This document shows, piece by piece, positions 1 to 64,000 of a DNA stretch of 64,000 bases. Within the stretch, counting starts at the first letter, position 1, and each line of letters begins with the position of its first letter. Position numbers and translations under genes: made by a program. The DNA comes from Echinarachnius parma (taxonomy: Eukaryota > Echinodermata > Echinoidea > Clypeasteroida > Echinarachniidae). Under the pieces are notes generated by a model. The model was not told the DNA's origin. It did no database searches and was given only the letters and a program-made list of their open reading frames with translations. The stretch lies in assembly GCA_037951105.1 (NCBI GenBank), contig JBAMJV010007390.1, forward strand, positions 124,001 to 188,000. Direction: 5' to 3'.

Positions 1-179
1 ATTCACTTAGTCCTACCGTACTGCCCCCAGTGCTAATATTTATATATAACAAGAACCACAAGTTTGTTTAAAAGAACATAATTGGTCATGGCCTGGATAC
101 TATGAACAAGCCAACATTTGGTTCCTACTGTATGTTCCTAATGCTATTTTTCCAAAGCAAAATCACAAAGTTTGTTCAC

Positions 180-375
180 CTTCAGGACAAAGGAAGCTGA
201 CTTCGTAGTCTGCACACGTCCCGCTCGTCTGGTCAGAATCGTAGCAGACAAGACCGCCCTCGCTATTGAGAGTGCAAGGTCGTTGCAGGACGTTACCGAC
301 CGCATAGTGGCTCTGACCGTCACTCGCACGACGGCAGTCAACACCAGCAGGGTCCGCGCACAATGTTGAGTGCAT
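180..375 (-). CDS. WxxW (Mucin2_WxxW-like) domain, second exon
   Basis: Last exon visible of the minus-strand modular gene; the gene continues past the left edge. It reads in phase 0 from a TTTTGCAG acceptor and ends at a GAAG|GTGAAC donor (phase 1). The reading contains GGLVCYDSDQ, then CADYEVSFLCPE. That pairing of a C-D-Q core with a terminal C-x-DYEV-x-(F/V)-LCP is the C-terminal signature of the WxxW repeat seen in gel mucins and in cartilage intermediate layer protein. The N-terminal half is the next exon upstream (741-820) and the phases match (0/0). The domain is extracellular and disulphide-rich; its ligand is unknown. The reading is clean, with no stop inside. Splice sites were called by eye. 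Confidence 0.85.
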
Positions 376-740
376 CTGCAAAATACAAAATGAGAATTCA
401 TATTATAACTTATAACTTATAAATTATAATGATAAGAAATTGTATTCCTTTAGCATGAACATGTGTATGCATCATGTAAGATTTGTAACTGTCAAAAGCT
501 TACAATTACCAAGAATATAAATGCACTTTTTGAAAATATAATTGAATGATTATTTTCTATTTTTAATTATTCAGACATTAACAAGGTAAACATTGATTCT
601 TATCACAGACAAAATGACACATCTAAAATACAAATATATCCTTTTAAGACACACACCTGCATATATCTACCAATCAACAAGAATAATTATATGATGAAAC
701 TTGTACTTAGCTATTAAAAATGATAGTGAAAATAAATTAC
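376..740 (-). other. Intron between the two WxxW exons
   Basis: AT-rich, with GTAATT donor side at 740 and TTGCAG acceptor side at 376. I see no further element in it. Confidence 0.7.
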
Positions 741-820
741 CTTGTAAATACTGTAGTGGGATTCATCTTCAACACCATCTGAAGGATCATCTGTGTTGTA
801 ATACTCTGTCCACACATTGC
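741..820 (-). CDS. WxxW domain, first exon
   Basis: An 80-bp exon (phase 1 in, phase 0 out) encoding GNVWTEYYNTDDPSDGVEDE followed by SHYSIYK. The W-T-x-(Y/W)-(Y/F)-N-x-DDPSxxxEDE-S-Y order is the N-terminal half of the Mucin2_WxxW module (compare the W-x-x-W-F-D-x-D-x-P pattern); here the second Trp is Tyr. The acceptor is TTTGTTTGTAG and the donor is ACAAG|GTAATT. It joins in frame to the exon at 180-375, and together they give a domain of about 92 residues, the usual size. Confidence 0.85.
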
Positions 821-1231
821 CTACAAACAAATGACAACATAAATGATAACGTATGTGTTAATATTAACCTGTTCCCTACAAGTTTCTGAAATCCCCATAG
901 ACTTTGTACATAGCCCACTAGGTTTCCATAAGCAACAGGTTAACAGTGGTTTTGACAAGTTTTATGTACGGCCAACATTACCTAATAGAGGGAAATGCAT
1001 TTTAAATGGAACTTCCTTCAATGACATGTATCAAAATTGTATATGATGTTACATGTACCTTTATATACTTAATTATCTGTAAGACAAATGAGCATGTAGT
1101 GTAATTTGGAAGGAACTTAATCAAGCTTTAAATATTATCAAATGCAATTCATTTTGAAGATTCATATGGATGGTATTCTTAATAAAGTCTTAATAAAACG
1201 ATCACAGTTCTTAAAAGTGAGTCAAACTAAC
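821..1231 (-). other. Intron between SUEL lectin and WxxW modules
   Basis: AT-rich intron of 411 bp. No mobile element or second gene was recognised. Confidence 0.6.
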
Positions 1232-1393
1232 CGATGCACTCGTAGGTCATGTTGATATACTTGGTGAAACAGTCACACAGCGTGTAGTTGTCTCCCACCG
1301 CACCGAACATCGATTCACTGGTGTGGATAACACAGTGTTCTTTCTTGTCGCACTGTCGCTGCATGCGGTACAGCACCGTGTCCGGATCGCAGT
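1232..1393 (-). CDS. SUEL/rhamnose-binding lectin domain, second exon
   Basis: A 162-bp exon (phase 1 to 1). The reading starts DCDPDTVLYRMQRQCDKKEH and goes on through CVIHTSESMFG, GDNYTLCDCFTKY and MTYECI. The spaced cysteines, the conserved C-x(3)-H-C-x-(I/V) segment and the closing K-Y-(I/L)-x-(V/M)-x-YEC are the C-terminal half of a Gal_Lectin (SUEL-type) domain, as in latrophilins and egg lectins. It is extracellular and expected to bind L-rhamnose or galactose-type sugars. The first half is at 2436-2588. Three decayed copies of the start of this exon lie between the two halves, and this copy is the only one complete to a donor (ATCG|GTTAGT). Confidence 0.88.
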
Positions 1394-1737
1394 CTAAGGG
1401 AAAAATAACAAAATAAAGAATTAAATTAATATATCAGTCAATTAATGTATTAATATGGAAAATACTGCTGAAAACTGCTTGTCTACTAAAAAATCGCCAA
1501 TGTGGTAAAATGAGAGTCGTATACAGCCTAGCTTTCGATCCTAGCAGAATCTTCGTCAGGGCACAAATGACAGTTACTACAGAAAAAACACAGAATATAT
1601 ACCAACATAAACACATGTATGGAAGGGGGGCTGGAAAGAGGAAAGGAGGCGGAGACACAAAACAATGAAAGCAACTGTGAGTGGGTGAGTGTCAGGACTG
1701 CTTGACCAATGTATTAATAAGTACAATACATATCAAT

Positions 1738-1848
1738 TGACTTCAGCTGTGCTGACTGTCGCCTCACTGGTGTTGATGACGCAGTATTCTTTCTTGTTGC
1801 ACTGTCGCTGCATGCGGTACAGAACCGTGTCCGGAGCATACTCACAGT
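1738..1848 (-). pseudogene. Partial duplicate of SUEL second exon, copy A
   Basis: Keeps the acceptor (TTCAG|ACTGTG) and reads DCEYAPDTVLYRMQRQCNKK then EYCVINTSEA, very close to the working exon. It then loses similarity and meets an in-frame stop after EVN. The second half of the exon and its donor are missing, so it could not be used as a cassette without truncating the protein. Confidence 0.85.
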
Positions 1849-1926
1849 CTGAAGTAAAAATAACAAAATAAAGAATTAAATTAATATATCAGTCAAATAA
1901 TTTATTAAGTACAATAAATATCAATT

Positions 1927-2036
1927 GACTTCAGCTGCACTGAATGTCGCCTCACTGGTGTGGATGATGCAGTGTTCTTTCTTGTCGCACTGTTGCTGCA
2001 TGCGGTACAGAACCGTGTCCGGATCATACTCGCATT
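1927..2036 (-). pseudogene. Partial duplicate of SUEL second exon, copy B
   Basis: Reads ECEYDPDTVLYRMQQQCDKK then EHCIIHTSEA after a TAG acceptor. It breaks at the same point as copy A and is followed by the same flank (GCTGAAGTCAATTGATAT), so copies A and B arose by one tandem duplication of an already truncated unit. Confidence 0.85.
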
Positions 2037-2067
2037 CTATTTAAAGGTAAATATAACAATAATATAT

Positions 2068-2153
2068 TGGCTCACTAGTACAGATGATGCCAAGTTTATT
2101 GTCGCAATGTTGCTGCATGCTGTAAAGAACTGTGGTCGGATCATATTCACACT
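2068..2153 (-). pseudogene. Partial duplicate of SUEL second exon, copy C
   Basis: The most diverged copy: ECEYDPTTVLYSMQQHCDNK. Similarity ends near TSEP, and the acceptor is weak (CTCAAG). It is probably the oldest of the three duplicates. Confidence 0.75.
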
Positions 2154-2435
2154 CTTGAGCATAAAACATGAAGAATTCAAATATATCAATTAACCAATCA
2201 ATTTAACTATCATATAAAGCAATGAATAGTCGTATGAAACATTTCATTTTATGCTCTCAAATATCATAAATGAATCAATCAATTAACCAATCAATTAAAC
2301 GATTATATAAATCAATGTCTAAGTCATATAAATTCTTTTGAGTGAAAATTTGAGTGAAATCGATTACTATTTTGTCTCTCGTTCAGTTGTAGAAACAATA
2401 TTATATGAATTTTTTTTAAAGTATGGAAAGCTAAC

Positions 2436-2588
2436 CTGTGGGGTAATGATCATCATAGATGATGCATTTCTCGTTGTGCATCCTTCCATAGAAGGCATTG
2501 GTGATCTGAATGTACTCTCCCTTAGGGCATTGCAGCTTGAGATCCTCATCATCGCAGCGAATCTTTCCCCCTAGGTACAAGGGCGGTC
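2436..2588 (-). CDS. SUEL/rhamnose-binding lectin domain, first exon
   Basis: A 153-bp exon (phase 1 to 1) from a CTCTCAG acceptor to a CACAG|GTTAGC donor. It encodes GPPLYLGGKIRCDDEDLKLQ, then CPKGEYIQITNAFYGR and MHNEKCIIYDDHYPT. The L-x-C-(P/x)-x-G-x-x-I-x-I-x-x-A-x-YGR pattern is the strongly conserved N-terminal half of SUEL-type galactose/rhamnose-binding lectins. Joined to 1232-1393 it makes one lectin domain of about 105 residues, of normal length. Confidence 0.9.
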
Positions 2589-2632
2589 CTGAGAGAAAAA
2601 AGAGGTAGTTAATTAACATTAAACTTCTTGTT

Positions 2633-3356
2633 TACCGTATTTGCTGGTGTATTAACCTCACCTTTTTTCTGACAGAAGAACCCGCAAAGGGGGGGGGGGG
2701 GGGGAGTTGCAGTTAATACACAGAGATGGAGAATATATTCAGTCAGGGGGGTAAGCATGGAATTCATATAAAGTTTAATTATGTTGCAATGATTCCCAGC
2801 ACAGTTTTATCACCTACACAATATGTTTTCCCCTTCAATGACAACCTAAAGTTGGGGGTGCGGTTAATACACAGGTAGGGTTTATACACCAGCCAATACA
2901 TGTATGTAACAAGAATATTACTCCACATGACACTTTAATAACATCTTGAGCGGTTAATACACAGAGATGGAGAAATATATTTCAGTTAGGGGGTAAGTAT
3001 GGCATTCATATAAAGTTTGATTATGTTGCAATGATTCCCAGCACAGTTTTATCACCTACAAAATATGTTTTCCCCTTCAATGACAACCTAAAGTTGGGGG
3101 TGCGGTTAATACACAGGTAGGGTTTATACACCAGCCAATACATGTATGTAACAAGAATATTACTCCACATGACACTTTAATAACATCTTGAGCGGTTAAT
3201 ACACAGAGATGGAGAAAGATATTTCAGTTAGGGGGGTAAGTATGGCATTCATATCAAGTTTGATTATGTTGCAATGATTCCCAGCACAGTTGTATCACCT
3301 ACAAAATATGTTTTCCCCTTCAATGCGGTTCATACGCCGGCCAATACATGTACGTA
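2633..3356. mobile_element. CCGTATTTG-type inverted-repeat element, tandemly expanded inside
   Basis: The left end is TACCGTATTTGCTGGTGTAT. Internal and terminal ends of the form GTTAATACAC plus CCAGCCAATAC are diverged inverted counterparts. The same terminal sequence bounds the better-preserved element at 10976-12222. No coding capacity was seen, so it is a non-autonomous DNA transposon. It lies in the intron between the Ig and SUEL exons. Confidence 0.6.
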
Positions 3357-3405
3357 AGAAGAATATTACTCCACATGACACTTTACTAACATCTTCATCA
3401 CTACA
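2700..3405. repeat. Three tandem ~242-bp units
   Basis: The phrase GTTAATACACAGAGATGGAG recurs near 2714, 2952 and 3197, followed each time by the same sequence through CAATGATTCCCAGCACAG and CTCCACATGACACTTTA. The third unit is shortened near its middle. A G-run of about 17 sits at 2691-2705. This is an internal expansion of the element at 2633-3356. Confidence 0.8.
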
Positions 3406-3550
3406 ACTTCAGTACCACTGTCCCTTTTGAAACATTTAACCCCAAACCACCATAACCATAATGGATTAGGTTTTATACTGTATGTCAAAGTTTTGTCATA
3501 TTTCATTTCACCTTGCCTCTTCTTCGCTCCCTGTTTTCCTATTTCTATAC

Positions 3551-3705
3551 AGTTAAACCTGTCTATATCAGCCAACCTGCCTATAGTGGCCACTCAAAGT
3601 GATCTCTTGCAGAGAAAAACAGTGCAATTGAGTCTATAGAGGTCACTGTCTACAGTGGCCACATTTCTTGTCTCCCTTGGGTGGCCACTATAGACAGGTT
3701 TGACT
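3551..3705. mobile_element. Short inverted-repeat element, GTGGCCAC family, copy 1
   Basis: Ends TTAAACCTGTCTATA and TATAGACAGGTTTGAC are inverted repeats, with several GTGGCCACT motifs inside. Related copies lie at 15338-16375 (interrupted) and 59477-59636. Confidence 0.75.
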
Positions 3706-4020
3706 TCAAAGCGCTTAGAGACTTAAATATATTTGTTGTGATTATGAGCTATATATTTGTTGTGATTATGAGCTATATAAAAATGGTTCATTATCATTAT
3801 AACCATGCTCATCCCCTTCAGCATTAACATCTCCATCATCTTCAGATGAACACAACTATTAAAGTATAGGGTCAAATGAAGGACAGTATGGGATGATAAA
3901 TTGAAATATTTACTTGTGGAAAAATAATGCACATAATTCGATGTCATTTCTTAGTTGTTTCTAATGAGGCTGGCGAAGAGTATAGAAATAATTAGACGTA
4001 CAAATATGCAGTGCTCATAC

Positions 4021-4311
4021 CTTTATGACTGTAAAATGATGACCGATCGCTGCCATGTTGGTTCTTTGCCACGCATGTGTAGTAGCCACGATCATCAAAG
4101 TACGGGTGGAACTGTATCTCGGAAATAACATGATGGTCGTCGATAGCATATGAGACAATGGTTGCATTTTCGTTGCCCTCATACTGGTACCCATCACGGA
4201 TCCACGTGATGTTTGGAAGTGGCATGCCGAAGGCGAGACATTGGATCGTTCCATTATACTCGTAGTGGAGCTTGGTGGAGTTGATGACCTCTAGCACTTC
4301 CGGCTTCTCAT
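4021..4311 (-). CDS. Immunoglobulin-like domain exon
   Basis: A 291-bp exon (phase 1 to 1) encoding 97 residues. It shows the Ig core: Cys in GTIQCLAFGMPLP, Trp in NITWIRDG, and DDRGYYTCVAKNQHG with the D-x-G-x-Y-x-C signature before the second Cys. It is an I-set type domain typical of cell-adhesion and matrix proteins. N-glycosylation sequons are visible (NGT, NIT, NAT). The acceptor is TAAATCAG and the donor is AAAG|GTATGA. The upstream exon I recognise (6886-7124) ends in phase 0, so at least one small exon between them is missing from my reading, or lost. Confidence 0.87.
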
Positions 4312-5190
4312 CTGATTTAAAGAAGAAATGGGATGATAAACATGATTGTAATTCATTGCTGTTGGTAACCCAGTGTATCATGTACTAAAAATATGGAAAT
4401 TGTACAATCTAGCAGGGAACAGGTAAAATAAAGTATAAAGAGTAAAGAATCAGACACCACCTGCTATTAGGAAGTGGTTAATAACGTTAGCATAAAAGTC
4501 CAAGCTGGTTTTTCTCCTTTCAAAAAGCAAGGCCACTTAAAAAAAATTTTTATACAGACGATTTTCTTTTGAAAGCAAAATCGAAACTACATGTAAATAA
4601 TATTTGAGATTGAATTGAATGTTGTAATGGATATGTTATTGCTACCATCGTAATACAATTAAAGAGCAATGCAACTCAAGAATAGAGTTAATCCTACTTG
4701 ATACATCGTAATTTATAAAACATTTCATGGTTATGGAGCCAAATAAGGTAGAGGCAAAGGAACAGATATGTCAACTTTCACAAACCAACACAAGTATTGT
4801 AACCATGTCGTTTTCATAGTGCACTTCTTTTCATCGGATGCGTCCGGAAACGGGCACTATGAATGTTACAGAGGAGAAATAGCTGATAGAATACCTGATG
4901 AAAAGAATAGAAATAGGTGATTAAATTTCCTACATAAGAGCAGGAGAAATTCTCTTCTATCGGTGTCACTCTGCTGAAACAGGCAATATGAAGTTTTTCA
5001 GGAGAAAAATGGGAGAAAATATGATGCACAGCCATGATGTGCGCTGCATGCTATCTAGCTAGCTATTAGGGCCGGGAGTAGGCTTGATAAATTGATTGTT
5101 CTATTTGTATCTTGCATGAATAATAAACTTTGTAAACAAATCCAAATTGATATATATATCGTATATTATATTAAGTACGAAATACATATA
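4312..5190. other. Intron sequence without recognised features
   Basis: AT-rich. Two weakly similar ~55-bp stretches, around 4828 and 4955, share CTTTTC(A/T)TCGG and CAGGAGAAA. No supported exon was found. Confidence 0.5.
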
Positions 5191-5372
5191 AGACCAAATC
5201 GTGAACATAACAATGTTTCAAACTGATCAATAACCAATTTTATGAAAGAATAATGGAATTTTGTTGATAGCGCTGTTATTGTTTTATAGTAGCGATATCA
5301 AAAACAGTCTATTTTTTTTCAATCATTTGGTATTGATCAATTTGAAACATTGTTCTGTTTACAATTTGGTCA
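5191..5372. repeat. Foldback repeat
   Basis: Arms of about 45 bp: AGACCAAATCGTGAACATAA at the left is the inverted counterpart of GTTTACAATTTGGTC at the right, both including CAATGTTTCAAA and TGATCAATA. It looks like a small hairpin transposon relic. Confidence 0.7.
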
Positions 5373-5639
5373 CAACAAATAGATAAAATATACACAGGAA
5401 GTACCAACATAATAGCTTTTATAAATGAAGAATCTAAAAAAGAATGTTATTTTCCATGGGGTATGAATAATTTTGAGGACAACTGTATATACAGTTTGCA
5501 TGAATACTTATTCTTGTATTCCTAATGCCAACCAATAAAATGTAAATTTTCATGTCACACCTATATTTCCATTGATTTTTGGCCTATTTTTTGGCCATTT
5601 TCAATACAAATATATTAAACTAACAATGCAAACTCAATA

Positions 5640-6650
5640 TAAACAGACACAAAATGCAACAAAAGTTTGATTAAAACCTGGCATTGGCATGTAAAATGAG
5701 TCCTATTACCTTGACCTCATCCTCATTACTCCAACAATTTGTTTTGCTACGTTGCCTCTTTAAGATACATTCAGGTACCAAGTTTTAGTGAAATAGGACA
5801 CTAAACAATAAGTTCTTGTAATTTGCCATTACAAGCAATTTTCGCATTTATATTCCTGTGACCTTGGTCTTTGACCCATTGACCCAGAGATGCCATCCTT
5901 TACATACCAACAAAAATATGCTGAGGTAAAAAACAGTATTTTTTAACCAAAAATAAGTCTTTTTTTAGGTTGACTACCTATGAGGTTAAAATCAAAAATT
6001 TTCGCAAAGTTGTTTTCGTGCAGCAAAAATACTCTTTACATTTGCATTAATATAAAAGTTTATTCAGTCGATCACATAGCGTTTTTTAGACTGTTTTCAA
6101 ATACATTACTTTTAAAATATTTTTTTCAGGGTTCAACCTAATTCTTTTTGCCATTTACGAGAGTTACTGTATGGTGAGGAGGAGAAGGATGAACAAAAAG
6201 AAAGCTTTTTTTTTTCTTCAAAAAACGTTTATTTTTTCGAAAACATACTGCCGTATTTACACAAAAAAACGTACTAAAAACGGCAAAATCTTACTACTTG
6301 GAATCTCTGTTGACCCCAAAATCTGATCAGATCTTTGCTACCCCAATAAACTACATTAGTCATACTAAGTTTGAAATTGATTTGTCAACTGGTTGAGAAA
6401 TTTAGAAACAAGGCATTTACATGTATTCATATTTATTAAGTCTTATGACCTTTACCTTTGAACCAATGACTGCTATAATGTAATCAGATCATTGTCACCC
6501 CATATGTACACTAATACCAAGTTTGAAATTGATCCATCAACCGGTTCTTGAGATATCGTGAGAACAAAAAGACGGGACGGACAGATGGACGGACAGACAA
6601 CCCAAGGAACATAATGCCTCCGGCCACTTTGTTGGCGGAGGCATAAAAAT
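5640..6650. mobile_element. Diverged GGAGGCATAA-end element with TGACCTCAT motifs
   Basis: The right end (GACGGACAGATGGACGGACA, then ACATAATGCCTCCGGCCAC, then GCGGAGGCATAA) matches the ends of the tandem-repeat elements at 13024-14411 and 19643-20388. Inside are single, old copies of the CCAAGTTTGAAATTGAT and GACCTTTGACC motifs. The left limit is uncertain. Confidence 0.6.
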
Positions 6651-6885
6651 TGCCTTTTAAAGCTATAAAAGACAAGCCACTATGGGCAGCAACACTAAAA
6701 ATTGTTGGTTGCTAGATTTTATCCAAAACATTTCCATACAAAATTTCAAAGAAATCCGTCATGAAATGTGGCACTAAGAGCACACATAAGAATATGTGGC
6801 GGTGTAATGCTGCTGAATCCAAAATTTCCCCCTGCAGCATACTATCATTTCCTAAATTACATCATAACTACATTATGTATTTTAC

Positions 6886-7124
6886 CTGTCTGTGAGTCAA
6901 GGCCTCTTGTGGAACCACGACAATCCTGCCCCTATAAGTTGCGCCGAGGTACTCCCTGATACCTCTCGGGGAGCACAACTCCTCCGGCACCTCTCTCAAA
7001 GTCCTGTTTCTATTTGACGTGTAGTAAAATTGCACTCTGGCACCTTGTAAATTAAATGTTCTATTTGCAAACTGTCTGAACGCATCTCCATCCATGTCAA
7101 GTCCAACAGACTCCTCATGCAGGC
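6886..7124 (-). CDS. Unidentified exon of the modular gene
   Basis: A 239-bp open exon (phase 1 in, phase 0 out) with an ACCTATTTAG acceptor and an AGACAG|GTAAAA donor. It reads ESVGLDMDGDAFRQFANRTF, NLQGARVQFYYTSNRNRT, EELCSPRGIREYLG and GRIVVVPQEALTHRQ. I do not recognise the domain. The phase pattern 1-to-0 is the same as that of the discoidin N-half exon at 21387-21715, so a very diverged discoidin-type half is possible, but the residues do not show the family signature. One Cys and an N-glycosylation sequon (NRT) are present. Support rests on the clean frame and splice signals. Confidence 0.6.
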
Positions 7125-7578
7125 CTAAATAGGTTATCAATAACAAAGAAAAGACAGATTATTCATTAAGGTTCAGTTACTATGGTTATTTTTTTTACAA
7201 ACAGTAAGATTATATTGACATGCAATCAATGAGGAACATGATATAATTTATGGATTGGATGGCTATAAGTGGCAGGAGGGCAATTCCAAGGTAACAGCGT
7301 GATGGTCAGAGGGTGTTTCTCACGATGAAAGTCTAAATACCTCACTAAATAAAAATGTCCAGAACTAATTTTGATATGCATATGTATATCACAATCCTAC
7401 CAATTATTTACAATAGGATAGAAAACCCAAGATTCCCAATAAATTATGAATTATGAATATCAATATCTGCGGTAACAGCGTGACAGTAAAAGGACATGCT
7501 CAGGCATTAGGCAAACTCTGTGAACTACAAGAACATTTTGCAATTTTGTCACATTGATTCTTTGTAATAGACATCAAC
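7125..7578. other. Intron sequence, nothing recognised
   Basis: AT-rich. The phrase GGTAACAGCGTGA occurs twice (near 7291 and 7471), with a related GGTAACATCGTGACGGTAA near 10000. No further structure was seen. Confidence 0.5.
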
Positions 7579-7804
7579 ATACCTGCCTACATTTGAAAAT
7601 AAAAAATCTTACTCTCATGTGAGCGAATCGCACATTACGAGTGCGGAGCACGAAGTCCTTTGCGGCAGGGGACCAGCTCTAGGGTTCTAGAAGCTCTCTT
7701 GCGCTATCTTAGCCTTATTTTTAAACATAATTATGACCACACTAAATGAGCAATACTTCAATGACAAAAATCATGAATATGTTGGCTTATGAGCTTTTTC
7801 ATAT

Positions 7805-8232
7805 GTGACCTTACACCACAAATCGACCGTTATGTCACTGTGGTAGTTTCTCTTTTATTAGCTAGAATAGTCAAATTTTGATCAAAATATGAGATTTAGG
7901 ATTTTGGTATTTCCTGAATAAGCATATCTCAATCTACCTTCTTGGAAATTTGAGCGTGGGATATCATGTTTAAATATTAACGTTTCATTCAATAAAAGTG
8001 ATCTTATTACAGGTTTGAATAGACACTGATTTTTTAAGCGGCCCATTTCTTCCTTATTTTAGAAATGCTTCAGCCATTTTCCATATCTTTGGCATTCATT
8101 TTGAAATGGTTTGCTTATAGTCCAAATATGACAAATTATATACCATTTTAAAGGTAATGGCTTCTATTTTAATATGAAAATAAGCAAAATCAGTTTTCCC
8201 GACATATTGGTCGTTTTGTGGTGTAAGGTCAC
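7805..8232. mobile_element. Inverted-repeat element with GTGACCTTACACCACAAA ends
   Basis: Terminal inverted repeats of about 24 bp: GTGACCTTACACCACAAATC at the left and the matching TTGTGGTGTAAGGTCAC at the right. TA dinucleotides lie at or next to both ends, consistent with TA target-site choice. It is about 428 bp long and non-coding, so a MITE. Confidence 0.8.
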
Positions 8233-8623
8233 TACATTCATAAAAATATATATGTGTGTATCTATATGCACATTTACCTTTTAAATTTTCTTTTAAACCG
8301 AACCCTTGTTGACTTTCAAATTGGCAAAATTTGGTATGTTTGTGAAGGAAATGTTACTTTTTCTAAGGATATTAACGTAATCCGCGATATAGATGTTGAA
8401 ATTTGACTTAAAAGGTCTTCGAAAATGGGGCAAAAGAGAGCCGTCTCGTTGACTGAAATTCGCTCAATGATCGGCCTGAAAATCGTGACGTCACCGGTTG
8501 AATGGGCCCGGCCGATCAGCTGATCAAGCAAAGCGACGCGCGTGCATTGTATGTACTGCATGTGTTGTGTATATTGCTTTTTGATAACGTACGATCGAGC
8601 TCGACAGTTTTATTTCGAGGAAA

Positions 8624-8749
8624 ATGGAGGAAAATACTCTCGAACTGAGTTTCGCAATGGATTTTTCCGAAGAAGATGAAGAAGAGGACAGGAATGATTC
8701 ATCAGACAGCGACAATGATAACGGGGATTTTGGAGACTTTTGGCGCTAG
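8624..8749 (+). CDS. Short acidic ORF inside a repeat, possibly a transposase N-terminus remnant
   Basis: The ATG at 8624 opens 41 residues, MEENTLELSFAMDFSEEDEE then EDRNDSSDSDNDNGDFGDFW, ending at TAG. A GTGACGTCAC palindrome lies about 130 bp upstream. Acidic Ser/Asp-rich N-termini are common in some DNA transposases, but no catalytic domain follows. It may equally be a chance ORF. Confidence 0.25.
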   Translation: MEENTLELSFAMDFSEEDEEEDRNDSSDSDNDNGDFGDFWR

Positions 8750-8760
8750 TTCACTATTGT

Positions 8761-9062
8761 ACCCGCACTCCTGTGTCGGCACGCTACGCTGCCCGTGACG
8801 CGCTCGTGAAGAGTACCATACGAAACAAATTAATGTAACGTACCCAAAAACAACTAAATCTTCGACCATTGCTCAAATAATGGTCATGATTTCAAAGTAG
8901 TTGGTAAAAAAGATAACTACTTTGAAATCATGACCATTATTTGAGCAATTTTTGAAGATTTAGTTGATTTTGGGTACGTTACATTTGTGTTTCGTAGGGT
9001 ACCTATTCACGAGCGCGGCACGGCCAGCTAGCGGGGCAGCGTGCCGACACCGGAGTGCGGGT
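8761..9062. repeat. Large imperfect palindrome (hairpin), arms ~145 bp
   Basis: Left arm 8761-8902 and right arm 8914-9062 are inverted copies around an 11-bp spacer. Both carry AATGGTCATGATTTCAAAGT and ACCCGCACTCC at the same relative places. The outer parts differ by small indels. It lies within the candidate element 7579-9913. Confidence 0.9.
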
Positions 9063-9148
9063 TTCAATGCGCCCTTCCCCCCAGCATTTTCCCGGCAAAC
9101 TAGTGCATGGACATGGTGCAATTCGCTATACAATTGCCGCAGCCATAC

Positions 9149-9300
9149 GCCAGATCAACAAATCTATCACTTTCATGGCCTCTTCGACATTAGTATTGTT
9201 ATTTTTCACTGTCGGCTTAGAATGCCGACAGAGAAAAATACAATATAATGTCAAAGTCAAAGCTAGAGGCCATGAAAATGATAGTTTTGTCGATCTACCA
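9149..9300. repeat. Second palindrome, arms ~70 bp
   Basis: Inverted arms meet at GTCGGCTTAGAATGCCGAC (9211-9229). Paired blocks include CATGGCCTCT / AGAGGCCATG and CACTGTCGGC / GCCGACAG. It lies 86 bp from the first palindrome. Confidence 0.85.
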
Positions 9301-9913
9301 TACGCCATGCACCTTTTCCCGACTTTGCGACTCGAATTCAACTTTGTCGATACTGGCGAACTCGCGATTTCCACCTCAAAACCATGCCTGAAATCTTCAC
9401 TTCCTTCAGACATTTCCACCATTCTCCGATTTTGCAGATATCAGGTCGAATCTAACAAGAAAAATGACATTGACAAGGACGGCGTTCTATCGATTGAGCA
9501 GGGCAGCATAACTCGCGCGAGCTGGACTGGGGGATCGTTGGGGAAGGCAAAGGGTACTATGGTACTACCGCTCTACCGTCCGCGGCCGCCGTACGCGGGG
9601 TGGTTTGGGCCTAGTCAACCTGTGACGTCATCAAATTACCCTGCACCAAATCGCCGTCAAACGGCGAAAATCGGGGTTCAGAATAAGAGTTTAAATTTGC
9701 TTTTAATTGTTTTCTGGGCGGTGTTAGGGCTTCAAAATTAACCTTTTCATGCTCAGTATGTTCTCAGCTTTCAGAAGAGGTACAATATGCATATTATAGG
9801 ATTTTCATTGAGTTTTCGGTTTAAGGCTTAAAATTCATACTGTTCCGATTTTTAACCATTTTCGAATGAAAAAATTGGAACAAATACGACAAAATCGGAC
9901 TGGTTGGCAGGTA

Positions 9914-10279
9914 AGTATCAAGGTATTACATCCAAATAAATATGTAGAAAACATCCAATGTTCATAATAAATATATCATAAACGTATCTGTGCATGGTAA
10001 CATCGTGACGGTAATACAGTGACCTCTGAATCGGACATGTAATATACATGTATATGGGAGATATTGATGAGATGAATATAAGATTATACAATTTTGATGT
10101 AGTGATTCAGAATCTATACAGAACTAGTTGTATGGGTAATATAACCCAGATGCACTGAAATGATGGTTCGCATGAAACAAATTTGCAGCCTAGCGCCCTC
10201 TATTGATCAAAAAATGTTTTCAGACATAACTGAAAATATTATCTTTTCAGAATTTAAACACAACAAAATTAAGTCCCCC
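9914..10279. other. Intron sequence, nothing recognised
   Basis: AT-rich spacer between inverted-repeat elements. No coding or repeat signal was seen beyond a GGTAACATCGTGACGG motif. Confidence 0.5.
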
Positions 10280-10714
10280 CTTAAAGGGTACCACCACCTA
10301 TAAATAATATTCTTAATAAAGAAAGGAACCATCTTTAGTATTCCATTCCATCAACAAGTTCACAAAATTATGTTTCCAGAAAGAAAAAAAATTATTGGAA
10401 AACGTCTCAATATTCTAAAGCATGTGTTCATGCGGTCTGAATTGCGAAGACAGATGCGTGCAGACAAAAATGAATCGCCCAGGAATCCAGGATTCTATTG
10501 TCTACAAACGTACGCGTAAATCGCATTGCCACACTCGCAAATGTTTGGCTCGTACGAACCAGGAAATAGTAGTGGTTCCGTAAGTGGCGGAAATTAATTG
10601 CTTTGTTTATGAATTACACAACCCTTTGCCAAATGTTGGGTATCTATTTGATATCACTAAATGGTACCAAAACATATAATAATGTGTTGTTCTTTGCCTG
10701 GCGGTCCCCTTTAA
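10280..10714. mobile_element. MITE with TTAAAGGG..ACCACC ends, copy 1
   Basis: Left end TTAAAGGGTACCACCACC, right end GGCGGTCCCCTTTAA. A second copy lies at 47655-48084 with matching internal blocks (ATCTTTAGTATTCCATTCC and AAACATATAATAATGTGTTG). The TTAA at each end suggests a TTAA or TA target. Confidence 0.85.
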
Positions 10715-10735
10715 TTAAAATAGCATAACTTTTTA

Positions 10736-10972
10736 ACTCAGCATGATTGTTACTTCACTTATTGACTAACTTCTCTGTAAATATGAGATTGATATGTCAA
10801 GTTATGCATGAGTGAGCAAACATTAAAGGCAAAATTTTTACTTTTTTACTCTTGTGACTTTTGAAAAGTGACAATTTTGCATTTAATGTGTGCTCACTCA
10901 TGTATGACTCGACGGATCAATCCCATTTTCACACATTAGTTAGTCAATAAGTGTGCATGGGAACAATCCTGC
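10736..10972. repeat. Foldback element, arms ~100 bp
   Basis: The left arm (from CTCAGCATGATTGTT) and the right arm (ending GGGAACAATCCTGC) are inverted. Shared blocks are CTTATTGACTAAC and ATGAGTGAGCA(A/C)AC around a T/A-rich centre near 10855. It is adjacent to elements on both sides. Confidence 0.75.
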
Positions 10973-10975
10973 CTA

Positions 10976-12222
10976 CCGTATTTGTCGGTGTATTACACGC
11001 ACCTTTTTTCTCCAAAAAAAGCTCCAAAATGGGGGGAGCGGTTAATACACGGAGATAGGAAAATTGTACACGCAAATTGCCTAGCCAGCGCGCCGGGCCT
11101 TAATTACGATGCGGTTAATACACGGAGATAAGATTCACAAGTGACCAAAGTCCACCTCAGCAAGGCATTCATACTCATACGATGCACGGAAAATACAAGC
11201 ATATTCCCCCCAAAACAAGTCATGCAGTGTCTTTTACCTCTTCCTAAATATTGCTCGTTGTTGCTGCGAAAGCGGCTTGGAAGATTCACGATCATTGCTT
11301 CGATCTATAGTACGAATCCTAACATGCACCCGCGCGACTGCACTGGCCGAGCAGGCAGGGATTCTCTTTCCCGACGCGACCCCGGCCGCCGATGCTCCGA
11401 TTCAGCCCGCCATATCACTCGTATACTTTGCGTGCAGGTTATCGGGTCTATTTTGTTACGCGAGATCCATCCGCCGGGGACTTCCCCAATTCCCGGCGGA
11501 TGGATCTCGCGTAACAAAATAGACCCATAACCGTCACGCAAAGTATACGAGTGATATGGCGGGCTGTATCGAAGCATTAGTTTAGTACCGATAGAGGGCG
11601 GACTGGATGTCAACGTTTGAGAATCGTTTCATCCATGTGCAGTATTACGTACATGTGTAGTATGCATGATACACGTACGGGTGACATGGTACGGCGCAGC
11701 TCTGACTGATGACTGTGCGGGGCGCGCCGGGGTAGCTACGACGATCGTATGCCGTATTACTCGCTATTATTACTTACTATTTCTGAAACAGTTTTCAAGA
11801 GTAGATTCAACATAATTTGAACTAGAAAGAAGGAATAACATTAAGGTACAGTTTTTTTTTAAATCTCCGTTCTGATTGTTTTATTGTAGAAATCTTTGTT
11901 TTGTTGTCTAACATTTTATGTAGTCCCATGTGTAGTGATCTATGTGGCAAATTCAACAGAAGTTATAGATTCTTCTGCTGTGAAGAATGCCTGATAATTT
12001 TCTTTATTTACTTCGGAGACTTCAGTAAATAAAACAAAATTCATAGGCAAAAATTCTCTGATAGATAAGCTATTTTTGGTACCTTTCCTAAGAAAATGCT
12101 GACCATCTAAAGACTAAAAATCAAGAATTATACTATCCAATTTTTTTTTTTTTCATGGAAAAATGGCCAAAGTTGGGGGTGCGGTTAATACATCGGAGCG
12201 GGTAATACACCGACAAATACGG
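10976..12222. mobile_element. CCGTATTTG-type DNA transposon, 1.25 kb, with TA flanks
   Basis: Ends CCGTATTTGTCGGTGTATTA and TAATACACCGACAAATACGG are about 20-bp perfect inverted repeats flanked by TA. Subterminal GCGGTTAATACACGGAGAT motifs recur. A near-perfect palindrome sits in the middle (11403-11566). No transposase ORF was recognised, so it is non-autonomous. Confidence 0.88.
11403..11566. repeat. Near-perfect palindrome, arms ~78 bp
   Basis: The arms CAGCCCGCCATATCACTCGT and its complement at the far end, through TTTTGTTACGCGAGATCCAT, are almost identical with an 8-10 base loop around CTTCCCCAA (11480-11489). The two differ only by short indels, so the structure is young or maintained by conversion. 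Confidence 0.9.
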
Positions 12223-12224
12223 TA

Positions 12225-13023
12225 GTTATTTTGCTCAAAACTGTTTGGTTAAAAAGTAACGCTTTTTTTAACCCGATCACTACGGGGACCGAGAATTCTC
12301 GGTTCCCGATGCACCTACTCATATACGGGAACCGAGGTTTCTCGGTTCCGAGAAAGGGCTATATTAATTGCATAAACATACACGTATGCATCTTGTAAGT
12401 ACAATATTATTTAGCTGAATACAAAGATTGAACCCTTGGCTATATGTATATCAAGTCTCCCAGACTCTAGTTGCGTGGTTATTGTTTTATTACAATTTTT
12501 TCATGGTAATACACAAGTCTACTTTCAGGATATTCGTATACAAACCCATGCAAGCCAGTTCACAGAAATCGCACAGATTTTCACTTCGCTGAGCCTATAC
12601 CATGCATATCGATCGCCTCTATTGTGTGTACTACTTGACCAGCGAACTCACGCTAGGTTGAATAGAAGCGAATACAATACCATGGTCAACTAGATATCGA
12701 TCGTTTTTTTTGTGCGCACCCAATGCGGTAATTCGACCGGTCTGTAAAAGAATCTCGTATATAGCTATTGAATCAGTATATCAAATGGCGTGGTAAAGGG
12801 GTTAATAGGGGGGAGGGACATACTTTTTTGTTGGGTTGAGTTCGTGGCATCGGCAAAAACGTTTTCATTTTCACGGTTTTGGTTAACCGAAAAAAGATAG
12901 AAAAAAAATTGAATCTTTTTTTTTTTCCATCCCCATTCTATAGATTCGGTCAGAAAATGGCACGTTGAACCCTGCCAATCTATTGCTAAAACTAGATGGA
13001 TCTTCGACTGCGTGCAGTCGAAA
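12225..13023. other. Spacer with two small palindromes
   Basis: Two related dyads, ACCGAGAATTCTCGGT (within 12284-12307) and ACCGAGGTTTCTCGGT (within 12326-12350), lie 25 bp apart. The rest is AT-rich with no gene signal. Confidence 0.6.
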
Positions 13024-14411
13024 ATGATGCCTCCGCCATTACGCGATTTATATCAAGCCCAAATCAACATGTACACTGAATTAATTCTGTCAACTCAATT
13101 TTGATGGTACTCTGTCTTTTAGATCTTGACGTATCACAATTATGAGCTATAAGTGACCTTGACCTTTGCCCTCATAACCCCAAAATCTAATGACTACAAT
13201 TGTTCCCTAAGATACATTCAGGTATCAAGTTGGATTGAAATCTGATATTCAGTTCTTGAGATTTCCAATCTCAAGCTACTTTTTACATATAATGAGCCCT
13301 GTGACCTTTGACCTCATGACCCCAAAATCTAATCAGTTCATTGGCTCTCCAAGGAACATACATGTACAAAGTTTGGTCAGAATCTGTCAATCCCTTCTTG
13401 AGATAACGCGATCACGAGCTATTTTTGCATATATAATGAGCTCTGTGACCTTTGACCTTTGACCTCATGACCCCAAAATCTAATCGGATCATTGGCCCCC
13501 CAAAATACATACATGTACCAAGTTTGGTCAGAATCCTACAATCCGTTCTTGAGATAACGCGATCACAAGCTATTTTTACATATATAATGAGCTCTGTGAC
13601 CTTTGACCTTTGAGCTCATGACCCCAAAATCTAATCAGATCATTGGCCCCCCAAGATACATATATGTACCAAGTTTGGTCAGAATCCGTCAATCCGTTCT
13701 TGAGATAACGCGATCACGAGCTATCTTTGCATATATAATGAGCTCTGTGACCTTTAACCTTTGACCTCATGACCCCAAAATCTAATCAGATCATTGGCCC
13801 CCCAAGATACATACATGTACCAAGTTTGGTCAGAATCTGTCAATCCGTCCTTGAAATAACGCGATCACGAGCTATTTTTGCATATAATGAGCTCTGTGAC
13901 CTTTGACCATTTACCTCATGACCCCAAAATCTAATCAGATCATCGGCCCCCCAAGATACATACATGTACCAAGTTTGGTCAGAATCTGTCAATCCGTCCT
14001 TGAGATAACGCGATCACGATCTATTTTTGCATATATAATGAGCTCTGTGACCTTTGACCTCATGACCCCAAAATCTAATCAGATCATTGGCCTCCCAAGA
14101 TACATACATGTACCAAGTTTGGTCAGAATCCGTCAATCCGTTCTTGAGATAACGCGATCACGAGCTATTTTTGCATATATAATGAGCTCTGTGAGCTTTG
14201 ACCTCATGACCCCCAAAATCTAATCAAATCATCGGCCTCCCAAGATACATACATGACCTAAGTTTGGTCAGAATCCGTCAATCGGTTCTTGAGATAACGC
14301 GATCACGAGAACGGGACGTACGTACGTACGGACGTACGTACGTACGTATGGACGGACGGACGGACAACCCGAAAACATAATGCCTCCGGCTACTTCGTTG
14401 CGGAGGCATAA
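13024..14411. mobile_element. GGAGGCATAA-end element with eight tandem ~145-bp units, copy 1
   Basis: Ends ATGATGCCTCCGCCATTACG and TCGTTGCGGAGGCATAA form short inverted repeats. Inside, CCTCATGACCCCAAAATC recurs near 13172, 13313, 13474, 13615, 13765, 13914, 14061 and 14202, each followed by ACATGTACCAAGTTTGGTCA and GATAACGCGATCACGAG. A GACGGACGG / ACGTACGTACG run precedes the right end. ORFs here are repeat artefacts. Confidence 0.85.
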
Positions 14412-14659
14412 AAATATATATTTGTACTTTTTTGTATATATACGTATCTACATGTGTGTTTTGTATATTATGTTGTAGGGCCTCTGTGAAAAACAGTGCT
14501 CCGATCACTGACAGAGCTATCCTACTGATATAAAATGTATAAATAAAGAATTAAATAAATCAAACAAGGCAGCACAACTCAAAGGTAAGGATCTAGCATG
14601 AAACAAAATGAGACCAGGGTTTTCTTAATTTCCTTGTGACTTTTTTATTAGTCAGCATA
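14412..14659. other. Intron spacer
   Basis: AT-rich, unremarkable. If the MITE to its right cut a discoidin exon, the missing rest of that exon is not visible here. Confidence 0.5.
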
Positions 14660-15084
14660 ATTTGAAGGTACGGATCTAGTATATCTTACATAAATTTGGT
14701 ATCATCGAAAAGCCCATTTTTTCCTCTTTACATTGATACCCAATCTGTAATGGTTATATAATTATGGGCTGTGCATAACACCTAAATATGGGGCAAAGTC
14801 AAGATTGAATTGTTGCAAAATGCATTCAAAACACACGTAAATCTCCACACAAATGAAGAATTCACATTGACAATAACGTTGTACTTTGCAACATTTCGCT
14901 TTTGAAACAGCTTGATATTAAGGTCAACTGCACATTCCACAATTACATAATCTTTGCTAATGAGGCATCGATGTGAAGGGGAATAAACAGGCTCGTCAAT
15001 TATATCAAATTCTAATAGGATCATTTCATCATAAAATAAAATAACAAGGCGAAAAACTTGAATTGCGGAACTTTTTGTGAGAGG
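14660..15084. mobile_element. MITE with CTCACAAAAAGTTC ends, copy A, joined to a discoidin exon
   Basis: The right end reads, on the minus strand, CTCTCACAAAAAGTTCCGCA, the same terminal repeat as the intact copy at 59956-60439. Internal blocks shared with that copy include TCTTTACATTGAT, GAATTCACATTGACAATA and CAACTGCACATTCCA-like sequence. The left terminus is diverged or missing. The right end is joined directly to discoidin coding sequence at 15086. Confidence 0.8.
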
Positions 15085-15085
15085 T

Positions 15086-15259
15086 TTACGACGTAGCACT
15101 CACCACTGTCACTATCAGCTGCAACCCAAGCGTAGTATGCAACAGAATCATCTAATCTGGCTTTGTCTGCACCATAGGCGTTGTTAAATTCTGATGTCGC
15201 AATCATAATGATGTCCGTATTGGACGAGTCCGCAACCCCGAGGGCATAGTTGTTCAGAC
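15086..15259 (-). CDS. Discoidin (F5/8 type C) domain N-terminal part, truncated by a MITE
   Basis: Starts at a TATTACAG acceptor in phase 1. It reads GLNNYALGVADSSNTDIIMI, ATSEFNNAYGADKARLDD and AYYAWVAADSDSGECYVVN. The ALG(V/M)-x(6)-I-x-x-(I/A)-(T/S)-SEF..ARL..(A)WVA..SDSGE-x-x-x-V-N order is the first third of a discoidin domain, where W-L-x-V-(D/N)-L would be expected at the end. Similarity stops exactly where the MITE terminal repeat begins. A consensus donor, AGTG|GTGAGT, lies at 15104/15103 inside the coding sequence and would splice phase 1 to 1, giving a 156-bp exon that skips the junction. Whether that donor is used cannot be told here. The rest of the domain was not found. Confidence 0.75.
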
Positions 15260-15337
15260 CTGTAATAGTTGTGATTGAAAGAGAAACTGTTTAATATCCT
15301 CTTTAAAAGCATGAAGATTGATATTGTACAGAACTAC

Positions 15338-16375
15338 AGTCAAACCTGTGTATATACACCGTGTCCCAGAAAAAACGAAACCGGGTTTCATGGCACAAAT
15401 TTTATGTTATAATGAATAATTTCCTTGATGATATATATATAAAAGCTATGTGTCTCTTCTTTTATTTGATATACAACTTATGGCACATAATTCACGCATG
15501 ACTGAATTAGAACGATAGAAAGTAGTGTTACCAAAATTCAATTTGCGCGCAGAAATTGCAAGTTTGGGTGATGTTTTGGGGAGAGTTTTAAGAGTAGTAA
15601 ACGTACTTATTTTGAAAAAGGACAGACACCGCATGAAAATTCATAATTTTATCTTTTATATGACACCTCATGATTAAAAAATAAATTATATATGCCAGAG
15701 AACGAATACAATGAAAACATGCTTGATTCCAGCCCAATTGAGTAACCCTCCTGATATAGCCTGTTTCCTGATCCCCATGTTTGTGTAAATTCACTCATGC
15801 ATCAAAGTCCATTGTCAGCTGCTAGTCAGGAAAGCTGAGCGACTTCTTACTCAACTTTCACTCATTCGGGCAGAAATCAGGCATGTTTTCATTGTACTCG
15901 TTCTCTGGCATAAATCATTTATTTTTTTTAGCATGAGGTGTCATGTAAAAGATAAAAATATAAACTTTTATGTGGTGTTTGTCCTTTTAAAAAATAAGTA
16001 CGTTTACAACTCTTTAAACTCACCCAAACTTCAAATTTATGCGTGCAAATTGAATATTGGTAACACCACTTTCCATTGTTCTAATTCAGTCATGCTTGAA
16101 GTATGTGCCATAAGTTGCACATCAAATGAAAGAAGAGACACAGAGCTTTCCAGGCATATATATATCATCAATTAAATTATTCATTATGACAGAAAATTTC
16201 TGCCATGAAACCCGGTTTCGTTTTATCTGGGACACGGTGTAGTGACCACATATAAAGAGAATCAAGAAAAGTGGCCACTGTAGATATGTGACCTCTATAT
16301 AGAGAGGACTAAAGTCAACCTGTTTATAGTGATCACTGAAGGGAAATAATAAATGTGGCCACTGTAGTCAGGTGA
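15338..16375. mobile_element. GTGGCCAC-family element, copy 2, interrupted by a nested foldback
   Basis: AGTCAAACCTGTGTATA (15338-15356) is the left end. After the nested element, TAGTGACCACATATAAAG and repeated GTGGCCACTGTAG motifs continue to about 16375. It matches the copies at 3551-3705 and 59477-59636. Confidence 0.7.
15357..16239. mobile_element. Long foldback transposon, arms ~370 bp, TA target duplication
   Basis: Ends CACCGTGTCCCAGA and TCTGGGACACGGTG, then CGAAACCGGGTTTCATGGCA and its complement, flanked by TA on both sides. The arms run to about 15730 and from about 15880, enclosing a 150-bp single-copy centre. The arms are roughly 80-85% alike by eye. No transposase was seen. 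Confidence 0.9.
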
Positions 16376-16730
16376 CACACTGCAGCTCCGACCCTTAAGT
16401 TTCCTACATGTTCCCACAAAACAAGGCAACTCTTGGAGAATGGGCGTGAGTGTGTGCGTGTTGCCCCAAAAATGTGGAACGTGCAGCCTACGTTACAGTC
16501 ATATTTTAGAATCTACATTTCATGCTATGTTAAAGATATATTTGTTTACACAGGTCTTTTCATAATTTTGTTTGTTTACATTTGTTCCCCTTTTTAGTTC
16601 ATTGATAACTTTTGATAACTGTTTGTTATTATTATCACAGTAGAGTATAAATATATAACAGCTGTGCAATCAAATTATAATATTAATATTATTACCAAAA
16701 CATTTTAATATAAGCCATAATAGCTTAAAG
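16376..16730. other. Intron spacer
   Basis: AT-rich, nothing recognised. Confidence 0.5.
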
Positions 16731-16859
16731 GCATGCCTGTAAAGTGTCTAACTCCACAATTTCTTTTTGGAGCTTCCTCGTTTCTCTTCTACCATGTTGT
16801 TTAGCTTATGGTAAGAGAAGAATAAAATAGGGTTAGATTTTTTCAAATGTCCCTTTAGT
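16731..16859. repeat. Dispersed ~130-bp repeat (AAGTGTCTAACTCCAC), copy 1
   Basis: Shares TAAAGTGTCTAACTCCAC and GTAAGAGAAGAATAAAATAG with the inverted copy at 25410-25536. A more diverged copy lies at 61611-61738. Confidence 0.75.
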
Positions 16860-16874
16860 ATGAAGATAATTATC

Positions 16875-16929
16875 ATTGAAAGCTTTTATTTGAAAAGCGT
16901 TAGCAAACGCTTTTCAAATAAAGTACAAT
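16875..16929. repeat. Small palindrome
   Basis: ATTTGAAAAGCG and CGCTTTTCAAAT are perfect inverted arms around TTAGCAAA. Outer blocks are diverged inverted matches. Confidence 0.8.
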
Positions 16930-17212
16930 TGTCGTAGCTGAACACGTCCGGCCAGTGCGCGTGGGAAACCTTCCCGACCCGACTGAACTTTGAGCCGAGC
17001 GCGCGTAATTTCCATAAATTCTGTACCGTCTGTAAACATACACGGGTGCAGATATCGTCAAACGGATGATTATTACTGTGACAAATCTACGGCAGGCAAT
17101 CAGTATTCGGTGATAAAATATGAACTCAATATTTAGATATAATGGTAACCATTCTGTTAAACGATAAAACTGAATGCATTATCACAAATCATAAAGTAAC
17201 ACTTTCACTCAC

Positions 17213-17389
17213 CGTTGCACGCAGCCGCAGCATCACACATGACCCACTGCTTCCGGTATCCATGGCAACCATCACCACCGTACTGTGGTTCCGGATTCGA
17301 ACAGTTGCCCTCCTGTTGTTTCGTACCCAATGTACCGCAGCTTACGGAGCATGATGATATATCATACCATCCAGTAAGACCTCTGTCAA
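17213..17389 (-). CDS. Thrombospondin type 1 repeat exon (177-bp class)
   Basis: Phase 1 to 1, 59 residues: VDRGLTGWYDISSCSVSCGT, LGTKQQEGNCSNPEPQYGGD, GCHGYRKQWVMCDAAAACN. It shows S-C-S-V-S-C-G-T, C-x-N-P-x-P-x-Y-G-G and closing C-D-x(5)-C, a TSP1 variant with the first Trp shifted and a CDAAAAC tail in place of the usual C-x-x-x-x-C-P. The acceptor is TTTTGCAG and the donor is AACG|GTGAGT. It alternates with 171-bp TSP1 exons. Extracellular, probably glycosaminoglycan or protein binding by family analogy. Confidence 0.9.
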
Positions 17390-17456
17390 CTGCAAAACAG
17401 ATCAGGGGAAACATGTCACAGTATTGATATCATACGTGGTTGTTATTATACAGATG

Positions 17457-17972
17457 TTAAAGGGGTAGTTTAATTTTGGTAGAGAGGGCGCTGCTCCTCA
17501 CAATTTTGTTGTGAGGTAATGAAAAACTGAGTGTCGAATTTGAGAGAACATGCAATTTCAATGGCAGAATAAACTTTATTTGGTCAAAATCGACCCAGAA
17601 ACAGCCGAGATATCAATGAATATATCTGATCTAATACTTATTTGGGGGCCTAAATAATTAGATGTTTTTTTTTCAAAAAATTAAAAAAATGCTTGCACTT
17701 TTTCAAAAAATGTTCAAAAGAATTTTTAAAATAGTTGTTGATGATCTCTCTATTTAATAACTGTTTCAATAAAAACATCACATGCATAATTTTGTATGAA
17801 AAATGGTTGAAACCAATGCCTTTGTGTTTTAATGATAACGGGCTTTTTACTTAGTTATTTGTAATTTTGTATACCTTTCGAGCATGGTGGGGTTATAACT
17901 ATTAGTTTATAACGTTACTGTCCAGGTTTGGTTACTAAAGTTCAGACTTACCAAAACTGTACTACCCCTTTA
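17457..17972. mobile_element. AAAGGGGTAG MITE, copy 1
   Basis: Left end TTAAAGGGGTAGTTTAATTT, right end CAAAACTGTACTACCCCTTT. Internal ATACCTTTCGAGCATGGTG and TTTGGTTACTAAAGTT blocks match, in inverse orientation, the copies at 31210-31766 and 54271-54793. Confidence 0.85.
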
Positions 17973-17980
17973 ACTGGTGG

Positions 17981-18126
17981 TGGAGGGGATATCACAAAAT
18001 GTTCCTCTGCGAGGGATTTGAAATGCTATTGAGGGAAGATTATAAGTCCTGAGACGTAGTTGAAGGACTTATTGTCTTCACGAAATAGCATTTCAAATCC
18101 TGAGGGAACATTCCATGATTTTCCCC
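17981..18126. repeat. Foldback element
   Basis: GATTTGAAATGCTATT and AATAGCATTTCAAATC are perfect inverted blocks. Outer TGTTCCTC / GAGGGAACA and inner AAGTCCT / AGGACTT also pair. It is about 145 bp long. Confidence 0.85.
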
Positions 18127-18504
18127 GTCAGCCCAATTAACATTTATGACAAAAGTAACACATCTGAAATGTGGCTTTTAGAAGCGATATGCTGACAAGT
18201 CACTGTGACGCCATAATAGAATCCCTCTCTCTCTCAATTGTGAAGTCATACTACAATCTCTTTTGCAGCGCGCGCCAGTGTAATATAAGACATGCAATCG
18301 ATAGCATCACCCATGGAAACTTTCAAATACTTACACTTTAGTCGTAAAAACCCCGAATATCAAAAGAGAAATTCAGATGACCTAAACCTGTTCCATGCCT
18401 GTTAAGGCAATACAAACAAATATGAGGTACAGTATGTGAGAAGTGCTAGATATTAGTTCAAGTTTTGTTTATTTGGACAAAATTACTGGATTGAAAAGAC
18501 TTAC
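18127..18504. other. Intron spacer
   Basis: No recognised feature besides a short CT-rich stretch near 18225. Confidence 0.5.
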
Positions 18505-18675
18505 TTGGACATGGGTTTGTGCTACAGTTCTGGGTCTCTAAGTCCGGTCCAATGCAGGTCCTGCCCCCATGCCTTGGGGCGGGGTTCTGACAGGTCCTGC
18601 TGCGACTCTGCGTCCCGCCCCCACAGGTCACGCTGCAGTTAGCCCAGCTCGTCCATTCACCGTAGCTGCCATTAA
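18505..18675 (-). CDS. Thrombospondin type 1 repeat exon (171-bp class)
   Basis: Phase 1 to 1, 57 residues: VNGSYGEWTSWANCSVTCGG, GTQSRSRTCQNPAPRHGGRT, CIGPDLETQNCSTNPCP. A canonical TSP1 with W-x-x-W-x-x-C-S-V-T-C-G-G-G, the R-x-R-x-C strand and three disulphides; the Trp and Thr positions could carry C-mannose and O-fucose. The acceptor is TTTCTAG and the donor is CCAA|GTAAGT. Two short duplicates of the exon start and acceptor follow at about 18718-18756 and 18851-18877; they carry no further coding sequence. Confidence 0.93.
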
Positions 18676-19052
18676 CTAGAAACAAGGTCAATTATAAAAA
18701 AATTATGATGACAATAGTCCATTCATCGTAGCTGCCATTTACTAGAAACAAGGTTAAAGTATTCAATGTAATATTAAGCATTATTGATATACATAAACCA
18801 TTTTACTAAAGACATTTCCATCACCCCTGAAAAAAATTATTTGCTTTATATGCCATTAACTAGAAACCAGGTCAAATTAGAAATAATATTTATGACAATA
18901 GTCAAGCATTCATATTGTGCAATCAATCTAAAAGTTCTATTCTGAGGGACATCATACTATAAGGTTAATTATGGGCTATAGCCAAGCTGCCTTGCAGGCC
19001 CATCCAGCATTTCAAGGAATGCATTCCTGCCAGGTACCCATTTACTACACCT
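18676..19052. other. Intron with duplicated splice-site fragments
   Basis: GTAGCTGCCATTTACTAGAA (near 18729) and TGCCATTAACTAGAAACCAG (near 18851) copy the acceptor and first codons of the TSP1 exon at 18505-18675. The rest is AT-rich. Confidence 0.6.
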
Positions 19053-19223
19053 GGGCCCCCGTTGCAGAAAGAGATACAATCGATTGTAAGTTGCAATTAA
19101 TGGTAAGTCGGATCACGTGTTCTACATGCGCAAATCTGATCGGTTGAAACGCGCAAATTTTCTGACTTCAATTGTAACTTACAATCGATTGTATATATCG
19201 ATCTCTTTCTGCAACGAGGCCCT
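19053..19223. mobile_element. GTTGCAGAAAGAG MITE, copy 1
   Basis: Ends GGGCCCCCGTTGCAGAAAGA and CTTTCTGCAACGAGGCCC, then ACAATCGATTGTAAGTTGCA and its complement, form a near-complete hairpin of about 170 bp. A second copy is at 32859-33001. Confidence 0.88.
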
Positions 19224-19274
19224 TGATTGATACCAGCAAATGAGAATAAAGTGTCTTGCTGAAGGTTACACATT

Positions 19275-19521
19275 AAGGGTAGAAATCTCATCAACAGGTT
19301 AAATTTAGTCTGGGTTAAATTTAACCCGAGTGTAGAAAGCGCTAATTGAATGATGAAAAAAATTAGATAAATGCCAAGGGAGACCATGGTGGCAAAGCAT
19401 TAATTACCCGGCTTTACATAAAACAGTGGGTTAAATTTAACCTAATTCTGACGTAAAACGACGCGAATGATACATTTTGGCACCATGCTAAATTTAACCT
19501 TTTGATGAGAATTCCACCCGT
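19275..19521. mobile_element. MITE with GGGTAGAAATCTCATCA ends
   Basis: GGGTAGAAATCTCATCAACA at the left pairs with TTTTGATGAGAATTCCACCC at the right. GGTTAAATTTA motifs occur four times inside in both orientations. It is about 247 bp long and non-coding. Confidence 0.8.
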
Positions 19522-19642
19522 AGGGGTTGGGAATCAACCCCTTGACTCCTCTATTGAGAGAAGAAGAATCAAACCAATACATTACAACACTCCTACTTTA
19601 TTGCTATAAATAAAGCAAGTCTACTGGAAACAAATTCAAACT

Positions 19643-20388
19643 AGATGGATCTTCTCCGCCATTACACGATTTATTTATATCAAGCCCAAATCAACATGTA
19701 CACTGAATTAATTCTGTCAACTCAATTTAATTGATGCTACTCTGTCTTTTAGATCTTGACATATCACAATTATGACCTTGACCTTTGCCCTCATGACCCC
19801 AAAATCTAATGACTACAATTGCTCCCTAAGATACATTCAGGTATCAAGTTGGATTGAAATCTGATATTCAGTTCTTGAGATTTCCAATCACAAGCTACTT
19901 TTACATATAATGAGCCCTGTGACCTTTGACCTCATGACCCCAAAATCTAATCAGTTCATTGGCTCCCCAAGATACATACATGTACCATGTTTGGTCAGAA
20001 TCCGTCAATCTGTTCTTTAGATATCGCGATCAGGAGGTATTTTTGCATATATAATGAGCTCTGTGACCTTTGACCGCATGACCCAAAAATCTAATCAGAT
20101 TTTCGGCCTCCTAAGTTACATACATGTACCAAGTTTGGTCACAATCCGTCAATCCGTTCTTGAGATAACGCGATCACAAGCTATTTTTGCATATATAATG
20201 AGCTCTGTGACCTTTGACCTCATGACCCCAAAATCTAATCAGATCATCGGCCCCAAGTTTGGTGAAAATCCATCAATCGGTTCTTGAGATAACGCGATCA
20301 CGAGAACGGGACGTACGGACGTACGGACGGACGGATGGACGTACGTACGGACGGACGGACCTCCGGCTACTTCGTTGCGGAGGCATAA
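19643..20388. mobile_element. GGAGGCATAA-end element with four tandem units, copy 2
   Basis: Same family as 13024-14411: ACTAGATGGATCTTC left flank, CCTCATGACCCCAAAATC near 19789, 19930, 20074 (changed) and 20219, then a GACGGACGG run and GCGGAGGCATAA. Confidence 0.83.
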
Positions 20389-20599
20389 TAAAAATACAAA
20401 TAATTGCCATAAAACTGTATTCACTTGAACTGGCTGCCATTTAAGGAATCAAATTACAATTCCAACAAGTGCAAGAAGAAACCAGAACGTCAATGACGTA
20501 GCGCTCATCCGCCATATCGCAACATCAAATATCGCAAATTTCATGTGGTACACTTTTCAACTGGTCGAAAAATAAAAATTTGATGCCCTGGAAGGGACA

Positions 20600-20717
20600 T
20601 ACAAAATAAAAAAATTTAAAAAAAAATTAAAAAAAATACATAAATAAAAAAATAAAAAATAAAAAATAAATTAATTAATTAATTAATAAAAAAAAAATAA
20701 AAAAATAAAAATAAAAA

Positions 20718-20754
<37 letters not shown>

Positions 20755-21290
20755 AAAATTACCATAATTAATTAATGGAGAACAATTTCAAAATTCTGTG
20801 TAGAAGTTTAGTGTACCCAAAGTTAGCTCTACTAGATAAAGCAAACCAAATCAAAATCGGTCGGGAAATGAAGGAGAAGAAGCATTTTTTGTGATTTCTG
20901 GAATAAATTTGCATAAATTACCATAATTAATTACCAGAGAAAAATTTCAAAATTCTGTGTAGAAGTTTAGTGTACCAAAGTTAGCTCTACCAGATAGGGC
21001 AAACCAAATCAAAATCGGTCGAGAAATGAAGGAGAAGAAGCATTTTTTGTGACTTCTGGAATAAATTTGCATAAATTACCATAGATAATGAATTTCACGA
21101 TTCTGTGTAGAAGTTTTAAATCCCCCTCCTAGCCCTATCTTATGAAACAATCAGAATCAAAATCGGTTGAAAAATAACGAAGAAGAAGCATTTTGAAAAC
21201 TGTGGACGGACGGAAGGACGGACAGAAGGATCGAAGGACGGACGGAAGGACGGACGGACGGACGCCGGACGCCGGACGCCGGACGCCACT
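20600..21290. repeat. A/T microsatellite, three ~158-bp tandem units and a GGAC run
   Basis: 20600-20760 is an (AAAT/TAAA)-rich run. Then AATTCTGTGTAGAAGTTTAG recurs near 20794, 20951 and 21098, with GAAATGAAGGAGAAGAAGCA after each of the first two. 21203-21286 is a (GGAC) and GCCGGACGCC run. Architecture resembles the GGAGGCATAA family, but the unit sequence differs. Confidence 0.8.
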
Positions 21291-21386
21291 CCAGAACAAC
21301 CAAATTAATGTTCCACAAAACTCCTCAATATTCTACACTTTACAATTCATATTAGTTCTAAAATAGCAAATAATGACTAGCAATAC

Positions 21387-21715
21387 CTTAAGATTCCCAG
21401 ATTCATCTGTGCAGTACTCATATGACGAATACTCGTCGGCCGCGTACTGCAGATAGTAGGAGGTCACATAGAGGTCATCGTCTGACCGACCTTGAACAGC
21501 TACACTCAGCAAGGTCACGGGGTCGGTCATGTTGACCTCCAGCCACTCTGAAGTCGTTGAATTCACTGGCATCCAGCAATCGGTGGACCTCAAGGAATCA
21601 ACGCGAGCGGTGTTCCCACAGTTTGATGATGCTGCAGTGGACGTGCAGCTTGATTCAGAGAACTGCGTGTCGGCGAGGTCGCCGTTTACCACACCAAGTT
21701 CGGCTCCTTCACTAC
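21387..21715 (-). CDS. Discoidin (F5/8 type C) domain, N-terminal exon
   Basis: A 329-bp exon (phase 1 in, phase 0 out), TTTACAG acceptor and TTAAG|GTATTG donor. It reads GSEGAELGVVNGDLADTQFS, TDCWMPVNSTTSEWLEVNMT and VAVQGRSDDDLYVTSYYLQY. E-W-L-x-V-N, V-x-G-R and V-T-S-Y-x-L-Q-Y are hallmark strands of the discoidin fold, which usually binds phospholipid, collagen or glycans. The C-terminal half should follow in phase 0 at lower coordinates, but none was found before the next TSP1 exon at 18675, which starts in phase 1. A fitting C-half exists only upstream at 23154-23284. Confidence 0.88.
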
Positions 21716-21873
21716 CTGTAAATGAATAAGGGATAGTCTAGAGATTATTACTTCAAGTTTGCGGTTATGAGAAAGATGGCGGTAACAAACTTTAGGAAGT
21801 ATAATGTCAACGGAGAAAACAATTCGCAAAACATATGGATGTTACATCAATAACAGTATAAATCGTAGGCTAC

Positions 21874-22050
21874 CTGAACATGATAAGGCAGAGTCACAGC
21901 TGACCCAGCGAGAAGTGATGCCCACGCACGGCGCCCCTCCGTAACGTTTCCGGGGGTTGTTGCATTCCCGCACCTCCTGCTTGATTCCGTCTGTCCCACA
22001 TGCGGTGCTGCAGTTAACGCTCGTCTCCCATGCAGACCAGCCGCCGTCAA
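21874..22050 (-). CDS. Thrombospondin type 1 repeat exon (177-bp class)
   Basis: Phase 1 to 1: VDGGWSAWETSVNCSTACGT, DGIKQEVRECNNPRKRYGGA, PCVGITSRWVSCDSALSCS. Same length and CDSALSC-type tail as the exon at 17213-17389, showing this is a distinct TSP1 subclass. Acceptor CTCTTCAG, donor TTCAG|GTAGCC. Confidence 0.9.
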
Positions 22051-22500
22051 CTGAAGAGGAGGTATGAAAAAAAGAATAATTCCACAGGTGTTTTCACAAA
22101 GATTTAAATACCATATTTTCCGCAAGCAATACAGTCAACATTTGCCTCTTACTGTACGTTAACCAATTTGAAACACAGCATGAAAGTTGGAAAAACCATC
22201 AATATTTTCTATTGTCAAGGATTCTCATGTTCTGGATGTAAAATTTCTAAACGGAAATACTGTATTTACAATTTAGCTCTTGGATATGAGCTTCATTTTT
22301 AGATGACACATGGCTTACCATAATTGAAAGTTCAATTACGTAACAATGAACAAAAAACGATGGGATTAATATCAGACAAACTGGAAAACTGGAAAAACAC
22401 TAACAATTTTCAAGAGTTTTGTAGGAAAATTATAAATCATAAGACTTTCTTACAACCAAGAATAACTGAAACAGAACAAGGAAAATCTACAAAATCTTAC
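22051..22500. other. Intron between TSP1 exons
   Basis: AT-rich, no element recognised. Confidence 0.6.
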
Positions 22501-22671
22501 TTGGGCAGTTTTGAGTGCTGCACTCCCGTGATTTGGTGTCGCGACCACCGCAAGTTTGGCCTCCGTATTTCGGCGCAGGGTTGTTGCACGTGCGGTTTTG
22601 GTACTGCATACCACCGCCGCAGGTCACATTACACTCAGACCACTCTCCCCACGCACCATATCTTCCGTCAA
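22501..22671 (-). CDS. Thrombospondin type 1 repeat exon (171-bp class)
   Basis: Phase 1 to 1: VDGRYGAWGEWSECNVTCGG, GMQYQNRTCNNPAPKYGGQT, CGGRDTKSRECSTQNCP. Classical W-x-x-W-x-x-C-x-V-T-C-G-G-G TSP1, most like the exon at 18505-18675 (same length, same CST-x-x-CP tail). Acceptor TTCTGCAG, donor CCAA|GTAAGA. Confidence 0.93.
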
Positions 22672-23153
22672 CTGCAGAAAAATATTTGCAATCATATTTG
22701 CAATCAATTACCAATTAATATCAGGTAGAAAGAAATACACATTCATAATATTACATTGTAGTCCAACATTTTGAGGGAAATTTATCCTCCATTTTGTCTA
22801 ATTCTCCCAATGAACCAAAACTCAAGGAATATTGGAATGAAATAGTTTATCTTCAGGTTATCAGTGTCTAGATGCTTAATTTTTTGTGGCTATCGGATGT
22901 ATTCTATGAAGTCAAATCAGTACTGCAGGATATTTTTACCTCTAAAAAAAATTTTTTATTTGAAAACCGTGACAATTTACCTGAAAAGAAACATAATTCA
23001 TCATGTTTTCTAATTGAGTGCAATACATATTCGCTGGTATCAATTGTATCATAGATATACATACATGTATTAGTTCTTGGAAATTTCTTAAGAATAAATT
23101 GCAAAGAAACAGAAATGTAACTATTTGACAAAACAATATTCCCTGGCAGATAT
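22672..23153. other. Intron or read-through tail beside discoidin C-half
   Basis: AT-rich. The discoidin C-half frame stays open on the minus strand down to about 22904 without any discoidin similarity. No clear donor is visible. Confidence 0.5.
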
Positions 23154-23284
23154 TCTCCATAGATCTCTACTCTCATGCAGATGGCTCGATTCCAACTTGT
23201 CGGGTAGATCCTTACATAGCCAACATCGCTGATGTTCACATCCTGACGCACCACTGTGGTGCTATCAAAGTTCCCTCTGAATGA
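23154..23284 (-). pseudogene. Discoidin domain C-terminal half, no recognisable donor
   Basis: Opens in phase 0 after a TTTCTACAG acceptor and reads SFRGNFDSTTVVRQDVNISD, VGYVRIYPTSW, RAICMRVEIYG. R-G-N-x-D and Y-V-R-I-Y-P-T-S-W..I-C-(M/L)-R-V-E-(I/L)-Y-G are the standard end of a discoidin domain. A normal exon would end near IYG with a GT donor, but the sequence runs on as GAATATCTGCCAGGG with no plausible site. Its own N-half (23699-23752) is cut short. By phase it would suit the exon at 21387-21715, but it lies on the wrong side of it. Either a decaying exon or a rearranged locus. Confidence 0.78.
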
Positions 23285-23467
23285 CTGTAGAAAACAGGAA
23301 AGAGGATCCAATCATAAATCATTTAGAAATCAAATCATTGACAAATTATTCACATATTGCATACATGTATTGACAAATTATTCACATATTGCATACATGT
23401 ATATCCACATACACTGTAGTTACATTGTAGTAAATATTTCAGAAGATGCATTATTAAGCATATGTGA

Positions 23468-23698
23468 CTGCTATAGCAAAACCCGGCACTTGTCAGTATT
23501 ACTCATGTTTTGAAGACTTTAAGTTCACATAATGTGTAACTTGTAATTGTAAAATTAAACAATCATATCATCGCCAATTATTGACCAATTTGTTAGAACA
23601 AATCATGAATTGAAAGCTTGTGATGAGGCCTTTCTAATGGTATGATAATCTACATTTTGATTTTTACCGACAAGTGCAGGGTTTTGCTACAGCCGGTC
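23468..23698. mobile_element. MITE with GCAAAACCC..GCACTTGTC ends, abutting a discoidin exon
   Basis: GCTATAGCAAAACCCGGCAC at the left and GTGCAGGGTTTTGCTACAGC at the right are inverted repeats, possibly extending to TGAC at the outside. It is about 230 bp long. The right end touches discoidin coding sequence at about 23699. Confidence 0.82.
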
Positions 23699-23752
23699 AA
23701 AACGCGTTGGTGAAATTATGCTCTTCCATGCCAAGCGCATTGTCTTCATCAC
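23699..23752 (-). pseudogene. Discoidin domain N-terminus, fragment cut by a MITE
   Basis: From a TTTGTAACAG acceptor in phase 1 the frame reads GDEDNALGMEEHNFTNA, the usual start of a discoidin domain (compare EGAELGVVNG at 21715 and NNYALGVADS at 15259). It then enters the MITE, where the frame closes at once. No continuation of the exon is visible on the far side of the MITE. Confidence 0.7.
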
Positions 23753-23888
23753 CTGTTACAAATTTGTCATTAATAAATTACTAATAATATTACGAATGAT
23801 GATACTGATAACATTTAGGCAATATATCAAACAAAAAAGTCCCACATTATATCATCTTTAAATGTTTTTAATATCAATTATTATAATA

Positions 23889-24122
23889 TAGTGTAGCCAA
23901 GAATTATTTGGACACCTTGAAAAAATCACTTTAATTTAAATGATGCTAGAACAAATTTTGAAGAAAATGTTTGGTAAAAAGCTGCCTAAAATTCATTGTA
24001 TGTGTTTATTAGATGCTGCTTTGTAGAAATCAAGATAAAATACAAGACCATTTTTGAAAAATTATCAAAATAGTTAGTTTCCTATTTTTCAGGGTGTCCA
24101 AATTATTGTTGGCTACACTGTA
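23889..24122. mobile_element. Tc1/mariner-like MITE (GTGTAGCCAA ends)
   Basis: GTGTAGCCAAGAATTATTTG and CAAATTATTGTTGGCTACAC are inverted ends about 27 bp long including GGACACC, with TA at or near each side. No coding sequence. Confidence 0.82.
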
Positions 24123-24478
24123 AGAAGATCAATAATGCAATACTTTGGACAAAAGGCTGTAATGCTGATTCAGAAGTTTTTTTCTTCATGTTAATCATAC
24201 TTCTTTAAAAACTGTACACATTTTACATATTCAGACAGATTACATAGTCAAACAGAGAAGGACTCACTTAAATTGTAAGATTCTGTGCATCACATATTGG
24301 TCTATGCTTGGTCGGTGCCGTTTTGTCTATATTTGAGTTTGATTATATCTTGCATCATGAACTACTGATGACTATATACCATTTTAAACATGTACCAGGT
24401 ATGTTAATAATCGTATACAAACAAGTGAAAAACAAAACATTTTGAACTAATTTAATTAGATTAAAATGTGCCACTTAC

Positions 24479-24655
24479 TTGTACAAGCATTCAGAGTATC
24501 GCAGCTGACAAATCTTGTTGCTTCCCCAATGCAGTCGTCACCATCGTATTGGGGAGTGGGGTTGGTGCAGTTGCGCGACTGTTCGACAACGCCTCCAGTC
24601 CCGCATGAGATGGAGCACTCCGTTACGTCAACGAATGATGTCCAGTTGCCGTGGA
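24479..24655 (-). CDS. Thrombospondin type 1 repeat exon (177-bp class)
   Basis: Phase 1 to 1: VHGNWTSFVDVTECSISCGT, GGVVEQSRNCTNPTPQYDGD, DCIGEATRFVSCDTLNACT. Third member of the 177-bp subclass with the CD-x-x-x-x-C tail. Acceptor TTGACACAG, donor ACAA|GTAAGT. Confidence 0.9.
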
Positions 24656-24943
24656 CTGTGTCAATAAAGACATTTGTTGACATAATTAGTTTCCTCATTC
24701 GACACAAAATTATATAATTGTCATATAATTCAGACAATATGGCATGACATTACTATAGGCAATGGATTCAAACAAAGCTTTTCAAAAATGACATTCTGAA
24801 CAAAAGGTGCTATTCTAAATATCACGCAGGGCTTTGAGGCTGAAACAAACATTGATGCAACAGGAACACTTATTTAGTGCCTTAATACCATCAAAATGCA
24901 ATATTACAAAGGTTTTTGACAATGAAGTGTACATTAAACTTAC

Positions 24944-24994
24944 TTGGACAGGGGTTATCTCCACAGCTTTGGCGCTGCTCATCGGCAAAGGAAC
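24944..24994 (-). CDS. TSP1 tail only, 51-bp exon
   Basis: A 51-bp exon (phase 1 to 1) reading GSFADEQRQSCGDNPCP, which aligns with the last third of the 171-bp TSP1 class (CST-x-x-CP). Acceptor CATCTTCAG, donor CCAA|GTAAGT, both good. The front two thirds of the repeat, with its Trp and first cysteines, were not found between here and the LamG exon, so the module cannot fold as a TSP1. Probably a truncated repeat that kept a usable acceptor, or a repeat split by an intron whose first part is lost. Confidence 0.7.
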
Positions 24995-25409
24995 CTGAAG
25001 ATGAAGAAAAAGAAAGTAACAATAGCAACTCAACAATAACATGTTTATATAAATCTACATGTTTAGGTAGTAAAACTCCTCTTTCATGTAAATGTACATG
25101 TAGGAACAAGCATACTATATTTATGGTCTCTGTGACAAGCATCTACAGTTATGTACTATATCATACAGAATCTGACCTCCAGTTCATGAACATCACAGAT
25201 TTTTAAAAAAACTTCATGTTTTATGAATATACCAGAAAATTTACTTTAAAATTTTCATTGAAAAAGAACACTGCTTTCCTGGTTAAAAAAGCGAAAATTT
25301 GCGTCAGCTTTTACAACGAATTACTGTATAGCGTGTATGAGGTTTATGACCGTTTATTAGCGCTCTTGAGCTGAATGATTATTAATGATAGATATCATCA
25401 TACTAACGG

Positions 25410-25536
25410 GGCATTTCAAAAAATCTAACCCTATTTTATTCTTCTCTTACCATAAGCCAAACAACACGGTAGAAGAGAAATGTGGAAGCTCCAAGTAATT
25501 TTCGTGGAGTTAGACACTTTACTGGTTTCACTTTAA
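25410..25536. repeat. Dispersed ~130-bp repeat, copy 2 (inverted)
   Basis: Inverse orientation of 16731-16859; shares CTATTTTATTCTTCTCTTAC and GTGGAGTTAGACACTTTA. Confidence 0.75.
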
Positions 25537-25652
25537 GGTAACTTGAATGTTGGCTTGTTTACTTTAATACCAACATCATATCCTCTTGAACATGTTCAAA
25601 ATTTGGGTTCATTAGAAGGCTCAAATAAAATAAATAAACAATAAAATCTTAC

Positions 25653-26356
25653 CTAGATAGAGAAGCTTCAAATCCGTGGTGTACATCCTCCTAAAATAGA
25701 ATTGAAGGTCACTCATCGCCACGATAACATCGTATGCGGAGGCCGAGGCGTTCACGTAGTTCCCTCCGAGGTACAAGTTCGTGGGAGACGTACCGAGGGT
25801 GGTCACTGAGCTCGAAGACTCCAGTAAGCTCTCTGCAAGCTCGCCGTTGAGGTAAAGACGCAGCCCCTTGCCGCGCTTGTACGTGAACGCGACGTGGAAC
25901 CAGCTGCTATCCGGCATGTTGTCGTTGCTCACGGTGTATGCGTAACCGAGAGCTGAAGGATAGGCCCGGTGCCACCGGCTCCTGCCGTCCAGACATTCGA
26001 AATTGACACGTCAACACCCGCAGAGCTCAGGATGTATGTCCTGTCGTCGACGGTGCCGCCTGCTGCAAGCTTCGTCCAGAACGCAACTGTAAGCCCCTCC
26101 TTGCAGAGGGTCAGGTCGTAGAGGCAGGACTCGGCGTGATCGCCGAGATCGACAAACTTCCCCTCGAAAGCGAGGGCGCACTTGTGTTCTGCTCCGTCGC
26201 GTGCCTCCTCGAGGGATGCTGATTTGCTCAGTTGACCTGACATGGAGCTTCCGGTTGCAGGAACCAAACCGTAAGTGCATGGGGAGCTGCAATCCTTGAT
26301 GTCATAATCAAAGGGGCATCTGCCACTGAGGTCGAATTCTAGCGATGGTTGGTAGT
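25653..26356 (-). CDS. LamG / concanavalin-like domain exon with a frame change
   Basis: A 704-bp exon with a TCGACAG acceptor (phase 1). The first frame reads DYQPSLEFDLSGRCPFDYDI, ALAFEGKFVDLGDHAESCLY, DLTLCKEGLTVAFWTK and ILQLS. After about 25953 the homology moves to another frame: GYAYTVSNDNMPDSSWFHVA, FTYKRGKGLRLYLNGELAES, TNLYLGGNYVNASASAYDVI, SDLQFYFRRMYTTDLKLLYL. F-W-x-K, W-F-H-V-A-F-T-Y and G-L-R-L-Y-L-N-G-E are typical of the Laminin_G_3 fold. Donor TCTAG|GTAAGA is in phase 1 for the second frame. A phase 1-to-1 exon would be 705 bp, so one base is missing: real damage or an assembly error. Confidence 0.8.
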
Positions 26357-27037
26357 CTGTCGAAGACAAGATTTTACATGATGTGATTGGTGAAATATAA
26401 TCATAACAGTAAAAAAAAACATTTTCGAGGGCTACTTTTCAAGCTTGCAGCACTCTAAAGTTTGTTTTGCTTTGAACTATATGCAAATTTTCCAGGGCCT
26501 CCTGTATGATTTTGGGGACTCTTTTTGGCCTTTTGGGGGGCTTATCTGCCCTGAGACCCCATGTATATTTTTCAGCGAACAAGATGTCCGGTCTGTAAAG
26601 TGCCTAAGGTAATATGAAACAATATCACAAATGTGGGGTAAAGATTTCTCATGTGGCAAACTCTTTGTGCCCATCTTGTCCATAAGGCACAGCTATGCTT
26701 TAATTTCATGGTACTGCAGGACCAAATGGGAGCAAGACAGTTATTGGTAGTACATGTCATACGATGAGCCCCTAACAAATATGATTTGTGAGAATTGAAA
26801 ATGATCTTTTATACATTTAATTTGGATTGAAATCTATAAGATCAATCAAATAAATCAGAAATGTAACACTGTACAATAATGGAACATTCAAAAGATGGTT
26901 GGATGCAGTATAAAGACAAAATCATATGATATTTATATTAACCCATTCACTAACCAGAACCTGGCGTATCTTGTATTAACTCTATAGGAATGATAATTTC
27001 CTGAAGTCAAAGGGTTTACCAATGACAAATTACTTAC
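26357..27037. other. Intron between LamG and mucin-like exons
   Basis: AT-rich with no recognised element. GGGGGG near 26534 is unremarkable. Confidence 0.5.
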
Positions 27038-27494
27038 CAAGCTGGTCTTCCTTCAGCCAGTAGCCTACCAGACTGCTCCATGCGCTACCTCCGATGACCC
27101 AGATCCAGTCCCAGTCCCCGATTCCACGGGTGCGCGTTTTTGTCTTGACCTGGCCAGTCCGCCGTCGTTGACGTCGTAGGCGTACTTGAACATCATGATC
27201 GTCTCCTGGTCGTTCATGAAGGTTCCCGTGTCCCTTCTCCTCCTACGTCTGGACTTGCCTGGTCCACCCGTGGTCTCCTCCGTGCTTAATTCTTCAGTGG
27301 TCATATCTTCGGTCCACATATCCTCGGTTGACATTTCTTCCGTCGTCTTTTCTTCCGTTGTCATTTTTTCTGTCGTCTTCTCTTCCGTTGTCATCTCCGC
27401 AGTCGACATTTCCTCAGTCGACATTTCCTCTGTCGTCATTTCCTCCGTTGTCACAGCTTCAGTTGTATACGAGGACTCGGTTGTCGGGACATAG
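27038..27494 (-). CDS. Thr/Glu mucin-like exon with furin-type sites, 5' end fused to a retroelement
   Basis: The minus strand reads about 15 imperfect pentapeptides of the form (T/S)TE(E/D)(M/K), for example TTEEMSTEEMSTAEM, then GKSRRRRRRDTG, then MFKYAYDVNDGGLARSRQKR. R-Q-K-R followed by A is a furin-type cleavage motif, and the Thr-rich part is a likely O-glycosylated stalk. The first frame closes near 27066, while another frame from about 27120 reads DWDWIWVIGGSAWSSLVGYW then LKEDQL up to the donor CTTG|GTAAGT (phase 1), which fits the LamG exon. So there is a frame change here too. The upstream limit at 27494 is where Penelope-like sequence begins; the apparent acceptor TTTCTTCCAG lies in that element. 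Confidence 0.6.
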
Positions 27495-28276
27495 CTGGAA
27501 GAAATCTTGAAACAAGACTCAAGGAACACAAGACCAGCTACAGACTCAGCGATTGGGACATGTCAGCCATCGTCAGGCGGCAAGCACGCACATCAGCATG
27601 CACAAGTCATCCAATGGGACAACAGCAACCTTATCCCCACCATCAAGCACTGGAACACACGCCACATACGAAAAGCCATAGAAATTCACTACCACAGCAC
27701 CGTGCCTCAAGATTTGGGATTATACATTAGCGACATCTGGAAACCACTCATCAACAAGGACATCGACACACCACCGCCACAGTCACCCGCACATCGCCCA
27801 CCGACGCGACACCAGCCGTCACTCACGCCCGCAACCCGCCAGCCGATAGACTCCAGCAGACTACACCACCGCCAAAGTCACCCACACGTCACCCGCCGAC
27901 ACCAGCCGTCACCCACGTCCGCAACCCGAGAGCCGAGAGATTCCAGCGCCGCCAACGACGACAGTACACACAACGCGCCGCCTTCACCACACCCACATAT
28001 ATACCGAGCCCTCCACCCCCGGGGCGTCTGTATAATATTTAAAAAATATGTGAAAATGAAATTAATAGAAAAGCAATTGGCAACAAAAGTCAGATTTGAC
28101 TGATTGCCACCAAACTAAACAACAACAACAACGTCCACATCCCGCACCCTAATTAAGCCCACGCACGCCAGCGAGTCGCCACTTCTGACGACGGACAGTC
28201 AACCTGTTCGAAACGTCGAGCCCCTAGCTCCTACCACCAAACCCTTTCCTTACAATAACCATACTGGCACTACATA
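27495..28276 (+). mobile_element. Penelope-like element, 5'-truncated, GIY-YIG-type C-terminus
   Basis: Plus-strand pieces read GRNLETRLKEHKTSY and AQVIQWDNSNLIPTIKHWNT, RHIRKAIEIHYHSTVPQDLG, LYISDIWKPLI. This order (arginine-rich end of a GIY-YIG domain, then H-W-x-x-R-x-(I/V)-(R/K)-E/K-A-I-E-I, then a G-(L/I)-Y-I-S-x-I-W-x-P-(L/I) end) is what Penelope-like retroelements carry after the reverse transcriptase. No reverse transcriptase remains, and the copy is degraded. After the coding end comes a His/Pro/Ser-rich open stretch, then a hammerhead-like motif. Orientation is opposite to the host gene. Confidence 0.72.
28172..28228 (+). ncRNA. Candidate hammerhead ribozyme of the Penelope-like element
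   Basis: CTGACGA (28185-28191) and GAAAC (28210-28214) flank a hairpin GGACAG-TCAAC-CTGTTC, and GTC follows directly, giving the minimal ACGT stem III typical of Penelope-like hammerheads. Stem I is weak (three pairs next to the core, then mismatches and a possible GAG/CTC outer helix), and one extra C follows CTGACGA. Position after the element's coding end agrees with known Penelope-like ribozymes. Activity is unproven. Confidence 0.5.
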
Positions 28277-28412
28277 GTTCTTTTCAGAACTACAAGCTCT
28301 GAAAGAATACAAACAGTACTTTCCAGGACTACCAAACAGTCCTTTCTAGGACTACCACACTCCTTTTTAGGACTATCCTAGAAAGAATCCCACCAGTCCT
28401 TCTCAGGACTTA
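28277..28412 (+). repeat. Array of five histone-type stem-loops
   Basis: Five 16-nt hairpins of six base pairs with a 4-nt pyrimidine-rich loop: AGTTCTTTTCAGAACT, AGTACTTTCCAGGACT, AGTCCTTTCTAGGACT, ACTCCTTTTTAGGACT, AGTCCTTCTCAGGACT, each followed by (A/T)(C/A)CA-like or TACA-like bases. Three are perfect and two have one mismatch. GAAAGAAT occurs after the first and fourth. The form copies the 3' stem-loop of replication histone mRNAs. Confidence 0.7.
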
Positions 28413-28924
28413 CCAATCCCCAATTTTTTTTTTTTTTTTTAATGCTTTATAGTAAGATTGTATGGAATTTTGGATTTAATATTACGGCAAGGCGTATTTA
28501 TTGGTCAGTCTCAACCCCTTCTTTTATAGTTCTAGGCACACACTGACAAGCTTTTCCATATAAGATATGGCTCAGTGTTATTATTCGATGGGGTGCGTTT
28601 CTATGTTGGGTGAGAGTTTTTTTTTTTTTTAATAGGTTCGGTATGTGGCCGAGTGGGCTGATATAGTCATGTATTGGAAGGGGTAGTCATTCTACGTTTG
28701 TCAGTCAGATCGTTTACACATACTTATTGTTGATGATATCATTATAAATAATGATGATTGTATAGATGTTTTGGTTTTTGAGGGTCGGAATGTTATATAA
28801 GGAAGTACGCCAATTTTGTGTGGGTTAGCGTTAGGTTTTCCAGAGTTTTTCTCTTATTAGTTTTTATCTCTGGTTTTTCACCCTATGCTAATCAGGGACG
28901 GTATTATCATTATTATCATTATAA
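28413..28924. other. T-rich spacer, nothing certain
   Basis: Poly-T tracts at 28425-28441 and 28619-28631. TGGCCGAGTGG near 28646 resembles a tRNA A box, but no B box follows. No gene was seen. Confidence 0.5.
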
Positions 28925-29630
28925 TCTTCGTTGTAAGATTGTATTATGTGCTTGTATGCACAGGTTATATATGCTCGATTGAAAGACACTCCTCTTCAGA
29001 TGTTGATACAAAGCATCTCTGGTTGGGGGCATTCTCTCCATGTCCCTAGTCTTCTGTGAGAACAACCTCATTCGGACGAGGTCAACATCGAGTGTCCTCA
29101 TTTGATTTATTCAAGTACACTTCTTTCAATCTCGGCGATGAACAGGGCCATGGCCTTACACGCTGTCGTGCCCAGGTTTGTGGCGATACTGTTCAGAGAG
29201 ATCATTTTAGTTGTCTTTCCCGCTTTGACGGAGATCCAGATTTCTGCAGGCCGGATTCAGAGCCTTGATGTGATGGAAATTACGACAACATCTGAGTGTC
29301 TCTAGTATACACTATCCCAAGTGAAGAAAATTGGAGGGCGTGGAGCAGATGTACTAAGACACGCGTGTCAGCTTCCTCATGGTTACACTGATCCATCAGT
29401 GAACCATTTCCAGCATGGAGCACTTGATCACCTGATGTGATGTAGACACTCTTGTCATCAGGGAAATGCTCTTCTATCGCTATATCAGCTATATCGTGGT
29501 GGATTCTTGCCGATTCTTGAGTATTCTTGGTGATTCGTGTCAAAAATTGGTGAAGAACTGACACGAAGTCGTCATGAACCTTCAAGATGGGCCATGAAGC
29601 CGTATATATGCCATCAAGAAGCCTATACAA
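28925..29630 (-). pseudogene. Decayed copy of the HEEADTR / EIW-AGK family gene
   Basis: Right to left, the minus strand carries DKSVYITSGDQVL with CNHEEADTRVLVHLLHALQ (about 29480-29300), then AEIWISVKAGKTTKMISLNS, IATNLGTTACKAMALF (about 29255-29125), then VRMRLFSQKTRDMERMPPTR, DALYQHLKRSVFQ (about 29085-28960). The order matches a large multicopy family of uncharacterised invertebrate proteins (HEEADTR..TVDTDV..EIW..GTGK..P(L/I)FHA.TGCDT..PPT-x-x-A-L-x-Q-H-x-K-R-A) that I know from genome annotations and take to be transposon-borne or FEN/PIN-nuclease-like. Several frame changes and internal losses (including the GCDT block) mean it is dead. Confidence 0.65.
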
Positions 29631-31209
29631 GACCCAAACGAGATGTCACCAAGAAGCCACCAAGATCAATGCTAAATAATCCATAACATACGTAAACGAT
29701 AAAATATATGTTTTGACACTCCACCTCCAATAATTGTTGATATACAATAGTTTAGTGATATGTAACTGATTTCTAGACATCAGTACCTTATTTTTTTGAC
29801 AAATTATCTAATTTCGGTCAAAATTATCGAATTTTTGAGTAGGTTTATCTCATTTCCTGAATGGGTACGTGGTGATCACCCAGCCACATTGCTTGTCAGG
29901 TAAAAATGTGGACAATGATATTCAGGCGAAAACCCTCAGACAACCTGCAACAAAACGTTCATTCGTCCAAAATGTGTCCCCAAGCAGCTCAAAGTAAGTT
30001 TTACCCACTTTTACCAAAGCCTCCAATAACATCCCATGTATATAATTACACATAACGATAGGAAAATAAAATACGGCGCTTTCCCACGTGACACACATGT
30101 CTTGGCGACGTCTTGTTGACATCTTAGTGATGTCTTGATAAATGATAGAATCGTACCTTATTCATAAAGATAGTTGATGATTCTTGTTCAATTCTTGTTA
30201 GCTCTTGATGAAGTCGTGACGGCATCTTGCAAAAACGCCGCGTTGTCGTCACGGTATATTAGTGGTGTCGTAAGAGTTTCTTGGTGTGTCTTGCGTACAA
30301 GGTAGGCGGGGCTTATTTAGAGCCGATTGGTAACGAACCATCAATATATTAAGTTCATATCAATTCGGCTTGTAAATCGATGCGTTTCTTGAAAGTGGGA
30401 CGGGCCCTTTATACATGTTATAAGAGTACCCGAAGTGTGCCGTCGCGTCACATCTATTCGTCATGGGCAATGTCAGGCAAGCCCGATATGTTCGACCAAG
30501 CGGTTTCTAAGAAGGCAATCGTCCAGCTCCAACTCTCTACCCGGAAGCCCAAATCAAAGGCAAATTGTTGAGATCCATTATTATGTTAGATAATATAGAT
30601 AAAATAGATAAGATACTTGTCTATTGTCCACATTAAAAAAACAAAATACAGAAATTTGGCCTCCACTGGCTGACACATTTAAATAATATTACATTTACAT
30701 GGCAAAATATACAGAATGAAGTGCATAATGAATGGAAATGAGAAGAAAATACAATACTAAAAGAGGGGAAGCCAGAGGAAGTGGACATTTATAAATTTAT
30801 ATATTAGTATTTGAAGAGCGTAGTTGCTAAAGGCGTTAAATCCACTTTTCTAACTTTGGGGAAAAGCAAGTGCCTTTGTCCAAATTTGTACACATGCCTA
30901 TCGGGGAAAATGAAAATTAATCGTTCCATATTTTGATTTTGATTGTATAATTTGTCAAAAAATGTTGATTTCCAGATAGCTACGTAGCTAATGAATGTAC
31001 TGATATCGTCAACTCAATGTGTATGTAAAGTGGATTTAGCGCCTTTTGGAACTATAAGCTCTTCATTTAAAACAACCCAACAGCCTGCCATATAGCTATA
31101 CAAATATCACATATCAAATATAAAATCAAATATCAGATGTACAGTACATAGTGCGCAAAAATAAATGCAGGAAAATCCCTCGTAATTAAAGGGAGAAGAA
31201 GTAGGAGAG
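29631..31209. other. Intergenic spacer
   Basis: 30080-30290 is rich in TCTTG(A/G)(C/T) motifs (TCTTGGCGACGTCTTGTTGA and similar). Nothing else recognised; the ORF near 30380 has no family features. Confidence 0.5.
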
Positions 31210-31766
31210 TTAAAGGGATAGTTGAGTATTGGTCAAACTTAACTTTAGTAACCAAAACCGGCACCATTACGGTACAAAGTAATAGTTATAACTTCACCAT
31301 GCTCGAAAAGTATACACAATTACAAACGACTAAGTAAAACCCCTGTTATCATTTTAAAAAGAGCCGTTACAACTCAAGAGGGCGCTATTTAAAAAAAAAT
31401 CATTGGTTTTAGCCTTTATTCATACAAAATTGTGCATTTAATGTTTGTTAAAATAATGATTCAATAGATATATCATCAACGACTTTTTAAAAACCTATTC
31501 TGATTTTTTCAAAGTAGTCTACGAGCATTTTTTGAAATTTTTCTAAAAAGTCCAAATATCGCCCGGTGATTGCCGGTGAAGAACATTTTGAATAAAATTA
31601 TATTTATGGATATTTCAGCCGTTTCTGAACCGATTTTGATCAAATAAAGTTTATTCCGTCATTAAAATGGTATGTTCTTTCGAATTTAACAGTCAGTTTT
31701 TCATTATCTCACAAAAAAATATCGGGGGGCACTTCGGGAAATACCAATACTCAACACTACCTTTAA
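31210..31766. mobile_element. AAAGGGATAG MITE, copy 2
   Basis: Ends TTAAAGGGATAGTTGAGTAT and AATACTCAACACTACCTTT. Very close to 54271-54793 (shared AACTTTAGTAACCAAAACC, ATGCTCGAAAAGTATACACA), more distant from 17457-17972. Confidence 0.88.
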
Positions 31767-31972
31767 ACAATAGTGACAGGAGATAAATATCAGTCAATTA
31801 TCAGTCAATTGAAACAAGAGAATGTGACATCACTAGCCGACTACTTTCAGTATTCTTATAGCATAATCCATAGAGAGACTGAGACAAAAAAAAAAACGCC
31901 GAAAAAAATGATACACAATCACGCGTCAGAAAATTTGAGAATACTAGTAATACTACTAATATTTTCCTTGTA

Positions 31973-32452
31973 AAGGGATCTAGTAACTTTGTTGACATGT
32001 GATGAATGGTTGATAACATGTGTATGTTTGTGATCTGATATGTCCACTGAGTAATGTGTGACAATTACACGTTAAATGGATGTTATATGGCCGTAGTATA
32101 ATGAGCGAAAATGCAAAGTGATATTTGTGAACTCAATGCACTGACTATGTACACAGTTATAACTTTCCAGTGGATAATGAACATTCCGAACACTTCAATC
32201 GTAAATATACTTTTAACAGAAGACTAGTGAAATTCGAAAAACAGAAACCCGTTCCATGCTTTTATCATGTTTATTGGAAATATACGGATACAACAAGGTA
32301 TAGCGAACCGCTTGAGTTCTAAGTAAGTTTTGTGGATTTGGACAATGAGTGATATCAAGATCGGTGTTAAGGCTGTTGTTAGTGTTTAGTAAACACCAAC
32401 ACCAGCGTTAAACACCGAACTTGAAATTACTAAATTTTACTAGATCCCTATA
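31973..32452. mobile_element. AGGGATCTAGTAA-end element, copy 1
   Basis: GGGATCTAGTAACTTTGTTG at the left and TAAATTTTACTAGATCCCTA at the right are inverted ends. Internal ATGAGCGAAAATGCAAAGTG and GTAAGTTTTGTGGATTT are shared with 55297-55690. Confidence 0.78.
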
Positions 32453-32858
32453 ACTACCAGCACATAATCCGAGCTTAAGTAGGATGTTTGAATGACCATC
32501 GAGAACGCTCTCCCATTAACAAAAAGTGACAAATCCGCATTGTTATCCACGTATGTAATGTAAGTTGTTTCAAATGTGCTCCATAAATTATTCCTAATAT
32601 GATTATATTCACAGCAGATTATTGTTCGGATAGAATAGTACAAATAATTTGTTTGATATTCTGTGCCTTGCTGCGAAGATCACTAGAAAAGCAACCATCG
32701 CCCTCCTTTAAAACAAATCAGATGTAGAGTGCACTAAGTTGGGAACAGGACCTGGTATGAATTGTGAATTATTATTATCATCATCATTATTATCAGCATC
32801 AGTTAGAAAGACGAGCAGTCTATATAGGGGTATTAAACAAAACCATGACTCGTTTACT
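32453..32858. other. Spacer with an open minus-strand stretch
   Basis: The minus strand is open from 32643, reading YVDNNADLSLFVNGRAFSMV, faintly like a LamG or carbohydrate-module strand. There are no convincing splice sites, so I do not call an exon. Confidence 0.3.
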
Positions 32859-33001
32859 GCCCTGTTTCAGAGAGTGTTTCAATCGATTGTAAAGTTGCAA
32901 TTAATTGCAAGTCAGATCATGTGATACGGTATTATTGGTTGTACTGTGCATATTTATTGCATCTTTACAATCGATTGCAAATCTTTTTGCAACGGTGCCC
33001 T
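32859..33001. mobile_element. GTTGCAGAAAGAG MITE, copy 2
   Basis: GCCCTGTTTCAGAGAGTGTT and TTTTTGCAACGGTGCCC ends, with TCAATCGATTGTAAAGTTGC and TTTACAATCGATTGCAAA inside. Diverged relative of 19053-19223. Confidence 0.75.
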
Positions 33002-33478
33002 GGACTTCTTAGTTATAATGTTACCGCCTAAAGTACATGTATAATCCATGATAAATTATTGTGATAATCATATATGAATGGTTACTTATGATGGAGCCTG
33101 TCTAGAAAAGGTAAATACAAGACAATAGCGGTTGCGTGATATTACACACCCACACACACTCATTGACGAGTGTACTTCTCTTTTTTTGAAAACATGACAC
33201 ATTAGTGAATGTTCAACTACAAAAAAACAAATCAAAATGCCGATTCATTATCAAAACAAAACAAATTAGTCAGGTAGTCATTAATCTAATTATGTGATTG
33301 TAACTTTGAGTATAATTGATTATTTTGAATATAGTGTTGATTCTATTTATTTAAAGTTTAACACATTTATTCGACGAGCTCAGTAATAATGAGTAATGTG
33401 TAATTTGAAATTTGTTTAATTAATGTATGTTTGCTGTAAATATACTTTGTAACCATTAAAAAAGGAATTTCCATTAAT
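33002..33478. other. AT-rich spacer
   Basis: Only an ACACACCCACACACACTC run near 33146 stands out. Confidence 0.5.
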
Positions 33479-34110
33479 TTGGACAATCAAATCAATCAAA
33501 TCAAATCAAATCAATCAACTCAAATCAAATCAAATCAAATCAAATCAAATCAAATCAAATCAATCAACTCAAATCAATCAAATCAAATCAATCAACTCAA
33601 ATCAATCAAATCAAATCAAATCAACTCAAATCAAATCAAATCAAATCAATCAACTCAAATCAAATCAAATCAAATCAATCAACTCAAATCAATCAACTCA
33701 AATCAAATCAAATCAAATCAAATCAAATCAATCAACTCAAATCAAATCAATCAACTCAAATCAAATCAAATCAAATCAAATCAAATCAATCAACTCAAAT
33801 CAAATCAACTCAAATCAAATCAAATCAAATCAATCAACTCAAATCAAATCAAATCAAATCAAATCAAATCAATCAACTCAAATCAAATCAATCAACTCAA
33901 ATCAAATCAATCAACTCAAATCAAATCAATCAACTCAAATCAAATCAATCAACTCAAATCAAATCAATCAACTCAAATCAAATCAATCAAATCAAATCAA
34001 ATCAAATCAAATCAATCAAATCAAATCAAATCAACTCAAATCAAATCAAATCAAATCTAATCAATCAACTCAACTCAAATCAAATCAAATCAAATCTAAT
34101 CAAATCTAAT
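33479..34110. repeat. (TCAAA)n / TCAACTCAAATCAAATCAA compound satellite
   Basis: About 630 bp of pentamer AATCA with regular 4-bp slips (TCAA-TCAACTCAAA). The 19-bp composite AATCAATCAACTCAAATCA recurs, evenly spaced from 33888 to 33977, so a higher-order unit has formed. The long ORF of N-Q-I-K-S is an artefact. Confidence 0.95.
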
Positions 34111-34895
34111 TTCACATGTGTCACCTGTTAACAGAATCGATAAAACAAATAAAAAGTGACCACAATTGTTCATATGACACCCCTTTAAAAAAAAAGGAAG
34201 AAGAAAAGCAATCTTAGACCTAGTTACTTCATTTATTATTGTTTATTTAATGTTGCTAAGATAATTATATAACCACTTCTCGTTTAATATCCTTGTAGGC
34301 CTATTCATGGTGCATGCATGGTGCATTAGGGCTTGTTCTCGTAAGTGTCCTTGTGTGGGTCTATTTCGATTTTTGTTTTCGCACAGACAGTCACAATCCT
34401 CGTCATATCCGTACTAGTGGGTGTTAGGCGGTCTACATACGCCTAAACTATAAACTGACACACTGACATGGCCACACAGCTCAGGGACCCGCTATTTCCT
34501 GGCTCGCTGTGCGCTGATTGGCCAATCCACTTCGGAAAGTTTTGCAGTTTGTCAAACAAGTGGAACTGTACTTGACAGTAACCATATTACACAGTGAAAA
34601 CACTTTGTCATCGTTGCGGGAAAGGGCATATAGGGCTCCACAGCGGGATGGCTAGAATATCACAATATAGATTTCAAACTATACACCCTCATAGCTTATA
34701 ACAGCATACAGAGTTGTCAACATATCTACAAGACTGGTACTGGACATGCACATTTTTGTTTATTGTTGTTATTTATAGCAATACATTCTTTCAGTCATTT
34801 GTTTACAACGGTGTTAGCAAGGATTTCACCCGCAGAATCACGTAGTTATATAACCCTGCTCTGCACTTTGGTACTTCATAAACTAAACAGTAACA
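34111..34895 (+). promoter_or_regulatory. Candidate promoter region of the plus-strand gene
   Basis: A palindromic double CCAAT box, GATTGGCCAATC, lies at 34516-34527, about 370 bp before the start codon, within a local CpG-richer patch. TATATAA at 34847-34853 is 43 bp before the ATG and could be a TATA box only if the 5' UTR is very short. No transcription start can be fixed from sequence. Confidence 0.4.
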
Positions 34896-35201
34896 ATGTT
34901 ACTTCAAAGGACTCGTTCGAATCCCGAAAATTCCCTAATCGGGATTCTCTGTGTGCTCGTTGTCTGCGGCAACGTCCGTCTCTTGGACGCTTCGGGAACG
35001 GGAACGTTCAGTGACGCGCAACTAAAGCAGTTGCGGGAAAAGAGGCAAGCGGGAACGGAGCGAACGGAAACGGCGTCGCTGATCGGGACTGGGTCGACCA
35101 CTCCGGCCAATCCCAACTGCAAGGTTTCTTCTTACACCCTAGTTGGTGATGACACCCATTACTACGCGTGCTGTGAGGGCACGACGATAACAGGGCCAGA
35201 C
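34896..35201 (+). CDS. Type I Cys-rich membrane protein, exon 1 (signal peptide)
   Basis: The ATG at 34896 opens 102 codons ending in phase 0 at CCAGAC|GTAAGA. Residues 14-24 (LIGILCVLVVC) form a signal-peptide core followed by RLLDASG. Then comes a polar Lys/Arg/Thr stretch with REKRQAG (possible basic cleavage), then NPNCKVSSYTLVGDDTHYYA followed by CCEGTTITGPD. CpG content is much higher than in the introns. I know no family for this protein. Echinoderm or hemichordate Shisa-like and CYYR-like proteins share the layout of signal, Cys-rich ectodomain, single helix and Cys-rich cytoplasm, but the motif CC-x-G-x-C..RYCC of Shisa is not present. Confidence 0.75.
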
Positions 35202-35713
35202 GTAAGAAAATACTTGAATTGTATCATTTTTAAACTCTGTTGCTGGACATTTTCTTTAAAAATAGAAATATTAATATCAAGTAGAAGGAAAAGAAAAGGA
35301 AGATGATATTCGGTTACAAGCCACTGAGATCGAACACCACCTTCGTTTTTAGACACTAGTTTACGATGACAAGATTCTTTAGGCGGTTATTCGTGTTATT
35401 AGACATACGTATATAGCCCACAAATATTGCAGTATTTGTAATACAATGCCTTCTATATGCTTGTTTGTTTTTTTAATCTTCATTTCTTTATTCACATACA
35501 TGTATTTAGGAAAAAGCTTATTTTCAGGGGGTCCCATGCATATGTACACGTGAGAGTTAGTTTAAAAAATCAAAGTTTGAGCGTGAAGAGGCTTCTAAAC
35601 TATTAAACCGATTTGCTGATTTTCCTTTGAATCAAATAACGATTCGAACGTAATAGAACAAAACTAAACTCTCTTTTTAAATAATGTATAATTTTCATCC
35701 TTGTAATTCTCAG
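35202..35713 (+). other. Intron 1 of the plus-strand gene
   Basis: AT-rich, 512 bp, GTAAGA to TTCTCAG. No element recognised. Confidence 0.7.
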
Positions 35714-35823
35714 AATGTCGTTAATTGGGACTGCGAACCAGCGAGAAAGACTTACGCCAAGATCAACGAGAGTAGACCATTCTACTGCGGGGGCATCACG
35801 GGCGAATCAAACGCCAGGCAAAG
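35714..35823 (+). CDS. Type I Cys-rich membrane protein, exon 2
   Basis: A 110-bp exon (phase 0 in, phase 2 out). It reads NVVNWDCEPARKTYAKINES, then RPFYCGGITGESNARQ, carrying two cysteines and the sequon NES. Acceptor AATTCTCAG, donor CAAAG|GTACGT. Joining AG to the C that starts exon 3 makes Ser. A 12-bp tandem repeat (TCCTAGCTCTGT) starts 10 bases into the following intron. Confidence 0.75.
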
Positions 35824-35833
35824 GTACGTTCCT

Positions 35834-35908
35834 TCCTAGCTCTGTTCCTAGCTCTGTTCCTAGCTCTGTTACTAGCTCTGTTACTAGCTCTGTTACTAGC
35901 TCTGTTCC
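35834..35908. repeat. 12-bp tandem repeat just after a splice donor
   Basis: TCCTAGCTCTGT about three times, then TACTAGCTCTGT three times. Confidence 0.9.
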
Positions 35909-38900
35909 CCGACTCGCTCAGGACTGGTCTCGAAAATACTCGGTAAAAAATTGTAGAAGATGTGATATACACAAATCATTTCGTCTTGAATGATTTAAAT
36001 CCGTCAATACCAACAGTGGTGTATACGGAGGGGGGGGGGGGGGGGGGCGGTATGGTGGGCATGTGGGAATGTGCGCCTCCCCCCCCCCCCCCCCCAAATA
36101 ATGTGACAGAAACATTGACAAACATTATGGGAAAAACATTTATAAAGATGGAGGGGGGAAAAGGTGCTCCCCCCCCCCCCCCCCCCCTCCCAATCAGTCC
36201 GACCACGCTTCTCTATCGAATACAAAGCTTTTATTATCTGACCACGGAATTACACACATAACGAGCTGGGAAAGCTGAGAGGCCTGGGTAAGGGAATAGA
36301 TTCTCACAAAGTGTTGATTTTGTATAACCCTTGATAAGTTGGGTCCATGTAATTATGAAATTAAATTTTATATAACAATTTTAATGATCGCCTTTGTATA
36401 ATGTTCGCAATTTTCATAATCTATTTCATATTTTCTCAACGACACATGAAAGGTTATAGATTTAACAAAAATAAAAATTAGTTTCTTCCTCATCTGATAA
36501 CAAAGTAATATATATTCCTAATTATTACATTCTCATTTTTGACGGTGTAAAAGTCGAGATGGTTCTTTAGGATCTTCTTATTTCATCGCGTCTAATCATG
36601 TTCATTGTATTTGGAAACCTCTTCCCTTTTAATAGTGCAATAGATTATATAAAGACGCCATATTCACGTTGTACTTTAAACCGAATCAGATAACAAATTG
36701 ACTTCCATTTGGGGTTATTATATACTTCAACAAATGTCATTCCTTTTTATTTAGATATAGATGGATATGTATGATTGTAATACTTAATCGAAATGGCACC
36801 ATGTACATTGTATTCAAAACGATGTCTCCTTTCCTCGACCACACACAAATCAACTATCATTCTTTTTATACATTTTTTTTTTTTCACTTTCGAACCCATC
36901 TGATAGCAAACTAACATGTATCCTTTTGAGAGGGATAATATATTTTACAATTGTGTTTTATATATGTTTGATATCGCTTAAACATATAGATGGGTCCATA
37001 CGATCGCAATATTTTATCAAAATGTCATCATGCACATTGTATTCAAAACTACTTCCTCTTCCCTCGAATTCATGCAAGTCTCGTTTTTGTTTAATCTGAT
37101 AACAACCCGACATCCTTTTTTCAGGGTGAGTGATTCTTCCGTTCTCACACTGTTGTTACACTGTATGTATCTTGTCATCAGCATAATAGGCGTATATAAG
37201 CATTAGGCGAGGGGTTGCAGCCCCCCCCCCCCCCTTCCCATAAGAGGGGGTTTTGAAAACGACAATATTCGGACAATGGTACCTAAGATTCTGGCGAAAC
37301 GTGCTATTTTTGGTCTTAACGCGTCATATTCGGACAAAAACATGTCACATTCGAGCAAGGGGCAGCTAAAATTTGGGCAAAACCCTTTATTGTTTGAAGA
37401 CAAAATCGTATAGTTTTCTGGAAACCAAGTGCATAAAGTGGTGACGACTTTTTTGGGTTGTCGATTAAAAATCGGGAAGGATGGTACTCGGGCAAAAGAC
37501 CCCAGACCCCCCCCCCCCCCCCCCCCCACATCCCCATACAAAAATATGCCAATACGCCCAATGTCATGAGTGGATCGACACACGGTAACTGACCTCTAAA
37601 ATCGCTTCCGTATTTTGTCTTTACCTCTATTAAAGGGATAGTTATAATGGATTAAAGCGGGTAATGTGGATTTTGGTTTTATGTTTATAGTGAATTGAAT
37701 TTGAAGTGAATTAAATGTGTACTTGTAAACAATCATGGACTCCCTGGTGGCTGGAACAGAATCATAAACAAGACAACATTAAATGAATCTATACACGATG
37801 TTCATGTGAATTTCAGAAATATTCCAATTAATTAATAGGCAACAGTCTTGTCGATGACAGTATAAGCATTATCATACCTCACGGATATACACAAGTGGGA
37901 CTGAGCTATCGCTATCATGAGTACTTTTTTTTATTACGACTACTTGGGACGGTTTATAACTCAAAAGTTTATCAAATTTAATGTTTTAGCTTCCCCAAGA
38001 AGCTTTATTATGCAACTATAATTATATTCGCAGTGTTTTCTCGTGTCCCAAAACACTTTCCAAAGGAAATGGTCCCATATAATAGTTCATATATAAATGA
38101 CCTATAATTGGTAACGGACCTCAACGATCAGCCTTGTTGTTAGGACTCAATCAATCGGAAGAATACTTATCTTGTCGGGCAATGTTAGAACCAGACTAGT
38201 GCAATGACCTATGGACATAGGGAACTTCATAATAATCTTTACCTAAAATCTATATATATATCCACTGCTATAAGATCTTTTGTATTCGATTTTTTCTTCT
38301 TTCTGTTTTGTGGTTTATTTGGGTTTGTCAAACTTGATATACAATTTGTTTATTACCCAAGGCGAGAAAATTCATACGAAATACTATTTAAAATTGAATG
38401 GAAAATATACTGTATGAACATGTCACCTAAAGATGGCTTTGGAAATATCGGATGATTTCAGAATTGTAAGAGGGGCAACATTATGCGTTCGAATGATTTG
38501 AAACACTCGATTTCATAATAAAACTTTAACTGTGCAATTTATACACATCATTGATAACATGAATGTTTGTATTTCGCTGTGTAGAGTAGCACATTCATCG
38601 CAGTGGCTGCGTATTTGCCATGTTACAGAGGACATGACTGTATAATTTGGCACAAAATGGGGGGTTATTAGATATTTCCCGTCTAGTATGACAAACAATC
38701 ATGTATTCGCCGATAAACAAATTACGCGAATATGCACACACCCGTCACGTACATATGCTACCCTATATGTGTCGCATTTGACTATATGAAAGTAGTTTTG
38801 ACGTTTGACAAATGAATGAATATTCAGATTTTTTATTCAGTTGTGTACGACTCGATCAAAATCAAATGGGCATGTTAATTATTAATTATTGAAATATAAA

Positions 38901-41900
38901 TGTCAATAATTGTATAGTGTAGCTTTTTCAATGTGATTGTTTTCAATTTTTGTTATACTTGTATTCTATGTTCGAAGTAAATAATTAGCGTTAGTATATA
39001 GATCAAATGACACCTAGCAACAACTCCCACCGAAATGATAATCACGATTGTCCTGATAACTATAATTATGTTTTATTATTTTGGGGAGTGCAACATTATT
39101 TATAGCATGATATAACTATTACGAGTCACATACTACAAACAGCAGTTTCTAAACAGTACCACTACATACTGATGTATCCCTGGATCATGCAAATAATATG
39201 TTGCAATGCTCTATTTCTACTCCCCGGGGAGCATCAAACCGTATAATTCCCGCGTGTGAATTTCATGTAGATGTTATACCGTCTTTTATAAACATCAGTG
39301 TAGTTACCGTTAGTAAATCAAGACATTGGGAGGGAGACACATGGGGTGCGGTGCAATCAAAACATTTATACAATAATAGGTAGTAGGGTTTGCCTTAATG
39401 GAGGGACTGGTGCAAACAACTAATACAAATTACACATTTTTAAAATATGCTTTCTTCCTTCTTTTTATTATTATTATTATTTTTTTGGTGTGGGGGGGGG
39501 GGGGGGGGGGGTTGAATGGGGCAATAGTTCAAAGTTTACAGTTTGATTAAAAACATTTAAACAATAATAGAAAATAGGGTTTGCCTTTTTGGAGGGACTA
39601 ATGCCAGCATCTAATACTGAAATGTCACATTTGTTAAAATTGTCATTTTATTATTATTATATTTTTTTTTTTTGGGGGGGGGGGAGGGAGGTCTGTGGAG
39701 GCTAATGTGTCCTTGTACATCTGATCAACGCCATTAGTCGACAAATCATTCAATTTTACATGTAGAAAGTTGAACATTTGTTACATTTTAAATTACTTTA
39801 TTGTAGTATTATGATGACCAGCAGGTTCCAAATTATAAGCATACCTTTGTGCATTCCAATGTTTGTAAACTATTATAACTTTGATATAGACTAATATCGC
39901 ACAATTTAGTTTGAATGTATTGTCATAACAAAGTGCATCAGACGGACTCGCATCGTTTTATACATGAACTTGCAGACAAGTTGATCTTTACCCAAAGATG
40001 GTTAACATGGGAACATGCAGATCATATTATACCATTAACCCTTTCAACATTCAAAATTTAGAAAGTATCACTCACCTAATACGCATTGAACACACTAAAT
40101 TGTCGTGGTGAGGGGGGTTAAACCGTTCGGTGTCATGCATATGTCATATATTTTGAACACACGTTATACGTAGAGGAAGCGGGAGATTAAGGGATTAAAG
40201 TGGAAATTATTCGTTAAAAACAATTTGGTCTGTGGATTGTCTTCTCCTTTAACCCTTTATATGCTGGACGTGTGTTACAGAGCTTATATACACACACTGT
40301 GTACTCTATAATACAATAATAGTACAATGGCGCTCCGGGAGTTAACTTTGCTTAACTTCGCAGAGATCATTATTATTTTTTTTGTTTTCTCGCCACAACA
40401 TGTCACATTCAGTTGGCCACCGTTGTAGCGTTTAGTGTTTTACTAATATTTTCAAATTCGACAAAAATCATTGTCAATAGTCAACAAAACAAATATAAAA
40501 AAAATAACTTTCCGTTTAACACAGACTCAACTTTAGATGTTTACGTTGTTTGTCGTATAATTTGGTATAATTCTGGTCAGTGATGTGTGTTTTGACCGGT
40601 GTCATAATTAAACGGCAAAAACACTGAACGAAACAAATAGTTAAAACGAAATTGTAAACAGAAAACTGTTTACACTGTATTTAAGACGACTTCGCATTTC
40701 CCTCACAATATTAATTTTTCGTTGTTTTTATTTACAAACAATTATACTAATGTATAATAAAAACAATTACGTGCCTTGCTGTGCGTTTATATATTTGTGA
40801 CTGTTCAAATGTCAGATGCTACTCAGTCATGTGGTGAAAATCCGCCATTCCGGTTTCATAAGAGTAACCGCACGTCTTAACTTGTTAAAACTGAGGAAAC
40901 CATCATCATACAAAACAAAACATTCGGAAAAAAATATCCGTATCTCCGAGAATCTAATGGAACGATTTCTTCTGAAATATACAGATTCTAGCCTTTCTTC
41001 TGTCATAACTGGTCATTATAGTTTTCCGGGTTAGGCCTATTAGCATGCAAACGGCTTGACGGGGAAATACATAAATAGATTTGTTTTGATACACTAACAA
41101 ACTAACTAAAAACTAAAACAAAATGCTGTCATCCTTTTATCTGCAGTGTAACATCCGAGGTACGTGACCAAAAACCACCAATTTACTAAATAAGATAAAC
41201 AAAACCGAATATGAATCAACCACTCGAAATACAACGGATATGTTATTAACTGCCAAATTAGGAACTTTGATATCGTTTTATAATATCTATTAAGTAAGTA
41301 TGATAACAATAATGAAAGTTTGAAAATGATTAGTCGGTAATATTATTACTCATTATTTAATGAAACGATCATGTATTGTAAGAAGGTTAAGTTAGTCAGA
41401 TACATGACCATAAACCCATGATAAAGACCCCACAAAGGATGTATAAAATACTGTCCTTCATAAACAGATTTTAATTCTTACAGAAAGATCGTCGTCACAG
41501 TCAGGTAATCTTCACACGAATACGATATAGATGTAGACAGTGCATCTATAGATATGTGGAATATACAGAGATATTTAGTATATACAGTGGCTGAGGCATG
41601 TGCTGATTGTTGGTCTACAGACATGATGGTCTTTAAAGACAGGCGGTCACTGAGGCAGGTTTTAACAAACGAATATGAACAGTAGTACAATTGGAGCCAC
41701 CATGAAGATATTTTATGAAGAAAAAAAGCACTGGGGTCTGTTAATGGTTGGTTCTTCAAACAATCGACAGATGGCTGGTTTCACTCGTAACACATTACGA
41801 TCAATGCAATTTTATTTGGATATAAATTAGAGACACTGTAGTATGGGAATATTGACGAAATAGTATGTAAACATATTAAAAAAACTAATCGCTATACTCG

Positions 41901-42661
41901 TAACATCAGTCATTACTATCAATACAATATTACTTGCCATAGATAGTTTAATGACACCACAAAGGTAGCATGGACGAAATAAGCCGTAAATAGATTAAAG
42001 AATTATCGTAATACTCGTAGTATATATCATTATGATCAACACACTATACTTTCTTGGATAGTTTAGAGCCACGACAAAGGAAACATCGACCAAATAAGAT
42101 ATACAAAGATGATTAACTATCAATTTTCTCACGTGAATTTCTATTTTCCTTCATTCATTCTTCTTTTTTTTTTACATTATAGAGCTTTCCAAATGAACCC
42201 CCTTTTCCAGGCGAGCGCGACATTTTGGAAGTCTAAGCCTAAGGTGTTACCAAGAAACCGATAATAAACATAATTTCGCCCCCAAAAACGATATAATTCG
42301 ACAAAATTAGGCTTTTAAAGTTTAATATCATCATCGTTTCCATGGTAACTGCTTCCGACACACATAAACAGTGTCACTTTCCTTCAGTACAACGCACGTC
42401 TGATGAAGGACATACTATTCATTAAACCTTTCAGTCCCATATATTGGAACTTATGCAGTAATTATCTCGAACAATATTGTCTGGAGAGAAATAATTATAG
42501 AAAATAAAATGCGCCAAACTCCAATTTAAAAATTAATAAAAACATAGAAGATAAAGCGTATAAATAGGTATTAACATTTGGTGTTGAAAAATGGCATTGC
42601 TTATATTTCCAAAGAAATTGTCTAAGTTCTAAACCGCACATGTAGTCGCTGAACAGTTTAT
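35909..42661 (+). other. Intron 2, left part: homopolymer-rich DNA
   Basis: Contains long G or C runs at about 36031-36047, 36079-36095, 36170-36187, 37220-37234, 37507-37527, 39491-39510 and 39676-39685. The rest is AT-rich with no supported exon; ORFs around the runs are artefacts. A block TGGTCTCGAAAATACTCGG near 35925 has a relative near 48380. Confidence 0.6.
39362..39690. repeat. Two tandem ~195-bp units ending in poly-G
   Basis: CAATAATAG(G/A)(T/A)A(G/A)TAGGGTTTGCC, GGAGGGACT and a TTATTATTATTATTTTTTTT then G-run order occurs twice. The G run grew to about 20 in the first unit and 10 in the second. Confidence 0.8.
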
Positions 42662-42830
42662 TAGGGAGCTTTAGATTTCACAACCTGCCCATGACGCGGA
42701 ATCTTCTCTCCCCTAACGCTGCGTTCTTCAGCCTATACCGCGCCGTGATTGGTCGATAAGGAGAAGAACGTAGCGTTAGGGGAGAGAAGATTCCGCGTCA
42801 TGGGCTAGGTTGTGAAATCTAAAGCTCCTA
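42662..42830. mobile_element. Hairpin MITE with TA flanks
   Basis: TA|GGGAGCTTTAGATTTCACAA and TTGTGAAATCTAAAGCTCC|TA; arms of about 65 bp are almost perfect (GATTCCGCGTCATGGGC and complement). A 35-bp centre holds CGCGCCGTGATTGG. Confidence 0.9.
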
Positions 42831-45800
42831 TACATGTTAAAGCAGTAGGTTGGGACTCCAACAAAAATTGGGCTTTTAAATAACGATGAAAAATATCGAC
42901 AAAGTACAGTCGGTAATGTTAAAAACGATTATTGTTATGACAATAATGATAATTGTACCATGATAATTAATTACAAAATATAATGACAACAATTATAACA
43001 AATATTAGCTAAAACAACGACAAAAAACAGAAAAAACATCAATAATAATAAAAACAACAACACACAAAAGCAACAACAACATCAGCAGCAGCAACCAACA
43101 ACAACAACAACAACAACAACAAAGAAAATGTCAATTTCATCAAGCTTTCATGTTTGTTATTTCCTATTACCTACATCACCTAAGCGGTACTCCTTACCTA
43201 TTCATAGCCCAAGTTTAAGGTATATGTCGACAGGTTGTCGTAAAATCATGACGTGACTCTTCATAGATTTGTAAAAAATAGTCTGAAAATATACAAATTT
43301 GTCTGGCTTGTCTGCAACCATAGCAACAATAAAATGTCACAGTCCCCCTGCTAGTCGGCACAACACAGTTTGGGGGCCCATTGCATAAAAAGGTTTCACG
43401 TGATCGAATACGGTAAAAATTGCATTCATAGCCAATCAACGTCGAGTATGTTTGGGCGTTATGTTTGTCCTTGTTGAAAGAGACAGTTTGTGAGACTGAC
43501 CCCCTATCTAGCAGGAAAAGGTGTGCTATATTATGATTATTTAGGCTTTGCAATGTCATATGGGTTTGATGTCTCTATTTAATTACACACCTATCAGACA
43601 TCCACTATCCTGCTTGGCTCCTTTCCCAGTTTTCGCGACGCTTTCCTCCCGGATGAGGTACAAAATTTGTTCGAAATTTGTTCCGATATTTCGAAATAAA
43701 TATGAATGTGATGTAAGAATTGTATAGATCCGTGGAAACATAAACTTGATGAGATTGATTAATGACATGTATACATATAATATATATTTAAAACGAATAT
43801 TAAAAACGGGTTTTCTATATAAATAAATTATCACGGAAAGAAAACAAGAGATCAAATAGTTTTGATCTGACTCTTGTTTTCTTTTTATGTACCAACCAAC
43901 AAGCGTTCTCATATTCATTTACATGTATGAGTGCATTTGTCTAATGCATATTAAGTGTTAACACAACATAATTTATACAACGATATTTAATACAAAATAA
44001 CTATGTAACTTGTTATTGTTCTCTTATGACGTATAATGTCCCTTACCCAAAGTTATATGATAGGCAATAGATTATGACAAAACAAGATGTTCATCATAAT
44101 AATCATACTGCAGGAAAGCAGTACATTCAGTTTATAACGTTGACAAAGTGCAATCATCTTTCGTAATTATCTTTTATTTATATACTCGATACTTTTTAAA
44201 CGATGTCACAAATAAACATGACCCATGTGATTAACTATTTATCTGTAATTCAGAGGTCAAAGCGATTATGGCAATATAACGGCAATGATATGGCAATGAT
44301 ATGATAATGTTATCACAATTTCCCCAATTTTGCTTTTGAAAAACAAAAATCTTAGTCATAATAACACATCAAATTAATGGTTTTCATTTCAGTGTTTTCA
44401 AAGTGATTTTATCAGTTTGGTTGGGTAATTTTGTATTATACAAAGACAAACAAATATTTTAAAACGTTTTTCATCTTTGTTATTTAGAACATGTATAATT
44501 ATTAACAAAACAATTTGAGCGGCCGAATACGCCAGGGAAATCCATATTTCAAACACCCAAATTGTTTATAATTTCCATATTTATTTTCTATCTTGGTTAT
44601 GTTCCTAATTGAAGTGTATAACTAATTAAGCATGCACATGTTCATAGCTGAACATTGCAAGAGCTTACATGATATAATTATGATAGAAAAAAAAGTGGTC
44701 CGCTGTTATTTTTAAAATTATATTTATCACTTTATATATTTCGACACGCTGGGACGTGTTTGACCGTACCGGAAGTGAAACATTTCTGTTGCCGGAAGTA
44801 GCAACCTCTGCAATGACACTTGCGCACATCCGAATAGGAAAAGGCAGAGATTGATACGGAGAGTGAGAGTGAGAGTGAGAGTGATGCCGCGTTACTAGGG
44901 ATAGGTTAAATTTGCCCCTTTTAGTAATGTTTTACCTCTCACACTGGCCCCCTCCTATATCACGAATAATGAAATAATGAAAATCATGAAGCCATAACTT
45001 TTGTGATCGCAGTTTGCCGAGCGAGTAGGAATGTTGGCCACCCCCCCCCCCAAAAAAAAAAAAAACACAAACAAACAAACAAACAAACACACACCTCACT
45101 AGGCTTCAACCATGGCCCCGTAACATTCAATATCTACGATTAATTGTGCGACTAGTTTAATTGACTGATCGTACTACAATCAATAAGTAAATCGTACCAT
45201 CAATAATAAATCATATTATCAATCAATGTATCCAGCGGAAATTTGTATTTTGTATGGGGCCCACTATGTGAGAGAAAGAGAGGTGGAAATCAAAGAAAAT
45301 TTGAGCATTTTTAATGAAGAGAAAGATTAGATAGGGACAAACGTAATCGTTTAGAGGCACAGTGGGTGCTTATCATTTGTTTGTATCATTATTTTTCGCA
45401 GTTTTGGGCGTGAATCGAGGATTTCGGTGAAGGATTATTTGTTCGAAAGTTTCCTGTTTATCTTCCGTGTTTGTTTCTAAGTTTTCCGACGAGGAAGAAT
45501 GATGCATCGTTCTTGTTGTAATTATATCTGTATGATTTGTTTTAAACGTCATAACAAAGGGGAAACGATGCATGGGATTACACGTTGTTTATACAATTTA
45601 GTAGGAAATTAAGGGTGATTCATCGTAAAAATACAATGTCATGTCATTTACCAGGAAGATCAGAAGTCTTAATTAATTTCCATGATCTGAATTACATTTT
45701 CCTTCACCAAAATATGTTTATTTGCAAAAGTGCTTATTAAGTTTTCATTCATATTATTTAGGGTGAGGGTAATTATGCCTATATGGTAAACACTAATCGT

Positions 45801-46199
45801 AAGGCTTCTTTACTTTTACATTATGATACTGCCAGGAATACTGACTTAAGTTTCCATAATTTCAGTTCTAAGTTTAGTTTAGGGTTAGAGTAAGTGAAAT
45901 GGTTATGGTTATGTGTGAGGTCATTTTTGGTCAAAGACAAATTATAACAGAGCAGTTTCAACTTTCGTCGGGAAAACAAATTCCATGGAGCTGCAACTTT
46001 GCACGCCACTCTTTATAATTATAATCAGACATAATTATCAAAACGCAAGTTCATAGGTGACTCCCAAAGTGCACCTTCACAATGTTTGTAACATTCTGCA
46101 CTGGTATATGATTGTATGCGTGTCTAGCAGGAAGCTACAATAGAGGAACCAACTAATTAAAAGTGCTTCTGCGGAAGGGTGACCGTTAAAGTTCCTAAT
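42831..46199 (+). other. Intron 2, middle part
   Basis: A CAA/CAG-type microsatellite lies at 43045-43125. Two ETS-like CCGGAAGT boxes at about 44770-44802, followed by (GAGAGT)n at 44860-44882, give a promoter-like patch, but no transcribed feature is evident. The rest is AT-rich. Confidence 0.5.
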
Positions 46200-46980
46200 G
46201 GGCAATTCCACGCCAAATGAGCCAAAAGTGGAAAAATCCAATCAGGATTATTTCTGATCTTGTTTATTTTTTCTGGATTATTTTTTCATAAATCATGATC
46301 ACATAATGATATCTTTCAGTTTACATGATAACAAAAAATATTGGGCGTCTCCTGATAGGAGAAACAGACACCATACATGAAGCTATACACATGGGACTAC
46401 ACAGTGCTATTTTCTAGATTTTCTTTATTTTTTGCATTCCTTTCTAGTATTTTTCTGCTTTAAGGTTCCAAATTGGATGATTGAATATTACATTATGTGT
46501 TCAGATTAAAAATTCAGTCTTTTGAGAGCCCTAAAGTATATTTTTAATGAGTAAAACACTCTGTCCTTCCGTTACTGTCCTTCCGTTACCGAACAGTGAG
46601 GCAATTAACTTTTTGTAATTAATATACCAATAGACATATTTTTTTCAAATAAGTGTTGTAATACTCTTAGAATATGAGGGAATGGACTATGAGCCAATAT
46701 AACATGATAGTCTTCTTAACTTCACAGAGATTGGATCATAACTAAAGGACTTGAAAATCCATGTCCATTTTGCTGTCCTTCCGTTACCGGCCTCATTAGT
46801 GTCCATATCTAATAAACGTAATGTAAACAAAAATATTTTAAAAATAGGAAATCAAAGGTGTCCCACCAAGAGTCTCAGAAATGTAATTTACAATGATGAA
46901 TCATAAGCAGGATTCTGGAATTATTTGATTGAATTTCAAAAATTGCGTCTGAATGTCCTTCCGTTACCGTGGAATTGCCC
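46200..46980. mobile_element. GGGCAATTCCACG DNA element with TAAT flanks
   Basis: GGGCAATTCCACG (46200-46212) and CGTGGAATTGCCC (46968-46980) are perfect ends, each flanked by TAAT. TGTCCTTCCGTTAC occurs four times inside (near 46563, 46576, 46776, 46951), always in the same orientation. 781 bp, non-coding. Confidence 0.9.
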
Positions 46981-47654
46981 TAATGATGACCCTGGGTTCG
47001 TACAGCTATGCGCTACCTATATAGTGTGTTATGGTGTGTTAACACCTAACGTGCCAAGTGCTTGCATTACAGCTACTGCTTGGATGCCACGTCTATGATT
47101 GCACGCAATGTGAATCAGTTAATAGAGTACTTTACCGGTACATGCCCATTGTGTGGTGGCATTGTATACGTAAGTGGCTCTAGATAGTGCATATACCATA
47201 ATCTTCAGGTGTGGGGCATTTGCTTTTCAATAGATTCCTTTCAAATCCCCCAAAAACGATTTAGCTTTGGCCTTCCAATTAATGTGGCACTGGGAGTGTG
47301 CTCCACTGGCACTGTTTGGGTTAAAGCTACTTAGTTAGTTCACTGCATTATTTGGTAAATGGCACCAATTAAATATTAAGCGACAGGTACTTGTTATCCC
47401 GAGAATTCGTTATTCCAATGTCGTGTTATTCTGAACATTCTGTATTTCCAAAGATCGTTATTTTTTTGTTCAGAAGTTTAGAACGTTACACATTTCGAAG
47501 GTTTGTTTTTCCAAACGTCTGTTTTTCTGAATGTTCTTTATTATAAGTGTCGCTATTTAAATGTATAAGGTTTATCATACCGAGGGTTTATTCAGTTATT
47601 CGGAAAGTTTGATATTCCGTATATAGAGTCGTTATTCAGATTTTTGTTTTAGTT
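46981..47654 (+). other. Intron 2 spacer
   Basis: 47398-47640 has recurring TTATT(C/T)(C/T)(A/G)A-type blocks (CGTTATTC, GTTATTCTGAA), a loose degenerate tandem. Nothing else seen. Confidence 0.5.
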
Positions 47655-48084
47655 TTAAAGGGTACCACCAGCAAAAAATAATGTTCTTATTATAGAAAGG
47701 TAACATCTTTAGTATTCCATTCCTTCAACAAGTTCACAGAAATATGTTTTCAGAAAGAAAAAAAAAACGCATCACCATTCTCAACCATGCGTTCATGCGG
47801 TCTGAATTGCGTAGACTACATGTGCGGAGAGCCAGAGCGCTCTGTGCTGAGTGAACGAATCATCCGGGATTCTATTGACGTACGCGTGAAAGCATTGACG
47901 CACTCGCAAATGCTTGGCCCGTGTGGAACCAGGAAATAGCAGTGGTTCCGTAAGTGGTGGACATTAATTGCTTTGTTTATGAATCACACAACCTTTTGCA
48001 AAGTGTTGGGTATATATTTGATATCACAAAACGGTACCAAAACATATAATAATGTGTTGTCCTTTGCCTGGTGGTCCCCTTTAA
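47655..48084. mobile_element. MITE with TTAAAGGG..ACCACC ends, copy 2
   Basis: TTAAAGGGTACCACCAGC and GGTGGTCCCCTTTAA ends; strongly similar internally to 10280-10714. Confidence 0.87.
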
Positions 48085-50199
48085 TTTAAATACTCGATAA
48101 TGTAGCACCCCTTTAATGAAACAGGGAAATTATGTTCTAGTTACTTTAGTTAAAAATTTCGAAAGGTGAAATCATGGTGAACCTTTGATCAAGTGCATGC
48201 ATACTCTTTCTTATCTTCATTCTATCTTTATTCTATCTTCATACCTGCTGTAGTAATTACACGTTTAGTTTAAATGTTAGACGTGATAGAAACAAAGTGA
48301 AACTTTGCTACTCTTATTGTTTAAAGGGAGAACAATCATGAACTCTCTGCATGCAGGTTCGCCATTTTGAACCCCGTTCAGTGCTGGTCTCGGAAATACT
48401 CAGTCATGGAGGTATGGAACATGCATGTTCTACCACAATCAACTAGTCCCGAATGTGTTAATCTGTTATTGGTAAGGATGGTAAAGGCATTATATTGTCC
48501 AGGGTCGAGAGGAAGCTGATGTACTCTATAGACAAGTTTTGACAGGTATCCCGGTTTCGCTTCCGAATTGATAACGGCTATTGTTTTAATCGCTCAAAAT
48601 CAGAGGGTCATTCGATTTTTATAAGAAGATATAAAGAACACTGTGCTTGATAAAAGTGGCGTGATTTGCAGACTTCATCTTCAGTTGGCCGATGGCCTGT
48701 GAGGGCGAAAGCCCGAATTTCTGCGTTAGTTTGTTCTTATACAAAAAGTCTCATTCGACAAAATATTTGCCGACCTCGAGAGAGCGGGAGGGGGGAGGGG
48801 GGATGGGGGGGGGGGGGGGGGGGAGGTATTCCCCTCCTTCATTTATGTCCACTGATTTGGCGTCCAGCGGAGAGGTTTTATTCAACAAAATTAGGATATT
48901 TTGTTTTTGTCTTGCGGGCAATCGTTCTTTGGTTGCTGATTTCGTCTATACTTCGAGGACGTCATTTTGTGGAAGTTATGATTGTAGCAAGTGCGGTGTT
49001 CGACTTTGCAAGAATCGTTTAGAGGTACCTGGGTGACGCCTTGAATACTTTGGAATGTTTTTGCATTAATTGTCATCTTTCAATTAATGTGAAACCTTGT
49101 GTAAACTGATTGCATTATTATGATATCATTGCTTGTATACGATGTATTTTCTTCAATTATACAATCAAAGATGAGAATATTATTCATTTATTCATGCATT
49201 CATTGATTTATTTATTCATTTGATTACAACCATTCACATACCGTATTAATTCATTCATTCATTCATCCTATGAATTGAGGCATAATAATAATGTATGCGA
49301 ATATTTCATAATACGGCTATTCATTTATTCGATTCATTCAATACATTCTACATTATTGTATTTATTCATTAATTATTAAGGTGTTTATTTCAATAGCGAT
49401 TAATATATAAAATATTATTACCATTATTGTTATTATTGTTGTTATAGGTGTGATGAAAGGTGGAAGTGGTTAACGGCTGAGAGCTGCCATAAGTGGACAG
49501 AATGCTTCCTAGGCGTGTGCCCCTTCGAGGCAGAGACACGAGGGTAAGAAAGCGAACATTATCTTTAATTTGTATACTTTTAAAGCCAAATAACAGTATT
49601 GGGAAAGTTATACCGAAAGCATCTATGTTGGCCAAACTAATTGATCAATATTGTTGAAATAGTAAAAAGAAGGGCGTGTGTGGTAACGTCCGAGCCTTAG
49701 TATCCTTAAATGCAGAAATCATTTGAAACTTCCATGCACGCCACCATGCAGCACGCCGCTGAGATTGTGCCTAAATTTACTGCCCGTCGCCCTCTCCGCC
49801 GGGCTGGGTATTGGTGGCTTTACGGTCGACAAGCGATTCCATAGCTTTTGCATGCAGCGTATATATGCGATTGAATTGAGTCTATGGTAAACATATTTAT
49901 TCATTTCAAACATTTTATTGCTCAAATGGTCAATTTCAAAGCAGTTTATGTCAAAATCTTTACATTTACAGATGAGTTATGATATATTCTTTTACATGCC
50001 TTGGTAGGTGATAAAAGCATATTTTTTGTATTGTTTGTGTGTGGGGCGTTTCCCAGTATTGTAATTTGGCTTTAGAAGAAGTAGCCCCTTACCTATACGA
50101 TAATCACCCCCCCCCCCCCCTGTCAAATTCTACGAAATGACTCCTTATGCGCAGGAGGTCCGGGGTTCGACCCTTGGCTGAGTCATGTCGAAGATATAT
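48085..50199 (+). other. Intron 2, right part
   Basis: Holds a G run at 48804-48822, an ATTCATT-rich microsatellite-like stretch at 49180-49380, and a C run at 50107-50120. GGGGTTCGACCC at 50162-50173 resembles a B box, but no full tRNA or SINE structure was made out. Confidence 0.5.
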
Positions 50200-50409
50200 G
50201 CCCTGCGCAGACAGAGCCGACTCGACTGGTTGTCATTCCGATCTGCTCAGTTTTCAGTGCCTCGCGACACACATTTTGCCAGTCGAGAGGCAGTCGGATG
50301 CCAGTTGGGGCCGATTTAACGCGATAAATCTGCTCCGACCGACCGGGCCCAACTCTAGCCTGATTTAAACCAGTCGGATCGGGTCGAGTCGGCTCTGTCT
50401 GCGCCGGGC
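50200..50409. mobile_element. Foldback MITE (CAGACAGAGCCGACTCGA ends)
   Basis: GCCCTGCGCAGACAGAGCCG at the left pairs with CGGCTCTGTCTGCGCCGGGC at the right, continuing through ACTCGACTGG / TCGAGT. About 210 bp with a non-coding centre. Confidence 0.85.
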
Positions 50410-51329
50410 TCTAGGGAGAGGTACAAATATACCGCCTTCTATATAGCATGGCGATTGGTATTTGGTTTATAAAAATAGAATAAATAAGGGATATTAAAAA
50501 TGCACACCACTACCAGGGGAAGCACCCCTCCCCCAACCACCCGTCTGTACATTTCAGTAGTGTGGCACAAAGGACTAAAATTATTGTCAATGATTGAATT
50601 GGAGAAAGACGTCACCATAATATATAATAATTATTAAGACACGGGTAAGATTTCATTTGATTCGGAAAACACTTTAGCGCTCGCTCGCTTCACTCACCAA
50701 AATGGTTTTTATTCTTGTGACACAATACGGAAAATAAAACAATATGTGATGTAGGAAGAAGGTATTTCGGTCATCACTTTCTCTCTCAAAAAAAAATCAT
50801 CACAGGTTTTTTGTTACAGATGTCAAAGTAATGCGATATACACAAATTTCCTCTCGACGGTCTTATTTATATTGGATTATATACCATCCTTCCGCGGCTC
50901 CACGATACGTCATGGGTACCCCCTATTAGTGTTGCTGCCCCCCTTCTTGGGGGTGACCCCTTGTTACTCGACCCACTTGATTTAGGAGTTACTAGAATAT
51001 GGAGATGTATCCCTTCGCTAGACTACTAGACTTCAAGCTATACCGTATCCCATTCTAGCACCAGTCAGATTCTATCCACTAGGCTCCGTGCTCAGCTACT
51101 TGAAGATACTTTGATTAAGCGCATTGGACAGAAGTTAAATGAAAAATAGATAAAATAAATTAAACAAATAAACACAAATTAATATTCAAATACAACATAA
51201 CAGTATGTAAGATTAACCGACCGAATAGGCTTCGATACAAAGCATATTTTGCATTATAACTTTTAATGCATCCTTTTATTCAATATTAATGTATATGATT
51301 TTTTTTGTATTCTCTTGTTTGTCACGCAG
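50410..51329 (+). other. Intron 2 end
   Basis: AT-rich with a short CCCCCTTCTTGGGGG dyad near 50939. Ends in the GTCACGCAG acceptor. Confidence 0.5.
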
Positions 51330-51657
51330 CTCTTCGGTTGACGCGGTATTCTGCGGCGATGGGCGGTGCGACGCGAGCGAATCGCGGGAGAATTGCCCGT
51401 CAGATTGCTGCGGCCTCGAAAACGACCGCTGCATTGTGGCCAACAATACTTGCCCGGAGCCGTGCTGCAACGAGCAGTCGTGCTGCAAGGCAAGCTTCGG
51501 CTTGCTCAGCACCGGGCAAGTGTGGCTGGTTATCATCATTAGTGTCGTCGGTGGTATTCTTCTCATCAACCTGCTATGCTGCTGCTGTTGCTTCTGCTGC
51601 TGCAGAAAATGCGGCAGCAGCAGAAATGGGCGTAACCAAAGCAACGTTGTTGTATGA
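51330..51657 (+). CDS. Type I Cys-rich membrane protein, exon 3 (Cys-rich domain, helix, poly-Cys tail)
   Basis: Completes a 247-residue protein. After the split Ser-139 it reads VDAVFCGDGRCDASESRENC, PSDCCGLENDRCIVANNTCP, EPCCNEQSCCK. The CGDG-x-C-D-x-x-E-x(4)-C-P-x-D-C form resembles the short CGNGxCExxExxxxCPxDC modules found in many secreted proteins. The ectodomain has 16 cysteines in all. Residues 203-221 (VWLVIIISVVGGILLINLL) are a transmembrane helix, followed directly by CCCCCFCCCRKC, a likely multi-palmitoylated juxtamembrane segment, and a short GSSRNGRNQSNVVV tail. Exon joining rests on matching phase (2/2) and good acceptor, across a 15.5-kb intron. A missed exon is possible. Confidence 0.75.
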
Positions 51658-51905
51658 TAGGGGTGTGGCCAAACAATGATGCTGTGTGAAAGGGCGTGGT
51701 CGAAACAACATTTTGATATGATGGGGCGTGGCAATTCAACGTTGTTTTATGAAAGGGTGTGGCCTAACTACCGTTGCCGTATGATGGGGCGTGGCCATTC
51801 AACGTTGTTGTATAGAAGGGCGAGGCCGAAACACCGTTGTTGTATGATTGGGGCGTGGTCAGAACAACGTTGATGTAACTATGGTGCAGGTGTGGCCAAG
51901 ACCAA
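51628..51905. repeat. GGGCGTGGCC minisatellite overlapping the stop codon
   Basis: Units of about 40 bp of the form GGGCGTGGCCAAAACAACGT then TGTTGTATGAT recur about eight times, becoming irregular after 51880, with a last isolated GGGCGTGGCCAAAACAAC at 52049. The first unit supplies the codons for GRNQSNVVV and the TGA. Confidence 0.85.
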
Positions 51906-52876
51906 CGTCTCGTATGATGACGACATATATAGGATCGACTTGCTCTAAGTTCGGTAGCCATGCAGTCACTGTGTTTCATCGCACGAGTTGGCCAGAAAAC
52001 GCAGGTAACGTAACACCAGCACAAATCTACTCGAACGGCAGCAGAAGGGGCGTGGCCAAAACAACTATGCCGTATGATGACGTAAGAAGCCACTCTCGGT
52101 AGCCGATTCTACACTGCACCGATTTTCTAGAATTACCTTTTAAAGAAAACTAATTTAATATGAATTAAAGCAATGTAGAACCGGCTTGTGACGATAGGAC
52201 CAACGACGAAGTTGATTTGACTACCGATTAAAAAACAAAATATTTCAACTCTGTTCTTTTTTATTCAAACAACTAAGTCTATTTGATTTAAACCATACAC
52301 AAATTTGTAGTTTAAATCACCATTCTACAATAAAGATTCTTCGCAAAAAACTTTTCGTAAAATGACAGATGATGACGATTTTCCTAAAAGTTATCGTGGT
52401 CGATTCCAATAACAACAAAAAACAACAACCTCTCGATGATATTTTAATTTGCAAAAATCAACGACATTGTTTAACCTTTCATAAATAACTTTCTGACTTG
52501 GTCGATTGCTTACAAATTTACCATTATTTGAACATGTTGTTGATGTATTCGTGCAATATTATGGATGTAAAGGCTACATTTTGACGGTATGATTTTATTT
52601 GTTTATGTAAAAAATATTTTGTAATAATAGTATAGAAGCGAAATTAATTCATGAATATTACATTATGTCTTTAACTATATAGAAGTGTAAAGTTATTTTT
52701 CTATCCATATGATATTTTATGTCAGTCTTATTGAATTATATATAAGTATTTGCTTACTATCCATATTGTTCTATTTCTTTTCTCTCTTACTGTTATAAAT
52801 ACAGTATTATATGTTTATCAATCCTTCCTTCTATATTATATACCTCCATTTATCTATGTATCTATATATCCATGTA
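51906..52876. other. Downstream of the plus-strand gene
   Basis: Probable 3' UTR and then AT-rich spacer. An AATAAA-type poly(A) signal is not obvious close to the stop; ACAATAAAG occurs near 52327. Confidence 0.4.
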
Positions 52877-52878
52877 TA

Positions 52879-52972
<94 letters not shown>
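52877..52972. repeat. (TATC)n microsatellite
   Basis: About 24 tetramers of CTAT, pure, with imperfect TATATC edges. Confidence 0.97.
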
Positions 52973-52973
<1 letters not shown>

Positions 52974-53264
52974 ATATCTGTTTAATTATCTATTAATATG
53001 TACAATATTTTATATCTATCTTTCCATCTATGTATATATATGTATGCTTTTTTATCGGCCACCATTTGTTTGCATCACATATGCATAATGATTCAACCGA
53101 TAATTTATGTTATTTTACGCAATGAAGTATATGAAAGACAATACTTGCAATGTGGTCTTCCAGTTCTGTCATCCACGTGTGCTCAATTTTGTAAAATATT
53201 TTGAAAACGATTTATGTTATATTATTTGGATCCTCGAGATACATACTTATTAAGTTGTCTTTCA

Positions 53265-53434
53265 GTCTCACCATATAGCGATATGTGAATAATCATTCCA
53301 AAACTGTACATGTTGCGTTGATTTCTCTCGTCTGGTGATTCATATAACATCTGATCTGCATCATATTCAGACGTTAGTCCTACTTGGGGAACGTGGGAAA
53401 TAATTTTTTCTTCGATTTTGTATAGCCTACGATC
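53265..53434 (-). pseudogene. Possible kinase-homology-like exon or fragment
   Basis: The minus strand reads LYKIEEKIISHVPQVG, then SEYDADQMLYESPDERNQRN, then MYSFGMIIHISLYG, followed by a GTGAGAC donor-like site in phase 1; ATCGTAG lies upstream as an acceptor. (D/N)-(V/M)-Y-S-F-G-(I/M)-I-(L/I) after a P-E/D-x-x segment is the pattern of kinase or receptor guanylyl cyclase kinase-homology domains. It is isolated, short and has changed key residues (Asn for the usual Asp), so it is a fragment or a chance match. Confidence 0.3.
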
Positions 53435-53440
53435 GAGCAC

Positions 53441-54270
53441 ATTTATTTTAATTTGCCATACTTTTGGAAAATTGTTATAACCTTTTAAAAATCATACGTT
53501 CTTGTTTTAAATTCTAGACGTCAACTGAGTATGAAATTATTGACAAATTTGACCTTTGAAGTATGACGCTTACTCCAGTCCAGTAATTTATTGTTAAAGA
53601 TATTTACAGAATATCATGGTATACTCTTTTGGGATTTCAAAATAATATAAAATACAATATATTTTTTAAAGGGATTCTATCAAGTGAATTATCAATTGGG
53701 TACTAACTTAATCAGAAGAAGGAAATCAATCAGTCTGGAGCCTAGGCCACCTCACAATGACGGAAGCCAGGCGCATTTCCTTATGCGTGACAGCTTACTC
53801 CGGGTGGCTTCCGCTTGGCATTTTATTATATGGGTGAACTCTGTGGTATTAAAGGCTATCACAACAATGCTAATAACCCGGTTTAAACCTTCCACTACCC
53901 TCTATTTGATCGATAAAAGTATAACTTAATATACAAATTTATATGAAGGTTCAAGTAAAACAAGGTCCTTCTTTGCAAAAAGAAATCGTCGGACAAGATT
54001 GTTTGTCTTTATTATTGGCCTGGTAAAGGTTTTAGTATACCCTGGTGTAACCTCCCATCGTATACACTCTCTTAACTTAAAAAATTGTAAACTAGGAGTT
54101 CAAGTATAGTTTTGTCAACAGTGTTACCTATAGTATTAATAATATTATATTACATTTTTAAAAGATAATTCTCCCTGGGAGGATTTTACTCCTCAGAAGG
54201 CTGAGAGATGGCGTACACATTTTGTGAAAACAAATCTTTACATTAATGTTGTCCTACTTTGCAAATAATA
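53441..54270. other. Intergenic spacer
   Basis: AT-rich. AAAGGGATTCTATCAAG near 53669 recalls the AAAGGGAT ends of nearby MITEs, but no partner end was found. Confidence 0.5.
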
Positions 54271-54793
54271 TTAAAGGGATAGTTGAGTATTGGTCAAACT
54301 TAACTTTAGTAACCAAAACCTGCATCATTATGGTACGAACTAATAGTTATAACTCCACCATGCTCGAAAAGTATACACAATTACAAACGACTAAGTAAAA
54401 ACCCTGTTATCATATATTAACAAAAAAGAGCCGTTAGAACTCAAGAGGGCGCTCTCTAGCCATTTTTTTCATACAAAATTGTGCATTTTATGTTTTGTTA
54501 AAATAATGATTCAATAGAGATATCATCAACAACTATTTAAAAACCTATTCGATTTTTTTCAAAGTAGTCTATAAGCATTTTTTGTATTTTTCTAAAAAGT
54601 CAAAATGTCCCCCGACCGGTAGACTTATTAATAAAATATCTTGAAATCAAATTGTTCAACTATGAGAGCATTTGAAAGGGAATGATTCTCATTTTACATG
54701 TTTTGTTCAAGGAACTTTCAAATGGAATTAAAACTAACCAATTTAGTGTCAAGGGGCATTTCAGGAAGTACCAATACTCAAGTGTACCTTTAA
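54271..54793. mobile_element. AAAGGGATAG MITE, copy 3
   Basis: TTAAAGGGATAGTTGAGTAT and CAATACTCAAGTGTACCTTT ends; closest to 31210-31766. Confidence 0.88.
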
Positions 54794-55296
54794 TAAGAGA
54801 TATAAGCGTACAATATTTTGTTACATAGTTTGCATAATTTGCATTTGTAACTTGGCATATGTATGTAGGGTGACTTACTAGTGTCACAACAACAGTAATT
54901 AGATTAACCAAGAAACGCACCGAGTAGTAATGTATCTTCTTATAATTTTGTAGCCTTCAATTTATGAATTATTGATATTTTATGAACATCCAAAAGGCGC
55001 ATATAGTTCAACGAACTTTAAAATATTTTTTTGTGTAAATGTTTTGTGTAAATGTTATGTTGAAATTATTAATGGTATATCATAATAATCGTGTCTTCCT
55101 ATTATAGTATTGACACTTATTATAACAACCAAGCTAAACAAAAACTGCCGTAATGAATAATATTGCATTTTGCATAACCTTAGCATCATTATACTCCCGT
55201 GCAAGGCCTTATCAATGTTGTTCTGTGTTTAAAATTGTTATCGATTGAATTATATGTTGTGTAGATCTTTCTTTCTAGAACAATTATACTAAAGGA
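54794..55296. other. Intergenic spacer
   Basis: AT-rich, nothing recognised. Confidence 0.5.
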
Positions 55297-55690
55297 ATCT
55301 AGGGGAATCTAGTAACTATGTTGACATCTGGAAAACTGACGAAGGGAGAGTAATCAAAATAATGTATATTTTTGCGATCTGATATGTCCACTGATCGTGT
55401 GATGTGTGAAGATACCAAATTAATGTCAAAATTAATGACCGAGTAATGAGCGAAAATGCAAAGTGACATTTCCTAACTCATTGCACTGACTTTGTACACA
55501 ATTAAAAGTCTCGCATGGAGACTTTTAAAACAAAACACTTTTATCGTAAATATCTTTACTAAAAATCGTAAAAAAAACGAAACCTGTTCATGCTTCTATT
55601 GACAATACGAATACGAGGTATGTGAGAACCGCTGGAGTTATAAGTAAGTTTTGTGGATTTTACAAAGTTACTAGTTCCTTTTAACGATTC
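55297..55690. mobile_element. GATCTAGTAA-type element, copy 2
   Basis: Begins GGAATCTAGTAACTATGTTG and shares GATCTGATATGTCCACTGA and GTAAGTTTTGTGGATTT with 31973-32452. Its right end is diverged. Confidence 0.65.
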
Positions 55691-56690
55691 ATTTTTACCT
55701 TTGTTGCTATATTATATATTCCATATAATTAGTGTGATTGTGTAGTTGATTTAGCTTCACATGTATTTCCCTGCTTTAAAAAGCAGCTATGTTTTGTTTG
55801 TATAATGTTTAGTTTATAGTATTGTATATTTGAATAATATCGAGTCTGTAAAAAGAACGATTCAACCAAGCTAACGGAAACTGCCATTTTCGCCGGTGTG
55901 TGTATATACAAATCGGTATCGAACAAAATATCGTTGAGATATCGATACCGATCAATGTGATCTATGCAATTTGTAAATACGTACATTTAGTCAATTTGTA
56001 TATTAAAGATATCAAAGTAGTTAGATGTATAGTTATACCGATTTTATTATGATTTTCTGTGTATATTTTGTTTATTATGAGAAAGGATAGGAAATGTTAC
56101 CAATCACGTCCCGTTATAATTTTGTTTTGTTTGTTTTCAATCAATTTGAAGGAATTTTATCAAAAAATTGGTCAATTATTTCCATTTATTATGAAATAAA
56201 TAAATAAATATATAAAAATCAACTTGCAAGGAAACATTTGACTCATTTATATTAATACTTCTTTGGTTTTTAAAAATTGAATTCTAATTACATACCATAC
56301 AAACACAAATCAAACAAAATCCATTACAAAACGTGATAGTTCACATTTGATTCATCCAAACACCAATAATCACAATTATTTAATTTATCTTCTTGTCATC
56401 AAACTGGACACAGTTATAAACACAACGTTCTAATGTTTGATACAGTGAAAGACAAGATGTCTGATTTTATTGCTTCTACAGTACCAGATTAATGGTATAC
56501 ATGCATATACAGTATATTGATCAAAAGGCAATCTCATTATTACTCGAAATGATTGGAGAACAATTATGCATAAAATATTTGATAGAAGAACAAATACACA
56601 GATTGCTTCATAAAAGACATTGTACAAGTAAATGTTATGTTATATCAAACATAACATCCATTGGATCAAGTTAAATGATACTACATGTAT
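55691..56690. other. Intergenic spacer
   Basis: AT-rich. AATCGGTATCGAACAAAATA / TATCGATACCGAT near 55913-55950 forms a small dyad. No gene seen. Confidence 0.5.
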
Positions 56691-56904
56691 GCAGGCCCAT
56701 AGGCAAGGGGGGGGGGGGGGGGTGCGTTGGTCTCTGCCATTTAAACCAGTGGTCTCGGCCATGATTGGTCTTGGCGACGATCACCCCCACCCCCACCTCG
56801 CTAACACAACTCAACCAGTGGTCTAGGTCGCGGCCACGATTGGTCTTGGTCACGTTTTTGTTAATTACCCACTCCCCCTTGAATAACCCTGGCTACGGGC
56901 CTGC
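56691..56904. mobile_element. MITE with GCAGGCCC..GGGCCTGC ends, TAT flanks
   Basis: TAT|GCAGGCCCATAGGCAAGG and CCTGGCTACGGGCCTGC|TAT, with a G run of about 17 after the left end. Two TGGTCT(C/A)GG..CACGATTGGTCTTGG blocks occur inside. Confidence 0.85.
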
Positions 56905-57899
56905 TATGACAAAAGCCTGTTAAGTATTATAGTGCAAAATTTGAATTGCAATCATAAAAGATTGCAAGTGACCAAATAAATTATAATTTCCAGGTCTATT
57001 TTACACAGGACGTAAAGAGGTTGGTTAATGTGAGACACTTCCATTTTTTTCATTTAAAACACAATCTAGGCTCTTTTACCTCTTATTATAATAAACATGT
57101 AGAATGTTTTAACATCACATTACAAAAATGTGAAATAATTTGAGCAAGTCCCCAATTGATTCAGGTTATCATGTACATGTAAAATTGCATTACATTTAAC
57201 CACACCAGAGCAGAACCACGCCCCAAATTAACTCATCAGAACCAAAACCCAAAAGGGCTATTAGTTTCAAAATATAATAGTGATCAGTGGTGAATTAAGG
57301 ATAAATAAGGAAGTTTTATAATGACCCAAACCTTAAAGGCCTATTAGTTTCAAAATATATTCAGTAATGATCAGTGGTGAATTAAGGATAAATTAGTATA
57401 CTTTATCCTGATGACCCGAACCTATAAGCCTACACATTAAACAATAAATGTGACCACTTTTGTAATAAAGTTCATTCAGGAAGGTTATGTTGTTTCTACC
57501 TCAGCAATAATAAACACATAAGGCCACAAAGTCATTACTCTCAGGATACAGCTGTCATATATTCAAGTGAAATATAGTTGGTTTTGAGTGTTTTTCCATC
57601 TAAATGACACCGCTGAAAACAGTCTCTAACAACACAATGATGAGCTTTTCTGCCAAAAAAGACCTAATTGCATTTTACTGATTATAGTGGGAAAATGCTT
57701 CCCTTTTCCTGTATTTATAATGGACAAAGCAATATATTGTGTGTTGTTAAACTGTATAGTTAGCTTCATATTAGAGCCTATCAATCCATTGTTTTTTATT
57801 TGACAAAAAAACCTCATTGTAAACAAAAATGTATTAAGGACAACGTTCAGTTCAAAACACAGGAAATTGATTTGGATACTTAACTAATGCTTACATGTA
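56905..57899. other. Intergenic spacer with a ~110-bp tandem duplication
   Basis: 57257-57312 and 57342-57393 repeat CTATTAGTTTCAAAATATA then TGATCAGTGGTGAATTAAGG. Otherwise AT-rich. Confidence 0.6.
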
Positions 57900-58487
57900 G
57901 GTCACAAATGCTCCGATCTGGGATACGGCGCCCGTACGATGCCACTTTTAGGTGAAATCTTGCGGGAGTCTAGTGGCGCCTGCAGGGTGCCGTGGCTATC
58001 GTGCGGTCGCAGTTGCATTTTTCCTCGCCGTACGATGTCAAAAAATTGTTTAAAGCGGAGTTATAAACCAAAAAAATGCATCGTACAATTTTGTACTTGC
58101 TGTAAGCCCGTAGACACGTCGTAGAGAGAATCGCACAGGCACCGCAAGGGCACTGCATGGGCCCAGCACGGATACCGTAGCATTTTCCTTAATATCGTAC
58201 GATTTTGCAACTGAATTTGGGGCCACTCAAATCGCACGATATCATAAGAGAATCTTGCGATGCCCATACAGGTCCCGTAAGGCGTCCATACGAGTGCTCA
58301 GATTGTAAGTACGGGAGCTGTGCGATTTAATTTTGCTTGAACTCCCAAAATCATTGTACTGTCCCCGGCAAATATGTGACCGCTACACAAAGATATCGCA
58401 GACATCATACGATATCCCAACTCCACGAAATCGTAGAAAATCCGCCGTAGGTAAAATAATCGTACGGCGCCCGGAGCATTTGTGACC
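57900..58487. mobile_element. MITE with GGTCACAAATGCTCCG ends, TA flanks
   Basis: TA|GGTCACAAATGCTCCG and CGGAGCATTTGTGACC|TA, with TACGGCGCCCGTACGAT and ATCGTACGGCGCCCG just inside. CpG-rich, 588 bp, many internal ATCGTACG-type dyads. Non-coding. Confidence 0.9.
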
Positions 58488-59476
58488 TAGGCATTAATTG
58501 GTTACATGCTAGGATAAGAACTGTTACAGTTGTAGTAATTCTCAACTTCTTTTGCAAAAAAAGTTTAATGCCAATTTTATACAGACAAGGACGTGAAAGA
58601 GTCTTTACAAATGGAAGAAGTTAGTTATTTTGTTAAAACAGAAAACATATTGAATGAAAATAAAAAGATACCAAATAACACAGCTAAGATAGTAAATAAA
58701 CAATTTGAAAAAAACAACAGACTCATGATTCTTTGGATTCTGCGAACAAATATGAACAAACTCGGCAATCAGAAGAAGAACAAAAATATATATATCAAAA
58801 TAAAATTAAATAAATTGAAAAAAAATACATGATGTCAAACATTTTAAAATAAATGTTGCAAAATGTAGGTTATTTTAAAATAACCTAATACATTGAAACT
58901 GATTTCCCTATTGCTTGGTGACAATGCAAACAGAATAACCGAAAATATATTTTTTAAAACAGTGAAAGCTAAAAAGAAGTCAAAATTGTTCTAAATAGCA
59001 CTTAAAAAAACAAAAAAAAAACAGTTTGCCCTATTGCTTTTAGTAACCACACAAACATAACAACCCAAAACAAAATAAATGTAGTGAAAATCAAAAAAGA
59101 CAACTTACAAATAAAAGCATTAAAGCAGCACTTACTGTAGATGTATTTTATGTGGGAAGACACACTACCTGATCATTTACATTCATTTATTAATGTGGGC
59201 ATTTAAACAAATTTGTGTGTATGCATGTTGATTGGTGAAAAAAACAAAAAAACTTGCATTTGATGTAAACATGTGTGCATATTGTACAAATCATTAGGAT
59301 GTAAGCATATCTATGCTCAATACTTGTAAAAATTAAATTATGGTCAATAAATTACAACTTTCGAAATAAATCACAGAAGTTAATATGTGAGCATGAATAT
59401 ATATATTTATATTTATATATTTATAATATATGCATTATGAATGCATGAGGCAACCATATTTAGGTACCGGTAATGC
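58488..59476. other. Intergenic spacer
   Basis: Very A-rich on the plus strand (58590-58830 and 58980-59100). The Lys/Asn-rich ORF there is compositional. Confidence 0.5.
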
Positions 59477-59636
59477 AGTCAAACCTGTCTTAGAGACCCC
59501 CTGTCTATAGCAGCCTCCTGCCTATAGTGGCCACAGAAAATGAATCTCCTGCACAAGGAAACAGTGTCATTAAAACTGTCTACAGTGGCCAAATGTCTTT
59601 ATATCCCGTATAGTGGTCCTTTTGAACAAGTCTGAC
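59477..59636. mobile_element. GTGGCCAC family element, copy 3
   Basis: AGTCAAACCTGTCTTAGAGA left end, TTTTGAACAAGTCTGACTT right end, with CCTATAGTGGCCACAG and CTACAGTGGCC inside. Confidence 0.75.
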
Positions 59637-59955
59637 TTTACACTATTTGAAAGACACAGATGCATCAAATCCATTACGTTTCACCCAAGTTAGAAAATAT
59701 CCGCTTCTCAGGCCTGAGGAGAGGTTGAGAGATTTGTACCTCTAGTAGAATTTTATCACCGTTTACACCGTTCTTATCAGTTTACTGCGTGTAACCGGAG
59801 GAGATTATCTCTATAATACCACTAGGTCTCGGGGGGCAGTTAACAGGGCATGGAATGTTGACGAAAGCTATTAAAATGGTTGAGTTGATTTCCACCGTGG
59901 TGGAGATCACGGCTAACTTAGTGAAACGTAATGCCAAATAAAATTATCAATATAA
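59637..59955. other. Intergenic spacer
   Basis: AACGTTTCACC... near 59676 and GTGAAACGTAATG near 59920 form a loose inverted pair: CATTACGTTTCAC and GTGAAACGTAATG are perfect over 13 bp, possibly the ends of another short element (about 59671-59932). Confidence 0.6.
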
Positions 59956-60439
59956 CCCCCTCACAAAAAGTTCTGCAGTTCAAGTTTGAGAGTTCATATC
60001 TCTCTTGTCCCTATATTATCTTACATGAATTTGTTATCATTGAAAAGCCTGTTTATTCCTCTTTACATTGATGCCCCATTTGTAATGGTTATGTAATGAT
60101 GGAATGTGCATTACACCCGAATATGGGGCTAATTCAAAGGTGAAATGTTGCAAATTGCATTGTGTGACTGCCTCAACACCATTCATAAAACAAATGGAGA
60201 ATTCACATTGACAATAGCGTTGCATATTGTAAGATTTCAGTTTTTGACATGGCTCTATCAAGTCTACTGCACATTCCATAATTACATACATGTAATCGTT
60301 ACAAATGATTCATCAATGTAAAGGAAAAATAACAGGCTTGTCAATTACATGTACATGTATATCAAATTACAAAAGGATCATGTAATAACAAGATAGATAT
60401 CGAGGCTCAAACTTGAACTGCCGAACTTTGTTGAGGGGT
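59956..60439. mobile_element. MITE with CTCACAAAAAGTTC ends, copy B (intact ends)
   Basis: CCCTCACAAAAAGTTCTGCA then GTTCAAGTTTGAG at the left; CTCAAACTTGAACTGCC then GAACTTTGTTGAGGGG at the right. It is the reference copy for the truncated one joined to the discoidin exon at 15086. Confidence 0.87.
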
Positions 60440-60647
60440 GTATATCATGCAAATAAATACACTAAATATGTCTGTACTGTTATTTGCAAACACACATCTC
60501 ATTGTCCACAGGTTGAGATTGATTAACACACATCTCATTGTCCATAGGGTCGAGACCGATTGTTCTCCTTTGAGGTATAATTGAGCAAGTTTACAAACAC
60601 CACAATATTTAATTATTCTTGAAAATTATTGAAATAAAGGTGGTCCT

Positions 60648-61528
60648 AAGAAGGACCCACACATCCATTGGTCAGTGTTCTGACCATCATAGGAAGAATA
60701 CTCCTAAGAAGGACACACACACATCCATTGGTCAGTGCATTCTGACCATCAAAGAAAGAATACTCCTAAGAAGGACCCACACATCTATTGGTCAGTGTTC
60801 TGTCCATGAGAGAAAGAATACTCTTGAGAAGGACCCACACATCCATTGGTCAGTGTGTTCTGACCATCAGAGAAAGAATACTCCTAAGAAGGACCCACAC
60901 ATCCATTGGTCAGTGTGTTCTGACCATCAGAGAAAGAATACTCCTAAGAAGGACCCACACACATCCATTGGTCAGTGCATTCTGACCATCAAAGAAAGAA
61001 TACTCCTAAGAAGGACCCACACATCCATTGGTCAGTGTGTTCTGACCATCAGAGGAAGAATACTCCTATGAAGGTCCCACACATCCATTGGTCAGTGTGT
61101 TCTGACCATCAGAGAAAGAATACTCCTAAGGAGGACCTACACATCCATTGGTCAGTGTTCTGACCATGAGAGAAAGAATACTCCTGAGAAGGACCCACAC
61201 ATCCATTGGTCAGTGTGTTCTAACCATCAGAGAAAGAATACTCCTAAAAAGGACCCACACATCCATTGGTCAGTGTGTTCTGACCATCATAGAAAGAATA
61301 CTCCTAAGCAGAACCAACACATCCATTGGTCAGTATGTTCTGACCATCAGAGAAAGAATACTCCTAAGAAGGACCCACACATCCATTGGTCAGTGTGTTC
61401 TGACCATCAGATAAATAATACTCATAAGCAGAACCAACACATCCATTGGTCTGATCATCAGAAAAAGAATACTCCTAAGAAGGAACCACAAACATCAATT
61501 GGTCTGACCATCAGAGAAAGAATATTCT
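60648..61528. repeat. 60-bp minisatellite, 15 units
   Basis: CATCCATTGGTCAGTG recurs near 60663, 60723, 60783, 60842, 60902, 60963, 61023, 61083, 61143, 61201, 61261, 61321, 61381, 61441 and 61495, each followed by TTCTGACCATCAGAGAAAGA and ATACTCCTAAGAAGGACC. Because the unit is near 60 bp, long open frames appear (repeats of SIGQCVLTI and of HIHWSVCSDHQ), with 2-bp slips moving between them. No start, splice or homology signal supports coding. Confidence 0.95.
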
Positions 61529-61610
61529 ACAGCGTGTAATGTAAATCTCAAGCTATATTTTTTTTACACAGAGACCTTCAAATATTTGACCTTTATTATT
61601 GTACATGCAT

Positions 61611-61738
61611 TAAAGCGATCCATTAACTTTTGTCAAATACAACCCAAAATCAATTGGAGCTTTCCAATGTTTCTTGTACCTTGTTGTTTGGCTTATAACA
61701 TAAGAATGGAATGGGTTTGGATTTTTGGAATGTCTGTA
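61611..61738. repeat. Dispersed ~130-bp repeat, copy 3 (diverged)
   Basis: GGAGCTTTCCAATGTTTCTT and GTTGTTTGGCTTATAACATA correspond to GGAGCTTCC..GTTGTTTAGCTTATGGTA in 16731-16859. Confidence 0.5.
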
Positions 61739-64000
61739 TATATTTATGATTGAATGAAGAGCAAGCCAGGACTGCTTTTCAATTTGAGTCAAAATCAAAA
61801 GGCAGTAGGTGATAAAATCTGAGATCATTTTTCACTTTTTCATTTTCTTTTTCTATGTTATCACATATCATTCTGAAAAAATAAAATCTAACAATGATAT
61901 TGGCATATGACTGAAGTCTTAAATATCACTTTTGGAAAAATCTTATTAATAGATCACTTTAAAAAAAAAACACCTTACAAAATACACAATGGTAACCACT
62001 TGGTACCCATTGAGTTCCACTTGTTCATAACTGAGTATAAATGCAAGGGAAAGACTTTTGAAAATTACATCAGAATTTTGAATACCAAGTAAAAAGTAAG
62101 ATTTTAACCCAAAACGTAAAGATTTTCCATCAGATAATACATTCCAAAAATGTGCAGTGAACGAAAGTAAACAATTAAATTTATCTGAAAACTAAAAAGT
62201 GAAATTTTCAATCACATAAATCTCTTCAAAGACTCAGTACCGAGTGTTTTGAAACTGTACAATGTTAGACTAAGTGCACAGTGCTAAAAATGTTTTTGAC
62301 AATGTAAAAAACTTCTGCTTCTCAAAAAAATGTTGGAGATATATATTTGACACAGTTTGCATTTGCACTGTTGCATAGATAAAGATTATATTTTGTGTTA
62401 GCTGAATTCATTAATTCAATATATACATATATATCATACAATAAGTTAAATATCTTTTAAATATCATAATCTATACAAATTGAATACAATGTTAATATTT
62501 CATAAGAATGTAGAAATGTGAAAATAGCAATTCAATATCTAGACATTAATTAATAATAAAAGCATAAAACACAAATATACATTGTAACTCATATATCAAT
62601 TTCAAGAGGGATGGGGTGTTTGTGCGTGGGGGGGAAAACAAATTCCCCAACCTCGACTCTCAACTAATAGAAAAAACACACAAAACTGATTATGTTCATA
62701 GCTTATAAAGCTAAATAGCATAATAATTGAAACTCATTTCACCAGCAAAGAAGAGGTTATTCTGGATCATAGATGTATGAATCAATGATTTGATTTTATA
62801 CTGTTCAGGACCGATTGATTCTGCTATATAACATGTATTCTCCATAGTCCCTAGCCCAATTATTTTGGGGACCAGTCCTGAATGGGTTGAAAATGATATT
62901 CGCTTTATCTAAAACATATAAATGTAGAATAATTTTGAACACAATGTATCTCTTACTTACTATTTAATTACACACAAGCAATACACTTAAGCAATGTAAA
63001 TATCAGATGGAGACAAACAGTATGATATTTGAAGTTTTGTCCTTATTTGTGAACATTACATAAGTTTAAGAAACTATGTAAAACCCTGGCACACACATTC
63101 ACAATATACATTGACAGTGATAAATTGCCACAATTCCATAATTAATAGTTCCTCTAATTTCACACACAAGTAATCTACATTGTATCTACCTATAGTCGGC
63201 CCATATCAACAAAACCCTGCTAGCTTCTTTAGCAGTTGCATGCATTTTGCAAAGTAGGGCCACTCTCCCAATAAATTTCACAGCTGTTAGATGCTCTGGT
63301 TTAGGTACGGGCTTTCGATGGAAATTTCATACCTCCAAAGTGTTCCCTCTTCAGCTTTACGATGTACTGGTTTGAAGATAGGCCTTCAATGGAAATTTCA
63401 CAACTCAAATGGTTCTGCTTCTTCTCCCATATATATAGTGACCACAATCAACTAGCCGATTATTCTGTCACTTTATTCGGTTGTGATGTAGCAGGATGTG
63501 GTACTAGTTAAAAATGGAGAGACGTTGCCCGGCGAATTCTCACGCTTCCAACAGTTGTTTATTTAACCCATTCAGGACTGGTCCAAAATGCCAAAATCTA
63601 ACCATTCTGAACAGGTTAAAAAGGATGAGGACCCTTTCTTTGGTTCGTCATTATTCTTGAGTGAGTTGGTAGGAGAAAGGCGAAACAACTGACTCTCATC
63701 AGGGGCAAATCTGTAGTACTTTTTTTCCCTTCTAATTCCGCAGCAACATTCCGCATTCCTAATTTTAAGGTGGTTCGGATTCGTAGATCCGACGTGTGGT
63801 GCCATCATGCGAATGCCTTGCGAACAGTGAAAATACACACTGGTTCAGTGCTACATAATGTGCACAAACTAGTCTACCAGTAGTTACAAATGGCAAACCA
63901 CGTTGTAGCATTTCAAACAGCGCCCTCTACATCTTCACGCATGACAATCTGGTGTCTAATAATAGTTCTTTGCGAATAGATAGATACCCGATTCAATAAT
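61739..64000. other. Right-end spacer
   Basis: AT-rich. A ~75-bp tandem duplication at 63270-63410 shares GGAAATTTCA(T/C)A(C/A)CTC after a C(T/C)TTC(G/A)ATGG block. ACCAGTCCTGAATGGGTT (62870-62887) and AACCCATTCAGGACTGGT (63565-63582) are inverted copies 0.7 kb apart. The open minus-strand stretch 63838-63572 has no known domain. No gene called. Confidence 0.5.

Follow-up and report, generated by a model that had tools for sequence, protein, structure and literature searches.

In this work, we have asked what state a modular matrix gene of the sand dollar Echinarachnius parma is in: is it a pseudogene in progress, or a gene that lives on by skipping broken phase-1 modules, the two readings offered by a preliminary description of its DNA? 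The window, that is, the whole 64-kb stretch analysed, belongs to a 237-kb contig (C7379), and it was compared within one genome assembly with the contigs C3565, C6246, C9951 and C2050; positions given without a contig name are those of the window. Our comparisons argue with good confidence that the window holds a duplicated, unprocessed pseudogene, which would copy part of a large extracellular gene of modular build whose intact relative lies at another locus.

An intact second locus and the modules kept in the window

The minus strand of the window from 14.4 to 27.5 kb is homologous to another locus in the same genome, represented by C9951 and C2050. In these contigs 16 exons, whose ends carry AG and GT, splice to one stop-free frame of 1364 or 1352 residues, in which Pfam recognizes three F5/8C, five TSP1 and one LamG domain. 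The two contigs, 1.7% apart, appear to be an allele-like pair, and a chance open frame was rejected since a frame of more than 1350 residues is held in both. The indels seen at this locus are in frame, a 15-bp deletion in one discoidin exon of C2050 and a 6-bp insertion at the mucin exon end of C9951.

Whole-frame Pfam scans of the minus strand of the window returned few domains, and tblastn run exon by exon, with the intact locus supplying the queries, did better. The Pfam domains on this strand were Mucin2_WxxW, SUEL (under its curated cut-off), Ig, TSP1, F5/8C and Laminin_G_3. Coadhesin-like and other modular matrix or adhesive proteins combine TSP1, F5/8C and WxxW modules. By module content the present gene resembles the coadhesin-like proteins in carrying these three together, but differs from them in also having LamG, SUEL and Ig and, by our own reading of the protein, fibrinogen-like and C-type-lectin-like parts. 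The following exons of the window bear no lesion of their own, apart from truncated tandem copies of one SUEL exon:

24944 to 24994, minus strand: TSP1-tail exon of 51 bp, intact, phase 1-1, identical in four copies
24479 to 24655, minus strand: TSP1 exon, open, phase 1-1
22501 to 22671, minus strand: TSP1 exon, open, phase 1-1
21874 to 22050, minus strand: TSP1 exon, open, phase 1-1
18505 to 18675, minus strand: TSP1 exon, open in the window
17213 to 17389, minus strand: TSP1 exon, open in the window, not in the C3565 stretch examined
15104 to 15259, minus strand: exon one of the third discoidin, with its splice sites intact
4021 to 4311, minus strand: Ig exon, open, phase 1-1
2436 to 2588, minus strand: first-half exon of the SUEL lectin, open, phase 1-1
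1736 to 2160, minus strand: the SUEL second-half exon in three tandem copies, all truncated and all running into a stop
1232 to 1393, minus strand: SUEL lectin second-half exon, complete, phase 1-1
741 to 820, minus strand: WxxW domain exon a, phase 1-0
180 to 375, minus strand: WxxW domain exon b, phase 0-1

Between 180 and 4311, the exons for Ig, SUEL and WxxW are open. Position 180 is merely an exon end, and related exons extend to the left of the window.

Lesions and their relation to repeats

Six disabling lesions were found in the window copy, and the corresponding exons of C9951 and C2050 showed none of them. They affect or border the following features:

27038 to 27494, minus strand: mucin-like exon remnant, 3' part only, with a 5-bp insertion at about 27063-27067
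25653 to 26356, minus strand: LamG exon, frame shifted by a 16-bp deletion between 25942 and 25941
23143 to 23284, minus strand: discoidin C-half exon, open, with its donor GT lost (GGAATATT)
21387 to 21715, minus strand: second discoidin N-half exon, open, phase 1-0, its C-half gone
21285 to 21288, no strand assigned: deletion junction where the second discoidin C-half (C9951 49045-48901, C3565 25414-25558) was lost

The single frame changes that had been reported for the mucin-like and LamG exons are confirmed, as they correspond to the 5-bp insertion and the 16-bp deletion relative to both other copies; in protein searches LamG is a single open piece, 241 residues long, in both C9951 and C2050 and two pieces in C7379. 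The mucin exon is also cut by a mobile-element junction at 27495, and its missing 5' 99 residues were found at two places genome-wide, C9951 and C2050 (all five candidates scored). The gene's own 5' end is thus absent: the exon is cut there, and the pieces tested from upstream exons of C9951 (to its position 61000) gave no clear match on C7379 beyond the shared TSP1 and discoidin types.

As had been described, none of the three discoidins is complete in the window; in C9951 and C2050 each of them is. At 23699 the N-half exon, 332 bp long in C9951, has been deleted whole, and the starting point of this deletion coincides exactly with the end of a MITE-like stretch. Two lesions had been missed by the earlier reader, the loss of the C-half splice donor at 23142/23143 and the deletion at 21285/21288. 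Nothing in this part of C7379 matches the two later exons of the third discoidin. The preliminary description had held that a second assembly or raw reads with intact discoidin exons and no frame changes would contradict its account. A second copy with intact discoidins does occur at the C9951/C2050 locus but not in the allele-like contig C3565, and it indicates that the window locus is a broken duplicate and not an error of observation.

Was the gene losing its modules to transposons, as had been suggested from the coincidence of three break points (27494, 23699 and 15085) with element ends? The repeats concerned are these:

27495 to 29477, plus strand: repeat block, a Penelope-like element end followed by a second repeat ORF on the minus strand
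23461 to 23699, no strand assigned: MITE-like stretch of about 240 bp with inverted ends, at the same place in C9951, C2050 and C3565
15357 to 16240, no strand assigned: repeat of about 880 bp with inverted arms, an intronic insertion not at this place in C9951 or C2050
12989 to 14410, no strand assigned: dispersed HINE/Pearl-like element with about 151-bp tandem repeats, a GGAC microsatellite and a terminal palindrome (by eye)

The first coincidence holds. The repeat starts at 27495, and the Penelope-like candidate is 5'-truncated there, inside its own GIY-YIG-like coding part; this window fragment has no Pfam match, but other copies on the contig reach further upstream than this truncation, and there an RT-like YVDD stretch and GVYTIPCECSKVYIGETG could be read by eye, as could GIY-YIG-like stretches in other C7379 copies. 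The whole block has no match in the examined stretches of C9951, C2050 and C3565. The break at 23699 does fall at the end of the MITE-like stretch, which by its inverted ends is a candidate mobile element. The deletion at 21287 has the end of a CGGACGC/GGAC tandem array on one side, and a mobile-element end was rejected there. The transposon claim therefore stands for 27495 and, at a MITE-like end, for 23699, but not for the microsatellite edge at 21287 or for the three other lesions, which touch no repeat seen. Homology to the intact locus itself stops at the end of the element at 12989-14410, and the same element, compared with C9951 at 35476, is cleanly inserted in C2050 (86022-84763). As described in PMC7492417, HINE/Pearl elements are non-autonomous Helentrons of bivalves with GTCC-type microsatellite motifs, and the window element is like them in its tandem repeats of about 151 bp, its four-base microsatellite (here GGAC) and its terminal palindrome.

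Other supposed faults are shared with the intact locus. The break at 15085 was not upheld: the exon runs to 15104, where its GTGAGT donor is intact, and both C9951 and C2050 show a normal exon end and donor there and normal exons after it. An element-made break was accordingly rejected, and the site, judged by these signals, is an ordinary intron. A many-copy repeat (14682-15088) lies beside the donor, and discoidins one and two have no intron at the corresponding position; creation of a new intron by the repeat was considered and is not put forward here, both loci having the intron. Nor is the TSP1 tail a fault. This 51-bp exon shows zero differences among the four copies that have it, and therefore it is older than the duplication. 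Finally, the stretch at 23701-23752 (minus strand) is not the start of a real exon but the stub of an old truncated tandem copy of the discoidin N-half exon, and it also lies beside that exon in C9951, C2050 and C3565.

Constraint, allele-like contigs and competing explanations

Substitution divergence is 1.7% between C9951 and C2050, 1.9% between the window and C3565, and 3.9-4.2% between the window and either contig of the intact pair. Within the intact pair pN/pS is 0.08, with 65 silent to 19 replacement differences over 1342 codons, against 0.37 and 10 to 13 over 399 codons for the window and C3565 (Fisher p 0.0037); in the seven exons common to all four copies the ratios are 16:4 and 10:13 (p 0.027). 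These values point to relaxed purifying selection at the window locus, although the counts are small (23 differences) and a pN/pS of 0.37 is still below 1. In the 3' half, exons and non-exon sequence have diverged from C9951 to a similar degree, 5.3% against 4.3% in the window and 6.3% against 6.1% in C3565; C9951 and C2050 differ there by 0.6% in exons and 1.1% outside them. In the 5' half the exons are slightly less diverged than non-exon sequence in the window (3.7% and 4.6%) and clearly less in C3565 (2.5%, 17/676, and 6.7%, 76/1139), part of which would be expected from constraint on the C9951 side.

C3565, the window's allele-like contig, is broken differently. It is collinear with 18171-25138 (95-99.5% by segment, with one repeat-rich segment at 87%) and bears different damage of its own at the places of 21287 and 23700. 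Its discoidin N-half is split by an inverted-end insert and has a 1-bp deletion, another 1-bp deletion frameshifts the TSP1 exon that is open in the window at 18505-18675, the TSP1 exon after it is gone, as is the greater part of a discoidin exon, and LamG was not found in this contig. C6246 shares the right flank at 30460-33400 (two pieces, 97% and 92%) and the Ig-SUEL-WxxW stretch. Among the 40 candidates scored in each search it gave no match to 14410-15357 (40 of 2058 candidates), 16900-18760 (40 of 11027), 21290-23340 (40 of 386) or 25560-27494 (40 of 727). Were C7379, C3565 and C6246 all to stand for one diploid locus, the three contigs would call for a further duplication. Our verdict is that the pseudogene appears to decay differently on different haplotypes.

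Several observations count against a pseudogene, namely the pN/pS below 1, the eight open and spliceable exons, the unchanged 51-bp exon, the slower 5' exons, the open Ig, SUEL and WxxW exons and the in-frame indels at the intact locus.

The best-surviving competitor is a living gene that splices around its broken symmetric modules without loss of frame and uses a different start to make a shorter protein. The phase-1 rule reported earlier is borne out for 11 of the 14 window exons having both splice sites, which are 1-1; the remaining three (1-0 or 0-1) are half-domain exons of discoidin and WxxW. In-frame skipping is thus permitted, as had been supposed, and removal of both discoidin halves preserves phase; eight exons of the homologous segment retain an open frame and both splice sites, and the 5' exons of C3565 are less diverged than its introns. 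However, the tested upstream exons are not on the contig and the 5' part of the mucin exon was found nowhere but at the other locus, six silent and six replacement differences separate the window from C3565 in the retained TSP1 modules, and the frameshift in C3565 hits a TSP1 module that the window keeps. We consider such a gene unlikely. It seems similarly unlikely that haplotypes of one modular extracellular gene hold different sets of intact modules with at least one shortened version still made; if this were true, domain content would vary by single symmetric exons, with the ends of mobile and repeated elements supplying this standing variation.

Wrong joining of C7379 at repeats, with the breaks as consensus errors, is very improbable. 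The outer ends of the homologous segment do lie at repeats (14410 and 27495), which are possible misjoin sites, and allele-like contigs stand side by side in the assembly. Against this, the LamG and mucin lesions are of 16 bp and 5 bp and not short homopolymer slips, C3565 keeps the order of 18171-25138 while carrying its own damage, and the window has zero Ns. Hardly credible is a young functional duplicate of new architecture whose haplotypes carry different useful module sets, since, even though C7379, C3565 and C6246 differ in module content as far as searched, plain disabling changes occur in C3565 as well as in the window copy, and the intact locus is under stronger constraint.

A probable dying duplicate and what it may offer

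The pseudogene in progress is well supported by the intact second locus, the lesions of the window copy, the differently broken allele-like contig and the weaker constraint. Given an intact copy elsewhere and some breaks at ends of mobile or repeated elements, the locus is most likely an ordinary dying duplicate with its decay steps clearly displayed. We propose that after duplication the window copy would have lost its 5' end and middle and then become dispensable, and that its exons may now be lost separately on different haplotypes, in part through deletions or insertions located where mobile or repeated elements end.

As in duplicated (unprocessed) pseudogenes, introns are kept, with the intron-exon structure retained, an intact homologous gene lies elsewhere in the genome (over the 16 exons examined), and there are frameshifts, exon loss, splice-site loss and relaxed constraint. 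Nothing essential differs, and the case is unusual only in having differently decayed allele-like contigs and the intact pair in one assembly. In the Mediterranean mussel, gene presence-absence variation involves large stretches found in one haplotype and missing from another (PMC7653742). Similarly, large stretches are in C7379 and not in C6246, but here a single genome is concerned and the absence from C6246 is judged from 40 scored candidates per search and not from reads. Among the papers listed in literature searches on the module set and on phase-1 exon shuffling with pseudogenes, nothing was seen on this gene.

As a discovery this is ordinary: duplicates of modular genes decay in such fashion. 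What one assembly offers here is a natural series, made of an intact allele-like pair, a differently broken decayed pair, and C6246 with the flanks and no match to the four tested pieces. This series would allow exon-loss events to be ordered, together with how often ends of mobile or repeated elements start them, and would let one ask whether symmetric modules, whose loss leaves the frame unharmed, vanish first.

An intact relative of the window copy

Our search of the assembly (1.2 Gb, 14,790 contigs; window at C7379:124001-188000, w-coordinates counting from its start) places the modular gene on the minus strand of the window, where it reads, 5' to 3', a Thr/Glu-rich mucin-like stretch, LamG, TSP1 and discoidin (F5/8C), and then Ig, SUEL lectin and WxxW exons; related lectin exons extend to the left beyond the window. 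As the preliminary description had stated, phase 1-1 predominates (11 of the 14 window exons with both splice sites). With w25560-27494 as query, we recovered the window itself and two long matches at 94%, on contigs C2050 and C9951, the remaining 37 matches listed being short repeats. Since C9951 and C2050 differ by 1.7% substitutions, against 3.9-4.2% between each and the window, their behaviour is that of two alleles at a single second locus. In C9951, 16 consecutive exons give a single open frame of 1364 residues, and the equivalent 16-exon splice of C2050 one of 1352 residues, with AG/GT at exon ends in both. In the C9951 product, Pfam recognizes three F5/8C, five TSP1 and one LamG domain, plus a weak match to fibrinogen-C at the beginning. 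Further 5', C9951 carries discoidin, TSP1, PAN-like and fibrinogen-like exons; on its 3' side the series continues with two TSP1 exons, additional discoidins, a C-type-lectin-like part and SUEL (the PAN, fibrinogen-like and C-type-lectin labels are our own reading). Along C9951 57850-52050, the 5' half has diverged from C2050 about three times as much as the 3' half (3.6% against 1.1% outside exons), with silent differences concentrated in the 5' exons.

The Ig-SUEL-WxxW stretch of the window resembles C9951 22979-26073 and C2050 95667-98382 piecewise, at 77-95% identity. A 6-kb stretch that includes these exons (w-849..6050) has a second copy at 98-99% about 20 kb to the left, outside the window (w-21328..-15348; C7379 102672-108652), which lacks w945-1708 and with it the complete SUEL second-half exon. 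Truncated tandem copies of SUEL, discoidin and TSP1 exons stand next to intact ones (w1736-2160; C9951 53195-53094, 51628-51509, 49441-49355 and 59968-59888); because several are common to more than one locus, partial duplication of exons appears to be frequent and of long standing in this gene.

Lesions of the window copy

Six lesions were each judged by comparison with C9951 and C2050.

Lesions of the window copy (gene on the minus strand)
a, w27495: mucin exon cut; a repeat adjoins on the right
b, near w27065: 5-bp insertion, frame shift in the mucin exon
c, w25942/25941: 16-bp deletion, frame shift in the LamG exon
d, w23699/23701: about 470 bp deleted, and with them the entire N-half exon of the first discoidin
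e, after the first discoidin C-half: donor lost, reading GGAATATT, not GTATATTG
f, w21285/21288: second discoidin C-half exon gone; present in C9951, C2050 and C3565

Other copies on the contig of the repeat at w27495 run further upstream, with coding sequence resembling that of a Penelope-like element. The 99 residues expected ahead of the cut occur at two genomic places, both at the intact locus. One side of junction d coincides exactly with the end of a MITE-like stretch having inverted ends, and a CGGACGC/GGAC tandem array ends on one side of junction f. In plain tally, lesion a falls at the end of a mobile element, d at that of a MITE-like stretch and f at the edge of a microsatellite; no repeat was seen at the sites of the other three. 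Exons two and three of the third discoidin are missing because the match to the intact locus runs out at w14410, where a HINE/Pearl-like element ends.

These results bear out the single frame changes reported for the LamG and mucin-like exons, and the three incomplete discoidins (the first without its N-half, the second without its C-half, the third without exons 2 and 3). Three breaks had also been placed at mobile-element ends; the one at w27495 stands, that at w23699 lies at a MITE-like end, and w15085 was rejected, the repeat there ending about 15 bases within an ordinary intron, which the intact locus shares. The TSP1 tail, listed among the faults, was likewise discarded as a lesion: it is a 51-bp exon with zero differences among C9951, C2050, C3565 and the window.

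A sister copy and constraint on the exons

Contig C3565 is collinear with w18171-25138 at 95-99.5% identity by segment, except for the repeat-rich w20311-21285 (87%), with 1.9% substitutions over 5,506 aligned bases. It retains the second discoidin C-half lost from the window, and carries, in the first discoidin N-half, both an insert with inverted ends and a 1-bp deletion; a TSP1 exon has likewise lost 1 bp, the next TSP1 exon is absent, and neither the LamG nor the mucin exon was found there. Judged from its sequence, C3565 is a sister of the window copy, broken differently. Another contig, C6246, carries the right flank (w30460-33400) and the Ig-SUEL-WxxW part, and four tested pieces of the intervening segment had no match in it among the matches listed. 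C4590, another related locus, has a handful of these exons (80-92% identity).

Several repeats were noted nearby. A repeat of about 260 bp at w1452-1710 is probably a recent insertion, since it is missing from the corresponding stretches of C6246 and C3565 and has more than 30 copies elsewhere among the matches listed, at 94-100% identity. Elements of 1.5 kb (w8293-9824) and 1.25 kb (w10974-12225), 94-97% alike in other contigs, are absent from the corresponding part of C3565. A 60-bp tandem repeat of about 14 copies (w60644-61504) leaves more than one plus-strand frame open, and a tandem array of period about 2.04 kb, its copies 94-99% alike, lies outside the window at C7379 16513-54541.

By Nei-Gojobori counts, C9951 and C2050 differ at 65 silent and 19 replacement sites in 1342 codons (pN/pS 0.08), and the window and C3565 at 10 and 13 in 399 codons (pN/pS 0.37); the Fisher test gives p 0.0037 over all exons, and p 0.027 when confined to the seven found in all four copies (16:4 vs 10:13). 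In the 3' half, exon and non-exon divergence from C9951 are similar, 5.3% vs 4.3% for the window and 6.3% vs 6.1% for C3565, whereas between C9951 and C2050 exon divergence is about half (0.6% vs 1.1%). Against this, the pN/pS of 0.37, from small counts, is still short of 1, and a single base separates one discoidin exon from C9951. In the 5' half the exons have diverged less from C9951 than non-exon sequence has (window 3.7% vs 4.6%; C3565 2.5% vs 6.7%). Part of that is expected because the C9951 side is constrained; the slowness leaves room for some constraint or exchange between copies.

Origin and standing of the window copy

We propose that the window copy is, very probably, a duplicated pseudogene, a partial copy of a gene with an intact relative at another locus. 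Part of the gene has been duplicated, as the second locus shows, in a direction that we infer; the 5' end is lost at the mobile-element junction seen today, whichever of insertion and rearrangement came first. Further losses comprise the deletions observed, some adjoining element or microsatellite ends, and small indels. Duplication, 5' loss and these further losses suggest that the copy is dispensable.

The preliminary description, mostly right in what it observed, had offered a pseudogene in progress or a living gene that skips its broken modules, and the former is the better reading. Skipping is possible in principle because the exon phases permit it, but it finds little support in our comparisons and we consider it unlikely. 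It is quite improbable that haplotypes carry different intact module sets, with at least one shortened version still made, and a young functional duplicate with a new architecture is hardly credible. As a duplicated pseudogene, the window copy is a known kind of thing, with a good set of copies for comparison available within one assembly.
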